DNA from: Mycobacterium sp. Root265
Lineage (GTDB): Bacteria; Actinomycetota; Actinomycetes; Mycobacteriales; Mycobacteriaceae
Length of the DNA: 64,000 nt
Reading direction: 5' to 3'
Assembly (NCBI RefSeq): GCF_001428895.1
Contig: NZ_LMJA01000012.1
Span: forward strand, 187,313-251,312
This document shows, one piece after another, positions 1 to 64,000 of this stretch. A program made the translations under genes and the position numbers. Numbering within the stretch: position 1 is the first letter of the stretch; the number at the start of each line of letters is the position of its first letter. A model generated the notes under the pieces. That model saw only the letters and a program-made list of their open reading frames with translations, made no database searches and was not told the origin of the DNA.

Positions 1-531
1 GGTCAGCGTCGGATCGGCGCCCAGTTCGTCCCAGCGGTTGTTGAGCGCCCAGTGGCCAAGCACACCGGTGTAGTGCTCGGCGGCGCACAGGGCGTGGCAG
101 CCCGACTCCAGCGCCTTGCGCCGCTTGGCCGGTTCGGCCTGATCGACCCTCCGTTCGTACTGGCCGGCCACCCACTCCAACTGCCGGGTGAAGGGCTCCG
201 GGTCGATGCCGTGCCGGCGCAGGTATTCCTGCAGCACGTTGTCGTGGGTGCGGGCGTGCACGTTCTCCTGGCCGATGAATCCGACGATTTCCTCCCGCAG
301 ATGCTCGTCGCGGACGTATACCAGCGAGTCGGACAGCAATTTGCTGAACCAGCGCTCGGCGACCGGGAGGAACAGGTTGAGCGCGGTGACCGAATGCGAG
401 GCGTACGGATCGCCGGGAATCCAGTGCAGCGGGGCGTCTGACCAGTCGAATTGCACGTTGCGCGGCCGCAGGGCGACTTCTTCGGGTGCGAATTTGTCGG
501 GGGCAGCACTCATGGCCCGGTCTTCGGTCAT
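1..531 (-). CDS. Metal-dependent hydrolase family protein (PF10118-like), C-terminal part missing
   Basis: The reading frame starts at ATG 531 (MTEDRAMSAAPDK; an alternative in-frame ATG is at 513) and runs off the left edge without a stop, so 177 residues are visible. The segment has the look of the predicted metal-dependent hydrolases common in mycobacteria: an N-terminal FDWSDAPLHW stretch, then E/H-rich helices with GQENVHARTHDN and CHALCAAEHYTGVL. Histidines and acidic residues spaced this way suggest a helical, ferritin-like di-metal fold. No substrate can be inferred. The next gene is divergent, with a 140-base gap (532-671) that must hold both promoters; I see no clear motif there. 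Confidence 0.75.
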   Translation of the reverse strand, partial: MTEDRAMSAAPDKFAPEEVALRPRNVQFDWSDAPLHWIPGDPYASHSVTALNLFLPVAERWFSKLLSDSLVYVRDEHLREEIVGFIGQENVHARTHDNVLQEYLRRHGIDPEPFTRQLEWVAGQYERRVDQAEPAKRRKALESGCHALCAAEHYTGVLGHWALNNRWDELGADPTLT

Positions 532-671
532 CCACCCATGATGCCCTGCGTCGGGGTTGCCCAAACAACCGTTGGCTAAGGACAGGTAGCCCACTACGCT
601 ACTGCGCTCCCCCGCGGTCGGAGAGCCTCAGAGTGAGCCCGGTGACCGGGCCACGCGATCAGGGGGTCCCG

Positions 672-1199
672 ATGGAGCAGGCCGAACTCGACGTCCGACG
701 AAGAGAGTTGCGCGCCAAGGCGATCGAATGGTTGCGACGCTATCTGCCGCTGGAGATCGCAGGCTGGATCGGCGAGCTCGGAGCGGCCGGCGTCGCCTAC
801 GCCTCGACAGGCTCGCTGGCCATCGCGGCGATCGCTGCCACCATCGGTTCGTCTATTGGCTATTACCTGCCCGCCTACGCCAACGCGTTCCGCTGGACTT
901 GGCCCACGGTCGAGGCCCGCACCGTGGTCGGCCGGGTGGTGTTGACGAACCTGCTGGCCGTGCGCAGCCTGACGATGGAGTTCGGGATCGCCGAGGTCAT
1001 CGACAGTGCCCTGGTCCGGCCCGGCCTCATCTTCGCCGCGCCGGTGCTGCTCGACCAGGTGCTGCTCGGCTGGATCGTCGGCGGCTTCCTCGCCGACGTC
1101 GTGTTCTACGTCTGCACCATCGTCAGCTACGAGAAGTTCAATCGCTGGCTGGCGCGGCGGCCCGAACCGGTCGCCATCCTGGAGCCGGTACTGCCATGA
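672..1199 (+). CDS. Conserved membrane protein, first gene of the decarboxylase operon
   Basis: This 175-residue protein starts at ATG 672. A basic, charged N-terminus (MEQAELDVRRRELRAKAIEW) is followed by at least three hydrophobic segments: around residues 35-70 (GELGAAGVAYASTG through GYYLPAYANAF), around 115-130 (LIFAAPVLLDQVLLGW) and around 130-150 (IVGGFLADVVFYVCTIV). It is therefore a small polytopic inner-membrane protein. I do not recognise a named family. Its stop codon overlaps the start of the decarboxylase gene by 4 bases (ATGA, 1196-1199), so the two are translationally coupled. A role near the decarboxylase, for example in transport, is possible but unsupported by any motif. 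Confidence 0.75.
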   Translation: MEQAELDVRRRELRAKAIEWLRRYLPLEIAGWIGELGAAGVAYASTGSLAIAAIAATIGSSIGYYLPAYANAFRWTWPTVEARTVVGRVVLTNLLAVRSLTMEFGIAEVIDSALVRPGLIFAAPVLLDQVLLGWIVGGFLADVVFYVCTIVSYEKFNRWLARRPEPVAILEPVLP

Positions 1200-2356
1200 C
1201 GCTGCTGCTCGATCCGCCGGACGAATCCACCTTCACCCGGATCCACCGCTTCCTGGCCGACACCGGGCCGGCCACCCCGTGCCTGATCGTCGATCTCGAC
1301 GCGGTGCGCCGCCGCTACCACGACATCCGCGCCGCGGTGCCCGCCACCGTGCACTACGCGGTGAAGGCCAACCCCGCACCGGAGATCGTGGAACTGCTTG
1401 TCGCGCAGGGCTCGTCGTTCGACGTGGCGAGCACCGTCGAGATCGACCTGTGCCTGCGCAGTGGGGCGAACCCGGACGCGCTGTCCTACGGCAACACCAT
1501 CAAGAAGGCCCGCGATATCGCCTACGCGCACCGCGTCGGGGTGCGGACCTTCGTCTCCGACAGCGAACCCGACCTGCGCGCCATCGCCGACCACGCGCCC
1601 GGCGCGCAGGTCCTGGTCCGGATCGCCGCGCACGGCGAGGGTTCGGCGCTGCCGTTCGGGCCGAAGTTCGGGTGCCGGCCCCCGCAGGCAGTGGCACTGC
1701 TGCGGCTGGCCCGCCGGCTGGGGCTGGTCCCACTCGGGGTGGCGTTTCATCCCGGCTCCCAGCAGCTGGACACCGGGGCCTGGGACGAACCCATCGCCGC
1801 GGCAGCCGCTATCACCCGCGCCCTGCGCGCCGACGGGATCGAGCCGAGCACCCTGGACATCGGCGGCGGGCTGCCGGCCACCTACCGCGACACCACACCC
1901 GGCCTGGCCGACTACGGCGACGCCATCACCGCGTCGCTCAGCCGGCACTACGGGACCCGCGCGCCGCGGCTGATGATCGAGCCGGGCCGGGCCATGGTCG
2001 CCGACGCCGGCCTCATCCGCTCCGAGGTCGTGCTGGTGGCGCCGCGCGACACCGACGGCGGACGGCGCTGGGTGTACCTGGACATCGGGAAGTTCGGTGG
2101 CCTGGCCGAGACGAGCGGCGAGGCCATCGCCTACGCGATGCGCACCGGTGCCGACGGCGGCCCCGACGGCCCGGTGGCCATCGCGGGACCGACCTGTGAC
2201 AGCGAGGACGTCCTCTATCACCGCACCGATTACCGGCTGCCGCTGTCGTTGCAGGCCGGGGATCAGGTCGATCTGCTGGCCGCGGGCGCCTACACGGCGA
2301 GCTATTCGGCGATCGAGTTCAACGGGTTCGCGCCGCTGCGCACCTACTGCATCTGA
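1196..2356 (+). CDS. Fold-III PLP decarboxylase (ornithine/diaminopimelate decarboxylase family)
   Basis: This 386-residue protein has the full signature of alanine-racemase-fold group IV decarboxylases. HYAVKANP carries the PLP lysine at K58. TLDIGGGLP and MIEPGRAMV form the phosphate-binding glycine and glutamate motifs. GPTCDSEDVL supplies the catalytic cysteine, about C334, from the partner subunit, and GAYTASYS closes the active site. Length and cysteine motif match eukaryotic-type ornithine decarboxylase better than the longer LysA, so decarboxylation of ornithine (polyamine synthesis) or a related basic amino acid is likely. This is inference from family. It sits second in an operon, coupled to the membrane protein and 23 bases ahead of a cNMP-binding protein. 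Confidence 0.85.
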   Translation: MTLLLDPPDESTFTRIHRFLADTGPATPCLIVDLDAVRRRYHDIRAAVPATVHYAVKANPAPEIVELLVAQGSSFDVASTVEIDLCLRSGANPDALSYGNTIKKARDIAYAHRVGVRTFVSDSEPDLRAIADHAPGAQVLVRIAAHGEGSALPFGPKFGCRPPQAVALLRLARRLGLVPLGVAFHPGSQQLDTGAWDEPIAAAAAITRALRADGIEPSTLDIGGGLPATYRDTTPGLADYGDAITASLSRHYGTRAPRLMIEPGRAMVADAGLIRSEVVLVAPRDTDGGRRWVYLDIGKFGGLAETSGEAIAYAMRTGADGGPDGPVAIAGPTCDSEDVLYHRTDYRLPLSLQAGDQVDLLAAGAYTASYSAIEFNGFAPLRTYCI

Positions 2357-2379
2357 ACACCCCACGAAAAGGATCCGAC

Positions 2380-2847
2380 ATGAACAGCTACAAGACCGCA
2401 CGTGCTGCGGTACAGGCCCGGGACGCCGAACAGCAGATCGACGCCGTCCGGCTACGGGAATTCGACACCTTCGCGAAGTTCTCCGATGCGGACCTGCACC
2501 GCCTGGTCCACGCCGCGCACCGCACCTCGACCTCCGGTCCGTGGCCGCTGATCCTGGAGCAGACTCCCTCGGACTCCTGCTACATCCTGCTCAGCGGGGA
2601 GGCCGCGGTGTACATCGGCCGGGACCGGGTCGCGGTGGTGGGCCCGGGAGAGGTGATCGGCGAATCCGCGCTGCGCCGTGGGAGGCTGCGCAACGCGACG
2701 GTGACGACGATCGGCAAAGCCGAGGTGTTGCACATCGCGCGCGATGATCTCGATGTGCTGCTGCAACAGATTCCGGCCCTGCGGGAGACCATGGACGCGA
2801 CGGTCGCCAAGCATGTGCCGGCGGCGGTCACCGAGGACCCGCACTAG
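2380..2847 (+). CDS. Stand-alone cyclic-nucleotide-binding domain protein
   Basis: The 155-residue protein is essentially one Crp/PKA-type cNMP-binding beta-roll. Visible parts are LREFDTFAKFSDADLHRL (N-terminal helix), DSCYILLSGEAAVYIGRDRVAVVGPGEVIGESAL (phosphate-binding cassette; GES-AL followed by RRGRLRNATVTT) and a C-helix LQQIPALRETMD. The cassette keeps G, E and an arginine but is not a textbook cAMP site, so ligand binding is uncertain. No helix-turn-helix follows, so it is not a Crp-type transcription factor. It follows the decarboxylase by 23 bases and could modulate that enzyme or the membrane protein; this is inference. It converges directly on the glucosidase gene, with zero bases between the stop codons. 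Confidence 0.8.
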   Translation: MNSYKTARAAVQARDAEQQIDAVRLREFDTFAKFSDADLHRLVHAAHRTSTSGPWPLILEQTPSDSCYILLSGEAAVYIGRDRVAVVGPGEVIGESALRRGRLRNATVTTIGKAEVLHIARDDLDVLLQQIPALRETMDATVAKHVPAAVTEDPH

Positions 2848-4527
2848 TCAGGTGCGCGCGGCGTAGATCCGCGCGTCCCAGCCCTGCAGCTGCAGCGACG
2901 TCGAGCCGGCCGGCGTCCCCGGGAGATTGCCGAGCAGCAACTCGGCCGCCTCCCACTGCGGGCCGACGTCAACGGTGCGGGGTGCGCGGCCGCAGTTGGC
3001 GATCACCAGCAGCGTCGCGTCCCCGTCGGCACGGGTGTAGGCCCAGAGCTGCGGGTCGTCGGCGAACAGCGGAGTGAAGTCGCCGTCGGCCAGGACGGGC
3101 AGTTCGTGCCGCAGCCGGATCAGGGCCTGGTAATGCGAGAGCACGGAATCCGGTGCGCCTGTTTGTGCCTCGGCGTTCAGCCACAGGTGATTCGGGTTGA
3201 CCGGTAGCCACGGCTGCCCGGCGCTGAAGCCGGCGTGCGCGCTCGCGTCCCACTGCATGGGGGTACGGGCGTTGTCGCGGCTCATCCGGGCCAGCCCGGC
3301 CAGCGCCGCCGCGGTGTCACCACCGAGTGCGACCACCTCGTTGTAATAGTTCACGGCTTCGAGGTCCCGATGATCCTGCGGGAACCGGAACGGGTAGTTC
3401 GTCATGCCGAGCTCTTCGCCCTGGTAGATGAACGGCGTGCCGCGCATCCCGTGCAGGATCGTGGCCAGCGCCTTGGCCGAGGCCGCCCAGTAGGCGGGGT
3501 CGTCATCGCCGAACCGGGACACCACCCGCGGCTGATCGTGGTTGTTCCAGTACAGGCTGTTCCAGCCCACGTCGGCCAGCGCGGCCTGCCAGCGGTGCAT
3601 GGTGTCCTTGAGCACCACGAGGTCGAGCCCGCGGTAGTCGAACTTGCCGGTCGGGCTCTGGTCGATGGCCATGTGCTCGAACTGGAACACCATGTCCACC
3701 TCGCCGCGCGCGGGATCGGTGTACAGCCGGGCCTCATCGGTGGTCACGCCGGGCATCTCACCGACGGTGAGGTATTCGCCGTCCCGCCCGCCGAACACGG
3801 CGCGGTGCATCTCGGCGAGGTACTCGTGCACGTGTGGCCCGTCGGCGAACCCGTCGAAGGCGACGATGTGGCGCTGCAACGGCACCGGGCGGGCATCGGG
3901 CAGCCCGTCGACCTTGGAGATGAAGTTGATGACGTCCATCCGGAACCCGTCCACACCGCGGTCCAGCCACCAGATCATCATGTCCTGCACAGCTTTTCGC
4001 ACCTGTGGGTTGTCCCAGTTCAGGTCCGGTTGCTTGCGGTCGAACAGGTGCAGGTAGAACTGCTCGGTGCCGGAATCCCAGGTCCAGGCCGGACCGGAGA
4101 AGAACGATCCCCAGTTGTTCGGTTCGCCGCCGTCGCGGGCGTCGCGCCAGATGTACCAGTCCCGCTTCGGGTTGTCGCGTGAAGACCGCGACTCGGTGAA
4201 CCACGCGTGCTCGTCGGAGGTGTGATTGACCACCAGGTCCATCACCAATTTCATGCCGAGCGCGTGCACCTTCGCGATCAGCGTGTCGAGGTCGGCCAAC
4301 GTCCCGAACAGCGGGTCCACATCGCGGTAATCGCTGATGTCGTAACCGTTGTCGGCCTGCGGAGAGCGGTAGATCGGCGACAACCAGATCACGTCCACGC
4401 CGAGCGTGGCGAGGTGATCGAGCCGTTGCAGGATGCCGCCCAGATCCCCGATGCCGTCGCCGTCGGAATCGGCGAAGCTGCGCGGATAGATCTGGTACAC
4501 CACGGCAGATTTCCACCACGAAGTCAT
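2848..4527 (-). CDS. GH13 alpha-glucosidase (oligo-1,6-glucosidase/maltase type)
   Basis: The 559-residue enzyme begins with WWKSAVVYQIYPRSF and DGDGIGDLGG, the typical start of GH13 alpha-glucosidases. Conserved GH13 regions are visible: DLVVNHTS (region I), GFRMDVINF with nucleophile D198 (region II), TVGEMPG with acid/base E257 (region III) and NHDQPRVVSRFG (region IV). It should release glucose from short alpha-glucans or trehalose-type oligosaccharides in the cytoplasm; no signal peptide is present. Its ATG overlaps the stop of the upstream glycosyltransferase by 4 bases, so the two are one coupled operon and probably act on the same glucan or glucoside. It resembles mycobacterial AglA, but I do not assign the symbol. 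Confidence 0.9.
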   Translation of the reverse strand: MTSWWKSAVVYQIYPRSFADSDGDGIGDLGGILQRLDHLATLGVDVIWLSPIYRSPQADNGYDISDYRDVDPLFGTLADLDTLIAKVHALGMKLVMDLVVNHTSDEHAWFTESRSSRDNPKRDWYIWRDARDGGEPNNWGSFFSGPAWTWDSGTEQFYLHLFDRKQPDLNWDNPQVRKAVQDMMIWWLDRGVDGFRMDVINFISKVDGLPDARPVPLQRHIVAFDGFADGPHVHEYLAEMHRAVFGGRDGEYLTVGEMPGVTTDEARLYTDPARGEVDMVFQFEHMAIDQSPTGKFDYRGLDLVVLKDTMHRWQAALADVGWNSLYWNNHDQPRVVSRFGDDDPAYWAASAKALATILHGMRGTPFIYQGEELGMTNYPFRFPQDHRDLEAVNYYNEVVALGGDTAAALAGLARMSRDNARTPMQWDASAHAGFSAGQPWLPVNPNHLWLNAEAQTGAPDSVLSHYQALIRLRHELPVLADGDFTPLFADDPQLWAYTRADGDATLLVIANCGRAPRTVDVGPQWEAAELLLGNLPGTPAGSTSLQLQGWDARIYAART

Positions 4528-5531
4528 GCGCGGCTCCCGATCACGTTGCGGTACACGTCCACATACTTGTCGACCATCGCCGCAATGGTGAAGCGGCCCA
4601 CGGTCAGCTCACGGATTTTCGGGCGGTCCAGCGCGGCGGCCGCATCGACGGCGGCCACCGCCGCGTCGAGATCGTCGACCAGATAACCGGTGACCCCGTG
4701 GTCGATCAGTTCGCTCATCGAACCGCGGTTGTGGGCGATCACCGGTGTGCCGCAGGCCATCGCCTCCACCACGCTGTAGCCGAATGGCTCGTCGAAGTCG
4801 ATGAGGTGCAGCAGCGCGTGCGCACCGCCGAGCGCCTCGGCGCGCCCGGACGCGTCGACGGGACCGAGGTAGCGCACCGTCTCGCCGAGGTGCGGTGCCA
4901 CCGCGTCGCGAAAGTAGTCCTCGTCCTGGATGATTCCGGCGATATCGAGGCGGCGTCCGCAGCGCCGGGCGACCTCGATGGCCCGCGCGGTGCCCTTGTC
5001 CGGGTGGATCCGCCCGAAGAACAACAGGTGCCCGCCGGGATCGGGGTGCACGGCGAACTGGTCGGTGTCGATGCCGTGGTGGATGGTGGCGGCGTAGCGC
5101 AGGGCGGGATGGCGGTCGGCATCACTGATGGAGACGTAGGCGCCGTGGCCGTTGTAGCGCTGGTAGACGGGAACGATGCGCTCCGAGGAGAATCCGTGGA
5201 TGGTGGTGACCACCGGGGTGTCGACCAGAGCGCTGTAGGTGAGTGGCAGGAAGTCGAATCCGTTGTGGATGACCTCGAATTCGCCGGCCCGTTCGAAGAC
5301 CGACGCGATGTGCAGGCATTCGGCGACCTTGGCGTCGACCGTCTCGTCCTCGGACCAGCCGCACGCCGCCGTCGACACCAGCTCGGCGGAGGTGATCGAG
5401 TCGGCGGTGGCGAACAGCGTGACCTCATGCCCGGCCGCGACCAGACCCTCGGTGAGCAGTGACGCGAACTGTTCCCAGGGACCGTAGTGCCGCGGTGGTG
5501 TCCGCCAGGCGATCGGTGCCAGCACGGCCAC
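4524..5531 (-). CDS. GT4-family glycosyltransferase
   Basis: The 335-residue protein is a GT-B retaining glycosyltransferase. The N-terminal domain opens with VLAPIAWRTPPRHYGPWE and LVAAGHEVTLFATADS. The nucleotide-sugar domain has LLFFGRIHPDKG, then DEPFGYSVVEAMACGTPVIA, which contains the E-x7-E signature, and ends with NRGSMSELIDHGVTGYLVDD. The start is GTG at 5531. It is the first gene of a two-gene operon with the GH13 glucosidase (4-base overlap). Donor and acceptor cannot be read from the sequence. The protein is cytosolic or membrane-peripheral. Confidence 0.88.
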   Translation of the reverse strand: MAVLAPIAWRTPPRHYGPWEQFASLLTEGLVAAGHEVTLFATADSITSAELVSTAACGWSEDETVDAKVAECLHIASVFERAGEFEVIHNGFDFLPLTYSALVDTPVVTTIHGFSSERIVPVYQRYNGHGAYVSISDADRHPALRYAATIHHGIDTDQFAVHPDPGGHLLFFGRIHPDKGTARAIEVARRCGRRLDIAGIIQDEDYFRDAVAPHLGETVRYLGPVDASGRAEALGGAHALLHLIDFDEPFGYSVVEAMACGTPVIAHNRGSMSELIDHGVTGYLVDDLDAAVAAVDAAAALDRPKIRELTVGRFTIAAMVDKYVDVYRNVIGSRA

Positions 5532-5570
5532 TCGGACGGGATCGCGCGCGGAATTGTCGATCTACCCAGC

Positions 5571-8414
5571 CTACGCGGGCACGTCGATTCCGCGTGCCGC
5601 CAGCCTGCGCGCCGACGCCTCGGTGCGGATCACCTGCGGCCACCAGAACCACTTTCCCAGCAGGGCGGCGATCGCCGGTGTCATGAAGGAACGCACCACC
5701 AGGGTGTCGAACAGCAGACCGAGGGCGATGGTGGTGCCGACCTGTGCCATCACCTTCAGATCACTGAACGCGAAGGAGGCCATGGTGAACGCGAACACCA
5801 GTCCCGCGGAGGTGACCACGGATCCGGTGCCCGCCATGGCCCGGATGATGCCGGTCTTCAGTCCGCCGTCCAGCTCCTCCTTGAACCGGGACACCAGCAG
5901 CAGGTTGTAGTCCGAGCCCACCGCCAGCAGCAGGATCACCGACATGGGCAGCACCATCCAGTGCAGTTCCAAGCCGAGTATGTGCTGCCACAACAACACC
6001 GACATACCGAAGGAGGCGCCCAGGGACAGCAGCACGGTCCCGACGATCACCGCGGCCGCCACCAGCGCCCGGGTGATGAGCAGCATGATCACGAAAATCA
6101 GTGCGGCGGCGGCGATCCCGGCGATCAGCAGATCCCATTGCGCGCCGTCGTGCATGTCCTTGTAGGTGGCCGCGGTGCCGGCAAGGAAGATCTTTGAGCC
6201 CTCCAGCGGGGTGCCCTTGATGGCTTCCTTGGCGGCCGTCTTGATCGGATCGACGTGCGCGATGCCCTCGGGGGTGGCCGGGTCCCCGTCGTGACTGATG
6301 ATGAATCGCACCGACTTTCCGTCGGGTGAGATGAAGTTCTCCATCCCGCGCTTGAAGTCCTCGTTCTCGAAGGCCTCCGGCGGCAGGTAGAAGGTGTCGT
6401 CATTGCGGGACGCGTCGAAGGCCTCCCCCATGGCCGTGCCGTTGTCCTGCATGGCAGAGCCCTGATCCTGCATGCCCTTCTGGGTCTGATACATCGTCAG
6501 CATGGAGTTGCGCATGTTCTCCATGACGCGGATGTTCTCCGGCATCAGCACGACCATCTGCGGCAGCAGGGTGTCCAGGCGCTGCAGGTCGGGCACCACC
6601 GCCTGGATGTCGGCGGTCAGGATGTCGATCCCGTCGAGGGTGTCGAAGACCGAGCGCATGGTCCAGCACACCGGGATGTCGTAGCAGTGCGGTTCCCAGT
6701 AGAAGTAGTTGCGGATGGGGCGCAGGAAGTCGTCGAAATCGGCGATGTGGTCTCGCATTTCGGCGATGTCGAGCGTCATGTCGGTGGTCTTCTGGACCAT
6801 CGAGTGGGTGGTGGCGGCCATCTGCTCGGTGATGGACGACAGCTGCTGCATGGTCTCGATGTTGGATTGCATGTCGTCGGCCTGCTTGAGCATGTCGGCG
6901 AACTGGTCCTGGCGGTACTTCTCGTTCATCGTCTGGGTGGCGCCCTGCTGGCTGAGCATGAACGGAATCGTGGTGTGCTCGATGGGTTTGCCGTTGGGCC
7001 GGGTGATGGTCTGCACCCGCGCGACGCCGGGGACCGCGAGAATGCCCTTCGCGATCTTGTTGATGACCAGGAAGTCGGCCGGGTTGCGCAGATCGCGGTC
7101 GCTCTCCACCATCAGCAGTTCGGGGTTCATCCGGGCCGCGCTGAAATGGCGTTCGGCGGCGTCGTATCCGACGTTGGCGGACAGATCGGCGGGCAGGTAG
7201 CGCCGCGCGTCGTAGTTCGTCTTGTAGCCCGGCAGGGTCACCAGCCCGATGATCGCCAGCGCCAGGCTGGCCACCAGGACGGGGCCGGGCCAGCGCACCA
7301 CGGTGACGCCGATACGGCGCCAGCCCCGGGACCGGATGGCCCGTTTGGGTTCGAACCGGCCGAACCGGCTGCCGATGGTGATGACGGCGGGTCCCAGCGT
7401 CAGCGCCGCGATCACCGCGACCAGCGTGCCGATCGCGCACGGCACCCCCATGGTCTGGAAATACGGCAGCCGGGTGAACGACAGGCACAACATCGCGCCG
7501 GCGATGGTCAACCCGGAGCCCAGCACGACATGAGCGGTGCCGCCGAACATGCTGAAGTACGCGGTTTCCCGGTCCTCCCCGACGCCGCGGGCCTCCTGAT
7601 AGCGGCCGACGGCGAAGATCGCGTAGTCGGTGCCCGCCGCGATGATCATCAACGTCAACAGGTTCACCGCGAAGGTGGACAGCCCGATGACCCCGGCACT
7701 GGCCAGGAAGGCGACGACACCGCGGGCCGCCCCGAGTTCGACGAACACCATCAGCAGGATCAGCAGCGTGGTGCCGATGGAGCGGTACACGATCAGCAGC
7801 ATCAGCAGGATGACGCCGAGGGTGATCATGGTGACCTTGGCGATGCTCTTGTCGCCGGCGTGGTGCTGATCGGAGATCAGTGGCGCACCACCGGTGACGA
7901 ACACCTGCAGCCCAGGCGGCGGCGGGTTCTGCGCGACGATGTCGCGGACCGCCTGCACCGACTCGTTGGCCAGCGTCTCGCCCTGGTTGCCGTGCAGATA
8001 AAGCTGGACGTAGGCGGATTTCCCGTCGGCGCTCTGCGCGCCGGCCGCGGTCAGGGTGTCGCCCCAGAAGTCGGCGACGTGCTGGATGTGGGCGGGGTCG
8101 GCCTCGAACTTGTCGATCAGGCCGTCGTAGTAGTGGTGCGCCTCGTCACCGAGGGGCTGATCGCCTTCCAGCACCACCATGGCATTGCTGTCGGAGTCGA
8201 ACTCGTCGAAGTTGGCGCCGATGCGTTTCATCGAGATCATCGCCGGCGCGTTGTGGGCGCTCAGCCCGACGGTGTTCGCCTCGCCGACCTCTTCCAGCGA
8301 CGGGACGAGCACGTTGGTCGCGATGGTGAGCGCCAGCCAGGCCAGCACGATGGGTACCGAAAGCACTCGGACGAGATGTGCGATCTTGGAGCGATCGGCT
8401 TTGGTGGCGTTCAA
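5571..8414 (-). CDS. MmpL-family RND transporter
   Basis: The 947-residue protein has the RND plan twice over: a TM helix near residues 15-35, a large periplasmic domain, a block of five helices (TMs 2-6), a cytoplasmic basic linker around residue 360 ([18 protein letters not shown]), TM7, a second periplasmic domain, then five more helices. Conserved MmpL motifs include [18 protein letters not shown] in the first half and [17 protein letters not shown] in the second, which carry the proton-relay aspartate-tyrosine pair. The second periplasmic domain has a long helical hairpin and the two-cysteine element CYDIPVC shared with MmpL4/MmpL5-type proteins. No mmpS partner is adjacent. The substrate is probably a lipid or siderophore-like molecule. 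Confidence 0.93.
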
Positions 8415-8439
8415 ATGTGTGGCCCGTCAGGATTACAGA

Positions 8440-8480
8440 ATCTGTATCGGGCGTAATTTACGTAGCTAATTTAACAATTG
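8440..8480 (-). promoter_or_regulatory. AT-rich upstream region of the mmpL gene with a 7-base direct repeat
   Basis: The 103-base gap in front of the mmpL start (8414) is strikingly AT-rich for this genome. It contains the direct repeat TAATTTA at 8454-8460 and 8467-8473, 13 bases apart. This is the likely promoter/operator region. No regulator gene is adjacent, and I cannot name the binding protein. Confidence 0.35.
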
Positions 8481-8517
8481 CCAACCCACAGAGTGAATTG
8501 ACAGCAACTTCACAGAC

Positions 8518-9216
8518 TCATTCGAAGAGGTCGTCGAGCGCCTGCTGTTCGAGCTTCACCCACTTGGCCACGTTCTTGCGGACCGCGTCGACCTGTTTGG
8601 GCGTCAGGTGCTGAGCGCCCTCCTCGGGGGTGATGCGGCACAGGTCCATCGGCCCCCCGACGCTCGACGACGAGGCGTCCAGCGCGTCGAGCACCCGCAG
8701 GGCGGCCACCACGCCGTAGTCGACATCGCGTTCGGGCATCCGGAAATGGGTGAGCAGCGCGTGCGCCTGCTGCGCCATCGCCGCGCCGCTGCCGACCGCC
8801 TGAAAGCCGGTCTCCTCGTGATGGCCGAGCAGCGCGTTGGGGTCGAGATCGATGATGAACGGCCGGTCCCCCACGTAGCCGGCGGCCAGAACGAAGGTCG
8901 CCGGCGTGCCGGCCTTGTCCTGCCCGGGCACGCTGGAGATGAAGTTCTCGTAGTGGTGTTCCAGGATCGGCCGGACCCGCGCCTGGATGGCGCGCCCGAT
9001 GTCCTTGGCCTCGACGATGGCGTCGGCTTCCTCGGTGAAGATCTGCTCGACGTCGTAGAGCACCGCACGCGAGCCGCTGCCACCCCACGCCGCGGACGTA
9101 CCCAACGGGTGCAGCTTCTGCGCGGGATAGGTCAGGCCGCGGCCCGGATCGGTGATCTGGGAATCCGAGGCCAACACGATCCCGTTGGCGCACCGCAGAG
9201 CGAGGACGACGGTCAT
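8518..9216 (-). CDS. Proteasome-beta-like Ntn hydrolase
   Basis: The 232-residue protein starts MTVVLALRCANGIVLASDSQ. If the initiator Met is removed, Thr is residue 1 and the other two proteasome catalytic residues fall exactly in register: D17 in LASD and K33 in YPAQKL. Later GSGAAMAQQ matches the conserved glycine-rich turn of the family. It has no propeptide, unlike mycobacterial PrcB, and is therefore a separate proteasome-fold hydrolase. No ATPase (Mpa/HslU type) is adjacent. It is divergent from the primase-polymerase gene, with only 22 bases between start codons, so the two promoters overlap the neighbouring coding regions. Substrate is unknown. Confidence 0.82.
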   Translation of the reverse strand: MTVVLALRCANGIVLASDSQITDPGRGLTYPAQKLHPLGTSAAWGGSGSRAVLYDVEQIFTEEADAIVEAKDIGRAIQARVRPILEHHYENFISSVPGQDKAGTPATFVLAAGYVGDRPFIIDLDPNALLGHHEETGFQAVGSGAAMAQQAHALLTHFRMPERDVDYGVVAALRVLDALDASSSSVGGPMDLCRITPEEGAQHLTPKQVDAVRKNVAKWVKLEQQALDDLFE

Positions 9217-9238
9217 CCCACGATCCTATGGTGGAGCC

Positions 9239-10186
9239 ATGACCGCGGACGAGCAGCGAGCCGGCGTCGAGCTGACCAACCTGGACCAGCCGCTCGGCCC
9301 CGATGCCGGGGCCACCAAGCGCGACCTGGTCGACTACCTGGACGCGGTCGCCGACCGGATCCTGCCCGGGCTGGCGGGGCGGCCACTGACGGTGCTGCGG
9401 GTGCTGCGCGGGCGGGCGCCGTTCATGCAGAAGAACGTGCCCAAGTACACCCCGGACTGGGTGAAGACGGTGCCGATCTGGGCCGAGGCATCGCACCGCG
9501 AGATCCACTACGCGCTGTGCGATGACCGGCGCACCCTGCTGTGGCTGGCCAATCAGCGTGCCGTCGAATACCACCCGGCGCTCGGGCCGGCCGACAACAT
9601 CTACGCACCGACCCATCTGATCCTGGACCTCGACCCGCCCGACGCCGAGGACTTCGCCGCGGTGGTGGCGGTGGCCGAGTTGGTGCGCCAGGCGTTGGCC
9701 GACACCGGGCTGGCGGGCGCGGTGAAGACCAGTGGGTCGCGCGGGGTGCATATCTTCGTGCCCGTCGATGCTCCCGGCGATGACGTGGCGGCGGCGACCC
9801 GGGCGTTGGCGGCGCGCGCCGAGGCGCTCGATCCGCACATTGCGACAACGGCTTTCATCGTCGAGGACCGCGCAAACAAGGTGTTCGTGGACGCCACCCG
9901 CTCCGGCGGGGCGACAGTGGCGGCGGCGTACAGCCCACGGCTGCGTCCCGGTACACCGGTGTCGTTTCCGCTGTCCTGGTCGGAGCTTTCCGAGGTGCGG
10001 CCGTCGGATTTCACCGTGCACACCGCGCTGGACCGCCTGGGCGACCGCGATCCGTGGGCCGAGCAGATGCCGGCACCGCAGCGGCTGCCCGACGATCTGA
10101 TCGAACAGGGCCGCAGCATCCCGGTCGCCCGGGTCGCCGCCATGCACGAGGGCAAACGACGAGCCAAGGCGCGCCGCGAGAGCTGA
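9239..10186 (+). CDS. Stand-alone LigD-type primase-polymerase (PolD family)
   Basis: The 315-residue protein corresponds to the polymerase domain of the bacterial NHEJ ligase LigD, without ligase or nuclease domains. Motif I, HLILDLDPP, holds the metal-binding D130 and D132. SGSRGVHIFVPVD is motif II and NKVFVDATRSGG is motif III with the third aspartate. The N-terminus (FMQKNVPKYTPDWVKT) matches the family. Mycobacteria carry several such stand-alone PrimPols (PolD1, PolD2, Prim-PolC), which add ribonucleotides or deoxynucleotides during repair; which paralogue this is cannot be decided here. ATG 9239 is preferred over the longer frame because it fits the family start. Confidence 0.87.
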   Translation: MTADEQRAGVELTNLDQPLGPDAGATKRDLVDYLDAVADRILPGLAGRPLTVLRVLRGRAPFMQKNVPKYTPDWVKTVPIWAEASHREIHYALCDDRRTLLWLANQRAVEYHPALGPADNIYAPTHLILDLDPPDAEDFAAVVAVAELVRQALADTGLAGAVKTSGSRGVHIFVPVDAPGDDVAAATRALAARAEALDPHIATTAFIVEDRANKVFVDATRSGGATVAAAYSPRLRPGTPVSFPLSWSELSEVRPSDFTVHTALDRLGDRDPWAEQMPAPQRLPDDLIEQGRSIPVARVAAMHEGKRRAKARRES

Positions 10187-10252
10187 GCCGTTTCGCGCAC
10201 GCCCGGCGCGTTACCGCACTTCGTCATCCGAACGTCGTACCGTCGAAGCACT

Positions 10253-10786
10253 ATGGCGAACAACGGACCCGGCGACAACTACTCCGACGACGAACCCACC
10301 CAGTACGCCGCGAACTACAGCGACTACACCCAGCCGTACGAAACGGCCGACCCCTACGCCGCCGGCGGCGAACCACCCGAGCCGCCGCAGCCCTGGTACC
10401 GCAAACCCGCGGCGCTGGTGGTCATCGGCGCGATCGCGGCCCTGGTGCTGGTCGGCGCAATCTGGGGCATCATCAGCGCGCTGAGCGGTGATTCTTCGGA
10501 GTCCACCACCACGACGACGTCGTCGACCACCTCGTCGTCGGAGGCGGCGACCACGTCCGCGGTGGCGCCGGTGCCGACCGAGACGGTGACGGCCACCCCG
10601 GAGACCACCACGACCACCGAGCCGACGACCACGACAACGACCACCACCCCGTCGACGACAACGACCACCACCACGACCACGACGCCGAGCACCTCGGTGA
10701 GTACGAGCACCAGCACGGTCACCGAAACCCAGACCGAGACGCAGACCGTGACCCCAGAGGCGCCGCCGGCCGAGGGCGCGGGATAG
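10253..10786 (+). CDS. Single-pass membrane protein with long Thr-rich tail
   Basis: The 177-residue protein has an acidic, Tyr/Asp/Pro-rich cytoplasmic N-terminus (about residues 1-45, NYSDDEPTQYAANYSDY), one TM helix (about 50-75, AALVVIGAIAALVLVGAIWG), and a C-terminal tail from about residue 80 made almost wholly of Thr with Ser, Pro and Glu. The tail is probably exported and is a plausible O-mannosylation target, as for other Thr/Pro-rich mycobacterial surface proteins; that is inference. No enzymatic domain is visible. The stop is followed within 10 bases by a long dyad-symmetry element that could end transcription. Confidence 0.8.
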   Translation: MANNGPGDNYSDDEPTQYAANYSDYTQPYETADPYAAGGEPPEPPQPWYRKPAALVVIGAIAALVLVGAIWGIISALSGDSSESTTTTTSSTTSSSEAATTSAVAPVPTETVTATPETTTTTEPTTTTTTTTPSTTTTTTTTTTPSTSVSTSTSTVTETQTETQTVTPEAPPAEGAG

Positions 10787-10795
10787 TTCGCCGAA

Positions 10796-10844
10796 CGTCG
10801 ACGTGTTGTCGCTCCCGGGCGAGATCCTCGACGACAGGTCGACG
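10796..10844. repeat. Dyad repeat element, copy B
   Basis: Left arm CGTCGACGTGTTGTCG (10796-10811), a 16-base centre, and right arm TCGACGACAGGTCGACG (10828-10844). The arms pair with two mismatches. Arm sequence and 16-16-17 spacing are the same as in the element at 19881-19937, so the two belong to one repeat family. It lies in the 140-base gap between the Thr-rich protein gene and the small membrane protein gene. Confidence 0.7.
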
Positions 10845-10926
10845 TTGAGCGTCAGGAACTTCACGCTTGAGGTTCGGTTCGGTCACGAGCGGCGCCGGCC
10901 CGGACCTCCGGTGGTTGGATCGGGCG

Positions 10927-11187
10927 GTGGCAACTTTCGCGCTCGTCGTCGGGGTCGCCATCGTCGCCGCGATCGGTGGCTACCTGGTGGGCCGGCCGAG
11001 CCAACGGCGCTCACGACGGGTGTTCATCGCGGGCTTCCTGTGCGGCTCGGTCACCGGAACGGTGCTACGCGGTCGGCACCGACGACTGGCGCATCGGGCG
11101 ATGCGCCAGGTGCTTCCGCAGACGTTCTCAGATCCTCGGCGGCGCAGTCGCTCCCGGACCCACAAGATCGGCTTCGCTGTTCGATGA
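10927..11187 (+). CDS. Small membrane protein (86 aa), unknown function
   Basis: Starting at GTG 10927, the protein has one clear TM helix at its N-terminus (VATFALVVGVAIVAAIGGYL) and a second, weaker hydrophobic segment (VFIAGFLCGSVTGTVL), then a very basic tail (RGRHRRLAHRAMRQ). Third codon positions are strongly G/C over the first 60 codons, which supports real coding. Its last 60 bases overlap, on the opposite strand, the end of the gene at 11128-11721. I do not recognise the family. Confidence 0.55.
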   Translation: MATFALVVGVAIVAAIGGYLVGRPSQRRSRRVFIAGFLCGSVTGTVLRGRHRRLAHRAMRQVLPQTFSDPRRRSRSRTHKIGFAVR

Positions 11188-11721
11188 GGTGCGGCGCCAC
11201 CGCCCGTACAACGGCAACTCGCGCAACGACTCCCATGACCACCGTCGGGCCAGAAACCTGATGACCGTCCGCACGTAGCGGCTGGTCTCGGAGTACCACC
11301 GCCACTCGTAGAGGCTCCCGCCCGCCAATCGCTGTGCGAGCGCCTCGGATTCGACACCCTGCAGATAGGGCCGGACCCACGTCACCATCACCCAGGCCTG
11401 CCCGGCGTCGGGGAGCGAGAACATCCACTCGATCGGGGCGTCCCCGGCGGCCATGGTGTGCCTTGGAGCGGGCGGGGCAGGCCCGTCCGCTCCGAACAGG
11501 TGGACCGTGACGTTGTGGAAGACGCCGGGGCCGCCCACCTCGAAACGCACCCGGTAGTGGTCGCCGTCGCGGGTCGCCGAGAACGCCACCAACCCGCCGA
11601 CGGCGACGTAGCGGGAGAACACCAGCGCGCTGCCGATCATGAGGATTCGGCGTGCCGCGAGCAGCACCGTGAATGTCGCAACGGTCAGCGCGACGACGCT
11701 CCACATGAGATCCACGTGCAC
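11128..11721 (-). CDS. Putative membrane-anchored protein, unknown function
   Basis: The 197-residue protein begins with one or two hydrophobic segments (LMWSVVALTVATFTVLLAARRILMIGSALVFS, about residues 5-36). It continues with a beta-rich domain (DHYRVRFEVGGPGVFHNVTVHLFGADG, then MFSLPDAGQAWVMVTWVRPYLQG) and an aromatic/basic C-terminus (LYEWRWYSETSRYVRTVIRFLARRW). The start could be GTG 11721 or ATG 11706. The domain is not one I can name. It converges with and overlaps the small membrane protein gene. Confidence 0.6.
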   Translation of the reverse strand: MHVDLMWSVVALTVATFTVLLAARRILMIGSALVFSRYVAVGGLVAFSATRDGDHYRVRFEVGGPGVFHNVTVHLFGADGPAPPAPRHTMAAGDAPIEWMFSLPDAGQAWVMVTWVRPYLQGVESEALAQRLAGGSLYEWRWYSETSRYVRTVIRFLARRWSWESLRELPLYGRWRRTSSNSEADLVGPGATAPPRI

Positions 11722-11743
11722 AGCGTGTCAGAACAAGAGGCGA

Positions 11744-12652
11744 TTACCGGGCAGAGCCGATGAACTCGACGCCGGCGTTGATCGCGGCGCGGTGCCGCAG
11801 GATCCGGTAGTGCGCCAACCGGCCCAACCCGCGGGTGGTCACCAACTCCGCACCCGGCCAGGAGCCGATGAATTCCGCACTGAAGCGATAGGGCGCGTCG
11901 GGGTCGTCGGGGTCGTGGATGACCAGCAGCGGTGTCGGGGACTCGAGTTTGGCCCCGATGAAACCGAGATCGGTTTCGTGGAGCGGCATCTCGATGCGCT
12001 GGGCGAGTCGACGATGCAGGCCGTCGCGAACCCGCGGCCCGAACCCATGTCGCTCGGCGAACATGTCGAGGTAGAAATCGAAGTCACCCATCGGCGCCAG
12101 AAAGACCAGGCGCTCGATCTCGGCGCCGTCGGTCAGCGCCAGCGCGGCGGCTTTGGCGCCCAAAGAGTGCGCGACGATGGCGCGGGCCGGGCCGTGGGTG
12201 CGGATGAATGCGCTGACGGCTTCGGCGCATTCGACCAGATGGGTGCGTCCCGCCGCGAGCACACCGGCGTCGGAGTCGTTGTGCGCAGGCAGGTCGAACG
12301 CGATGACGCGGTGCCCGGCAGCGACGAGCGGTTTGACGAAGACGCCCAGGTGCGCGCGGCAACCGCCCCAGCCGTGCACCAGGTACACCACCGGTCCCTG
12401 CCCCCAGGCCTCCCCCGCGACCCGGTGGCCGGACCAGTACGCCTCGACGGGCTCGCTCGGCGGAACCCCCGGCGGCATGCGCAGACTGGCGTCCACCACC
12501 GGCGGAGTGCACCACAGCTCGGTGGCCCAGCGGGCGCCGATGGCGGGAGCGAATCGTTCCAGCAGGCCGAGCGCCTTGCGAATGCGGGGGTGGACGGGTG
12601 GCTCGATTCCGGAGCCGGACTCACTGTCGGATTGCGCGCTGTCGCCGACCAT
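11744..12652 (-). CDS. Alpha/beta-hydrolase
   Basis: The 302-residue protein (ATG 12652; a GTG lies one codon upstream) has the alpha/beta-hydrolase core. YLVHGWGGCRAHLG is the oxyanion-hole HG motif near residue 90, AHSLGAKAA holds the nucleophilic serine in a degenerate G/A-x-S-x-G elbow, LLVIHDPDDPDAPY supplies the acid, and a late GLGRLAHYRIL holds the histidine. An N-terminal extension of about 80 residues precedes the core. The family includes esterases and lipases; no substrate can be inferred. The SDR gene 51 bases upstream runs in the same direction, so they may be cotranscribed. Confidence 0.85.
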   Translation of the reverse strand: MVGDSAQSDSESGSGIEPPVHPRIRKALGLLERFAPAIGARWATELWCTPPVVDASLRMPPGVPPSEPVEAYWSGHRVAGEAWGQGPVVYLVHGWGGCRAHLGVFVKPLVAAGHRVIAFDLPAHNDSDAGVLAAGRTHLVECAEAVSAFIRTHGPARAIVAHSLGAKAAALALTDGAEIERLVFLAPMGDFDFYLDMFAERHGFGPRVRDGLHRRLAQRIEMPLHETDLGFIGAKLESPTPLLVIHDPDDPDAPYRFSAEFIGSWPGAELVTTRGLGRLAHYRILRHRAAINAGVEFIGSAR

Positions 12653-12703
12653 CACGTGTTCCCTCGCCCCATGGCGCCGATCCTATTGGGGCGTTGCTGC
12701 TCG

Positions 12704-13474
12704 CTACTGCGCGAGGTAGCCCCCGTCGACCGGCAGCACCGCACCGGTGATGAAGGACGCGTCATCGGAGGCCAGGAAGACGATGGCCTTGGCGACCTCG
12801 GCCGGTTCGCCGAGGCGGCCCATGGGGTGCATGCGCTCGATGGACTCCAGATACTCCGCGCCACCCGGCTGGTCCGGAATCCGCTTGACCGCGTCGGTTC
12901 GGATCGTGCCGGGGGCCACGGCGTTCACTCTGATCCCCCGGTCAGCCCACTCGACCGCCAGGTGCTTGGTCAAACCGGTGGCGACGAACTTGGCGGGCCC
13001 GTACGCCGCCTGCCGTTTCTGCCCGGCCAGCCCGGAGATCGAGGACAGGCAGACGATGGACCCACCACCGGTCGTCAGCATCGCCTCAATGGCGAACTTG
13101 CAGGTGAGGAACATGCCGCGCCCGTCGACTGCCATCACCTCGTCCCACGCGGCGACGGTCACCTCGGAGGCGTCCCCGAGCGGGATGATCCCGGCGTTGG
13201 CGACGAGCACGTCGAGTCGACCGAACCGTCCGGCCGCCTCGATCATCCGCCGGGCGTCGTCCTCCACCGAGACGTCGCCGATGACCGTCTCGACCTCGGC
13301 TCCCGCCTCCCGCAGTTCGTCGGCCAGTGCCATCAGCGGCTCGCTCTGAATGTCGGTCACCACCAAGCGCGCGCCCTCGTGGGCGAAGAGCACGGCGGTC
13401 GCCCGCCCGATCCCGAATGCGGCCCCGGTGATCACCGCGGACTTTGCGAGCAGACGTCCTGGTCCCTGGGTCAC
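12704..13474 (-). CDS. Short-chain dehydrogenase/reductase
   Basis: The 256-residue classical SDR has the cofactor motif TGAAFGIG near residue 17, DVSVEDD, NAG at about residue 94, catalytic serine in VCLSSISG, and AAYGPAKF with the YxxxK pair. The C-terminus ITGAVLPVDGGYLAQ is standard for the family. Asp after beta-2 (VVTDIQS) suggests NAD(H) preference. The start is GTG 13474. Substrate unknown. It probably leads an operon with the downstream alpha/beta-hydrolase. Confidence 0.9.
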   Translation of the reverse strand: MTQGPGRLLAKSAVITGAAFGIGRATAVLFAHEGARLVVTDIQSEPLMALADELREAGAEVETVIGDVSVEDDARRMIEAAGRFGRLDVLVANAGIIPLGDASEVTVAAWDEVMAVDGRGMFLTCKFAIEAMLTTGGGSIVCLSSISGLAGQKRQAAYGPAKFVATGLTKHLAVEWADRGIRVNAVAPGTIRTDAVKRIPDQPGGAEYLESIERMHPMGRLGEPAEVAKAIVFLASDDASFITGAVLPVDGGYLAQ

Positions 13475-13565
13475 GGCGTCATCGTGTCACCCCTGTTCGA
13501 CGGCGTCGCCACTTTGGTGATCGCGGTAGTCGATGAGATCTGCCTGCCGGCGCAGTCTGATCTGC

Positions 13566-14132
13566 ATGGGCACACTCATCTATGGCTTCACCGTGTCGGT
13601 GGACGGCTACATCGCCGACGCACAGGGCAGCATCGACTGGTCCGACCCGAGCGAAGAGCTGCATCAGTACTGGAACGACTTCGAACGCGAGACCGCGTGC
13701 GCGTTCTACGGGCGGCGGCTCTACGACCTGATGTCCGCGTACTGGCCGACCGCCGACGAGGGCCCGGACGCCACCCCGATGATCGTCGACTTCGCGCAGA
13801 TCTGGCGAGATATGCCCAAGGTGGTGTTCTCCAGCACGCTGGAGTCTGTCGACTGGAACTCGCGTCTGGAACGCGGCGACCCGGTCGAGGTGGTGAGGAG
13901 GCTCAAGGCCGAAACCGACGGCCAGCTGGAGGTGGCCGGCGCCACGCTGGCCGCACCCATCGTGCAAGCGGGACTGGTCGATGAGTTCCGGCTGGTGGTC
14001 GCGCCCACCGCCGTGGGTGGCGGCACCCCGTTCTTCCCGACGCTGCCGTCGTGGATCTCTCTGCAGCTGCTGGAGAATCGCACGTTCCCGAACGGCACGG
14101 TCCTGCTGCGTTACGCGGCGAAAAACGACTGA
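13566..14132 (+). CDS. Dihydrofolate-reductase-like (RibD C-terminal domain) protein
   Basis: The 188-residue protein begins LIYGFTVSVDGYIADAQG, the signature start of the RibD C-terminal/DHFR-like family. It continues with FYGRRLYDLMSAYWP, KVVFSSTLES, EVAGATLAAPIVQAGLVDEFRLVVAPTAVGGGTPFFP and a closing LRYAAK. These proteins bind NAD(P)H, but most members have no known substrate. The start was placed at ATG 13566 because upstream codons do not match the family. The RND transporter follows after about 58 bases and may share its transcript. Confidence 0.85.
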   Translation: MGTLIYGFTVSVDGYIADAQGSIDWSDPSEELHQYWNDFERETACAFYGRRLYDLMSAYWPTADEGPDATPMIVDFAQIWRDMPKVVFSSTLESVDWNSRLERGDPVEVVRRLKAETDGQLEVAGATLAAPIVQAGLVDEFRLVVAPTAVGGGTPFFPTLPSWISLQLLENRTFPNGTVLLRYAAKND

Positions 14133-14190
14133 TCGCGGTGACACAGCAAACCACGCTGCCCATCAAGGTCATCCCGTAACGTCGCACAGC

Positions 14191-16389
14191 GTGCTTTCGA
14201 AGCTGGCCCGCGTGGTCATCGCAGCCCCCAGACGAGTACTGCTCGTCGTCGGGCTCCTGACCATCCTCGCCGGCGTGTTCGGCGCCACCGTGACCGAACA
14301 TCTCGGTTCCGCCGGGTTCCAGGACCCGGGCTCGGAATCCGCCCGCGGGACGAAGGTGCTGACCGAGACGTTCGGTCAGGGCGACATGGACGTCACCTTC
14401 GTAGTGCGAGGTACGGGCGCCGTGCTCGACCGGGCGACCGCAGACGCGGGCCGCAGGCTTGTCGATGAGATCCGTGCTGCCCCCAACGTCAACGGAGTCG
14501 TCTCCCCCTGGGACGGCTCCCCCGCCGGTCGCAGCCTGATCAGTGCCGACGGCCGAACCGCGGTGGTGATCGCGCAGATCTCCGGCGGCGAGAACGACGC
14601 ACCCACACACGGCAAGGAGGTCGCCGACCTCGTCACCGGTGAGCGTGACGGGCTCACCGTGCTGGCCGGCGGCACCGCGATCGTCTCCGCGGAGATCAAC
14701 GAGCAGTCCGAAAAGGACCTGCTCATCGCCGAAGCCATCGCGCTGCCGCTGTCGCTCATCGTCCTCATCTGGGTGTTCGGCGGTGTGTTCGCCGCGCTGC
14801 TGCCGCTCGTCGTGGGGGGCATGGCCATCGTCGGTACGCTCGGGATGCTGCGAGGGATAACCCTTTTCGCCGATGTTTCGATCTTCGCGCTCGACCTCAC
14901 CACCGCCATGGGGCTGGCTCTCGCAATCGATTACACCCTGCTGCTCATCAGCCGCTACCGCGAGGAATACCAACGCGTCGGCGATCGCGATGAGGCGCTG
15001 CGCCTGGCGATGGCGAAAGCCGGTCGCACCATACTGTTCTCGGCATGCACGGTGTTCCTCGCCGTCGGCGCGCTCGCGGTGTTCCCGATGTACTTCCTGC
15101 GGTCCATGGCGTACGCGGGCTGCGGAGTGGTGGCGCTGGCCGGTCTGTACGCCGTCATCGTGGCGCCGGCGGTGATCACACTGCTGGGCGACCGGATCGA
15201 AAAGTTCAACATCCGCACGAAGTTCGGGCGCGACACCACCCAACCGGACATCACCCAGAGCGTGCTCTACCGGACCACCACATTCGTCACCCGCCACGCG
15301 GTCCCGTGCGCGCTCGCGGTGATCGCGCTGCTGCTGATGCTCGGCGCCCCATTCCTCAATGCACGCTTCGGACTCCCCGATGATCGGGTGCTACCGACCA
15401 GTGCGCAGTCGCGGCAGGTGGGCGACACGTTGCGTGCCGAGTTCCCCGGCAACGCCGCGGCGGCCACCTCGATCGTCATCCCCGATGCGCAGAGTCTGAC
15501 CGAGGACGACATCGCCGACTACGCCGCCGCGCTGTCGAACGTTCCCGGTGCGCTCGCCGTGTCCGCGCCCAACGGCTCCTACGTCGACGGCCGCGGCGCC
15601 GGACCACCCCTGCTGCCGACCGCGGCGAAGGACGGAAGCCTGTGGCTCTCAGTCGCGATCGAGCACCCGTCATCGGACTCGCTGTCGCGGGAAGAGCTCG
15701 ACCGGCTGCGCGCGGTCCCCGTGCCGCAGAGTGCCGAGGCGCTGTTCACCGGCGCCAACGAACTCAACCAGGATTCGGTGGACGAGATCGTCCGGCTCCT
15801 GCCCGTGGTGCTCCTGCTCATAGCGGCCACCACGTTCGTGCTGATCTTTCTGCTCACGGGCAGCCTGCTGCTACCGGTAAAGGCGTTGGTACTCAACACG
15901 TTGTCGCTGTCGGCGACACTCGGTGCGTTGGTGTGGGTGTTCCAGGAGGGACACCTGGGCGGTCTGGGCTGCACACCGACCGGAACGCTGGTCGCCGATG
16001 TGCTGGTCTTCCTGTTCGCGACGGCGTTCGGTTTGTCGATGGACTACGAGGTGTTCCTGCTGTCCCGGATCCGGGAGCACTGGCTCGCGTCGGCCCAGCG
16101 CAAGGAGGACAACGACGAGGCGGTGGCACTCGGCATCGCCGGTGCGGGCCGGGTCATCACCGCGGCCGCAGTGCTGATGGTGATCGTCTTCGCGGCGCTG
16201 TCCAGCGGCGACGTCGCCTTCATGCGGATGATCGGAGTCGGCCTGGCGCTCGCCGTCGTGGTCGACGCGACGTTGGTGCGCATGGTGTTGGTACCCGCCG
16301 TCATGAAGCTTGCGGGACGCTGGAACTGGTGGGCTCCGGCGCCACTGGCCAAGCTGCACGCCAAGGTGGGGTTCAGCGAGTCAGGTTGA
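14191..16389 (+). CDS. RND/MmpL-family transporter, short form
   Basis: Starting at GTG 14191 the protein has 732 residues, shorter than the MmpL4/5 type because both periplasmic domains are compact, as in MmpL3/MmpL11-like members. Motifs include AMGLALAIDYTLLLISRYREE in the first half and TAFGLSMDYEVFLLSRIREHW in the second, each with the Asp-Tyr pair of the proton relay. TM bundles lie around residues 15-35, 175-345, 375-395 and 525-700. It ends with WNWWAPAPLAKLH. No accessory gene is adjacent. It converges on, and overlaps by 17 bases, the last gene of the alpha-oxoamine synthase operon. Confidence 0.92.
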   Translation: MLSKLARVVIAAPRRVLLVVGLLTILAGVFGATVTEHLGSAGFQDPGSESARGTKVLTETFGQGDMDVTFVVRGTGAVLDRATADAGRRLVDEIRAAPNVNGVVSPWDGSPAGRSLISADGRTAVVIAQISGGENDAPTHGKEVADLVTGERDGLTVLAGGTAIVSAEINEQSEKDLLIAEAIALPLSLIVLIWVFGGVFAALLPLVVGGMAIVGTLGMLRGITLFADVSIFALDLTTAMGLALAIDYTLLLISRYREEYQRVGDRDEALRLAMAKAGRTILFSACTVFLAVGALAVFPMYFLRSMAYAGCGVVALAGLYAVIVAPAVITLLGDRIEKFNIRTKFGRDTTQPDITQSVLYRTTTFVTRHAVPCALAVIALLLMLGAPFLNARFGLPDDRVLPTSAQSRQVGDTLRAEFPGNAAAATSIVIPDAQSLTEDDIADYAAALSNVPGALAVSAPNGSYVDGRGAGPPLLPTAAKDGSLWLSVAIEHPSSDSLSREELDRLRAVPVPQSAEALFTGANELNQDSVDEIVRLLPVVLLLIAATTFVLIFLLTGSLLLPVKALVLNTLSLSATLGALVWVFQEGHLGGLGCTPTGTLVADVLVFLFATAFGLSMDYEVFLLSRIREHWLASAQRKEDNDEAVALGIAGAGRVITAAAVLMVIVFAALSSGDVAFMRMIGVGLALAVVVDATLVRMVLVPAVMKLAGRWNWWAPAPLAKLHAKVGFSESG

Positions 16390-17506
16390 TCTCCCCGGCC
16401 AGCTCGTGGTCGAGCAGGAAAGTACCGGCTTCGCGCAGGTTCGGCGGGTGGAACGAATACGCCGAGATACACGAGGCCAGATAGGCGATCTCGGGGTCGG
16501 TGGCGAAGGCCACCCCGCCCACCTTCGCCACCATTCGGGCCACGGCCGACTGCAGGTGGTCGCGGAATCCCAGCCGAATCCACAGCAGATCGGCGAAGAG
16601 GTCGTCACTGCGATCACCGGTGTCGTAACGCTCGGCGATCATCCGCAATGCGCGCCACACCCCCTCGACGGGCGAGAACAATTCGACGAAGTCTGCGGGG
16701 GTGAAGTCCTCGCGGTCGGCGAGTTTGAGCGCGAGTCGGGTCGCGGCGCCGACGTAGCCGGCCGTGATGATCAACCCGAACAGGACGTAGCCAGACTTCT
16801 CGTTGCGGCCGTCGGGATCCTCGACGTCGCTGACCATCATCAACTCGTTGGGCACGAAGACGTCTTCGAAGACCACCGCGTGGGTCTGCGCGCCGGACAG
16901 CGGTGCACTGGTCCACAGCGGGGTGACGCTGAGCCCTGGGCTGCCGTTGAAAATCACCGTGATGGCCCGCTGTTTGGTGTCATCGAGCAGCACGCTGGCC
17001 ATCACGCAGTCCATGCTGTCGGCCAGACTGCAGGGTTTCTTGCTCCCGGTGAGGGTGTAACCGCCGTCGGCCGGGGTGGCCTCCATCGTCGGGCGGAAGA
17101 CGCTGCCGTCGATCTTGCCCTCGGAAAAGCCGGAGGCGAAGACGGTGCGATTCTCGATGAGCGACTTGATCAGCCCGACGGTCTCCTCGTCGGTCGATTC
17201 TGCGAAGTCGGCCAGCCCAGCGACCGAGAGGTAATGCATGGTGGTCGCCGCGGCGAGCGACGGACTGAGGTAGCCGACACCGCGTTGCAGCTCAAGGGTT
17301 TCCACACAGGTTGCCCCCAGCCCGCCGAGTTCCTTCGGCGCGGTCAGCCGTGGCCCGTTGTGCTCCTTCCACAGTGCGACGACGTTCGTCGCGGGATTTT
17401 CGGCAACCATCAGTCCGAGTTCGTGCAACTTGTCGGCGAGTTCGGGGAGGTGGCGACGGACGGCCGCCACGTGCGACAGCCTCGATTCCAGTCCGGTGCG
17501 GTCCAT
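16373..17506 (-). CDS. Acyl-CoA-dehydrogenase-like flavoprotein, third gene of the oxoamine-synthase operon
   Basis: The 377-residue protein starts at ATG 17506 (MDRTGLESRLSHVAAVRRH). It has the acyl-CoA dehydrogenase fold: an N-terminal helical domain (GLMVAENPATNVVALWKEHNGPRLTAPKELGGLGAT), a beta-domain with GGYTLTGSKKPCSLADSMDCVMA and VVFEDVFVPNELMM, then a C-terminal helical bundle. The usual catalytic EG motif near the C-terminus is not obvious, so desaturase activity is uncertain; a hydroxylase or ligand-binding role is possible. The open frame continues upstream through the SDR gene, but codon use and motifs place the start here. It is 17 bases downstream of the SDR. Confidence 0.8.
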   Translation of the reverse strand: MDRTGLESRLSHVAAVRRHLPELADKLHELGLMVAENPATNVVALWKEHNGPRLTAPKELGGLGATCVETLELQRGVGYLSPSLAAATTMHYLSVAGLADFAESTDEETVGLIKSLIENRTVFASGFSEGKIDGSVFRPTMEATPADGGYTLTGSKKPCSLADSMDCVMASVLLDDTKQRAITVIFNGSPGLSVTPLWTSAPLSGAQTHAVVFEDVFVPNELMMVSDVEDPDGRNEKSGYVLFGLIITAGYVGAATRLALKLADREDFTPADFVELFSPVEGVWRALRMIAERYDTGDRSDDLFADLLWIRLGFRDHLQSAVARMVAKVGGVAFATDPEIAYLASCISAYSFHPPNLREAGTFLLDHELAGEINLTR

Positions 17507-17523
17507 CGGAAGTCCTTCCTGGT

Positions 17524-18468
17524 TCAGGTACGAGAGATATAGCGCTGTAGCGCTTCTGCGGAACTGGATGACGGTTCCCACGCTGCCGTGGAGCGGAGCA
17601 GCCCAGAGTCGAGCAGCGGGTCGCCACGCGTCACCCAGTGCCCGGAGAAGGGCGCGAGATGCAGCCGGAACAGGAGATCGGCGCCCAGTTTCAACGGCCC
17701 CAACGGCCCGGCAACCAGCCGCGCACCCGTCATCGCGCTGATCTCCCGCACGCTGGTGTGGTCCGTCGGGGCGATGTTGTAGATGCCGGTCAGCTGCTGG
17801 GAGAGGATGGTGGCGTAGGCATCGACCAGGTCTGTGTCCCAGAGGAATTGATAGAAGGAGCTCGCCGGGTTGGGGTAGACGATCGTCTTGGCCAGGAATG
17901 CTTGCAGCCCTGAGTTGTCGAAATGCTCCCCGACGATGTAGCAGGGTCGCGCGACGGCCAGTTTCGTGCCGCCGGGTTCGCCGTGTGTCCAGTACCAGTT
18001 GGCCAGATGCTCCAGCAGCGCCTTGTGATAGAAGTAGTAGTGGTCGGGATTCCGGTCGCCGGCCGGATAACTGTTCTCCGGCAATTGTTTTCCGGTACCA
18101 CAGGCCGCGACGCCGAGCGCGTTCGCGCTGGAGGTGAGGATGAGGTGGCCGATGCCCACCCGGTTCGCCTCTTCGAGCAGCGCCTGCGTCGCCACCACGT
18201 TGACCGTGTAGGCCAGGCGTTTGTCCCGGGGCTCTTCCACGCAGTAGGCCAGGTGGATGAGCGCGTCGTATCCGGTGATCGGATCGAGGTCGATGTGGCC
18301 GCTGAGGTCGAGGTAGGCTTCGCGGACCTTGGGATGCTGACAGTCGGTCTGTCGACGACCCAGGACGGTGATCTCCTCGATATCCTCGTTGCGCACAGCC
18401 CAATTCAGCATGGCGCGCCCGAAATCCCCGGTCGCACCGGTGATGGCGAGGCGGAGGCCCCCGGTCAC
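17524..18468 (-). CDS. Extended SDR (NAD-dependent epimerase/dehydratase family)
   Basis: The 314-residue protein has the extended-SDR Rossmann motif ITGATGDFG near residue 8, a DLSGHIDL element, ALIHLAY, ILTSSANALG, and YYFYHKALLE with the catalytic YxxxK. RPCYIVGEHF and the C-terminal domain fit nucleoside-sugar epimerase relatives or ketone reductases. GTG 18468 overlaps the synthase stop by 4 bases (GTGA), so it is translationally coupled to the alpha-oxoamine synthase. A likely role is reduction of the amino-ketone made by that enzyme (inference from context). Confidence 0.88.
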   Translation of the reverse strand: MTGGLRLAITGATGDFGRAMLNWAVRNEDIEEITVLGRRQTDCQHPKVREAYLDLSGHIDLDPITGYDALIHLAYCVEEPRDKRLAYTVNVVATQALLEEANRVGIGHLILTSSANALGVAACGTGKQLPENSYPAGDRNPDHYYFYHKALLEHLANWYWTHGEPGGTKLAVARPCYIVGEHFDNSGLQAFLAKTIVYPNPASSFYQFLWDTDLVDAYATILSQQLTGIYNIAPTDHTSVREISAMTGARLVAGPLGPLKLGADLLFRLHLAPFSGHWVTRGDPLLDSGLLRSTAAWEPSSSSAEALQRYISRT

Positions 18469-19715
18469 GCAGCCGCCAGGGCCCAGGACAGCTCTTTGTT
18501 GAGTACGTCAGCACAACGGATGACTTCGTCTTCGCTGAGTTCCGATGTCATGCAGACCCGGAGGATGGGCTCCCCCACCGGCACTGCCGGGTAGATCGCC
18601 GGTGTGACGAAAACACCGGAATCCCGAAGTTGATTCCAGCTCAGGACGGTGCGCAGCTCGTCGAACAGTCGGATGGGAATGATCGGTGACCAGTCGGGGC
18701 TGTGGTCGTCGGGCTGATGCAGCGCGACGTCCAGCGGCGCGAGCGCCTTCCGCATGAGTCGCGAGTTGCGCTCCAGCCGGCTGCGCCGTTCCCTGCCCTC
18801 GTCGCTGCGGATGATCTTGACTGCAGCGGAAGCAGCCGCCATCGCGGCCGGTGTCGCCGACGTGCTGAACCAGAAGGACCGCGCACTCAGCCGGATCTCG
18901 TCGATGAAATCGCGTGATGCGGCGATGAATCCACCGAGACCACCGATCGCCTTCGACAACGAGCCCATCACGATGTCGACCTGTTGGGCGACCCCGTTCC
19001 GCTGTGTCAGGCCGCCCCCGGAGGGTCCGAACACACCGATACCGTGCGCTTCGTCGACCATCAGCAGCGCACCCGCACCGTTACAGACATCGATGATTCG
19101 CTCGAGCGGAGCCGTCGAGCCTTCCATCGAGTACAGCGAGTCGACGATGACCAGAATCCGCCGATATCGCATCCCCCCGTGGCTGCGCAGGACCGCCGCC
19201 AGCGACTCGGCGTCATTGTGCTCGAACTTGGCTTCCACGGCCCGGCTCAGTCGTACCCCGTCGCGGATCGAGGCGTGGGCCAACGAGTCCACCACGGCCA
19301 GGCAGTCGTCGCCGAGCAGCGCCTGAATGGTGCCGACGTTGGTCTGGTAACCGGTGGTGAAGACAAGCGCTTCCTCATGCCCCAGCCATTCGGCGATCTG
19401 CCGTTCGAGGGCGACATGCAGGCTGTACGTCCCGTTGAGCAGACGGCTGCCGGTCGTCCCGACCCCGAATTCCTCCGTCGCGGCGACCGCCGCGGCGACC
19501 ACGTCGGGATGCGTCGACAGGCCGATATAGGAATTCGACCCGAGCAGCACACACTCCTTGCCATGGACACCGACCATCGGCGTATCGACGGAGTCGATCT
19601 GCTGGAAGAACGGGCTCTGTCCGGTCGCCGAGAAGTGACGTAGCAGCTCGATCCGCTGTCCCACGTCCTTCGCGATATCGCCGGTCTCAGCGAATTCCAC
19701 CGGGTCCTGATCCAT
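18465..19715 (-). CDS. Alpha-oxoamine synthase family PLP enzyme
   Basis: The 416-residue protein is a fold-type I PLP enzyme of the alpha-oxoamine synthase group (BioF, Kbl, ALA synthase, serine palmitoyltransferase, CqsA). Visible are SNSYIGLSTHP, GTTGSRLLNGTYSLH, H166 in FEHNDAESL, VDEAHGIGVFG with D221 and H224, and GSLSKAIGGLGGF with the PLP lysine K255. These enzymes condense an acyl-CoA or acyl-ACP with an amino acid, releasing CO2. No biotin genes are nearby, so a BioF role is unlikely. ATG 19715 is preceded by a strong AGGAGG ribosome-binding site. It leads a three-gene operon with the SDR and an ACAD-like protein. Confidence 0.88.
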   Translation of the reverse strand: MDQDPVEFAETGDIAKDVGQRIELLRHFSATGQSPFFQQIDSVDTPMVGVHGKECVLLGSNSYIGLSTHPDVVAAAVAATEEFGVGTTGSRLLNGTYSLHVALERQIAEWLGHEEALVFTTGYQTNVGTIQALLGDDCLAVVDSLAHASIRDGVRLSRAVEAKFEHNDAESLAAVLRSHGGMRYRRILVIVDSLYSMEGSTAPLERIIDVCNGAGALLMVDEAHGIGVFGPSGGGLTQRNGVAQQVDIVMGSLSKAIGGLGGFIAASRDFIDEIRLSARSFWFSTSATPAAMAAASAAVKIIRSDEGRERRSRLERNSRLMRKALAPLDVALHQPDDHSPDWSPIIPIRLFDELRTVLSWNQLRDSGVFVTPAIYPAVPVGEPILRVCMTSELSEDEVIRCADVLNKELSWALAAA

Positions 19716-19880
19716 GGTGCACCCCTCCTGTCTGTCAGCGACGGACGCTGATGGGCGTTCATGAGAATCACGCCACCCAAGGGATTCGAGTTCAACCACG
19801 CCGCGGATTGCCGGGAGCGCCACAAATCTGAACTGGCTTGCACTGGCGGGATGACAGGTCTGACTCCCCTGCGCCTACGT

Positions 19881-19937
19881 CCAGCGTCGACTTGTTGTCG
19901 AAGAAAGTCGAGAAGTTCGACAACAAGTCGACGCTGG
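19881..19937. repeat. Dyad repeat element, copy A (perfect 22-bp inverted repeat)
   Basis: The arms at 19881-19902 and 19916-19937 are perfect reverse complements of 22 bases, separated by 13 bases. The core CGTCGACTTGTTGTCG (19885-19900), a 16-base centre and TCGACAACAAGTCGACG (19917-19933) match copy B at 10796-10844 in sequence and spacing. The element lies in the 284-base gap between the synthase operon promoter and the ssrA terminator. The remainder of that gap (19716-19880) shows no other structure. Confidence 0.75.
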
Positions 19938-19950
19938 GCGCACAAGCGGG

Positions 19951-19987
19951 CAAAAGAAAAGGCCGCAGGTCGTGTGACCTGCGGCCT
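19951..19987 (-). terminator. Rho-independent terminator of ssrA
   Basis: A 12-bp perfect stem (19960-19971 with 19976-19987) and a 4-base loop are followed on the minus strand by a T-rich tract (TTTTCTTTTG). It lies 13 bases past the tmRNA 3' end. Confidence 0.85.
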
Positions 19988-19999
19988 CCCCCTCGTGAG

Positions 20000-20367
20000 T
20001 GGAGCTGCCGGGAATTGAACCCGGGTCCTACGGCATTCCCTCAAGGCTTCTCCGTGCGCAGTCCGCTATGTCTCTACTTGGATCTCTCGGTCACGCAGAC
20101 AAGCCGAGATGACGATCCCAGTCGCTGTTTGATGTCCCCACGGGTCCCGCGACCGAACCCGTGGGTGGGTCCCTCTAGCTGATGCCAGGATCCGGGCCGA
20201 GGGCGCTCCCGGTCTGACAGACACGCATCGCTACTTAGGCAGCGAGTGCGTAGTCGCGCTGATTGGAATCGGCGCTTAATTGGTTGCAACGACGCTTACG
20301 GTGGTCATTTGCCTGCACCGGCACGCTTCCCTTGATTCGATGCGCGAAGTCGAAACCGTTCAGCCCC
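20000..20367 (-). ncRNA. ssrA: tmRNA (10Sa RNA)
   Basis: The 5' end GGGGCTGAACGGTTTCGAC is at 20367 and the tRNA-like 3' end, GGGTTCAATTCCCGGCAGCTCC plus A, ends at 20000; the CCA tail is not encoded. The GGGGCTG/CAGCTCC acceptor stem and T arm are intact. The length of 368 matches mycobacterial ssrA. With SmpB (3 kb away) it rescues stalled ribosomes by adding a degradation tag. The tag frame (20273 down to 20235) reads ADSNQRDYALAA. Confidence 0.95.
20235..20273 (-). other. tmRNA tag-peptide reading frame
   Basis: On the minus strand, GCC GAT TCC AAT CAG and so on to TAA encodes ADSNQRDYALAA. The C-terminal ALAA is the usual protease recognition end. From memory, the M. tuberculosis tag has His where this one has Asn at position 4. 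Confidence 0.85.
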
Positions 20368-20400
20368 TCGCACCCCCGCCGACAGTCGGCAGGACTCACC

Positions 20401-20430
20401 ATCATACCGCGCGCACCGACAACCGCCCAA
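20401..20430 (-). promoter_or_regulatory. Likely sigma-A promoter of ssrA
   Basis: On the minus strand, TATGAT (20406-20401) is a good -10 hexamer. TTGGGC (20430-20425) is a fair -35, with an 18-base spacer. The -10 is 34 bases before the mature tmRNA 5' end, leaving a short leader for RNase P to remove. The promoter sits between the tmRNA and the stop codon of the GGDEF-EAL gene. Confidence 0.6.
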
Positions 20431-20433
20431 CGC

Positions 20434-22704
20434 TTAAGCCTGACCCTGCACCGTCGCCAAGGACGCGACGAGTTCGGCCACCGGCACCGGCATCCCGAAC
20501 AGGTGCCCCTGGGCCAACCGGCCGCCGGCGCGGGCCACCATCTCGGCCTGCTCGGCGGTCTCGACGCCCTCGGCGATCACGTCGAGCCCCAGGTCGTCGC
20601 ACAGCTTGATCACCGAGCGGTACAGCGTCTGATCCCGCGCCGGGTTGCTGCCGGAGGCCAGGCTGCGGTCCAGCTTCACGATCCCGACCGGCAGCGCGTG
20701 CAGATAGGTCAGCGAGCTGAAACCGGAGCCGAAATCGTCCAGCGCGACCTTGACGCCCATCTCACCGAACCGGCCGATCTGGCGGGCGGCGCGGTCGAGG
20801 TCGACGATCGGCATCGTCTCGGTGATCTCCAGGACCAGCCGCTCCCGCGGAATCCGGTAGCGCTCCAGCACGTTGCGTACCGTCTGCTCGAACCCAGGAT
20901 TGCCCAGCCGCGCCCCACCGATGTTGACGTGGATATCCAAATCCAGGCCGCGCCCGCGCACCTCCGAGCAGGCCAGGTCGAGCACCAGCGCGTCGAAGTC
21001 CGCGCCCAGGCCGGCCGCTTCGGTGTCCGCGACGAAGGTCTCCGCCGAGATGTCGATCCCGTTGGCCGCCGTCCACCGGGACAGCGCCTCCACCGCCACC
21101 GGCGTGCCATCGCCGAGCGCCACCACCGGCTGATAGACGAGCCGGAACCCGGGCGGCGGCCTGCCCTTGGACGCACGCAGCAGGGTCGGGAAGTCGACCA
21201 CCGCCCCCGATGACGGCTGGTAGACCACGGCGGTGTCCTTGCCCATCCGCTTGCCCGCGTACATCGCGATATCGGCCTGGCGCAGCAGGTCGTCGGAGGT
21301 CTGCGGCAATCCGTCGGACTCGGGCCGCACCAGCCCCATGCTGGCCTGCACCCGCAGCGACGAACCGTGCACCGGGAACGGTTCGCGCAGCGCGATCCGC
21401 AGCCGTTCGGCCGAACCCTCGAGCTGCTCACCCTGATCGCCGGCACCGCGGATCAGGATGGCGAACTCGTCGCCGCCGATGCGGGCCAGGGTGTCGCCGT
21501 CGGCCACGAACCGCCCCAGCCGGTCGCCGACCGCGCACAGCAGTTCATCGCCGGCGGCGTGCCCGTAGCGGTCGTTGACCTCTTTGAAGTCGTCGAGGTC
21601 GATGAAGATCAGCACGAACTGTCCGTGCCGCATCGCCTCATCGAGGCGCTGCGCGAACAGCGTCCGGTTCGGCAGCCCGGTCAGCGCGTCATGGTGCACC
21701 TGGTGCGCCAGGCCGCGCTGGGCCCAGTACAGCCACTGCGTGAGCGACCGCTCCGCCCGCGTCGCAAGCACCTGCCGGGTCGCCACCAGGGCCACCATCG
21801 CGACCGCCAGCACGACCGCGGCCAGGGACAGTTCGCGCTCGATGTAGAGGTGAAAGGTGAACAGCACCGCGATGCCGAGGAACCCGACATAGGGCAGCAG
21901 CAGCTGCGGCCAGTCCTGACGGCGGAAGGCACTGTCCGACGGCGGTGCCGTCGGTAGGAATGCGAAGCCGGTGAGCACCGGTCCGACGATCAGCCCGATC
22001 CCGACCCACAGTTCCGCGTCGGTCATATCCACCGAGCGCAGGTAGGCCAGCAGCCGGTTGGCGGTGCCCATCATCAGCAGTCCACCGGCGAGCAGCAGGT
22101 AGTTCGTCCGGTTGGGCCGGCTGGGGTCATAGATCATTGCGATCAGCACGACCGTGCCGACGACGAAGATCTCCGCGCCGATGAAGATGACGTCGAGTAC
22201 GCGCATGTGCGTGCTGGACGCCGCGAAGCGGGTGCCGAGGTCGCTCATGACCGCCAGGATCAGGAACGCGAGGCCGGCGATGACCCCGTCGAGGGCGTTG
22301 GTGACGAACGGTTGGCGCAACGGGCTGTCGGGCGGGGCCGTCACACCGCCGCTGGAGCGCACCAGCAGGACCACCGACGTGAACACCAGCACCGGTATCG
22401 ACAGGTAGACGATCCGGGCCAGTACCGGCGCCCAGTCGGCCATGTGCAGTTGCCACAGCGTCTGGCCGAGCGCCCAGTTCACCAGCGCCGCGACGAACAC
22501 CAGTCGCCACCAGCGCTCGGTGCCGTGCTCGCGCCGCGCGACGGTCAAGCCGCAGACGATCGCGCCCACACCCGCGCAGATCTGCAAGATCAATGCGCCG
22601 GTATCGGCCGCCGAGTCGCCCCAAAACGCCATCGCGTTGACCGCTGCCAGCGTGATGACACCGGCGAGCACGAGTAAACGTAGACGCGAGCGTCCTACTG
22701 TCAC
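20434..22704 (-). CDS. Membrane-bound GGDEF-EAL cyclic-di-GMP enzyme
   Basis: The 756-residue protein has an N-terminal membrane region of about eight to ten helices (residues 10-315) with no recognised sensor name, then DALTGLPNRTLF opening a GGDEF domain with an intact GGDEF at about residue 410. An EAL domain begins near residue 515. Its EAL is at about residue 539 (VEALSRW), with EITET, ALDDFGSGFSSL, VKLDRS and AEGVET. Metal-binding and base residues of the phosphodiesterase appear present, so it may both make and degrade c-di-GMP. It starts at GTG 22704. Its stop is only 4 bases from the ssrA promoter. Confidence 0.9.
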   Translation of the reverse strand: MTVGRSRLRLLVLAGVITLAAVNAMAFWGDSAADTGALILQICAGVGAIVCGLTVARREHGTERWWRLVFVAALVNWALGQTLWQLHMADWAPVLARIVYLSIPVLVFTSVVLLVRSSGGVTAPPDSPLRQPFVTNALDGVIAGLAFLILAVMSDLGTRFAASSTHMRVLDVIFIGAEIFVVGTVVLIAMIYDPSRPNRTNYLLLAGGLLMMGTANRLLAYLRSVDMTDAELWVGIGLIVGPVLTGFAFLPTAPPSDSAFRRQDWPQLLLPYVGFLGIAVLFTFHLYIERELSLAAVVLAVAMVALVATRQVLATRAERSLTQWLYWAQRGLAHQVHHDALTGLPNRTLFAQRLDEAMRHGQFVLIFIDLDDFKEVNDRYGHAAGDELLCAVGDRLGRFVADGDTLARIGGDEFAILIRGAGDQGEQLEGSAERLRIALREPFPVHGSSLRVQASMGLVRPESDGLPQTSDDLLRQADIAMYAGKRMGKDTAVVYQPSSGAVVDFPTLLRASKGRPPPGFRLVYQPVVALGDGTPVAVEALSRWTAANGIDISAETFVADTEAAGLGADFDALVLDLACSEVRGRGLDLDIHVNIGGARLGNPGFEQTVRNVLERYRIPRERLVLEITETMPIVDLDRAARQIGRFGEMGVKVALDDFGSGFSSLTYLHALPVGIVKLDRSLASGSNPARDQTLYRSVIKLCDDLGLDVIAEGVETAEQAEMVARAGGRLAQGHLFGMPVPVAELVASLATVQGQA

Positions 22705-22788
22705 CCACCCTCCCCGTGCGTCTGACCGCGTGGGGCACTATATCGCTGTCAGCCTCGAGGTCCCGGTAAATGCCGCCATGATGGAGTC

Positions 22789-23253
22789 ATGCCGCGCATC
22801 GACACCGCATCCCGGGTCATTCACGCCTCCCCTGGCGCCGTCTACCGCGCGTGGCTGGATCCGCAGGCGTTGATCGCGTGGCTGCCGCCGTCGGGTATGA
22901 CCGGCCGCGTCGACCGCTTCGAACCGCACGCCGGCGGCGTCTACGTCCTGACACTGACCTACGACGACGCCACCACCACCGGAAAGACCGGGAACAACAC
23001 CGACGTCGTGCACGGAAGATTCACGCTGCTGGTGCCCGACCGGCTGATCGAACAGCAGGTGGTTTTCGCCTCACCGGACCCCGCGTTCGCCGGCACCATG
23101 ACGATGACGTGGACGCTGACGGCCACCGACGACGGCACCGAGGTGACGGTCACCTGCACCGACGTGCCCGAGGGCATCGGTCAGGACGATCACCTCGCCG
23201 GCATCGGCTCGACGCTGGAGAACCTGGCCGCCCACGTCGAGGCGCGCGGTTAG
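22789..23253 (+). CDS. SRPBCC/AHSA1-family protein
   Basis: The 154-residue protein has the START-like helix-grip pattern: [24 protein letters not shown] at the N-terminus, [15 protein letters not shown], a [20 protein letters not shown] strand pair, [26 protein letters not shown], and a C-terminal helix ([19 protein letters not shown]). Members bind hydrophobic ligands or act as Aha1-like factors; this one has no assigned ligand. It converges with smpB, overlapping its stop codon. Confidence 0.85.
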
Positions 23254-23747
23254 ACCATCCCCTTGGCGCGCCGGCCCAGTTCGCGGGTGATCTCCCGGTC
23301 GGCGTCGCGCTTGGCCAGATCCTGTCGCTTGTCGCGGGCCTCTTTACCGCGGGCCAGCGCCAGCTCGACCTTGACCTTGCCGTCCACGAAGTACAGCGAC
23401 AGCGGCACCAGGGTCAGGTTGCCGTCGCGGATCTTGCCCACCAGGTTGTCGATCTGGCTGCGGTGCATCAGCAGCTTGCGGTTGCGCCGCGGCGCGTGGT
23501 TGGTCCAGCTGCCGTGGTGATATTCGGCGATGTGCAGGTTGCGTAACCAGATCTCGCCGTCGTCGATGGTGGCGAACGCGTCGGCGAGTGAGGCTTGGCC
23601 TTCGCGCAGGCTCTTCACCTCGGTGCCGACCAGCACGACCCCGGCCTCGTACACATCCAGGATCGAATAGTTGTGGCGCGCCTTGCGATTGGTCGCCACC
23701 ACATGGTTGTTCGCCTTCTCGGCGGCTTTGTCGGGTTTTTTCGCCAT
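23250..23747 (-). CDS. smpB: SsrA-binding protein SmpB
   Basis: This 165-residue protein binds tmRNA and delivers it to stalled ribosomes. [63 protein letters not shown] and a basic C-terminal tail ([28 protein letters not shown]) are the standard SmpB sequence; the tail enters the mRNA channel. An unusual Lys-rich N-terminal extension of about 15 residues precedes the core, as in other mycobacteria. It is 3 bases downstream of ftsX, and ssrA itself is in the same window. Confidence 0.97.
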
Positions 23748-23750
23748 CTT

Positions 23751-24644
23751 CTATCTTCGTACGTAGAGGCGCAGCGTCACATAGGCCGTCACACCGGCCA
23801 TGACCACACCCACGAACAGCAGGATCGGCGCGATATAAAGGATATCGGCAAAGTCCAGCGGCGCAATCAAATTAGCTTGGGTGAACTGGCTGAGCGCCTT
23901 CTCCAGAAACAGCGTGCGCACCGTCAGCAGGCCGATCAGCGCCAGCACCACACCGATGAACGCGGCGAGCATCGCCTCCACGAGGAACGGCAGCTGGGTG
24001 TACCAGCGGGTCGCGCCGACTAGGCGCATGATGCCGATCTCGGTGCGCCGCGTGTAGGCGGCGACTTGAACCATGTTGGCGATCAACAGGATCGCACCGA
24101 TCGCCTGCACCAGCGCCACCGCGAACGCCGCATTCGACATGCCGTCCAGCAGCGCGAACAACCGGTCGATCAGATCCTTCTGGTTCAGCACGTTCAGCAC
24201 ACCGGGCTGGCCCTGCATGGCGCTGTCGAAATCGACGTGCTGCTCCGGGTTTTCCAGCTTCACGATGAACGACGCCGGGAAGGCGTCCTTACTGGCGACG
24301 TCCTTGAAGGCCGGGATCTTCTTGATCGCGTCGGCGTACGCCTCCTCCTGGTTCATGTAGCGCACCGAACGCACGTCGTCGCGCGCATCGATCAGCGCGC
24401 GCAACGCCTTGCAGGGGTCGGCATCACAGTTGGGGTCGTTCACCGACGCATCGTTGGTCAGGAAGACCTGGCTCTCGACGCGGTCGAGGTAGATGTCGCG
24501 GGACTGATCGGCGATCCGCATCACCAGCAGACCACCGCCGAACAGGCCGATGGAGATGGCGGTCGTCAGGATCATCGCCACCGTCATCGTGACGTTGCGA
24601 CGAAGTCCGGTCAGAACCTCATTGATCAGGAAGCCAAAACGCAC
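23751..24644 (-). CDS. ftsX: Cell-division protein FtsX
   Basis: The 297-residue protein has the FtsX topology. TM1 is at about residues 20-45 ([25 protein letters not shown]). A large extracellular loop of about 115 residues contains the paired cysteines of CDADPC. Three C-terminal helices follow ([67 protein letters not shown]). With FtsE it controls peptidoglycan hydrolases at division; in M. tuberculosis the loop binds the NlpC/P60 hydrolase RipC. It starts at GTG, overlapping the ftsE stop by one base. Confidence 0.96.
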
Positions 24645-25333
24645 TAGCGATCCATTCCGTAAACGCCGCGCTGCTCGTCGCGGATAAGCCGGCCCAATTC
24701 GAGTTCGATGACGCGCTGACGCATGGAGTCCACGATGTGGTGGTCGTGCGTCGCCATCAGAACCGTGGTTCCGGTGCGGTTGATCCGCTCAAGCAGATCC
24801 ATGATGTCCTTGCTGGTTTCCGGGTCCAGGTTGCCGGTGGGCTCATCGGCCAGCAGCAGCAGCGGCCGGTTGACGAAGGCCCGCGCGATCGCGACGCGCT
24901 GCTGCTCACCGCCGGACAGCTCATGCGGCAGCCGGCTGGCCTTGCCGCTCAGACCGACCATCTCCAGCACGTCGGGCACCACCCGGTTGATGACGTCACC
25001 GCGCTTACCGATGACCTCCAGGGCGAAGGCGACGTTCTCGAAGACCGTCTTCTGCTGCAGCAAGCGGAAGTCCTGGAACACGCAGCCGATGACCTGGCGC
25101 AGGCTCGGGATGTGCCGGCCGGAGAGCTTGTTGACGTGGAACTTCGAGACCCGCACGTCGCCCTTGGAGGGGTGCTCGGCCCCCAGCAGCAGACGCATGA
25201 ACGTCGACTTGCCCGAACCCGAGGGTCCGATGAGGAAGACGAACTCACCCTTGTCGATTTTGAGCGAGACGTCATCCAGCGCGGGACGAGCAGAAGATTT
25301 GTACTGCTTGCTCACTTTGTCGAGGGTGATCAT
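24644..25333 (-). CDS. ftsE: Cell-division ATP-binding protein FtsE
   Basis: The 229-residue ABC ATPase has Walker [11 protein letters not shown]-loop VFQDFRLL, signature LSGGEQQR, Walker [13 protein letters not shown] and the H-loop MATHDHH. ATG 25333 ([13 protein letters not shown]) matches the family; longer frames upstream are spurious. It energises FtsX. The two genes form a coupled operon with smpB downstream and a proline-rich membrane protein upstream. Confidence 0.96.
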
Positions 25334-25358
25334 CACGGCACGCCAGTGTAGACGCGTG

Positions 25359-25883
25359 TCAGTTCGCGCTGCGTGCAGGCGGCGGCGGTGTGGCGGTCGT
25401 CTGCGGTGCCGGAGTGGGCGCCGCACCCGGCAGAACCGGCAGCGTGATGGGCGGGATCAACCCGTTCGGGCCGTCCGGGTCGACGACCGTGGTGGTGGGC
25501 GGCGTCACTGTCGGTGACGTCGGCGTGTCCCCCGGTGAGGTCGTATCCGTCGCATCGGCCGGGTCCGTCGGCGAGGTCGTGGTGGTCGTCGGCGGCTCGG
25601 TCGTGGTGGTGGTCGTCGTCGTGGTGGTCGGGTACGTGGTGCGCGGCGCCTCCACATTGGTGCGCGGCACCCAGGTGTATTCGGGGTCGGGCACGAAACC
25701 CGGCGGGACGATCTGGGTGGCCGGGGCAGGCTCCGGGGGCGCCGGCTTGTACGTCTCATACAGCCACGAGGTGAAGAAGAACGCCACGATCAGCGCGATC
25801 GTGGAGGTCCGCATCCGTCCGCCGAACACATAGCCGGGCCAGCGCTTCTCGTCCCCGTCCGAGCGCCGCGAGATCAGCTTCAT
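25359..25883 (-). CDS. Proline/threonine-rich single-pass membrane protein
   Basis: The 174-residue protein has a basic cytoplasmic start ([18 protein letters not shown]), one TM helix at about residues 26-42 ([18 protein letters not shown]) and a long exported tail rich in Thr and Pro, including runs of ten Thr. Gene order matches the Rv3103c position of M. tuberculosis (between ftsE and the mscS-like gene). Function is unknown. Its ATG overlaps the MscS stop by 4 bases and it is 25 bases from ftsE, so it belongs to the ftsEX operon and may be a cell-envelope partner of FtsEX (inference). Confidence 0.85.
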
Positions 25884-26795
25884 TCGCGCACCTCGGAATT
25901 GGCGGCCAGCGAGGTCGACTCGGCCTTGGTGGCGATGCCGGCCCGGGCCAGCGCCGCGATGACCAGCAGCCGCAGCTGCCGTCCCACCTCGAACTGCTTA
26001 CCGGGCAGGGTGCGCGCCACCATCCGCAGGTTCACGGTGTCGAGCTCCAGGCTCTCCACACCCATCAGCTGCGGCTGGTCCAGCAGCAGCTCGCTCATCG
26101 CCGGGTCCTTCATGGCGTTCTCGCACACCGCGTGCAGCAGCTCGTTGACGGCGTTGAGGTCGGCGTTCGTCGGCACCGGGATGTCGACCACCGCGCGTGC
26201 CCAGTCCTTGGACAGGTTGAGCGATTTCATGATCTGGCCGTTGGGGATGGTGAAAACCTCACCGTCGCTGGTGCGCAGTTTGGTGACGCGCAGCGTGACG
26301 TCCTCCACGGTGCCCGTCGCGTCGTTGGACGAGCCCAGCGTCAGGGTGACCAGGTCACCGAAGCCGTACTGCTTCTCGGTGATGATGAAGAACCCCGACA
26401 GCAGGTCCTGCACGATGCGCTGCGCGCCGAAACCGAGCGCGGCGCCCAGCACCGCGGCCGGTGCGACCAGCGAGCCGACCGGGATGGCCAGGATGTCGGT
26501 GATCTGCAGCAGCACCACCACGCAGATCAGCGCGATGGTCACCCAGGAGATCACCGAGGCCACCGCCTGGCGGTGCTTGGCGGTCTCGGTGCGCACCAGC
26601 GCGTCGCTCTCCCGGAAGTCGGCGTCGATGCGCCTGCTGATCCGCTGGGCCGCCCAGTTGACGAACCGCGCCAGCAGGATCGCCAGGATCACCAGCATGA
26701 CGATGCGCAGGCCCTTGGTGATGATCCACTCACCGATGTTGCCGCGCCAGAAGTCATGCCAGCGGTCGGACACTGACAGCGCGAGCACCGTGTTG

Positions 26796-26809
<14 letters not shown>
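25880..26809 (-). CDS. Small-conductance mechanosensitive channel (MscS family)
   Basis: With ATG 26809 the protein has 309 residues. Three TM helices lie near residues 28-50 ([19 protein letters not shown]), 85-108 ([18 protein letters not shown]) and 112-135, the last being the glycine/alanine-rich pore helix ([32 protein letters not shown]). The beta-domain begins with [10 protein letters not shown] and contains [29 protein letters not shown], the MscS hallmark. It protects against hypo-osmotic shock. The start overlaps the prfB stop by 14 bases. Position corresponds to Rv3104c. Confidence 0.93.
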
Positions 26810-27914
<1,105 letters not shown>

Positions 27915-28053
27915 GACTGTTGAGGTTACCGGCCGCTTCTCCGGACTCCGCCCTCGATCGCCGGTCCGCGGCTAGCATCGGGCTGGTAACCGGTCCGGTG
28001 ACGTCGCGACAGCCCCTTGCGCGCCGCCGGTCAGCCTCACGAAAAGGCTTGCC

Positions 28054-29394
28054 ATGCGCCCGTACCACATGGCGATCGTCGGCTCAGGCCCTTCCGGGTT
28101 CTTTGCCGCCGCTTCGCTGTTGAAGTCCGAACTCGAAGTCCGTGTCGACATGTTGGAGATGCTGCCCACCCCGTGGGGGCTGGTGCGTTCCGGTGTCGCG
28201 CCCGACCATCCGAAGATCAAGTCGATCAGCGCGCAGTTCGAGAAGATCTCGGCGGACCCGCGGTTCCGGTTCTTCGGCAACATCTCCATCGGCGAACATG
28301 TGCAGGCCGCCGAGTTGGCCGAGCGCTACGACGCCGTCGTCTACGCGATCGGCGCCCAGTCCGACCGTGTGCTCGGCATCCCCGGCGAGGACCTGCCCGG
28401 CAGTGTGGCGGCCGTCGACTTCGTGGGTTGGTACAACGCGCACCCGCATTTCGGTGAGGTGACGCCCGACCTGTCGGCCGACCGCGCGGTGGTGATCGGC
28501 AACGGCAACGTCGCGCTGGACGTGGCGCGCATCCTGATCAGCGACCCGGAGATCCTGGCGCAAACCGATATCGCCGATCACGCCCTGGATCTGCTGGGGC
28601 CGCGCGGTGTGCGCGAGGTCATCGTGGTGGGCCGGCGCGGTCCGCTGCAGGCGCCGTTCACCACGATGGAACTGCGCGAGCTCGGGCACATGGAGCAGAT
28701 GGCCGAGGTCGACATCGTCGTCGAACGCGCCGACTTCGACGCCATCACCGACGAGGATCTCGAGGCGGCCGACAAGACCGTCAAGACGAACATCAAGGTG
28801 CTGCGGCAGTACGCGGAGATGGAGCCCGAAGGCGCGAAGCGGCGTGTGGTGTTCCGGTTCGCCACCTCCCCCGTCGAGATCCGCGGCACCGACCGGGTGG
28901 AGTCGATTGTGTTGGGCCGCAACGAGTTGGTTGACGAAGGTGGGCGTGTCGTCGCGAAAGACACCGGCGAGCGCGAGGAGCTGCCGGTGCAGCTGGTGGT
29001 GCGCGCCGTCGGGTATCGCGGTGTGGCCGTGGACGGATTGCCGTTCGACGAGAAGTCCGGCACCATCCCGCACGCGGACGGACGGATCGAGGGCCGCGAA
29101 CACGAGTACGTCGTCGGCTGGATCAAGCGCGGGCCGTCCGGCGTCATCGGCAGCAACAAGAAGGACTCCGCGGACACGGTGGAGACGCTGCTGGGTGACC
29201 TCGGAGAGCCCGGCTTCGACGAGGGTCACGACGCCGAGTTGGCGCAGTGGTTGCTGTCGCGGCAGCCGCTGCTGGTCACCGATGATCACTGGGCGCGCAT
29301 CGACTCGCACGAGCGCGCGACCGGCGACGCGCAGCACCGGCCACGGGTGAAGCTCACCAGCGTCGCGGACCTGCTGGGGATCGCGCACGGCTGA
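28054..29394 (+). CDS. fprA: NADPH-ferredoxin reductase FprA (adrenodoxin-reductase type)
   Basis: The 446-residue flavoprotein starts IVGSGPSGFFAAASLL (FAD-binding GxGxxG). It contains MLPTPWGLVRSGVAPDHPKIK, AVVIGNGNVALDVARIL for NADPH, VIVVGRRGPLQAPFT, and the late FAD contact YVVGWIKRGPSGVIGSNK. It passes electrons from NADPH to ferredoxins serving P450s and other enzymes. Mtb FprA (Rv3106) is also next to prfB. ATG 28054 has the purine-rich ACGAAAAGG upstream. It converges with the PPOX gene across an 84-base gap that holds an inverted repeat. Confidence 0.96.
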   Translation: MRPYHMAIVGSGPSGFFAAASLLKSELEVRVDMLEMLPTPWGLVRSGVAPDHPKIKSISAQFEKISADPRFRFFGNISIGEHVQAAELAERYDAVVYAIGAQSDRVLGIPGEDLPGSVAAVDFVGWYNAHPHFGEVTPDLSADRAVVIGNGNVALDVARILISDPEILAQTDIADHALDLLGPRGVREVIVVGRRGPLQAPFTTMELRELGHMEQMAEVDIVVERADFDAITDEDLEAADKTVKTNIKVLRQYAEMEPEGAKRRVVFRFATSPVEIRGTDRVESIVLGRNELVDEGGRVVAKDTGEREELPVQLVVRAVGYRGVAVDGLPFDEKSGTIPHADGRIEGREHEYVVGWIKRGPSGVIGSNKKDSADTVETLLGDLGEPGFDEGHDAELAQWLLSRQPLLVTDDHWARIDSHERATGDAQHRPRVKLTSVADLLGIAHG

Positions 29395-29404
29395 GGTTCT
29401 GGCG

Positions 29405-29467
29405 CGCCATTTTCTACGCCAGGGCTGCGATCAGCCGCTGCCCGCGACCCTGGTGTCGAAAACGGCG
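29405..29467. repeat. Imperfect inverted repeat between fprA and the PPOX gene
   Basis: Arms at 29405-29424 and 29448-29467 pair at 17 of 20 positions around a 23-base centre. It fills most of the gap between the convergent genes. It lacks a T-tract, so it is either a factor-dependent terminator hairpin or a REP-like element. Its arm sequence differs from the dyad family at 10796 and 19881. Confidence 0.6.
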
Positions 29468-29478
29468 TCGCCGGCTGA

Positions 29479-29886
29479 TCACTCGCCGGGCGGCGGAGTC
29501 ACCTTGTCGGCCTCGATGGTGAGGATGAGCCGCGTCTCGTTCGGATTCCCGCTGAAGTAGGGGTACGGGATGCCCAGGTACTTCTGCGAGATCTCGTGGA
29601 TGCTCTCGTGTCCGCCCTTGTCGGTGGTCGCTGTCACCCGGCCCCGCACGGCGTAGAACCGCCGGATCTCATCGGGGTCGGCGACATTGATGGCGACCCG
29701 CGGGTCGCGGGCGAGGTTGCGGTCCTTCTGGGAGCCCCCGACGATGTTGAGCACGATGTGCTCGCCGTCGGTGTGCACCCACGTCTCGGTGAGCTGCGGT
29801 GAGCCGTCGGGCATGAGGGTGGCCACGAAGCACGGGCTGGGCTTGCGCAGCAGCTCGATGAGTCCGGCCGGGAGCGGTTGGGGCAC
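29479..29886 (-). CDS. PPOX-class F420-dependent oxidoreductase
   Basis: The 135-residue protein has the split-barrel flavin-binding fold of the Rv1155/Rv0121c group: PCFVATLMPDGSPQLTETWVHTDGEHIVLNIVGGSQKDRNLARDPRVAINVADP, then a RRFYAVRGRV strand and YLGIPYPYF. The sequence fits F420- rather than FMN-binding members. It probably reduces small planar substrates as a dimer. The start is GTG 29886. It follows the small membrane protein gene by 10 bases, in the same operon. Confidence 0.85.
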   Translation of the reverse strand: MPQPLPAGLIELLRKPSPCFVATLMPDGSPQLTETWVHTDGEHIVLNIVGGSQKDRNLARDPRVAINVADPDEIRRFYAVRGRVTATTDKGGHESIHEISQKYLGIPYPYFSGNPNETRLILTIEADKVTPPPGE

Positions 29887-29896
29887 GGGTGTCCTC

Positions 29897-30271
29897 TCAG
29901 ACAGTCGGGTAGGTCTCGGGTGCCGGCGGGGGCGGCGCCGACGGCGCGAAACCCCACTTGTCCGGGTTCTTGGGCGAGTAGACGACGTCGATCAGCTGAC
30001 CGATGGTGGGCCACAGGTTCACGTCGACGGCCAGACGTTGATAGACGACGTGCTCGTTGACGGTCGGTCCGTTGATGACACCGCTGATGGTGACGAACTG
30101 CTCGCCGACCTCGTCCGGGCGTGGGCTGACGCCAGTGACCAGCAAGGTGCCGGGCGCCATATTGGCCATGTTGCCCCCGCCTGCACCGCCGGCACTGCGA
30201 CGACGGATCCACGGAAGCGCTATGAGCACCAGCGCACCGACCAACAGCAATATCATCGCGAATTCGATCAC
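29897..30271 (-). CDS. Small membrane-anchored protein, unknown function
   Basis: From GTG 30271 the protein has 124 residues. One N-terminal TM helix ([17 protein letters not shown]) is followed by a Gly-rich linker ([11 protein letters not shown]), a beta-rich domain ([48 protein letters not shown]) and a Pro-rich tail. No named family is recognised. It is divergent from hisN with a 23-base gap and is followed closely by the PPOX gene. Confidence 0.75.
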
Positions 30272-30294
30272 GTAGCCATGGTAGGACTGCGGGC

Positions 30295-31062
30295 ATGAGC
30301 GAAGCTGATCTCGACCTTGCCCTGCGCCTCGCCGACCAGGCCGACGAGCTGACGATGGCCCGCTTCGGCGCACTGGATCTGCACATCGAAACCAAACCCG
30401 ATCTCACCCCCGTCACCGACGCCGACAAGGGCGCCGAGGAGGCACTGCGTGCTGCCCTGTCACAGGCCCGGCCCGAGGACAGTGTGTTCGGCGAAGAGTT
30501 CGGCGGCACAACGTCTTCGACGGGACGCCAGTGGGTGATCGACCCCATCGACGGCACCAAGAACTTCGTCCGCGGGGTTCCGGTGTGGTGCACGCTGATT
30601 GCGTTGATCGAGGACGGCGTACCCATCGTCGGCGTGGTGAGCGCGCCGGCGCTGGGGCGGCGCTGGTGGGCCGGCGCGGGCCAGGGCGCGCACACCTCCT
30701 TCGGCGGCACCGCACGGCGCATTCAGGTGTCCGGGGTCAGCGATCTGGCCTCGGCGAGCCTGTCCTACTCGGACCTGACGACGGGCTGGGACGACCGGCG
30801 GGAGAGTTTCCTGAAATTGACGGACGCGGTGTGGCGGGTGCGGGCCTACGGCGACTTCTGGTCCTACTGCCTGGTCGCCGAGGGGGCGGTCGACATCGCC
30901 TGCGAACCCGAGGTCAAGGTGTGGGATATCGCGCCCCTGGACATCCTGATCCGGGAGGCCGGCGGCACGTTCACCAGCATCGATGGCGCTCCCGGCCCGC
31001 ACGGCGGCAGCGCGTTGGCCACCAACGGCAGGCTGCATGAGGCGGTCCTCGCCACGCTGTGA
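30295..31062 (+). CDS. hisN: Inositol-monophosphatase-superfamily histidinol-phosphatase
   Basis: The 255-residue protein has the FIG superfamily metal sites: [20 protein letters not shown] (Glu ligand), [15 protein letters not shown] (DPxDGT) and [16 protein letters not shown] (the WDxAP motif). Family and position just upstream of fadE24-fadE23 match mycobacterial HisN (Rv3137 region), which dephosphorylates histidinol phosphate; an inositol-phosphatase role is the alternative. ATG 30295 follows 23 bases after the divergent start of the neighbour. Confidence 0.85.
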
Positions 31063-31082
31063 ACTTCGTTACAGCCCTCGTC

Positions 31083-31104
31083 TATCTTACTCTGGAGTAA
31101 GATA
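31083..31104. promoter_or_regulatory. Perfect 22-bp palindrome upstream of fadE24
   Basis: TATCTTACTC-TG-GAGTAAGATA, a 10-2-10 perfect palindrome, lies 20 bases after hisN and 41 bases before the fadE24 start. It has the form of a TetR-type operator. It probably controls the fadE24-fadE23 pair; I cannot name the regulator. Confidence 0.65.
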
Positions 31105-31144
31105 CGGTCATCACGCATTGCCCCCACCACTAGAGGCTGCCGAA

Positions 31145-32533
31145 ATGACTCAGATCGAATCTCGTCCTCAGCGCAAAGGCCCCGAAAGCGCCGTTGGGCT
31201 GCAGAAGCACAAGCGGACCGCGACCGATATCGGCATCGCGCTGCTCACCCCGCTGATGGGCCAGGAGTTCCTGGACCGCTACGGCCTGCGCGACCCGCTG
31301 AACAAGGGCATCCGCTACGGCGTCAAGACGGCGTTCTCGGCCGCCGGTGCGTCGACCCGCCAGTTCAAGAAGATCCAGAACCTGGGCGGCTCCCCCACCC
31401 GCTTGGCGCCGAAGGAATCCGACTACTTCGACCTGACCCCGGACGACGATCAGAAGATGATCGTCGAAACGGTCAGTGAGTTCGCCGACGAGATCCTGCG
31501 CCCGGCCGCCCACGACGCCGACGCCGCGGTGACCTACCCCGCCGACCTCATCGCGAAGGCCGCCGAACTGGGCATCACCTCGCTGAACATCCCGGAGAAC
31601 TTCGACGGTATCGCCGAGCACCGCAGCACGGTGACCGGCGCGCTGGTCGCCGAGGCGCTTGCCTACGGCGACATGGGGTTGGCGCTGCCGATCCTGGCCC
31701 CCTCCGGCGTCGCCTCGGCGCTGACCCACTGGGGCAGTGCGCAGCAGCAGGCCACCTACCTGCCCGAGTTCGCCGGCGAGAACGTCCCGCAGGCAAGCGT
31801 CGCCATCGCCGAACCGCACGCCCTGTTCGATCCCACCGCGCTGAAGACCACCGCGGTACGCACCCCGGGCGGCTACCGGCTCTCCGGTGTGAAATCGCTT
31901 GTCCCCGCTGCGGGTAGCGCGGAACTGTTCATCGTCGCCGCCCAGCTCAACGGCAAGCCGGCGTTGTTCATCGTGGAAGCGTCCGCCGAGGGCGTGACCG
32001 TCGAGGCCGATCCGTCGATGGGCGTGCGTGCCGCCGCGCTGGGCCGGGTTGCCCTCAACAATGTGGCCGTGCCGCTGCACAACCGCCTCGGCGAGGACGA
32101 CCGCACCGACGCCGACTTCGCCCAGGACTACTCCGAGGCCATCGCCTACTCCCGACTGGGTTGGGCCGCACTGGCAGTCGGTACCTCACACGCCGTGCTC
32201 GACTACGTCATCCCCTACATCAAGGAGCGCGAGGCGTTCGGCGAGCCGATCGCCAACCGGCAGGCGGTGGCCTTCATGACCGCCAACATCGCCATCGAGC
32301 TCGACGGGCTGCGACTCATCACGCTGCGCGGCGCCGCCCGCGCCGAGCAGGGCCTGACCTTTGCGCGGGAAGCCGCGCTGGCCAAGCGAATCGCCACCGA
32401 CAAGGGCATGCAGATCGGACTGGACGGCGTCCAGCTGCTCGGCGGCCACGGCTTCACCAAGGAACACCCGGTCGAGCGCTGGTACCGCGATCTGCGGGTC
32501 CTCGGCGTCGCCGAGGGTGTTGTTGTCCTTTAA
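31145..32533 (+). CDS. fadE24: Acyl-CoA dehydrogenase FadE24
   Basis: The 462-residue protein starts MTQIESRPQRKG with a basic N-terminal extension of about 100 residues before the ACAD core (DDDQKMIVETVSEFADEILRP). The core contains ALVAEALAYGDMGLALPILAP, a flavin-domain GYRLSGVKSLVPAAG, and a C-terminal bundle ending GGHGFTKEHPVERWYRDLRVLGVAEGVVVL. It oxidises an acyl-CoA or sterol-side-chain substrate. The order hisN-fadE24-fadE23 matches the Rv3137-Rv3140 region. Adjacent FadE pairs in mycobacteria often form heteromers, so partnership with FadE23 is likely. Confidence 0.88.
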   Translation: MTQIESRPQRKGPESAVGLQKHKRTATDIGIALLTPLMGQEFLDRYGLRDPLNKGIRYGVKTAFSAAGASTRQFKKIQNLGGSPTRLAPKESDYFDLTPDDDQKMIVETVSEFADEILRPAAHDADAAVTYPADLIAKAAELGITSLNIPENFDGIAEHRSTVTGALVAEALAYGDMGLALPILAPSGVASALTHWGSAQQQATYLPEFAGENVPQASVAIAEPHALFDPTALKTTAVRTPGGYRLSGVKSLVPAAGSAELFIVAAQLNGKPALFIVEASAEGVTVEADPSMGVRAAALGRVALNNVAVPLHNRLGEDDRTDADFAQDYSEAIAYSRLGWAALAVGTSHAVLDYVIPYIKEREAFGEPIANRQAVAFMTANIAIELDGLRLITLRGAARAEQGLTFAREAALAKRIATDKGMQIGLDGVQLLGGHGFTKEHPVERWYRDLRVLGVAEGVVVL

Positions 32534-32568
32534 CGGCCCATAAGACTTCAGGAACGGAAAACCCAGTC

Positions 32569-33783
32569 ATGGCAATCAATCTGGAACTACCCAAGAAGCT
32601 GCAAGCGGTCGTCGAAAAGGGACATCAGGGCGCCGCGGAGATGCTCCGGCCGATCTCCCGCAAGTACGACCTCGCCGAGCACGCCTACCCGGTCGAGCTC
32701 GACACCCTGGCCCAGCTGTTCGAAGGCCTGCAAGAGGCAAAGACCATCTCCTTTGCCGGCGCCGACGCTTTCGGTGGCCGCAACGATGAGGGCAAGAAGA
32801 CAAACGTCAACGGCGCCAACATGTCCGCGCTGCTGAACGCCCTCGAGGTCAGCTGGGGCGATGTCGCCCTGCTGCTGTCGATTCCCTTCCAGGGCCTCGG
32901 CAACGCCGCGATCTCCAGCGTCGCCTCCAAGGAACAGCTGGAACGCTTCGGCAAGGTGTGGGCCTCGATGGCGATCACCGAGCCGAGCTTCGGCTCCGAC
33001 TCGGCCGCGGTCTCCACCACGGCGATTCTCGACGGTGACGAGTACGTCATCAACGGCGAGAAGATCTTCGTCACCGCCGGTTCCCGCGCCACCCACATCG
33101 TGGTGTGGGCGACGGTGGACAAGTCGCTCGGCCGGGCCGCCATCAAGTCGTTCGTGGTGCCGCGCGAACACCCCGGTGTGACCGTCGAGCGTCTCGAACA
33201 CAAGCTGGGCATCAAGGCCTCCGACACCGCGGTGATCCGCTTCGAGAATGCGCGGATCCCCAAGGAGAACCTGCTCGGCGACCCAGAAGTCAAGACCGAC
33301 AAGGGTTTCGGCGGGGCCATGGAGACCTTCGACAACACCCGGCCGATCGTGGCGGCCATGGCGGTCGGCATTGCCCGCGCCGCCCTGGAAGAGCTGCGCG
33401 TCATCCTCACCGAGGCCGGCATCGAGATCTCCTACGACAAGCCCGCCCACGCGCAGAGCGCGCCGGCCGCGGAGTTCCTGCGGATGGAGGCCGACTGGGA
33501 GTCCGGTTACCTGCTGACCATCCGTTCGGCATGGCAGGCCGACAACAAGATCCCGAACTCCAAAGAGGCCTCCATGGGTAAGGCCAAGGCCGCCCGGGTC
33601 GCCAGCGACATCACCCTCAAGGCCGTCGAAATGGCCGGAACCGCAGGGTATTCGGAGCAGACACTGCTGGAGAAGTGGGCCCGCGATTCGAAGATCCTGG
33701 ACATCTTCGAGGGCACGCAGCAGATCCAGCAACTGGTGGTTGCCCGCCGGCTGCTGGGGCTGTCGTCGGCCCAGCTGAAGTGA
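32569..33783 (+). CDS. fadE23: Acyl-CoA dehydrogenase FadE23
   Basis: The 404-residue ACAD has WASMAITEPSFGSDSAAVSTTA (flavin/substrate), YVINGEKIFVTAGSRATHIVVWATVD, LGIKASDTAVIRFENARIP, and the C-terminal IFEGTQQIQQLVVARRLLG with the catalytic glutamate. ATG 32569 follows fadE24 by 35 bases, so they are one operon. Expected reaction: alpha,beta-desaturation of an acyl-CoA, with electrons passed to ETF. Confidence 0.9.
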   Translation: MAINLELPKKLQAVVEKGHQGAAEMLRPISRKYDLAEHAYPVELDTLAQLFEGLQEAKTISFAGADAFGGRNDEGKKTNVNGANMSALLNALEVSWGDVALLLSIPFQGLGNAAISSVASKEQLERFGKVWASMAITEPSFGSDSAAVSTTAILDGDEYVINGEKIFVTAGSRATHIVVWATVDKSLGRAAIKSFVVPREHPGVTVERLEHKLGIKASDTAVIRFENARIPKENLLGDPEVKTDKGFGGAMETFDNTRPIVAAMAVGIARAALEELRVILTEAGIEISYDKPAHAQSAPAAEFLRMEADWESGYLLTIRSAWQADNKIPNSKEASMGKAKAARVASDITLKAVEMAGTAGYSEQTLLEKWARDSKILDIFEGTQQIQQLVVARRLLGLSSAQLK

Positions 33784-33788
33784 TGCCC

Positions 33789-33818
33789 GGTGGCGCCGAC
33801 CGGGGGGCCGGCGCCACC
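33789..33818 (+). terminator. Hairpin after fadE23
   Basis: GGTGGCGCCG at 33789-33798 pairs with CGGCGCCACC at 33809-33818 around a 10-base loop. It lies 6 bases after the fadE23 stop and just before the end of the convergent gene. It lacks a proper T-tract (TCTTCT follows). Confidence 0.6.
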
Positions 33819-33835
33819 TCTTCTACTCTGCTCTA

Positions 33836-34450
33836 CTAGCCGGCGGCCACATCGGGATTGAGAATGTAGAGGCCGGCCAGCGTCCGGTCGTCGCGGAACG
33901 TGATGCGGGCGAGGAAGTCACCGGCCTCGAAGCTCAACGGGGTGTTGGTGGTGGTGAAGTCACCGGCGCGCACGGCCTCGGTGTCGCCGTGGGACTCGTA
34001 GGCCCCGGCCAACCCCACGATGTGCGCCCACGCCTCGGCAAGTCCTTCCTCGGTGAGCCGGTCACGCATCACCGCATCGAAGCGCGCGGTGACATCGGCC
34101 CACCGGGCGTGCGCGAGATCGTCGATGACCGCCCTGCTCAGTTCGTCGGCCTCGGGAAGTATCTGAGTGTTCATGGCTTCTCCTGTTCGTGGATCGATGG
34201 GCTTGCCGTAGCGCTGGAACGCGGCCTGGCGCGACACACCGAGGACCTCGCCGATCTCCTGCCAGGTGCGGCCGGTCTCGCGCGCCTGCAGGACCGCCGC
34301 GGCCATCAACGCCTCAGCGCGGTCCCGAATCTCGCGGGCGGCACGCACCGACGCGATGGGATCGTCCTCGCCCTGCAACACCGGGGCAGCCAGAATCTGG
34401 CCGAGTTGGTGATGCAGCTGCCGACCGAGCGATGTAAACGATTCGGGCAT
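33836..34450 (-). CDS. HTH-containing regulator-like protein with DUF3887-like domain
   Basis: The 204-residue protein has an N-terminal helical part with a helix-turn-helix (RTWQEIGEVLGVSRQAAFQRYG, about residues 60-82). The C-terminal half (ELSRAVIDDLAHARWADVTARFDAVMRDRLTEEGLAEAW, ending FLARITFRDDRTLAGLYILNP) looks like the DUF3887 ligand-binding type fold. This combination suggests a transcriptional regulator with a small-molecule sensing domain. Two palindromes lie immediately upstream of its start, which fits autoregulation, and the divergent FAD oxidoreductase would share them. Confidence 0.75.
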   Translation of the reverse strand: MPESFTSLGRQLHHQLGQILAAPVLQGEDDPIASVRAAREIRDRAEALMAAAVLQARETGRTWQEIGEVLGVSRQAAFQRYGKPIDPRTGEAMNTQILPEADELSRAVIDDLAHARWADVTARFDAVMRDRLTEEGLAEAWAHIVGLAGAYESHGDTEAVRAGDFTTTNTPLSFEAGDFLARITFRDDRTLAGLYILNPDVAAG

Positions 34451-34452
34451 AC

Positions 34453-34498
34453 GTCAATACTAAGTTGACACGCGGCGTCGCGTCAAGAACTTCTTGAC
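34453..34498. promoter_or_regulatory. Paired 17-bp palindromes in front of the HTH/DUF3887 gene
   Basis: GTCAATACTAAGTTGAC (34453-34469) and GTCAAGAACTTCTTGAC (34482-34498) share the half-site GTCAA/TTGAC. The second is a perfect 7-3-7 palindrome. Centres are 29 bp apart. The first begins 3 bases from the start codon at 34450, so bound protein would block expression of that gene and possibly of the divergent gene at 34568. Confidence 0.7.
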
Positions 34499-34567
34499 AG
34501 CACTTCGGAGGAATCGAGTAGCCGCCTACTCTATGGTGCCGACCACGACTGCCCGCAGAATCCACCC

Positions 34568-35998
34568 ATGGTGTTCCTCGGTGAGCGAGCGGTGGTGCTG
34601 GGCGGCAGTATCGGTGGCCTGCTGGCTGCCCGGGTGCTGGCCGAGCACTACCGCAATGTCACCATCGTCGAACGCGATGTGCTGACCGACGAGCCGACCG
34701 CCCGCCGCGGAGTGCCGCAGGGTCGTCATGCGCACGTGCTGCTTGCTCGCAGCTCGATGATCCTGGCCGACCTGTTCCCCGGCTTTCACGACGATCTGGC
34801 GGCGGACGGCGTGTCATCGCTTTCCGGCGGCGATCTGTCCAAGCTCCGCATTGCCTTCGGCGGGCACGAATTCACGCATTCACCCGATGCCACCACGACC
34901 GATACCTCAGAACTACACTTCGCCACTCGCCCATTGTTGGAACGCAGTATTCGGCGCCGGATCCTGGCGCTGCCGAAGGTGGCCTTGCTGGACGGACACG
35001 ATGTCGTCGGCCTGATGTCGACGCCGGGCGGTGCACGTGTCACGGGGGTGCAGCTGGTCGGTGACGGCGAAGCCAAGTCGGTGGACGCGGACCTGGTCGT
35101 CGACGCCACCGGGCGCGGATCCAGGACCCCGGTGTTCCTCGAGGAACTGGGTTACGGGCGTCCGCCCGAGGATGAACTGGTCGTCAAACTCGCCTACGCC
35201 AGCCAGCTGTTCCAGATGCCGAGAAGCGCTCTGCCCGAACAGTCGCTCGCCTACTTTCCCGAACCGGGCCGGCCCACCACCTGGGCGCTGGTCGGCTACG
35301 AGAACGACAGCTGGATATTGACCGTCGGATCGATGGTCGGACACCCACCGCCCGCCGATCTGTCCGAGTTGCTGGCCTTCGGCGAAGGATTCGCTCCGGA
35401 GCACGCGTTGGCCGCGGTGCGCTCGGCTACGCCGATCGGCGGGGTCGACCACTACCGCGTGCCATCGAACCGCTGGCGGCGCTACGACAAGATGAAGCGG
35501 TTTCCCCAGGGCCTCATCGTCTTCGGGGATGCCATCTGCAGCTTCAACCCGATCTACGGCCAGGGCATGACCATGGCCGCGATCGAATCGACGCTCCTGC
35601 GCGACTGCCTGCGTCACGGCGACCGCGACCTGCCCCAGCGGTTTCTGCGCAAGGCGAGCCGCAAGCTGCGGGTGGCCTGGCAGACCGCGGTGGGATCTGA
35701 CCTGTCGCTACCGGAGGTCGACGGTCCGCGGCCGTTGTCCATGCGGCTGTCCAATGCCTACCTGGACTGGGTGCTGACCGCCGCGGAAACCGATCCACAC
35801 ACGGCGATCCAGCTGGCCCGGGTGACCGGCATGGTGGATTCACCGATGCGCCTGTTCCGCCCCGGCTTCGTCGTCCACGTGGCCCGGGCCAACAGGAGTG
35901 GGCGCGAGCCGCGATCTGAGGGGAATCGCGGCCCGCGCCCACCATTCACTGCAGCGACGGCACGTCGCGTGACGCCGACGTCCGCGTCACGCGACTGA
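34568..35998 (+). CDS. FAD-dependent oxidoreductase/monooxygenase
   Basis: The 476-residue protein has an N-terminal FAD motif VVLGGSIGGLLAARVLAEHYRNVTIVERD, the arginine-bearing RRGVPQGRHAHVLL, DLVVDATGRGSRTPVFLE (second FAD contact) and GDAICSFNPIYGQGMTMAAIES (GD motif). This is the PHBH-like flavoprotein family with relatives annotated as epoxidases or geranylgeranyl-type reductases. The last 35 residues are Arg/Ser/Thr-rich and look unstructured. It is divergent from the HTH/DUF3887 regulator and likely under its control (inference). Confidence 0.82.
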   Translation: MVFLGERAVVLGGSIGGLLAARVLAEHYRNVTIVERDVLTDEPTARRGVPQGRHAHVLLARSSMILADLFPGFHDDLAADGVSSLSGGDLSKLRIAFGGHEFTHSPDATTTDTSELHFATRPLLERSIRRRILALPKVALLDGHDVVGLMSTPGGARVTGVQLVGDGEAKSVDADLVVDATGRGSRTPVFLEELGYGRPPEDELVVKLAYASQLFQMPRSALPEQSLAYFPEPGRPTTWALVGYENDSWILTVGSMVGHPPPADLSELLAFGEGFAPEHALAAVRSATPIGGVDHYRVPSNRWRRYDKMKRFPQGLIVFGDAICSFNPIYGQGMTMAAIESTLLRDCLRHGDRDLPQRFLRKASRKLRVAWQTAVGSDLSLPEVDGPRPLSMRLSNAYLDWVLTAAETDPHTAIQLARVTGMVDSPMRLFRPGFVVHVARANRSGREPRSEGNRGPRPPFTAATARRVTPTSASRD

Positions 35999-36023
35999 CC
36001 CATCCGGTCGCGGACATAAAAAA

Positions 36024-36050
36024 TCCCCCGAGGCGATACGCCTCGGGGGA
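36024..36050. terminator. Bidirectional rho-independent terminator
   Basis: A perfect 12-bp stem, TCCCCCGAGGCG (36024-36035) with 36039-36050, and a 3-base loop are flanked by an A-run before and a T-run after. It serves the oxidoreductase gene on the plus strand and the antigen-85-like gene on the minus strand. Confidence 0.92.
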
Positions 36051-36065
36051 TTTTCTCCTGCTTAC

Positions 36066-37262
<1,197 letters not shown>

Positions 37263-37264
37263 TC

Positions 37265-37831
37265 ATGGCGACCGCCCAGAGCCCGTCCGGCAACCGTCTG
37301 ACCATCGACGATTGGCTTCAGGCCGGTTACGCGATCCTCGCCGAAGACGGCATAAAAACGCTGAAAATCGATCGTTTGTGTGCCAGGTTGAAGGTGACCA
37401 AGGGCAGCTTCTATTGGCACTTCGACGGCATGCCCAGCTACCGCGCCGCGCTCGTCGAGGGCTGGCGGGACCTTCGAGACGAGGATCGCAGCCAGATCGA
37501 GGCCCTCGGCGAGTTGCCTCCCCGTGACCGTCTCGCCCAGATGATGGCCTCGCTGGTGAGCCCCCGGCACTGGACGCTGGAGCGGGCCATGCGCGAGTGG
37601 GCGCGCTCCGATGACGCCGTCGCCGACAGCGTGCGCGACGCCGACCGGCGAGTGCTGGCTGCGGTGCGCACCGCATTCGAGGACTACGGGTTCGACACCG
37701 ACGAGGCCGACCTGCGGGCGAACGCGACCTTTGCCGTGGGTATCGGCTTCCTGCACCTGTCCGGCCGGGTACCGGACCCCCGCCAGGCCGCCCAGAGTGA
37801 GCGCTTCCTGGACCTGATGCTGGCGCACTGA
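37265..37831 (+). CDS. TetR-family transcriptional regulator
   Basis: The 188-residue protein begins with the TetR DNA-binding domain: LTIDDWLQAGYAILAEDGIKTLKIDRLCARLKVTKGSFYWHF, which contains the helix-turn-helix and the typical SFYWHF ending. The remaining helical domain binds an unknown ligand. ATG 37265 is chosen because upstream residues do not match the family. It is followed after 41 bases by the flavin-monooxygenase-like gene, with a palindrome between them that is a likely operator. Confidence 0.9.
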   Translation: MATAQSPSGNRLTIDDWLQAGYAILAEDGIKTLKIDRLCARLKVTKGSFYWHFDGMPSYRAALVEGWRDLRDEDRSQIEALGELPPRDRLAQMMASLVSPRHWTLERAMREWARSDDAVADSVRDADRRVLAAVRTAFEDYGFDTDEADLRANATFAVGIGFLHLSGRVPDPRQAAQSERFLDLMLAH

Positions 37832-37841
37832 CTGCCGGTTT

Positions 37842-37859
37842 CCATACTAAAAGGTATGG
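37842..37859. promoter_or_regulatory. Palindromic operator candidate between the TetR gene and the flavoprotein gene
   Basis: CCATAC-TAAAAG-GTATGG is a 6-6-6 dyad, 13 bases before the flavoprotein start at 37873. It is the likely target of the upstream TetR regulator. Confidence 0.55.
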
Positions 37860-37872
37860 TACGGTCTGGGCC

Positions 37873-39036
37873 ATGACGACGATCGAGGCCCACGGCCTAA
37901 TCAGCGATGAGTTCGTGGGCGCACTGGCCCAGCGCGCCGCCGAGGCCGAGGAACGACGCAGGCTGCCCGACTCGACGATCGCCGACCTGACGGCGTCCGG
38001 ATTCACCGATCTGTTGGTTCCGGCCCGTTACGGAGGACAGCAGGCCCCATTCCCGGCCCTGCTGGACCCGGTTCGGCGGATGGCCCACGGCTGCACCTCC
38101 AGCGCCTGGACGATCGGCTTCTTCGCCCTGCACAACTGGATGCTGGCGCTTTTCGGCGAACAGGCCCAGCAGGAGGCCTTCGGCAGCCGGCCCTTCCTGG
38201 CGCCCGCACCGCTGGCACCGACCGGCCGCGGCCTGCCCGCCCAGGGCGGTATCCGTCTCACCGGACGGTGGTCCTGGGCCACCGGGGTGAATCACGGCAA
38301 CTGGATCATCGTGGCCGCGCTGTGTGGCGCCGACGACGCCCTCTACCCCGCGCTCGCGCTGCTGCCGATATCGGACGTGGCCGTCGAGGACGTCTGGCAC
38401 ACCGACGGCATGCGGGCCACCGGATCCAATGACGCCATCGCCACCGACGTCTTCGTGCCCGAGCACCGGCTGGTCAAGGTGACCGACATCTACGCGGGAA
38501 CCGCCCCCGGGGCCGGGCTGCACGACGCCGCCACCTACCGCTGGCCGATGGTGCCCGCCCTGGCGCTGCTGGCCGCCATGCCCGCGCTGGGCAGCGCCGA
38601 ACGGGTCACCGAGATCTATGCGCAACGCCTCGCCGAACGGGTGCTGCCCTATGAGGGCGTGATGCAGAAGGACAAGCCGATCGCCCAGGCACACCTGGCC
38701 GGGGCGCAGGTGCGGCTGCGCGCACTACGCGGCCTGCTGGCCGACACCGTCGGCGAGATCGAGGCCATCGTGCTGACCGGCGATCCGGTGGACAAGCCGG
38801 TGCGCGCGCAGGCCCGGCTGGCCGCCGCGCACATCGTCGCCGAATCCAGGGCCGTCATCGGCACGCTGATGGGCGCCGGCGGGGCCAGCATCCACTTCCT
38901 GTCCAGTCCGCTGCAGCGCTACAAGCGGGACGTCGACGTGCTGTCCGGGCACGTGGTCTTCGACTACGACACCAGCCGGGAGCTGGCCGGCGCGCTGTCA
39001 CTGGGCATGAAGATCCCACGAACCTCGATGATCTGA
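37873..39036 (+). CDS. Group-D flavin monooxygenase-like (acyl-CoA-dehydrogenase fold)
   Basis: The 387-residue protein starts with SDEFVGALAQRAAEAEERRRLPDSTIADLTASGFTDLLVPARYGG and has SSAWTIGFFALHNWMLALF, GIRLTGRWSWATGVNHGNWIIVAAL and WHTDGMRATGSNDAIATDVFVPEHRLV. These are features of the HsaA/HpaB-C2-type hydroxylases that use reduced flavin rather than acyl-CoA. The C-terminal ACAD glutamate motif is absent. A separate flavin reductase would be needed and none is adjacent. It probably belongs to a TetR-controlled catabolic step; the substrate is unknown. Confidence 0.8.
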   Translation: MTTIEAHGLISDEFVGALAQRAAEAEERRRLPDSTIADLTASGFTDLLVPARYGGQQAPFPALLDPVRRMAHGCTSSAWTIGFFALHNWMLALFGEQAQQEAFGSRPFLAPAPLAPTGRGLPAQGGIRLTGRWSWATGVNHGNWIIVAALCGADDALYPALALLPISDVAVEDVWHTDGMRATGSNDAIATDVFVPEHRLVKVTDIYAGTAPGAGLHDAATYRWPMVPALALLAAMPALGSAERVTEIYAQRLAERVLPYEGVMQKDKPIAQAHLAGAQVRLRALRGLLADTVGEIEAIVLTGDPVDKPVRAQARLAAAHIVAESRAVIGTLMGAGGASIHFLSSPLQRYKRDVDVLSGHVVFDYDTSRELAGALSLGMKIPRTSMI

Positions 39037-39227
39037 TGAGGCACAGCCCGGCCGCGGAGGTGTCGCGACTGCCGTTCGTCGGCAGCGCTGCCTACCTCGC
39101 TTCAGCCTCGTGGGCCATGATGCGTCCAGACTGATGCCAGGTCGCGAAATCGGCGCTGCGGCCTACCGGGCTTCAGCCGTTCGCGCTACCGGTCATCCAA
39201 ACTGAGACCACGTACTTCTCGAGGCCA
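39037..39227. other. Non-coding gap between convergent genes
   Basis: No gene is supported here. A small hairpin, CTGCCG-TTCGT-CGGCAG (39069-39085), follows the flavoprotein gene, and the tract repeats short pieces such as GCTTCAGCC. It may be a factor-dependent terminator region between the flavoprotein gene and the NRPS-mmpL operon. Confidence 0.4.
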
Positions 39228-42197
39228 CTAGCCGACGGCAACGGGCTCGTTCTCGGACGGTGCCGGACGGTTGCGCGGCCTGCGCCGCCCCGACGGCCAC
39301 CAGTTGTACTTGCCCACCAGCACCGCCAGCGCGGGCACCGTCAGGGTGCGCACCAGCAGGGTGTCGATCAGCAGACCGACACCGATGATGAAGCCGCCCT
39401 GCACCATCGAGCTGATGCTGCTGAAGCACATGGCGAGCATGGGCGCGGCGAAGATCATGCCGGCCGAGGTGATGACGCTGCCGGTGGCGCGGACGGTCTT
39501 GATCACTCCCGAGTTGATGCCGTGCGGGGATTCGTCGCGTATCCGGGAGATCAGCAGCATGTTGTAATCCGCGCCGACGGCCACCAGCACGATGAACGCC
39601 AGCCCCGGTGTGCTCGCCGCGATGGGCTGATCGAGGATCATCTGGAACACCAGCACGCCGATCCCCAGCGCGGACAGGCACGAAAGAATCACGGTGGCAA
39701 CCAGATACAGCGGGGCGACGATCGCGCGCAGCAGCAGCACCAGGATCAGGAACACCACCGCGACCGTCATCACCACGATGAACAGCAGATCCTGGTCGTA
39801 GTAGTCGCGCAGCTCGCTGTAGTACGGGGTCATCCCCGACATCGAGATGGAGGCATCGGCGAGCACCGTGTTGACCTGTGCGCCCTGAGCGGTGGCCAGG
39901 ATGGTCTTCACCTGATCCATCGCCCCGGTGTCATACGGGTCCAGGGTGGACTCGACCAGGTAGCGCGCCGAATGCCCGTCCGCGGACACGAACACCTCGA
40001 CGACGTCCTGGAAGTTCTCGTTGTCCAGGATCTCCGGCGTCACGAAGAACCCGGCGGTGCCCGGGTCGGTGGCGTTGCGTTTCATCGACAGCAGGAAGTC
40101 CGACGCGTCCTCCAGGCCGTTGCCGAGCTCACCGGTCTGCTCGTCGAGAGTCTTGACGCCGTCGGCGAGCTGCCTGCTGCCCTCGGCCAGAGCCGCGGCG
40201 CCCTGGTCGATCTTGGCGATCTGCTGCTGCAGCCCACCGGATTTCGAAGAGCCCAGCTGGGACAGCACCTTGCCGGCCGCATCCATGGCGGGCTGCACCT
40301 TGTCGAGCACCTCGACGACCCGCTGCCAGCGGTCGCGGTCGGACGCGCAGGCCGGGTCCATGTCGCAGTTCGGGTTGTTCTGCAGCGTCCGCACCACGAA
40401 CCGGGTGAATTCCAGCGATTCCTTGAAGCTGTCCGCGTCCTGCACCACCGGCGCGTCGCCGGGCATCTTGGGTAGCAGGTCGGAGTTGGTGAGCTGGGTG
40501 CGCACGTCGGCCATCGTCTTCTTCAGCCCGTCGAACACCGAGGTGGCCTGGGTCAGCTGGCCGCGCACGGTGGCCAGGCTCTCGGCGAGTTTGTCCGCAC
40601 CCCCGGTCAATTGCGCACGGGCATCGGTGCTTTCGGTGATCTTCGAGGACGCCTCGGCGAGTTTGTCGCCGATCACGCCGGCCTGATAGCTCAGGGTGGC
40701 CTGCTCCAGCGGTTCCCCGGTGGGACGGGTGACACCGCGCACCGACTCGATATCGGGCAGCTGGCTGACCCGCTGGGCCATCTGCTCCATATCGGCCAGC
40801 GCCTCGGGTGTCCGCAGATCGTGCGGTGACTGGATGAAGATGTACTGCGGGGCGGTGATGCTGGCCGGGAAGTGCTCCTCGATCGCGGCCATCCCGACGT
40901 TGCTCTCCGCGGACGGCGGCAGCGCGGTGCGCGCGTCATAGCTGGTGTCCATCGCCAGCACGCACAGCGCCAGCGGCACCAGGATCAGCATGCTGCACAC
41001 CAGGTGCGCCATCGGTTTGCGCACGATGCGGATCGCGGACCGCCGCCAGAACTGTTTGGTGAGTTCGCGTCGGGGTTTGGCCCATCCGCGCCGGCCGCAC
41101 AGCACCAGGAACGCGGGCAGCAACGTGACCGAGGCGAAGAACGCCACCGCGATCGAGACGGCCAGCGCGGGCCCGGCGGTGGAGAACACCTTCAGCGTGG
41201 TGAACCCCATGCCCAGGAAGGTGACCGCGACGGTCGCCGCCGAGGCGGCGATCACCTTGCCGATCGCGGTGACCGCCCGGGCCACCGCATCGTCGGGCGT
41301 CATCCCGGCCCGCAGATATTCGTGGTAGCGACTGATCAGGAAGACGGCGTAGTCCACCCCGGCGCCGATCATCATCGCCGACATGAACACCAGGGTCTGT
41401 TGCGAGATCGCCAGCCCCATCTCGGCGAGCCCGGCCACGATCTGCGCCGCGGCCACCTGCGAGATCGAGATCGTCAGCAGCGGCAGCAGCATCGTGACGA
41501 TGTTGCGATACACCACCAGCAGGATGACCAGCACCACGGCCACGGTGACGGTTTCGATCAACCGTAGGTCCCGCAGCCCGATCGCCTCGCGCTCGGCGAC
41601 GGTCGCCGTCAGCCCGGTCATGTGCAGCGTCAGGTCGGAGCCCGCGACCGCGTCCTCGACGGTCGTCACCACCCGCTGATAGGCCTCGGTGGACTCCGGT
41701 GACCCCAACTCCCCCACAATGCCGACCGGGACGAACCAGGCTCTGTTGTCCTTGCTCTGCATCACATCGCGCAGCGGCGGCTGGGTGATGAAGTCCTGCA
41801 CCATCACCACATCGCGGACGTTGCCGTGTAACTCGTTCACCAGCCTGCGGTAGACGTCCTCGTCGGCGTCGGTGAGTCCGCCGTCGTTGGTGAGCACCAC
41901 CAGGGCGATGTTCTGGATGCCCGGCTCACCGAAGGCGGCGGTCATCTGTTTGGTCGCCACCATCACCGCGGAGTCGCTGGGCAGCATCTCCTGATCGCGG
42001 TCACTCGCGAGCTGGATCAACGGCGGCAGCGTCGAGGCGAGCACACTGACGAGCACCAACCAGCCCGCGATCACCAGCCACGGTCGCCGCACCACGACGC
42101 GGGCGAGCCGCTCGAAGACACCGTTGACCGTCAGCTTCTTCCCGGCCTCGTCGTTGTCCGGCGACTCGGGGCGGTTGCGGGACAGGCTCAGCTTCAC
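39228..42197 (-). CDS. MmpL-family RND transporter coupled to the NRPS
   Basis: The 989-residue RND protein has TM1 at about residues 40-60, then [23 protein letters not shown] in the first TM block and [20 protein letters not shown] in the second, each with the Asp-Tyr pair of the proton path. The second periplasmic domain is long and helical (about residues 500-720, [29 protein letters not shown] and onward) and carries a cysteine pair (NCDMDPAC), as in MmpL proteins that export lipids and glycopeptidolipids. GTG 42197 overlaps the NRPS stop by 4 bases, so its translation depends on the NRPS. It most likely exports or helps assemble the NRPS product. Confidence 0.92.
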
Positions 42198-45100
42198 GGC
42201 GCCTCACGGTCGAGCAGGTGCCGCAGCTGCGGACCGTACAGTTCGAGCGCGTCGGCGCCCAGCATGTCCTGGTGGGTGCAGTCCACCCGGTGCGTGCTGA
42301 TCGCGCCGCTCACGTGCGGCGCCCAGCGGCGCGCGAGGTAGCCGGCGCGGTCGTCGTCATCGCGTTCGGCGGAGAACACGATCAGTTCGCCCTGGAACAC
42401 GTCGGCCATGTGTTCACGGTAGAGGCCGATGTTGGTGTCGACGTTGCGCACCATCTGATCGAGCAACGCGGTGGCGTCCAGGCCGTCCTGGGTGCCGAGC
42501 AGCTCGTCGACCTGACGACGATCCACCGCGGGGTTGGCCTTGTCGCTCAGCGTCGGTTCGGCGTCGAGCAGGATCAGCCGCGCGACGGTGCCGCCCCGGC
42601 GCTGTACCTCCACGGCGATGGCGTGCGCGAGCACACCGCCGTAGGACCAGCCGAGCAGCTGGACGGGTTGCTCGCCTTCGATCCGGTCGGCGTACCGGGC
42701 GGCCATCTCCCGCAGCGACGCCGGTGCGTCCTCGGCGACCTGCTGGATGCCGACGATCGGGTTGTCCAGGACGCCGGCGAGCACCTGGTAGTGCCAGCTG
42801 ACACCGCTGACGGCGTGCGGGACGAACACCGGGGTCCCGTTGCCGTGCTGCAGCACCTGCACGGCGGCGATCTCGTGGCCTGCGCCGCTGCCGCTGTCGA
42901 GCTGGATGGCCAGCGCCGCGACGGTCGGCGCCGCGAAGATGGCGGACACCGAAAGATCGCTGCCCAGTTCCTGATTGACCGCGGCGACCAAACGCATCGC
43001 GGCGATGCTGTCCCCACCCAGGTCGAAGAACGAATCGTCGGCGCGGACCCCTTCGACACCGAGCACCCGGGCGAACACAGCCGCCAGCGCCTGCTCGGTA
43101 GCGGTGTCGGGGGTGCGGGATTCGCCGGCCCGGTATTCCGGGGACGGCAGCGCGCGGGCGTCCAACTTGCCATTGACATTGACCGGCAACGCCGGTACGT
43201 CCACGACCGCGGCGGGCACCATGTAGCCGGGCAGCAGATCGGTCAGTGCCGCGCGGACCGCCAGCGGGTCGGCCGTACCGGTGATGTAGCCGACCAGCCT
43301 GCGGTCGCCGGGCCGGTCCTCACGCACGATCACCGCCGCCTGCTCGACACCCACCTGTGCCGCCAGAGCCGTACGCACATCGCCGAGTTCGATGCGGAAC
43401 CCGCGGATCTTGACCTGCTCGTCGGCACGGCCGAGGTGCTCGAGCTGGCCGTCGGCACCCCAGCGCGCCAGATCACCGGTGCGGTACATCCGCTGCCCGG
43501 GCGCACCGAACGGGCACGGCACGAAGTGGGTGCCGGTCAGCGCGGGCCGGTTTCCGTAGCCGACGGCGACACCCGTTCCGGCCACGTACAACTCACCGAT
43601 GACCCCGACGGGCACCGGCCGCAGGAACGCGTCGAGCACGAAGGTCGCCGCGCCCGGCACGGGGACACCGATCGGCATCGGACCGCCCGGCGTCAGCGGG
43701 TCGCTGACCGAGGCGTACACGGTGCCTTCGGTCGGGCCGTAGATGTTGACCATGGTGCGACCGTCGGCGCTCCATCGGTCGACGATGCCGGCCTGGCAGG
43801 CCTCACCGCCCACCAGCAGGGTCACCGATTCCAGGCCCTCGGGGGCGAGCAGCGCGGCCGCCGACGGGGTCTGGCCCAGCGCGGTGACCTGTTCGGCGAT
43901 CAACAGGGCGTGGAGGTCCTCCGGTGTCGCGGTGACGGATTCGGGCACCACCACCAGGCGTCCGCCGTGCAGGAGCGCCGCCCACATCTCGCCCACCGAG
44001 AAGTCGAACGCGAAGGAGTGGCACAGCGCCCACACCTCGCCGGCGCGGCCCAGGACCGGGGTGGAGAACTGCCCGGTCACGTTGCGGTGGCTGACGAGAA
44101 CACCTTTGGGGACGCCTGTGGTACCCGAGGTGTAGATGACGTAGGCGATGTCATCCGGTGACGGCCCCGGCGGCGCCGTGGCGGGCTGCATGCCCAGACG
44201 TGGGTCGGCCGGGTCGATCACCGGCAGCTCCCCGAAGCGGGTCGCCTGCTCGCGGCCCGTCACCACGGCGACGGGCACGGTGTCGGTGAGCATGAACGTC
44301 AGGCGTTCGGCGGGCATGGCCGGGTCGATCGGCAGGTAGGCCGCCCCTGTCTTGAGCACGGCCAGGATGGCGACGATCGCGTCGGTGCACCGCGGGAACA
44401 TCATCGCAACGAATTGGCCTGGGCCGGCGCCGTGTTCGGCCAGCAGATGCGCCATCCGGTTCGCGGATTCGTCGAGTTCACGGTAGGTCGTCGAGCTACC
44501 GTTGAACCGGACGGCCACCGCGTCCGGGGTGCGCGCGGCCTGCGCGGCGAACAGTTCCGGGATGGACGCGGCGGGTGCCGGTGCGGCCAGGACCGGCCGG
44601 TGCGCGAACGCGTCGAGCCGGGCATGTTCGGCCTCGTCGAGCAGATCGACGGTGGCCAGCGCCCGGGTGGGGTGGGCGATCATCTCGGCCAGCAACCGCT
44701 CGAACCGTGCGATGAACGTGTCGATCTCGGCCGGGGTGAAGATGTCGGTGTCGAACTCCACCCGCAGGCCCAGCTCGTCACCCGGGGACACCTGCACCGT
44801 CAGCGGGTAGTGATTCTCTTCGTGCGCCTCGAATTCGGTGATGGCCAGGGCGTCACCGAAACCGGCGGTGGCCGCACCGAGCGGGTAGTTCTCGTAGGCG
44901 AACATGGTGTCGAAGAGCTTGTCCTGCCCGGTGACCCGGTGGATCTCGGCGAGCGCCAGGTACTCGTGTTCCAGCGTGGCGTTGTGGGTGTGCTGCATCT
45001 GGTCCAGCAGATCGGCGGCGCAGGTGGTGGCGGTGACGGTGGCCCGCACCGGCACCGTGTTGATCATGAGACCGACCATGGCCTCGGCACCGGGCACGTC

Positions 45101-45925
45101 GGTCGGCCGCCCCGAGACCGGGGTCCCGAAGACGACGTCGTGCCGACCGGTCAGGTGCATCAGCAACTGAGCATAGGCGCTCTGCAGCACGACGTTCACC
45201 GTGGTCTGGTGCGCCCGGGCCAGCTCGCCGACGGCGCCGGTGGTCGCCGCGGACAGCTGAACGGAGCGAACGTCCCTGCGCCCCTGCGGGTCCTGGGCGG
45301 GGCCGAGCAGGGTCGGGGTGTCGAACCCGGCCAGCACCTCGCCCCAGGCGGCGCGGGCGGCGTCGCGGTCCCGCGTCGCCAGCCAGTTGACGAAGGTCCG
45401 GTACGGCACCGCGGCCGGGAGTCGCTGGCCGTGGTAGGCGGCGAAGATCTCGTGCAGCAGGATCGGCAGCGACCAGCCGTCCATCACGATGTGGTGGTTG
45501 GTCAGGATCAGCCGGTGCCGCTGGTCGCCGGTACGGATCAGCGCGACACGCACCGGCGTTTGGTGCGCGAGATCGCAGACCGCGACACGTTCGGCGGCCC
45601 GCAGCCGCCGGATCTCGGCGTCGTCCGCGATGTCGACGAGCTGCCAGGCGATCTCGGGGTCGGCGGGGACGATCTGCACGGGTTCATCCAGACCGGCTCT
45701 GAATCGGGCGGCCAGGTGCGGATGCCGCGCCATGACGGTCCGGACCGCGGCGCGCAGCCGCTCGGCGTCCAGGGTGCCGGTGATGGTCAGATCGAGTTGC
45801 ACCGCATACAGATCCGCATCGACGTCGGCGGCATCGGCATGGAACAGCAGGCCCTGCTGCAGCGGCGTCAGGGGCAGGACGTCGGCGATCCGGTGTTGCT
45901 CCTGGAGCTCGTCGATCTGGGCCTG
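42194..45925 (-). other. NRPS module 6: C (D-donor type)-A-T-TE
   Basis: C domain begins [14 protein letters not shown], with HHIVMDG at 45476-45496. A domain roughly 43150-44570; by-eye code D F G G L G I V Y K. Its A4 core reads FDFSVGEM, with Gly where every other module has Trp, so the pocket differs from the rest. Carrier serine at 43007-43009. The thioesterase (about 42200-42880) has the GWSYGG elbow, serine codon at 42644-42646, and a late VDCTHQDML histidine. It releases the peptide by hydrolysis or cyclisation. Confidence 0.8.
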
Positions 45926-48900
45926 GCTCAGGCGTGCGGGTGCGATATCCGACGGTGTCAGCCCACCTCCGCCGTTGCGGACATGCGCGCAGATGCCCTG
46001 CAGCGCCTCGAACCACAGCAGACTCAACCGGCCGACCTGCTCGTCGTCGAGGATCGAGGGGGCCCACGTCCAGTTGGCATGCAGCTGCGGCCCGTTCGCC
46101 CCGTCCACCGTGGCGGCGTTGAGTTCCACGGTGTGCATGAGCGGCATCGGGACCGCGGCACTGGCGGCCGTCGCGTCCGAGGAGCCGTCGGTGGCGATTT
46201 GCCACAGTTCGCCGGGCAGTTCCACCCCGCCGCCGAGGCGGCCCAGATAGTTGAAACCGATCGGCGGCTCCGCGCCGTCGAGGTCGACGTCGTCGTTGAG
46301 GTAGCGCAACAGTCCGTAGCTCAGCCCGTCGGGGTGTGCCCGCAGCTGTTCCTTGGCATTCTTGAGCAGCGCACCCAGACCGTCGTCACCGGAGACGACC
46401 CGCGACCAGGGCAGGTCACCGAGATCGAGGGACACCGGGTACTTGGTGGTGAACCAGCCGACGGTGCGGGACAGATCGATATCGGCTGCCAGTTCCTCGT
46501 GGCGGCCGTGTCCTTCGACGTCGATGGCGATGGTGGAGTCGCCGACGAATTCTGCTGCGGCCAGGGCGAACCCGAGCAGCAGGATGTCGTGGATGCCGGC
46601 GTGGAACGCGGCCGGAGCGTCACGCAGCAAGGTTTCCACGATGTCCGCGTCATCCAGCGACACCGACAGCCGGCCTGCGGTCTCATAGGTGTCGGCAGCG
46701 GTGGGCAGCGCGGCGGGGGCCGACGCGATCCGCCGCCAGGTGTCGGCGTCGGCGAGCACGCCGGCGCTGTGCGCGTGCTCGGCGAGCAACTCGGACCACC
46801 GGGCGAACGAGGTTCCGCTGACCGGCAGGGCGGCGGGCTGCCCGTGGTGGTGCCGACCCCAGGCAATGTTGAGGTCTTCCAGCAGGATTCGCCAGGACAC
46901 CCCGTCCACGGCGAGGTGGTGCACGATCAGCACCAGCTGGCCGGTGCGGCGCGCCCACAGCGCACGCAGCATCGCTCCGTGCTGCGGGTCGAGCTGCGAT
47001 CGTGCCGCGAGGACCGCGGCCTCGGACACCTCGTCCACCACGTGCAGGCAGTTCGCGGCGGGCACCGCGCCGGGCTCGGGGACCCGCAGGGCGTCGCCGT
47101 CGGCGCGCAGCCGCAGCATGGCGTGCCGGTCCAGCAGTGCCTGCAGCAGCACCACGACATCGGCCTCGGTGGCACTGGACGGGGCCTGCAGCACGACGGT
47201 CTGGTTGAACTCCTCGGTCGGTCCGTCGACGTCGCTCAGCCACCGCATGATCGGGGTCGCGACGACCGGGCCCAGACCGGGGTCGGTCACGGCCTCGCCG
47301 TCGGCGACGCCGACCACCAGCGCCAGCCGGGCCACCGTCTGCTCGACGAAGATGTCGCGCGGACGGCAGGTCAACCCGGCCGCCCGGGCGCGGGCCACCG
47401 CCTGCATCGACATGATGCTGTCGCCGCCCAACTCGAAGAACGAATCGTCGACCCCGACGCGGTCCAGTCCGAGGACTTCGGCGTAGATACCGGCCAGCAG
47501 TTCCTCGACGGCGGTGCCGGGCGCCCGGTACCGGTCGGGCTGGTCGTAGGTGGGCGCGGGCAGTGCCCGCTTGTCCAGTTTGCCGTTGGGTGTCAGCGGC
47601 AGTGTGTCGATGGCGATCACCGCGGCCGGCACCATGTACCCGGGCAGCTGGGTGGTCAGCGCGGCCCGCGCCGCACCGGGATCGGTGCAGCCGGTGACGT
47701 ATCCGACGAGCCGCTTGTCCCCCGGCCGGTCCTCGCGGGCGACGACGACCGCCTGGTCGACCCCGTCGACCGCGGCCAGCGCCGTCTGCACATCGCCGAG
47801 TTCGATTCGGAAACCCCGGATCTTGACCTGTTCGTCGGCCCGGCCCAGATACTGCAGCTGTCCGTCGGCACCCCAGCGCACCAGGTCACCGGTCCGGTAC
47901 ATCCGTTGTCCGGCACCGGCGAACGGGCATGCCACGAACCGGGTTCCGGTCAGCTCGCCCCGTTTGACGTAGCCGGCCGCGACACCGGTTCCGGCGATGT
48001 ACAACTCACCGACCACGCCGATCGGTACGGGGCGCAGCCATTCGTCGAGGACGAAGGACGCCGCGCCGGGCACCGGGGCGCCGATGGGCACCGCGCGCGT
48101 CGCCGTCTCAGATGCCGCCCGCAGCGGGGCGCTGACCGTCGCATAGATGGTGCCCTCGGTGGGCCCGTAGGCGTTGATCATCGTGACGCGGGGCGCCCAG
48201 CGATCGACGAGTTCGGCCGGGCAGGCCTCACCGGCCACCACCAGTGTCGTGACGTCCAGCCCGTCCGGTGACAACATCAGTGCCGCCGAGGGGGTTTGAG
48301 TCAGCACGGTGACGTGTTCGGCCACCAGCAGGGCGTGCAGATCCTCCGGGGAGCGGGCCACCCATTCGGGGACGATGACCAGCCGTCCGCCGCGCAGCAG
48401 CGCGCCGAAGATCTCCCACACCGACACGTCGAAGGCCAGCGAATGCCACTGGCTCCACACGCCCACCGGGGCCAGGCCGTCCCCGGCGGCGCCGAGCAGC
48501 CCGATGGCATTGCGGTGCGTGACGGCGACGCCCTTGGGCACACCGGTGGTGCCCGAGGTGTAGATCAGGTAGGCGATGTCCGCGGCCGACGGACCTGGCA
48601 GCGCCGTGGCGGGCTGCGCGAGCAAGGCGGGGTCGTCGAGGTCGAGCACGGTGATGTCCGGTCCGGCCAGATCCGCGGTGGCCAGCACCGCCACCGGAGT
48701 GGCATCGCCGAGCACGAAGTCGATCCGGGCAGCAGGCAGCGCCGGGTCGATCGGCAGATAGGCCGCACCGGTCTTGAGTACCGCGAGGATCGCGGTGATC
48801 GCCTCGGCCGAGCGGTGGAACAGCAGCGCGACCGTCCGGCCGGGGGCCGCACCGCGGTCGGACAGCTGATGCGCCAACCGATTCGACAGGGCATCGAGTT

Positions 48901-51900
48901 CGGCGTAGGTCCAGCAGCGGCCCTCGTCGGTGAGCGCGACCGCATCCGGGGTGCGGGCGGCCTGCGCGCTGAACGACTCCGACAACGAGACCGGCGCATC
49001 CGGCGCACCGTCGAGTGCCGCGCGGTGCCCGAGTTCGTCGAGGCGCGCGCGCTCGGGCTCGTCGAGCAGGCTCACCGCCGACAGCGGGCGGTCCGGGTCG
49101 GCGGTGGCGGCGGTCAGCATGCGTTCCAGCCGCCCGATCAGGGTTTCGACGGTGCCGGCGTCGAACACATCGGTGCGGAACTCCACCTCGCCGCCGATAC
49201 CGGCGGGCGCTCCGGTGTCGGTCCACCGCTCGGCCAGGGAGAAGGTGAGGTCCATCCGGGCGGACTGCGTGCTCAACGGAACCGGAGCGACATCAACGCC
49301 TTTCAGCCCGGGTCCGGCGGCGGCGTCGTTGTGTCCGGCGAAGTTCTGCCAGGCCAGCATGACCTGGACCAGGGGGTGATGGGTGAGGCTGCGGGCCGGG
49401 TTGAGGCGCTCGACGAGCACCTCGAACGGGACGTCCTGATTCTCGAAGGCCTCCAGGCTGCGGGTGCGGACCTGCGCCAGCAGATCGGCGAAGCTGGGAT
49501 CGTCGGAGACGTCGGCGCGCAGCACCATGGTGTTGACGAAGAAGCCGACCAGGTCATCGAGCTTGGTGTCGCGCCGACCGGCGATCGGGAATCCCACCGC
49601 CACATCGGAACTCGCGGTGACCTTGGCCAGCAGGGCCATCAGAGCGCTCTGCACCACCATGAACGGCGTCGCGTTGTGCTGGCGGGCCACCCGGGCGATC
49701 TGCTCCTGCAGGCCGGCCGGCCAGTGCACGCTCACGGTGTCACCGGCCATGTCGGCGATCAGCGGGTAGGGCCGGTCGGTGGGCAGCTCGAGGCGCTCGG
49801 GCATCGCGGCAAGCGTCTGCTCCCAGTAGTCCAGCTGCGCCGCGACCCGGCTCTGGCTGTCCTGCAGATCGCCGAATTGGGCGCGCTGCCAAAGGGTGTA
49901 GTCGACGTACTGGACCGGCAGCGGCTCCCAGTCCGGGGCGTGGCCGGCGCACCGGTCGGCGTAGGCCAGGCTCAGGTCGGCGACCAGCGGCCGCAGCGAC
50001 CAGCCGTCCGCGGCGATGTGGTGCAGCACGGTGACCAGGACGTGGTCGTCGGCGCTGATGCGGAACAGCTGGGCGCGCAGCGGGATGTCGACGGACAGGT
50101 CGAAGGTCCGGCGGGCCGCCTCCTGCAGCCCCGCATCGAGCCTGCCCGGCGACCACCCGCTCGCATCAACGATGTGCCAACCGAAATCGGCGCGCTCGGC
50201 CGGGATCACCACCTGCTGCGGGGTGCCGGCCGGCGCCACGAACAGCGTGCGCAGGCTTTCGTGCCGGGTGACCACATCGGCCAGGGCGGCCTCCAGCGCG
50301 TCGACGTCCAGCGGGCCGGTGCAGCGCAGGGCGACGGCCATGTTGTACACCGCCGACGGGCCCTGCACCTGGTCGACGAGCCACAACCTGTTCTGCGCGA
50401 ACGACAGCGGGATCTCGGTGGGTCGTTGCGCCACCACCAGCGGTTCGCGCCGGACCGCACCGTGATCCACACGCTGCGCCAGCTGCGCGACGGTGGGCGC
50501 CTCGAACACCGCCCGGACCGGCAGGTCGATATCGAGGGCGGCGTTGATCTCGGCGATCAGCCGCATGCTGGACAGCGAATCCCCGCCGAGGTCGAAGAAC
50601 GAGTCCTCCACGCCGACCCGGTCGAGGCCGAGCACGCGGGCGAAGACACCCGCCAGGACCTCCTCGGCGAGGTTGGCCGGTGCCCGCTGCGGGCCTGCCG
50701 CGTAATCGGGCTCCGGGAGGGCGCGCACGTCGAGCTTGCCGCTGACGGTGACGGGCAGCGCCTCGATCCGCGCCACCGCGGAGGGCACCATGTAGGCCGG
50801 AAGCCGTTGCGCCAGCACCGCGCGGGCCTCGGCGGCGTCCGCGGTGCCGGTGATGTAGCCGACCAGGCGCCGGCGACCGGCATCGTCGGCCCGCACGACC
50901 ACCACGGCCTGGTCGACCCCGTCGACCGCGGCCAGCGCGGACCGCACCTCGCCGAGTTCGATGCGGTAACCGCGGATCTTCACCTGCTCGTCGGCGCGGC
51001 CCAGATACTGCAGCTGCCCGTCGGGGCCCCAGCGAACCAGGTCCCCGGTGCGGTACATCCGTTGCCCCGCGGTCCCGAACGGGCACGGCAGGAACCGTGT
51101 CGCGGTGAGGGCATGCCGGTTCCAGTAGCCGACGCTGACCCCGTCACCGGCGACGTACAGTTCGCCGACGGCTCCGGGCCGCACGGGTTGCAGCCCGTCA
51201 TCGAGCACGAACAGGGCGGCACCGCGTGGCGGCGCACCGATCGGCGGGACCCCGGACCCCGGGTGCAGCGGCGCGCTGGCCGAGGCCCAGATGGTGGTCT
51301 CGGTCGGGCCGTACAGGTTGACCATGACCCGGCCGGTCTGCGCCGTCCAGCGGTCCACCAGTTCCGGTGGGCAGGCCTCGGCGCCGATCATCAGCGCCAC
51401 CGATTCCAGGCCGTCGGTGGGCAGCATCGCTGCGGCCGAAGGTGTCTGGCACAGCACGGTCACGCCTTCACGGACCAGTATGTCGTGGAACTCGGTGGCC
51501 GAGCGGGCGGCCTCGTCGGGTACCACCACCAGACGGGCGCCGTGCAGCAGGGCGCCCCAGATCTCCCACACCGAGAAATCGAAGGCATAGGAGTGGAACT
51601 GCGACCACACCTGTTCGGAGTTCAGGTCGATACCGATCTGCACGTCGTCGAACAGCTGGGTCAGGTTGCGGTGCGCAAGCGCAACGCCTTTGGGCCTGCC
51701 GGTGGTCCCGGAGGTGTACATGACATAGGCAATGTCATCGGGGTGCGGTCCGGGCAGCTCGGAGACCTCCGCGAGGTGCGCGGCGTGCACATCGATGATC
51801 CGCAGGTCGTGACCGTCGAACCGGTCGGCGAGGCCGGCGGTGGTGACCGCGGCCACCGGCGCGGTGTCGGAGACCATGAACGCGATGCGCGCCGACGGCA

Positions 51901-54900
51901 TGACCGGATCCATCGGCAGGTACGCGGCCCCCGATTTCAGCACGGCCAGGATAGCCACCACGGCCTCGGCGGAGCGCGGAACCAGCAGCGCTACCGTGCG
52001 GCCGGGTCCGGCACCGGCGGTCACCAGCCGTTGCGCCAACCGGTCGGAGGCATCGTCCAGTTCGGCGTAGGTGAGCGAGATGTCACCGCACACCACGGCC
52101 ACCCGATGCGGCGCCCGGGTGACCTGGCCGCGGAACCGGTCGGGGATCGTGGTGGCGGCCACCGACCGGCTCAGCGCCGCCCGGTTACCCCAGCGGTCCA
52201 GCGTGACCTGCTCTTCGGTGTCCGCGGCGGTGAGATCCGACAACGGTCGCGCGGGATCGGTCGTCATCGCGAGCAGCACCCGGGTGAATCGTTCGGTCAG
52301 CGCGGTGATGTCCTCGGCGCCGAACACCTCGGTGTCGTACTCGATGCGCAGCGTCAGATCCCGGCCGGGCTGGGCCTGCACGGTGAGGGGGTAATGGCTG
52401 GACTCCCGGGTGCTGACGTCGGTGACGCTCAGCTCGTGATCACCGGACAGTGCCGCGGTGTCCACCGGATAGTTCTCGTAGGCGAACATGGTGTCGAAGA
52501 GCTGGTCGTGCCCGGTGACCCGGTGAATGTCGTTGAGCGACAGGTGCTGCTGGTCGAGGGTGTCGTTGTACGCACCGTGCAGCTGCTCGAGCAGGTCGAC
52601 TGTGGAGGTGGCCGGGGTGATGCGCGCCCGCACCGGAAGCGTGTTGATGAACAGGCCGATCATGGATTGGACGCCGGGGACCTCGGCGGGCCTACCGGAC
52701 ACCGTGGTGCCGAAGGCGACATCACGACGGCCGGTGAGCCAGCACAGCACCTGCGCGTACCCAGCCTGCAGCACGGTGTTGACGGTGGTGTGCCGGGCCC
52801 GCGCCAAAGCGGCCACCGCGTCGGCAACTCCGTCGGCCAGGGTGACGGTGTCCACGCGGCGCGGCCCGGGGCGGGTCCGGTCCGCTGGACCCACCAGGGT
52901 GGGCTCGTCGAAGCCGGCGAAGAGTTCACCCCACACGGCACGCGCCGCATCGAGGTCACGGCCGGCCAGCCAGGTGAGGTAGCGGCGGTACGGCGTGGCA
53001 GCGGGCAGCCGGTGCCCGTGGTAGCCGGCGAAGATCTCCCCCAGCAGGATCGGCATGGACCAGCCGTCCAGCACGATGTGGTGATTGGTCAGCACGAACC
53101 GATGGCGTTCTGCCCCAAGCCGGATCAGCGTGGTGCGGAAGACGGTCTTCTCGGTGAGGTCGCAGACCGCGGCGCGCTCGGCCGCGCAGATCCGGTCGAC
53201 CTCGACCGGATCCGGGTCGGCGGCGAGATCCACCTGCCGCCAGGCCGCGGTGGGCTGGGCGGGGATGATCTGTATCGGCGGCGACGCGTGGAAGCGTGCG
53301 GCGAGGTGTGGGTGGCGCTTGACCACGCCGCGCACCGCGGCCCGCAGCCGCTCCGCGTCGAGCGGGCCGACCAGTTCGATGGCGACCTGCCCGGCGTACA
53401 GATCGTCGGTGCCCTCGGCGGTGGTGGCGTGGAACAACAGACCCTGCTGGACCGGTGTCAGCGGCAGCATGTCGGCGATCCGGTAGCGGTGTTGCAGTTC
53501 GTCGATCTGCTGCTGGCTCAGCTGCGCGGGGAAGATATCGGACGGGGTGAGGCCTCCCCCACCGGCCCGCACGTGCGCACAGATCCCGGCCAGGGCCTCG
53601 AACCACAGCCGGCTCAGCCGGGACACCTGCGCCTCGTCGAGTGCCGAAGGCGCCCAGGTCCATCCGGCGTGCAGCCGGGGACCGTCGGCCCCGTCCACCG
53701 TCGCGGCGTTGAGTTCCAGGGTGTGCATGAGCGGCATGGCGATGGCCGAGGCCGACTCGGTGAGCGACCAGTCCTCGCTCGGCCGCCACAGCTCGGAGAG
53801 ATCCGACGTGCCCGTCTGCCGCCCCAGATAGTTGAAGCCGATGGTCGGCTCGGGCGCCGTCAGGTGGACCTCATCGTTGAGATAGCGCAGCAGGCCGTAG
53901 CTCAGCGCGTCGGGCAGGGCCCGCAACTGTTCCTTGGCGTCCTTGATCACCGCGCCGAGTGCGGTGTCACCGGAGATGATCTGCGCCCAGGACAGCTCCC
54001 CAGCGCTCAGTTCGAGGGCCACCGGGGACTTCGTGGTGAACCAGCCGACGGTGCGGGACAGATCGAGATCGGCGGCGAGTTCCTCGTGGCGGCCGTGGCC
54101 CTCGACGTCGATGGCGATCGACGTCTGGGCGGTGAACTCCGCCGCGGCCAGGGCGAACCCGATCAGCAGGATGTCCTGGATCCCGGTATGGAACGCTGCC
54201 GGTGCGGCGGTCAGCAGGATGTCGGTGGTCTCGGTGTCCAGCTGTGCCGACATCCGGCCGGCGGTGGCGAAGGTGTCGGTGCCCGAACGTAGCGCGGGGA
54301 GCACCGAGGGTGTCTGCGCGACCCGCTGCCATGTCTCGGTGTGCGCGACGATCTCCGGCCGGTGCGCATGGTCGGTGAGCACCGCCGCCCACCGCTGGAT
54401 CGAGGTGCCGCCGGCGGGCAGCTGTACCGGCTCCCCGGTCTGCAGCTGGGACCAGGCGATATTGATGTCTTCCAGCAGGATTCGCCAGGACGCGGCATCG
54501 ACCGCCAGGTGATGGATCATCACCGCCAGCTGTCCGGTGCTGGGTACCCACAGTGCGCGCAGCATCGCACCGGTGGCGGGGTCGAGTCCCGACCGGGCTT
54601 CGGCGAGTACCTCGTCGGTGAGGGCGCCGGCGTTGTGCAGGCAGTCGCGCGCGTCCACCGTTCCCGGTGGGTCCACCTGCAGGCCGGTGAGCTCACTGAC
54701 CCGCAGCCGCAGCGCGCCGTGCCGGTCCAGCAGGGTCTGCAGCACCGCCAGCACATCGGCTTCGATGGCGCCCGCCGGCGCCTGCACCAGCATCGTCTGG
54801 TTGAACTCGGCAGTCGGTCCGTCAACCTCGTTGAGCCACCGCATGATCGGGGTCGCCGGCATCGGCCCGAAGCCCTCGTCGGCGACGGTATCGGTCTGGG

Positions 54901-57900
54901 CCGTCTCGACCACCCGGGCCAGCCGGGCCACCGTCTGTTCGACGAAGATGTCCCGGGTCCGGCAGGTCAGTCCGGCGGCCCGGGCCCGCGTCACGACCTG
55001 CATCGAGGAGATGCTGTCGCCGCCGAGATCGAAGAACGACTCGTCGACGCCCACCCGGTCGGCGCCGAGCACGTCGGCGTAGATGCCGGCCAGGACTTCC
55101 TCGACCGTGTTGCTCGGCGCCGCGTACTCGCCGCTGGTGTACTCGGGGGCCGGCAACGCACGCACATCGAGCTTGCCGTTGGGGGTGAGTGGCAGTTCGG
55201 CAACGGTGATCACCGCCGCCGGGATCATGTACCCCGGAAGGGTGTCGGCGAGCCCGGCGCGCACCGCCGTCGGGTCGGCTGTGCCGGTGATGTAACCGAC
55301 CAGGCGTTTGTCCCCTGGGCGGTCCTCACGGGCGATCACCACGGCCTGGTCTACCCCGGTCCGGCCCGCCAAAGCGGTTTGTACATCGCCCAATTCGATC
55401 CGGTAGCCGCGAATCTTCACCTGCTCATCGGCACGACCGAGATAGTCCAGCTGTCCGTCGGCGCGCCACCGCACCAGATCCCCGGTGCGGTACATCCGCG
55501 CGCCGGCACCGGCGAACGGGCACGCCACGAACCGCGCGGCACTCAGCCCGCCACGGTTCACATAGCCGGCCGCAACGCCGCCGCCGGCAATGTACAGCTC
55601 ACCGATCACGCCGGCCGGGACCGGCCGCAGCCAGGCGTCGAGCACGAACAGCGCGGCGCCGCCGGCCGGGGATCCGATCGGCACGACCGCCGTCGGCTCC
55701 GGTGTCAGTGGCGCGCTGATGGATGCGTAGATGGTGCCCTCGGTGGGACCGTAGGCGTTGATCACCGTTCTCGGCGCCCAGCGGTCGACCAGTTCGGCCG
55801 GGCAGGCCTCGCCGGCCACCACCAGTGTCACCCCGTCGAGACCGTCCGGCGCGAGAGCACCTGCCGCCGAGGGAGTCTGGCTCAGGACGGTCACCTGCTC
55901 GTCGAGGAGCAGTGTGCGCAGGTCCTCGGGTGCGCGTGCCACCGATTCGGGGATCACCACCAGCCGTCCGCCCTGCAGCAGTGCACCGAAGATCTCCCAG
56001 ACCGAGACGTCGAAGGCCAGCGAGTGCCACTGCGACCAGACTCCGGTGCGGGGCAGCCCGGAATCCGGTGCGGTCAGCAGCGCTGTCACGTTGCGGTGGC
56101 TGACGGCAACGCCTTTGGGCACTCCGGTGGTGCCCGAGGTGTAGATCAGGTACGCCAGATCGTCGGCGGCAGGTGCCGGCAGCGCGGTGTTGGGGTGATC
56201 GGCGACGGCGGCGTCGTGCACGTCGATGATGACGCCGTCATAGTCGGTCAGTTGTGCGCTGAGTGCGGCGGTGGTGACGACGGCCACCGGTGCGGCATCG
56301 CCCAGTACCACCGTGATCCGGGCCGGCGGCAGCGCCGGGTCGAGCGGCAGATAGGCGGCACCGGATTTGAGCACCGCCAGGATCGTGATGATCGCCTCGG
56401 CGGAACGTGGCATCAGTAGGGCCACCGTCCGCCCGGGCCGGGCCCCTTGTGCGGTGAGCAGATTCGCCATCCGGTTGGCGGCGTCGTCCAGTTCGGCGTA
56501 GGTCAGCGACCGGCCGTCGGTCCATCCCCCGTCGCTCTGCTCGCCCTGGCAACGCAGCGCCACCGCATCCGGGTCGCGGGCGACCGCCGCGGTGAACAGT
56601 TCCGGTATCGACGCATCCGAGACGGCCCGGGTGAACACGTCGCGGTGGCTCAGCGCGTCGAGGCGTTCCCGTTCGGCGTCGTCGAGCAGGTCCACCGCCG
56701 ACAGCGCCAGGGCGGGCGCGGCGGTGGTGGCGGCCAGCACCCGCTCAAGGCGGTCGATCAGGGTCTCGATGGTGGCGGCATCGAACACATCCGTGCGGTA
56801 TTCGACGGTGCCGCCGATCCCGGCCGGCTCGCCGTCCTCGGTCCACAACTCGCCCAGGGAGAAGGTGAGGTCCATGCGCGCGGTCTTGGTGTCCACCGGC
56901 AGCGGTTCGATCTGCAGCCCGCCCAGCGCCAGACCCGAGGTGGTCTGCCGGTGACCGGGCAGGTTCTGCCAGGCGAGCAGCACCTGCACCAGCGGATGAT
57001 GGCTCAGGTTGCGGGTCGGGTTGAGCCGCTCCACGAGCACGTCGAAGGACACGTCCTGGTTCTCGTAGGCGGCCAGGCTGCGCTGCTGCACCTGCGCCAG
57101 CAGGTCGGCGAAGGTGGGGTCGCCGTCGATCTCGACCCGCAGCACCAGGGTGTTGACGAAGAATCCGACCAGGTCGTCGAGCGCGGCGTCGCGGCGGCCC
57201 GCGACCGGAACACCGACTGCCACATCGGAGGTCGCGCCGATCTTGCTCAGCAGCAGGGTGAGCGCCGTCTGCACCACCATGAAGCTGGTCGCGTTGTGTT
57301 CGCGGGCGATCCGGGCGATGCGGCGCTGCAACTCGGCGGGCCAGGCGACCGCGACGACGGCTCCGCGCTGCCCGGCGACCAGGGGGTAGGGACGGTCGGT
57401 GGGCAGCTGCAGCCGCTCGGGCAGGCCGGCCAGCGCGCTCTCCCAGTAGGCCAGTTGCCCGGCGATGGCGCTGTCCGCGGTGTCCAGTTCGCCGAATTGT
57501 GCTCGCTGCCAGAGGGTGTAGTCCACATACTGCACCGGTAGCGGCACCCAGTCCGGGGCCTGCCCGGCGCTTCGGCTTGCGTAGGCCACGCTGAGGTCCC
57601 GGGCCAGCGGTGTCATCGACCAGCCGTCGGCGGCGATGTGGTGTACCGCTGCCACCAGTACGTGCACATCGGGTTGCACCCGGAAGAGACCGGCCCGCAA
57701 GGGGATCTCGGCGGACAGGTCGAAGGCGTAGCGCGCGGCGGCGCCGACCGCCTCATCCAGCCGGCCTGCCGGCCAGTCGGTGGCATCGGTGAACTGCCAA
57801 CCACATTCGGCCCGGTCCGCCGGCAGCACCACCTGCTGCGGTATCCCGTCGGGTGCCACCAGCAGGGTGCGCAGGCTCTCGTGCCGGGCGATGACGTCGT

Positions 57901-60900
57901 TCAGCGCGGCGTGCAGCGCATCGATGTCGAGGTCGCCGCGCAGCCGCAGTGTCGTCGCCATGTTGTACACCGCCGACGGGCCCTGCAACTGCTCGAGGAA
58001 CCACAACCTGTTCTGCGCGAACGACAGCGGGATGACCGCGGGACGGTCGCCGGCCACCAGCGGCTCCAGCCGTCCAGCGTCCTCAACGATGCGCGGTGCC
58101 AGCTCCGCGACGGTGGGCGCCTCGAAGATGGTGCGCACCGCGAGGTTGGCGTGCAGGCTGCTGTTGATGGCGGCGATCAGCCGCATGGCAGTGATGCTGT
58201 CACCGCCGAGGTCGAAGAAGGAATCGTCGGAACCGACCCGCTCCACGCCGAGAAGCTGGGCATAGATACCGGCCAGGATCTCTTCGACGGCGCCGGTCGG
58301 GGCGCGGTACACCCCGGCGGCGTAATCGGGCGCCGGCAGCGCCCGGGTGTCGAGTTTGCCGTTGGCGGTGAGCGGCAGCGCCGCCAGCACCACGATGGCG
58401 GCGGGAACCATGTACGCGGGCAGCCGGGTACTGAGCGCGGCACGCACATCCACCGGGTCCACGGTGCCGGTGAGGTAACCGACCAGGCGCTTGTCCCCGG
58501 GACGGTCCTCACGGGCGATGACGACAGCCTGGTCCACCCCGGCCACGTCCGCCAAAGCGGTCTGCACATCGCCCAATTCGATGCGGTAGCCGCGAATCTT
58601 CACCTGCTCATCGGCACGGCCCAGATAATCCAGCTGACCGTCGGCACGCCAGCGCACCAGATCCCCGGTGCGATACATCCGCCCGCCTACGCCGGCGAAC
58701 GGGCACGCCACGAAGTGCGAGCCGGTCAGCGATCCGCGGCCCAGATATCCTGCGCCCAGTCCGGCACCGGCCACATACAGTTCGCCGACCACGCCGACCG
58801 GCACCGGGCGCAGCCAGGCGTCCAGCACGAACAGCGCGGCCTGCGAGACCGGTGATCCGATCGGCACATTGCCCGGCTCGGCGCCCAGCGGGGCGCTGAT
58901 CGTGACGCACATGGTGGTCTCGGTGGGGCCGTAGGCGTTCAGCATGGTCCGCCCGCCGGAGGTCCACTTCTGCACCACCTCCGGTGAGCAGGCCTCGCCA
59001 ACGGCGACCAGCACGGTCGATTCCAGCCCTTCGGTCGGTAGCACCGCTGCCGCCGAGGGGGTTTGGGTGAGGACGGTGACGCCCTCGGCGACGATCACCG
59101 CGTGCAGTTCCTCGACATCCGGGACCACCACGACGCGGCCGCCGCGCAGCAGTGGCGCGAAGATCTCCCAGACGGACACGTCGAAGGCCAGCGAGTGCGC
59201 GTGGCTCCAAACCGAACCCTCGGGCAGCCCGCGGTGCGGTGCCCCGAGCAGCTGGCTGACATTGGCGTGGGTCAGCCCGACGCCCTTCGGCACGCCGGTG
59301 GTACCCGAGGTGTAGATCAGGTAGGCGAGGTTGTCGGCGGCCGGCACCGGCAGCGGCGTGCTGACACCGCCGTCGGGCATGGCGTCGATGTCGATCACCG
59401 CGCCGCCGAAACCTGCCAGCAGGCCACCGAATTCGCGGTCGGACGCCGCGGCGACCGGTGTGGCGTCGGACAGCACGAACGCGATGCGTTCGGCGGGCCA
59501 GGCCGGGTCGATCGGCAGGTAGGCCGCCCCGGTCTTGAGAATGGCCAGGATCGCGGAGATCGCCTCGGCCGAACGCGTCAGCAGCAGCGCCACGGTCTGC
59601 CCCGGTCCCGCACCGTGCCGGATCAGCAGGTGCGCCAACCGATTCGACGCGTCGTCGAGGGCTGCGTAGGTGAGCGACCGGTCGCCGCTGACCGCCACCG
59701 CGTCGGGGGTGCGCGCGACGTGTCGGCCGAACAGTTCCGGTATCGAGATTCCGGTGGGGGCGCCGTCGAGCGCGGCCATGTTGCCGAATGCGCGCAGCCG
59801 TGACATCTCGTCGTCATCGAGGACATTCAGCGCCGCCAGCGTCCGCGCGGGATCGGCGGTCATCTCCGTCAGCACCCGGCCCAGGCGATCGACGAGGGCG
59901 GTCACGGTTGCCGCGTCGAACACGTCGGTGCGGAACTCGACGATGCCGCCGATGCCGGCGGGGTCTCCGGTTTCCGTCCAGCGTTCGGCGAGGGAGAACG
60001 CCAGATCCATGCGCGCGGTGTGGGTGTCGACCGGCAGCGGGGTGATCTCCAGGTCGCCGAGCACCAGCCCGGCAGCGGTGTCGGCGTGCTGCCAGGGCAG
60101 GTTCTGCCAGCCCAGCATGACCTGGATCAACGGGTGATGGGTGAGGCTGCGGGCGGGATTGAGCCGTTCGACCAGTACCTCGAACGGCACGTCCTGATGT
60201 TCGTAGGCGGCCAGGCTGCTGGTGCGCACCCGCTCCACCAGATCGGCGACCGACGGATTGCCTGCGAAATCGACACGGAGCACCAGGGTGTTGACGAAGA
60301 AGCCGACGAGATCGTCGAGGGCGGTGTCGGAGCGTCCCGCGATCGGGAATCCCACGGCCACATCGGAGCTGGCGCTCAGCTTTGACAGCAGCACCGCCAG
60401 GGCGGCCTGCACGACCATGAAGCTGGTGGCGTTGTGCGCGGTGGCGACCCGGGCGATCTGCTGCTGCAACTCGGCGGGCCAGTCGACATCGACGGTGGCG
60501 CCGCGGTGGTCCGCCACCGCCGGGTACGGGCGGTCCGTAGGCAGATCGAGGTGCTCCGGTATCCCGGTCAGGGCCTCTTCCCAGTACCCCAGCTGCTCGC
60601 TGATCGGGCTGTCCGGGTCGCCGAGCTCACCCAGTTCGCCGCGCTGCCACAGGGTGTAATCGACGTACTGCACCGACAGCGGTTCCCACTGTGGCGGTTT
60701 CCCGGCGGACCGGCTCGCGTAGGCGGTGCCCAGGTCGGTGACCAAGGGCCGCAGCGACCATCCGTCGGCCGCGATGTGGTGTACCACGGCCACCAGCAGG
60801 TGCTCCTCCGCAGCGACACGGAAAAGACCGGCGCGCAGCGGTATCTCGGACGCCAGGTCGAAGGCGTACTCGGCCACCGCACTCACGGCCTCGTCCAGCC

Positions 60901-63900
60901 GGTCGGCCGTCCAGCCGGTGGCATCGACGGTGTCCCAGCCGATCTCGATGGCGTCGGCCGGGAGAATCACCTGTTGCGGGATGCCCTGCGCCGAGGCGAA
61001 GATGGTGCGCAGGCTCTCGTGCCGGGCCACCACGTCGGCCATCGCGGCGCGCAGCGCGTCAATGTCGAGCCGGCCGCGCAGCCGCAGCGCGACGGCAATG
61101 TTGTAGATGGGTGACGGGCCCTGTAGCTGGTCGACGATCCACAACCGGTTCTGCGCGAAGGACAGCGGGATCGCCGGCGGTCGCTCGGCCGGCACCAGGG
61201 GCGCCTTACGGGAACCGCCGAGATCGACCCGCAGTGCCAGCTGGGCGACGGTGGGCGCCTCGAAGACCGTGCGGACCGGCAGGTCGGCGCTCAGCGCGGT
61301 GTTGACGGCCGTGATGAGCCGCATGGTGGACAGCGAGTCGCCACCCAGGTCGAAGAACGAGTCGTCGACGCCGACCCGCTCCACACCGAGGGTTTCGGCG
61401 AAGATGTCGGCGAGGGTCCGCTCGACCGCCCCGGCGGGCGCCCGGTAGCGGGTGGTCTCGTGGTAATCCGGCGCCGGCAGCGCCCGGGTGTCAAGCTTGC
61501 CGTTCACCGTGACCGGCATCTCCGGCACGCCGATCACCGTGGACGGGACCATGTAGCCCGGCAGCCGTTCGGCCAGGGCGGCTCGTGCGGTGAGCGGGTC
61601 CGCGGAACCGGTGATGTAACCCACCAGCCGTTTGTCGCCGGGGGTGTCTTCGCGGGCGATGACGACGGCTTGTTCCACGCCATCCACCGCGGCCAGCGCG
61701 GATCGCACCTCGCCGAGTTCGATGCGGTAGCCGCGGACCTTCACCTGCTCATCGGCGCGGCCGAAGTAGTCGAGCTGGCCGTCGGCGCGCCAGGAGACCA
61801 GGTCGCCGGTGCGATACATCCGGGTGCCCGGTTCGCCGAACGGGCAGGCCATGAAACGGGTTGCGGTCAAGGAGGTCCGGCGCCAGTACCCGGCTCCCAC
61901 GCCGCGGCCCGCCAGATACAGCTCACCGACCACCCCGGGCGGCACCGGCCGCAGCCATTCGTCGAGCACGAAGAACGCGGCGCCCGCGGTCGGGGAACCG
62001 ATCGGCGGTGCACCGGACCCGGCGGCCAGCGGGGTGCTCTTGCAGGCCCACATGGTGGTCTCGGTCGGGCCGTAGACGTTGACCATGACGCGCCCGGGCG
62101 CCCATCGGTCCACGAGTTCCGGCGCGCAGGCCTCCGCGCCGATCACCAGTGCCGCATCCACGCCCTCGGTGGGCAGTACCGCTGCCGCCGAGGGGGTCTG
62201 GGTCAGCACGGTGACCTGCTCGCTGATCAGCAGGGCGTGGAAGTCCGGCGCGGAACGGGCAATGTCGTCGGGCACCACGACCAGGCGTCCGCCGTGCAGC
62301 AGCGCCGCCCAGATCTCCCACACCGAGAAATCGAAGGCATAGGAGTGGAACTGGGTCCAGACCTGTCCCGGTGAGAGTTCGATACCGATGTCGAGTCCGT
62401 CGAACAGCTGGACCACATTGCCGTGGTTGACGGCAACACCTTTGGGAACGCCGGTGGTGCCGGAGGTGTAGATGATGTGCGCGATGTCCTCGGGGGTGGG
62501 TCCGTCGGGCACGGGGGTCGCCGTCACGGCGCGGGTGGGGTCGGCGCAGTCGTCGCATTCGATGACCTGGACTCCGGCAACCCGGCCGGCCAGCGCCGCG
62601 GTGGTCATGACGGCGACCGGGCCAGCGTCGTCGAGCATGAAATCGATGCGGGCCGGCGGCAGGGCGGGATCCATCGGCAGGTAGGCCGCACCGGATTTGA
62701 GCACCGCCAGGATCGCCACGATCGCCTCGGCGGACTTCGGGAACAACAGCGCCACACACCGTCCCGGACCCGCGCGCCGGGCGATGAGCAGTTGTGCCAG
62801 GCGGTTGGCGGCCTGGTCCAGATCGGTGTAGGTCAGCGATCGTCCACCGTGCACCACCGCGACGGCATCCGGTGTGCGGGCGACCTGCGCGCTGAATCTG
62901 GCCGGTACGGTCGACCCGGCGTAGGGCACGCCCAGGACCGTGCGGTTGCCCCACTGATCGAGCCGGGCCCGTTCGCCGTCGTCGAGCAGATCCATCGAGG
63001 ACAGCCGGCGCCGCGGGTCGGTGGTGAGTGCCGAGAGCAGCCGCTCCAACCGGCCGACCAGGGCGTGCACGCCTGCGGCATCGAAGATGTCGGTGCGGTA
63101 TTCGACAGTGACGTCCAGACCGTCGGGGTCGCCGTCGGTGGTCCAGCGCTCGCCCAGCGAGAACGCCAGGTCCATGCGGGCGGTCTCGGTATCCACCTGC
63201 AGCGGGGTCACCTGAAGGTCCCCGAGCGCCAGTCCGGCGGCATCGCCGGGCTGCCAGGCGAAGTTCTGCCAGCCCAGCAGCACCTGGACCAGCGGGTGCC
63301 GGGTCAGGCTGCGCGCCGGGTTCAGCCGCTCGACGAGCACTTCGAAGGGCACATCCTGATGCTCATAGGCGGCCAGGCTGCGCCCGCGCACCTGTGCCAG
63401 CAGGTCGGCGAAGGTGGGGTCGCCCGCCACGTCGACGCGCAGCACCAGCGTATTGACGAAGAAGCCGACCAATTCGTCGAGCGCGGTATCGCGCCGCCCG
63501 GCGATCGGAAAGCCCACCGCCACATCGGTTGTCGCGCTGATCTCGGCCAGCAGCGCGGCGAACGCCGCCTGGATGACCATGAAGCTGGTGGCGTTGTGTT
63601 CGCGGGCCACCCGGCGCACCTGTTGCTGCAGGTCGACCGGCCACTGCAGGGCCACCCGGGCACCGTGATGATCGGCCACCGGCGGGTACGGGCGGTCGGT
63701 GGGAAGCTGCAGCTGCTCGGGCATCCCGGCCAGGGCGGTCTCCCAGTAGGCCAGCTGCGCGGCGATCGGGCTCTGATCGTCGTCGAACTCGCCCAGTTGG
63801 GTGCGCTGCCAGAGCGTGTAGTCGACGTACTGGACGGGCAGCGGTGCCCATCCCGGTGCCTGGCCCACATATCTGCTGGCGTAGGCCAATCCGAGATCGC

Positions 63901-64000
63901 GCACCAGCGGAGTGACCGACCAGCCGTCGGCGGCGATGTGGTGTACGACGGCCACCAGGATGTGTTCGCCGTCGCTGAGGCGGAAGAGTGAGGCATGGAA
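42194..64000 (-). CDS. Multimodular non-ribosomal peptide synthetase, N-terminal part beyond the window
   Basis: The frame enters from the right edge without a start and runs more than 7,260 codons to TGA 42194. Six modules are visible in order of synthesis: (C)-A-T, C-A-T, C-A-T-E, C-A-T, C-A-T-E, C-A-T-TE. C domains 1, 2, 3 and 5 have the HHIAADG motif. Those after E domains (4 and 6) begin [14 protein letters not shown], with HHIVxDG, as expected of C domains that accept a D-residue donor. All six T domains have GGDS with the phosphopantetheine serine. The C-terminal thioesterase has GWSYGG. The product is at least a hexapeptide with two D residues. No MbtH-like, phosphopantetheinyl transferase or tailoring gene is in view. 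Confidence 0.95.
45950..50450 (-). other. NRPS module 5: C-A-T-E
   Basis: C domain with HHIAADG at 50003-50023. A domain roughly 47550-49000, by-eye code D V W T V A A I Y K, identical to module 3 except for one conservative position, so both modules probably load the same residue. Carrier serine at 47417-47419. The epimerase has HHLAVDG (46901-46921), EGHGRHE and RTVGWFT and looks intact. Confidence 0.8.
50480..53515 (-). other. NRPS module 4: C (D-donor type)-A-T
   Basis: The C domain begins [14 protein letters not shown], as in C domains that follow an epimerase, with HHIVLDG at 53063-53083. A domain roughly 50720-52160, by-eye code D F W C M G L I W K, similar in pattern to module 1. Carrier serine at 50576-50578. 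Confidence 0.8.
53540..58070 (-). other. NRPS module 3: C-A-T-E
   Basis: C domain with HHIAADG at 57623-57643. A domain roughly 55150-56620, by-eye code D V W S V A A I Y K. This shares seven of ten positions with the phenylalanine-type code DAWTVAAVCK if S/T at position 4 is counted as equivalent, so an aromatic residue is possible. Carrier serine at 55013-55015. The epimerase has EGHGRHE, RTVGWFT and FNYLG, but its active-site motif reads HHLAVDA rather than HHxxxDG. Confidence 0.78.
58090..61210 (-). other. NRPS module 2: C-A-T
   Basis: C domain from [18 protein letters not shown] with HHIAADG at 60761-60781. A domain roughly 58340-59755. By-eye specificity code D V W T V V A M C K. Carrier serine at 58196-58198 (GGDSITAM). 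No epimerase follows, so an L residue is expected. Confidence 0.8.
61240..64000 (-). other. NRPS module 1 (first visible): C (cut)-A-T
   Basis: The condensation domain is cut by the window edge but shows HHIAADG at 63923-63943. The adenylation domain spans roughly 61480-62920, with AFDFSVWE, a YGPTETTMW core and NGKLD. Aligned by eye to GrsA, the ten specificity residues read D F W T V G V M W K. The carrier serine is at 61334-61336. The code has no close standard match I trust. It shares D, F, W, G and K with threonine codes, which is weak. Confidence 0.8.

Follow-up and report, generated by a model that had tools for sequence, protein, structure and literature searches.

An eight-module NRPS of Mycobacterium sp. 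Root265 predicted to build a lipooctapeptide of the Mycobacterium avium type

Introduction

The lipopeptide L5P has the structure acyl-D-Phe-NMeVal-Ile-Phe-Ala-OMe, as listed in Table 2 of PMC8471605, and it serves as a diagnostic antigen (PMC8471605, PMC11978893). A lipooctapeptide from a rough variant of M. avium is cited in PMC11978893 (Riviere 1996). In the glycosylated lipooctapeptide GL8P, the peptide structure was determined by NMR and the sugar is carried on Thr (PMC11978893), and the word N-methyl is absent from the main text of that paper. Both L5P and GL8P are described as acylated cell-envelope peptides without a ring (PMC8471605, PMC11978893).

Herein we describe an NRPS locus in a stretch of 64,000 nucleotides from Mycobacterium sp. 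Root265 (contig NZ_LMJA01000012.1, positions 187,313 to 251,312), referred to as the window. We propose that a three-gene unit, mbtH - NRPS - mmpL, is very probably responsible for the synthesis and export of an N-acylated octapeptide like the M. avium lipooctapeptide and L5P.

Results

The NRPS is encoded by a single frame of 10,309 codons with no internal stops, which ends at window position 42194 and starts 9.1 kb beyond the right edge (5' end at L002:9136, or 73123 on the window scale). The HMMs for its domains were all built from the window gene itself, and a motif chosen for each domain type is found in all of the domains. Since there is no internal stop and the tested motif is present in every domain, chance is ruled out for the domain string, and the multi-module NRPS with a terminal TE reported in a first-pass annotation of the window is confirmed. 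The order is starter C-A-T-E / C-A(N-methyltransferase)-T / C-A-T / C-A-T / C-A-T-E / C-A-T / C-A-T-E / C-A-T-TE, in which two types of C domain, following an L residue or an E domain, were named from their motifs and position (Table 1). The part past the right edge contains the starter C-A-T-E, C-A-MT-T and the beginning of C3, and both the E of module 1 and the N-methyltransferase of module 2 are present. The six modules read in the first-pass annotation match the order within the window, where C3 lies partly outside, but that string is incomplete as the gene has eight modules and one N-methylation. Likewise, the alternating D residues that it predicted are only partly borne out, as E domains are found in modules 1, 5 and 7 of the eight. 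Hence, D residues at positions 1, 5 and 7 and an N-methyl group at position 2 of the octapeptide are expected. No lipopeptide-specific NCBIfam family is among the best 25 of the 110 and 105 matches listed for two pieces of the NRPS. Long plus-strand ORFs opposite the gene (1285 and 1998 aa) are presumably mirror frames of G+C-rich coding DNA and were set aside.

Following the gene rightward to its start module, as had been suggested, revealed a starter C. The best solved matches of the first domain are 7c1h (1.6e-38) and related entries and, from a different protein, the CDA synthetase 4jn3 (5.6e-34), both of which we take to be starter C domains, and a starter C at the N terminus points to a lipopeptide. 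An MbtH gene (PF03621, 100 bits) is located 24 nt upstream of the NRPS, and of the 24 full-length genes with identical domain order, 20, but not all, have MbtH directly upstream. The MmpL at the other end scores 843 bits with TIGR00833, slightly below the cut-off of 875. Its identity is 94.5% in M. frederiksbergense and 70% in AZCC_0083, and in all ten own-branch genes, three split ones included, the NRPS has an MmpL frame of this type (>1,400 bits) next to it. Seven of a sample of 40 other genomes also contain MmpL relatives with 41-60% identity, and an exporter of this kind is therefore not confined to the NRPS locus. Neither a lipid-loading gene nor a terminal O-methyl gene was recognised among the 38 flanking ORFs scanned.

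Table 1. Positions of the NRPS domains and the adjoining transporter gene in the window
Feature	Window position	Strand	Evidence
Predicted lipooctapeptide NRPS gene, 3' part (whole gene 10,309 aa)	42194..64000	-	one open frame
C3, in-window part; type following L residue	63014..64000	-	motif HHIAADG
A3, code DFWTVGVMWK, read as Ile	61718..62890	-	identical in 27/27 tabulated genes
T3 + C4	59849..61441	-	HMM, motifs
A4, code DVWTVVAMCK, read as Phe	58577..59725	-	one letter off calibrated code
T4 + C5	56714..58303	-	HMM, motifs
A5, code DVWSVAAIYK, read as Ala	55394..56590	-	one letter off calibrated code
T5 + epimerase E5 (D residue at 5 expected)	53528..55120	-	motif HHLAVDA
C6, type following E domain	52238..53476	-	HMM, motifs
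A6, code DFWCMGLIWK, Ile/Val-like	50957..52129	-	tree place among Ile-type A3/A6 domains
T6 + C7	49094..50683	-	HMM, motifs
A7, code DVWTVAAIYK, Ala type	47801..48967	-	two letters off calibrated code
T7 + epimerase E7 (D residue at 7 expected)	45938..47524	-	HMM, motifs
C8, type following E domain	44654..45886	-	HMM, motifs
A8, code DFGGLGIVYK, substrate uncertain	43388..44545	-	code in 3/27 tabulated genes
T8 + type I thioesterase (GWSYG)	42209..43114	-	best solved match = TE of EntF
MmpL transporter, 4-nt overlap with NRPS 3' end	39228..42197	-	best solved matches MmpL4, MmpL5

The A-domain codes were read with a key calibrated on a cluster from Mycobacteroides sp. CBMA 271, rather than from M. 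abscessus itself, which is laid out like that of GL8P except that its last gene ends in C-T by the HMMs, versus the TE named for GL8P. The first-pass annotation considered the codes not to be standard, which holds against textbook A-domain codes but for the most part not against those calibrated within the family, as five of the eight (A1, A3, A4, A5 and A7) are identical to or at most two letters from calibrated Ile, Phe, Ala or Leu codes, while A2, A6 and A8 are not. The A3 code (DFWTVGVMW) is an exact match to calibrated Ile, and those of A4 (DVWTVVAMC) and A5 (DVWSVAAIY) differ by a single letter from the calibrated codes for Phe and Ala, respectively. The A1 code (DFWTVGAIY) is Leu-like, yet A1 is positioned among Phe-type A domains in a FastTree phylogeny (local support only), and its code is also just three letters from DFWTVAAVC, which belongs to a presumed Phe domain in a GPL-like gene. 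Both it and the A2 code (DAFLIGAIW) are unlike those of M. colombiense, and the pocket region of A2 is 66% identical to a fortuitine-like N-Me-Leu domain and 66% to the M. colombiense domain, with neither being closer. A6 clusters with Ile-type A3/A6 domains in the A-domain tree. A8 matches no calibrated code; its own code is shared, among the 27 tabulated genes, only with those of M. frederiksbergense and genome G194, and the nearest tree rows outside this group of three are of the Ala and Leu type at approximately equal distance (FastTree, local support only). The predicted product is acyl-D-Leu (less likely D-Phe)-N-Me-Leu (or N-Me-Val)-Ile-Phe-D-Ala-Ile/Val-like-D-Ala-X, where X would be an unusual residue. 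Taken as Leu, N-Me-Leu, Ile, Phe, Ala, Ile and Ala, the first seven residues add up to 755.49, and the free acid with a C20:0 cap would then have a mass of about 1067.80 plus that of residue X (+14.02 as a methyl ester).

The same layout is found in other mycobacteria. The exact domain order is present in 24 of the 27 genomes whose listed matches fall in N-methylating NRPS frames of 10,249-10,530 aa, and among 35 annotated loci, all of which were chosen via related hits, it is shared by 24 full-length genes (in four of which the TE match is in two pieces, counted as one) and by three genes that are broken up into two or three ORFs. The split genes are those of M. frederiksbergense, G194 and G213, the first two being the nearest relatives seen, and M. 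colombiense of the M. avium complex also has the identical order. The 27 genes in the code table were selected among the matches listed, either for the length of their open frame or for high identity to the N-methyltransferase stretch, and the sample is thus not a random one. It lacks A4 for M. frederiksbergense and A2 for G213, where the genes are split at those points. Five genes (one each from G171, G117 and G242, plus a second copy from both G224 and G284) carry the methyltransferase in their final module; these were covered over their last 4,000-4,300 residues and were kept out of the table. Across the table the Ile code of module 3 is unchanged in all 27 genes and codes 1, 2, 6 and 8 vary the most. 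With the calibrated key, modules 1-5 of M. colombiense read as Phe, an N-methyl residue, Ile, Phe and Ala.

Discussion

The first-pass annotation regarded the product as being of unknown class, but the layout and the calibrated codes group its synthetase with those of the mycobacterial lipooctapeptide/L5P type (PMC8471605, PMC11978893), and its class can therefore be assigned. Judged from its sequence, the window NRPS is not an orphan, as it had appeared to be, but an added member of a defined mycobacterial lipopeptide family in which some building blocks are changed, and a residue-by-residue prediction can be given. In the pathway that we propose, the starter C would acylate residue 1 with a long fatty acid and the eight modules would lengthen the chain in order, with MbtH supporting the A domains. 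The E domains would turn residues 1, 5 and 7 into the D form and the methyltransferase within A2 would N-methylate residue 2. The TE would then free the chain, probably in linear form, and the MmpL may carry the lipopeptide to the outer envelope.

The conclusion that the locus is not for mycobactin, GPL or exochelin stands. Mycobactin is rejected as there is no ketosynthase match near C12:229506-260435, exochelin as ornithine hydroxylase and formyltransferase are not among the 38 flanking ORFs scanned, and classical GPL as the NRPS ends in a TE rather than a terminal reductase. By C-domain and reductase matches there is no classical GPL locus in this genome, and its two reductase matches are ORFs of 1158 and 1186 aa, with no NRPS-sized reductase frame. 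Ketosynthase and C domains are located together at a separate locus, C27:345-366 kb.

The starter C, MbtH and MmpL are of the same class as in the GPL and GL8P loci (PMC11978893), and GL8P likewise has eight residues, which would suit a glycosylated surface lipopeptide of either type whose sugar genes lie at other sites of the genome. We nevertheless consider such a product improbable, as the E domains are at 1, 5 and 7 and not 1, 3, 6 and 8, the code DFWSVGMVHK for Thr, the residue that bears the GL8P sugar, is in none of the eight modules, the single glycosyltransferase among the 38 flanking ORFs scanned is ~37 kb off, and a TE takes the place of the GPL reductase, for which the genome offers only the two ORFs noted above. 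There is similarly a slim chance that the product is secreted, perhaps in cyclic form, and serves as an antibiotic or surfactant instead of forming part of the envelope. The TE might be able to cyclise, as its best solved match, the TE of EntF, presumably does, a 3-hydroxy fatty acyl group, if taken by the starter C, could close the ring, and a branch-specific code for residue 8 would fit a variable antibiotic, but none of residues 1-7 is predicted to have a nucleophilic side chain, L5P and GL8P are described without a ring, and an MmpL4/5-like gene overlaps the NRPS. The splitting of the same layout over two or three ORFs in M. frederiksbergense, G194 and G213 might suggest a relic that no longer has a product, but with the window frame open over 10,309 codons and the tested motifs in every module, this is very hard to credit.

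The lipooctapeptide scaffold, with E at 1, 5 and 7, N-methyl at 2 and a fixed Ile code at 3, is found in many mycobacteria, and as L5P is a diagnostic antigen, species that possibly make look-alikes bear on the specificity of the test. An NRPS-sized GPL-type reductase was not seen in nine of the ten genomes of the window gene's branch, and our literature search found no paper on a lipopeptide of M. frederiksbergense. As a tentative and rather speculative suggestion, the lipooctapeptide of this branch, with its own MmpL, might serve there as the principal GPL-like lipid of the surface, and in the M. frederiksbergense group the module-8 pocket might have been remodelled for a residue new to mycobacterial lipopeptides.

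Of the described systems, classical GPL (Mps1/Mps2) shares the starter C, MbtH and MmpL-type transport with the window locus but differs in its terminal reductase, sugars and fewer modules. GL8P (MAB_4691c/MAB_4690c of M. abscessus; PMC11978893) is an acyl octapeptide, as is predicted here, and its locus likewise has a terminal TE and genes for MbtH and MmpL, but its synthetase is encoded by two genes (6 + 2 modules) with E at 1, 3, 6 and 8, and it has three Thr and O-methyl-Tyr and is rhamnosylated (PMC11978893); as the window has one gene with E at 1, 5 and 7, GL8P was rejected. The M. avium rough-variant lipooctapeptide, compared by length, is an octapeptide like the predicted product. Relative to M. 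colombiense, codes 1, 2, 6 and 8 of the window are clearly different and codes 4, 5 and 7 are off by one or two letters, and the reading of M. colombiense modules 1-5 is the L5P sequence. The mps1 of L5P/L3P from M. avium subsp. paratuberculosis, which we compared by description, is stated in PMC8471605 to have five (or three) modules, versus the eight here. It gives the same N-acyl group, D residue 1, N-methyl 2, Ile 3, Phe 4 and Ala 5 as are predicted for the window product, in which residues 1 and 2 are probably Leu and N-Me-Leu where L5P has Phe and N-Me-Val.

Organization of the NRPS Locus

The NRPS frame crosses the right edge of the window (C12:187313-251312 in a genome of 6.67 Mb and 30 contigs) and runs 9.1 kb further on the same contig, and the complete gene is an open frame for eight modules. 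It begins with a C domain of starter type, closes with a TE, and has E domains in three modules and an N-methyltransferase in one; an MbtH gene precedes it and an MmpL gene overlaps it. Using HMMs made from the gene's own repeats together with Pfam Condensation matches, the domain order is Cstart-A-T-E / C-A-MT-T / C-A-T / C-A-T / C-A-T-E / C-A-T / C-A-T-E / C-A-T-TE. The C domains other than the first are of two sequence types, which we take to be LCL and DCL, where four share one ten-residue motif and three carry PLTPxQQGLL; the latter are exactly those directly following an E domain, as expected of C domains that accept D residues. The motifs HHxxxD (all C and E domains), GGxS (all T domains) and YRTGD (all A cores) are conserved, as are those of the methyltransferase (VLEIGVGSG) and TE (GWSYG), while E5 reads HHLAVDA with its usual final G replaced. 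The A10 pattern matches in six of the eight A domains, and A2 and A3 are each one letter off with GK kept. The two long frames opposite the NRPS probably just mirror G+C-rich coding DNA on the other strand.

The MbtH gene begins with GTG preceded by a GGAGG stretch, and the mbtH-NRPS-mmpL unit is flanked by a peptide-chain release factor gene and the nuo operon. In the fetched part of the M. frederiksbergense genome the same neighbors are kept, from the counterpart of window position 30983 to the nuo genes, and the fetched flanks of the AZCC_0083 gene (about 5 and 12 kb) showed no match to them. Among 38 flanking ORFs searched against Pfam (a subset of those in the region, some without a match), one was a glycosyltransferase, which lies next to an alpha-amylase gene at a distance of ~37 kb; no methyltransferase was matched.

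Coordinates of the NRPS locus and of related loci in other genomes (L002 and L003 lie to the right of the window on the same contig)
Feature	Location	Strand	Description
Complete NRPS gene	L002:9136 to window 42194	minus	10,309 codons, open frame
MbtH gene	ends 24 nt before NRPS start		74 residues; PF03621, 100 bits
MmpL gene	overlaps NRPS stop by 4 nt		best solved matches MmpL4 and MmpL5, MmpL3 far behind
Release factor gene	window 26796-27914		
nuo operon	L003		
Another MMPL-family gene	window 5571-8414	minus	adjoins the glycosyltransferase and alpha-amylase genes
Frame opposite NRPS	window 44414-48271	plus	1285 aa
Frame opposite NRPS	window 48296-54292	plus	1998 aa
M. frederiksbergense orthologous NRPS	L044-L046, C1:559477-590419		two overlapping ORFs, break in A4 region
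M. manitobense second starter-C NRPS	L055, C14:44334-58596		own MbtH; behind the lipooctapeptide gene
Nine-module pair of genome G304	L118 and L119, G304:C1:5625687-5657881	minus	MbtH and NRPS genes, 5 + 4 modules
Second NRPS family	L084-L085, L088-L089, L092-L093, L098-L101		

Distribution and Phylogeny

One scan with the starter C domain gave 39 loci, of which 38 are titled mycobacteria or Mycobacteriaceae and one is a Pseudonocardiales metagenome contig, and the best relative is that of M. frederiksbergense (86%). The module-2 N-methyltransferase stretch has a match at E<=1e-30 in 129 of the 298 genus genomes sampled and, among the matches listed, it lies within a single frame of 10,249-10,530 aa in 27 genomes. 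All 27 genes were fetched (three under other handles), and 24 of them match the window gene domain for domain; the other three, covered over their last 4,000-4,300 residues, have a methyltransferase in the last module. The same order is split over two or three ORFs in M. frederiksbergense, G194 and G213. An MbtH frame is directly upstream of 20 of the 24 full-length genes and of all three split ones, but not of those in M. manitobense, G176, G250 and G101. A second NRPS family (frames of 10.2-10.4 kaa) has, in the last part seen, the N-methyltransferase in the last module before the TE, and both families are present in G224 and G284.

A tree computed from the non-A domains of the 24 full-length genes has a branch with local support of 100 that separates the seven with an adjoining MmpL gene of the window type from the 17 others, including that of M. 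colombiense, and with the split genes counted this MmpL adjoins the NRPS in all ten genes of the window clade. In M. manitobense, on the 17-gene side, the NRPS is followed by two MmpL genes of a different type; these lie between the lipooctapeptide gene and the second starter-C NRPS of that genome. MmpL relatives of 41-60% identity are found in seven of 40 other genomes sampled, which counts against exclusivity.

The 27 genomes with the lipooctapeptide layout were also searched with the terminal reductase of the GPL-like synthetase of M. colombiense. All 27 gave a match, many of them stand-alone reductases of about 1,150-1,250 aa. With our own cut of frames >2,000 aa for an NRPS-borne reductase, 16 of 17 genomes on the M. 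colombiense side have one (the exception is G101) versus one of ten on the window side (G156), and the window genome has no reductase frame >2,000 aa. Because each group is a clade, the difference (Fisher p = 2e-5) represents one contrast rather than 27. It fits with a dedicated exporter where GPL machinery is absent.

Calibration of Specificity Codes and Predicted Residues

Textbook code tables fit the pockets of the window gene poorly, and the calibration was therefore made within the mycobacterial group. The calibrating cluster, that of Mycobacteroides sp. CBMA 271 rather than M. abscessus itself, has eight A domains in genes of six and two modules, with E domains at 1, 3, 6 and 8. The GL8P locus of M. 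abscessus is described with this arrangement of modules and E domains, and the GL8P peptide is given from NMR as Thr-Ala-Phe-Ile-Tyr-Leu-Thr-Thr (PMC11978893). By HMMs the CBMA 271 cluster ends in C-T rather than a TE. The resulting codes are DFWSVGMVH for Thr (three positions), DVWSVAAVY for Ala, DVWTAVAMC for Phe, DFWTVGVMW for Ile, DAESLAAIC for Tyr and DFWTLGAVY for Leu. The Ala code recurs in a GPL-like gene of M. colombiense where the GPL structure leads one to expect Ala, and DFWTVAAVC is found where it leads one to expect Phe.

In the window gene, the A1 code (DFWTVGAIY) is two letters from that of Leu and three from the presumed GPL Phe code. It is identical to the code of A8 of G241, a domain that clusters with Leu-code A8 domains (support 92), while A1 itself is placed among Phe-type A1 domains in the A-domain tree; we consider D-Leu likelier than D-Phe as residue 1. 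For A2 (DAFLIGAIW), whose module contains the N-methylation domain, the module-2 code of G304 (DAFLVGAIW) is one letter different and identical to that of A2 of G194, and over the whole pocket region A2 has 66% identity both to the G304 domain and to A2 of M. colombiense. N-Me-Leu would be the first choice for residue 2 and N-Me-Val the second. A3 has the Ile code exactly, A4 is one letter from the Phe code, A5 and A7 are one and two letters, respectively, from the Ala code, and A6 (DFWCMGLIW) falls in the Ile-type group. The A8 code (DFGGLGIVY) is common, among 27 genes, only to the window gene, M. frederiksbergense and G194, with Gly at two pocket positions versus Trp and Thr in A8 of six sister genes of the same branch, and A8 of G268 (DFGTLGAVY) has the first of these changes only. 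We would guess that a larger pocket would suit a bulky residue. A3 and A6 of G268 (L090/L091) are near-identical (end branches of 0.003 and 0 in the A-domain tree), which suggests that one was recently copied over the other within the gene.

The G304 gene pair has methyltransferases in modules 2 and 5 of the five-module gene and a TE on the four-module gene. Its codes and methyltransferases align position by position with fortuitine, which we take to be Val-MeLeu-Val-Val-MeLeu-Thr-Thr-Ala-Pro, and the pair may thus be a fortuitine gene cluster; its module 2 served as a second key for reading A2 of the window gene. A search of the open-licence literature for 'fortuitine' together with 'Mycobacterium fortuitum' gave no paper. 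Among the matches listed, other genomes have pairs of methyltransferase matches ~10.7 kb apart in frames of ~6,500 aa.

Proposed Product and Comparison With Known Lipopeptides

We propose that a fatty acyl donor is joined to residue 1; the acyl group of the lipopentapeptide L5P is described as C18-C20 (PMC8103206). The TE would then free the chain. A linear product is probable, since no side chain suited to ring closure is predicted at residues 1-7, although a 3-hydroxy acyl group could still serve that purpose. MmpL proteins export GPL, and the MmpL encoded here would carry the product to the envelope. No candidate gene for a C-terminal methyl ester, as in L5P, was seen at the window locus.

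Applied to the eight-module M. colombiense gene, the CBMA 271 key gives Phe, N-Me-X, Ile, Phe-like, Ala, ?, Ala, Phe. L5P is given as acyl-D-Phe-NMeVal-Ile-Phe-Ala-OMe (PMC8471605, Table 2; PMC8103206), such that modules 1-5 read as its residues, with E1 and the module-2 methyltransferase also in agreement, and this agreement connects the layout with a known lipid. Searches of open-licence papers did not find the exact product of the window gene. As presented in PMC11978893, acylated, partly D octapeptide lipids are a known kind of mycobacterial lipid and second loci differ across species, with a lipooctapeptide of M. avium cited.
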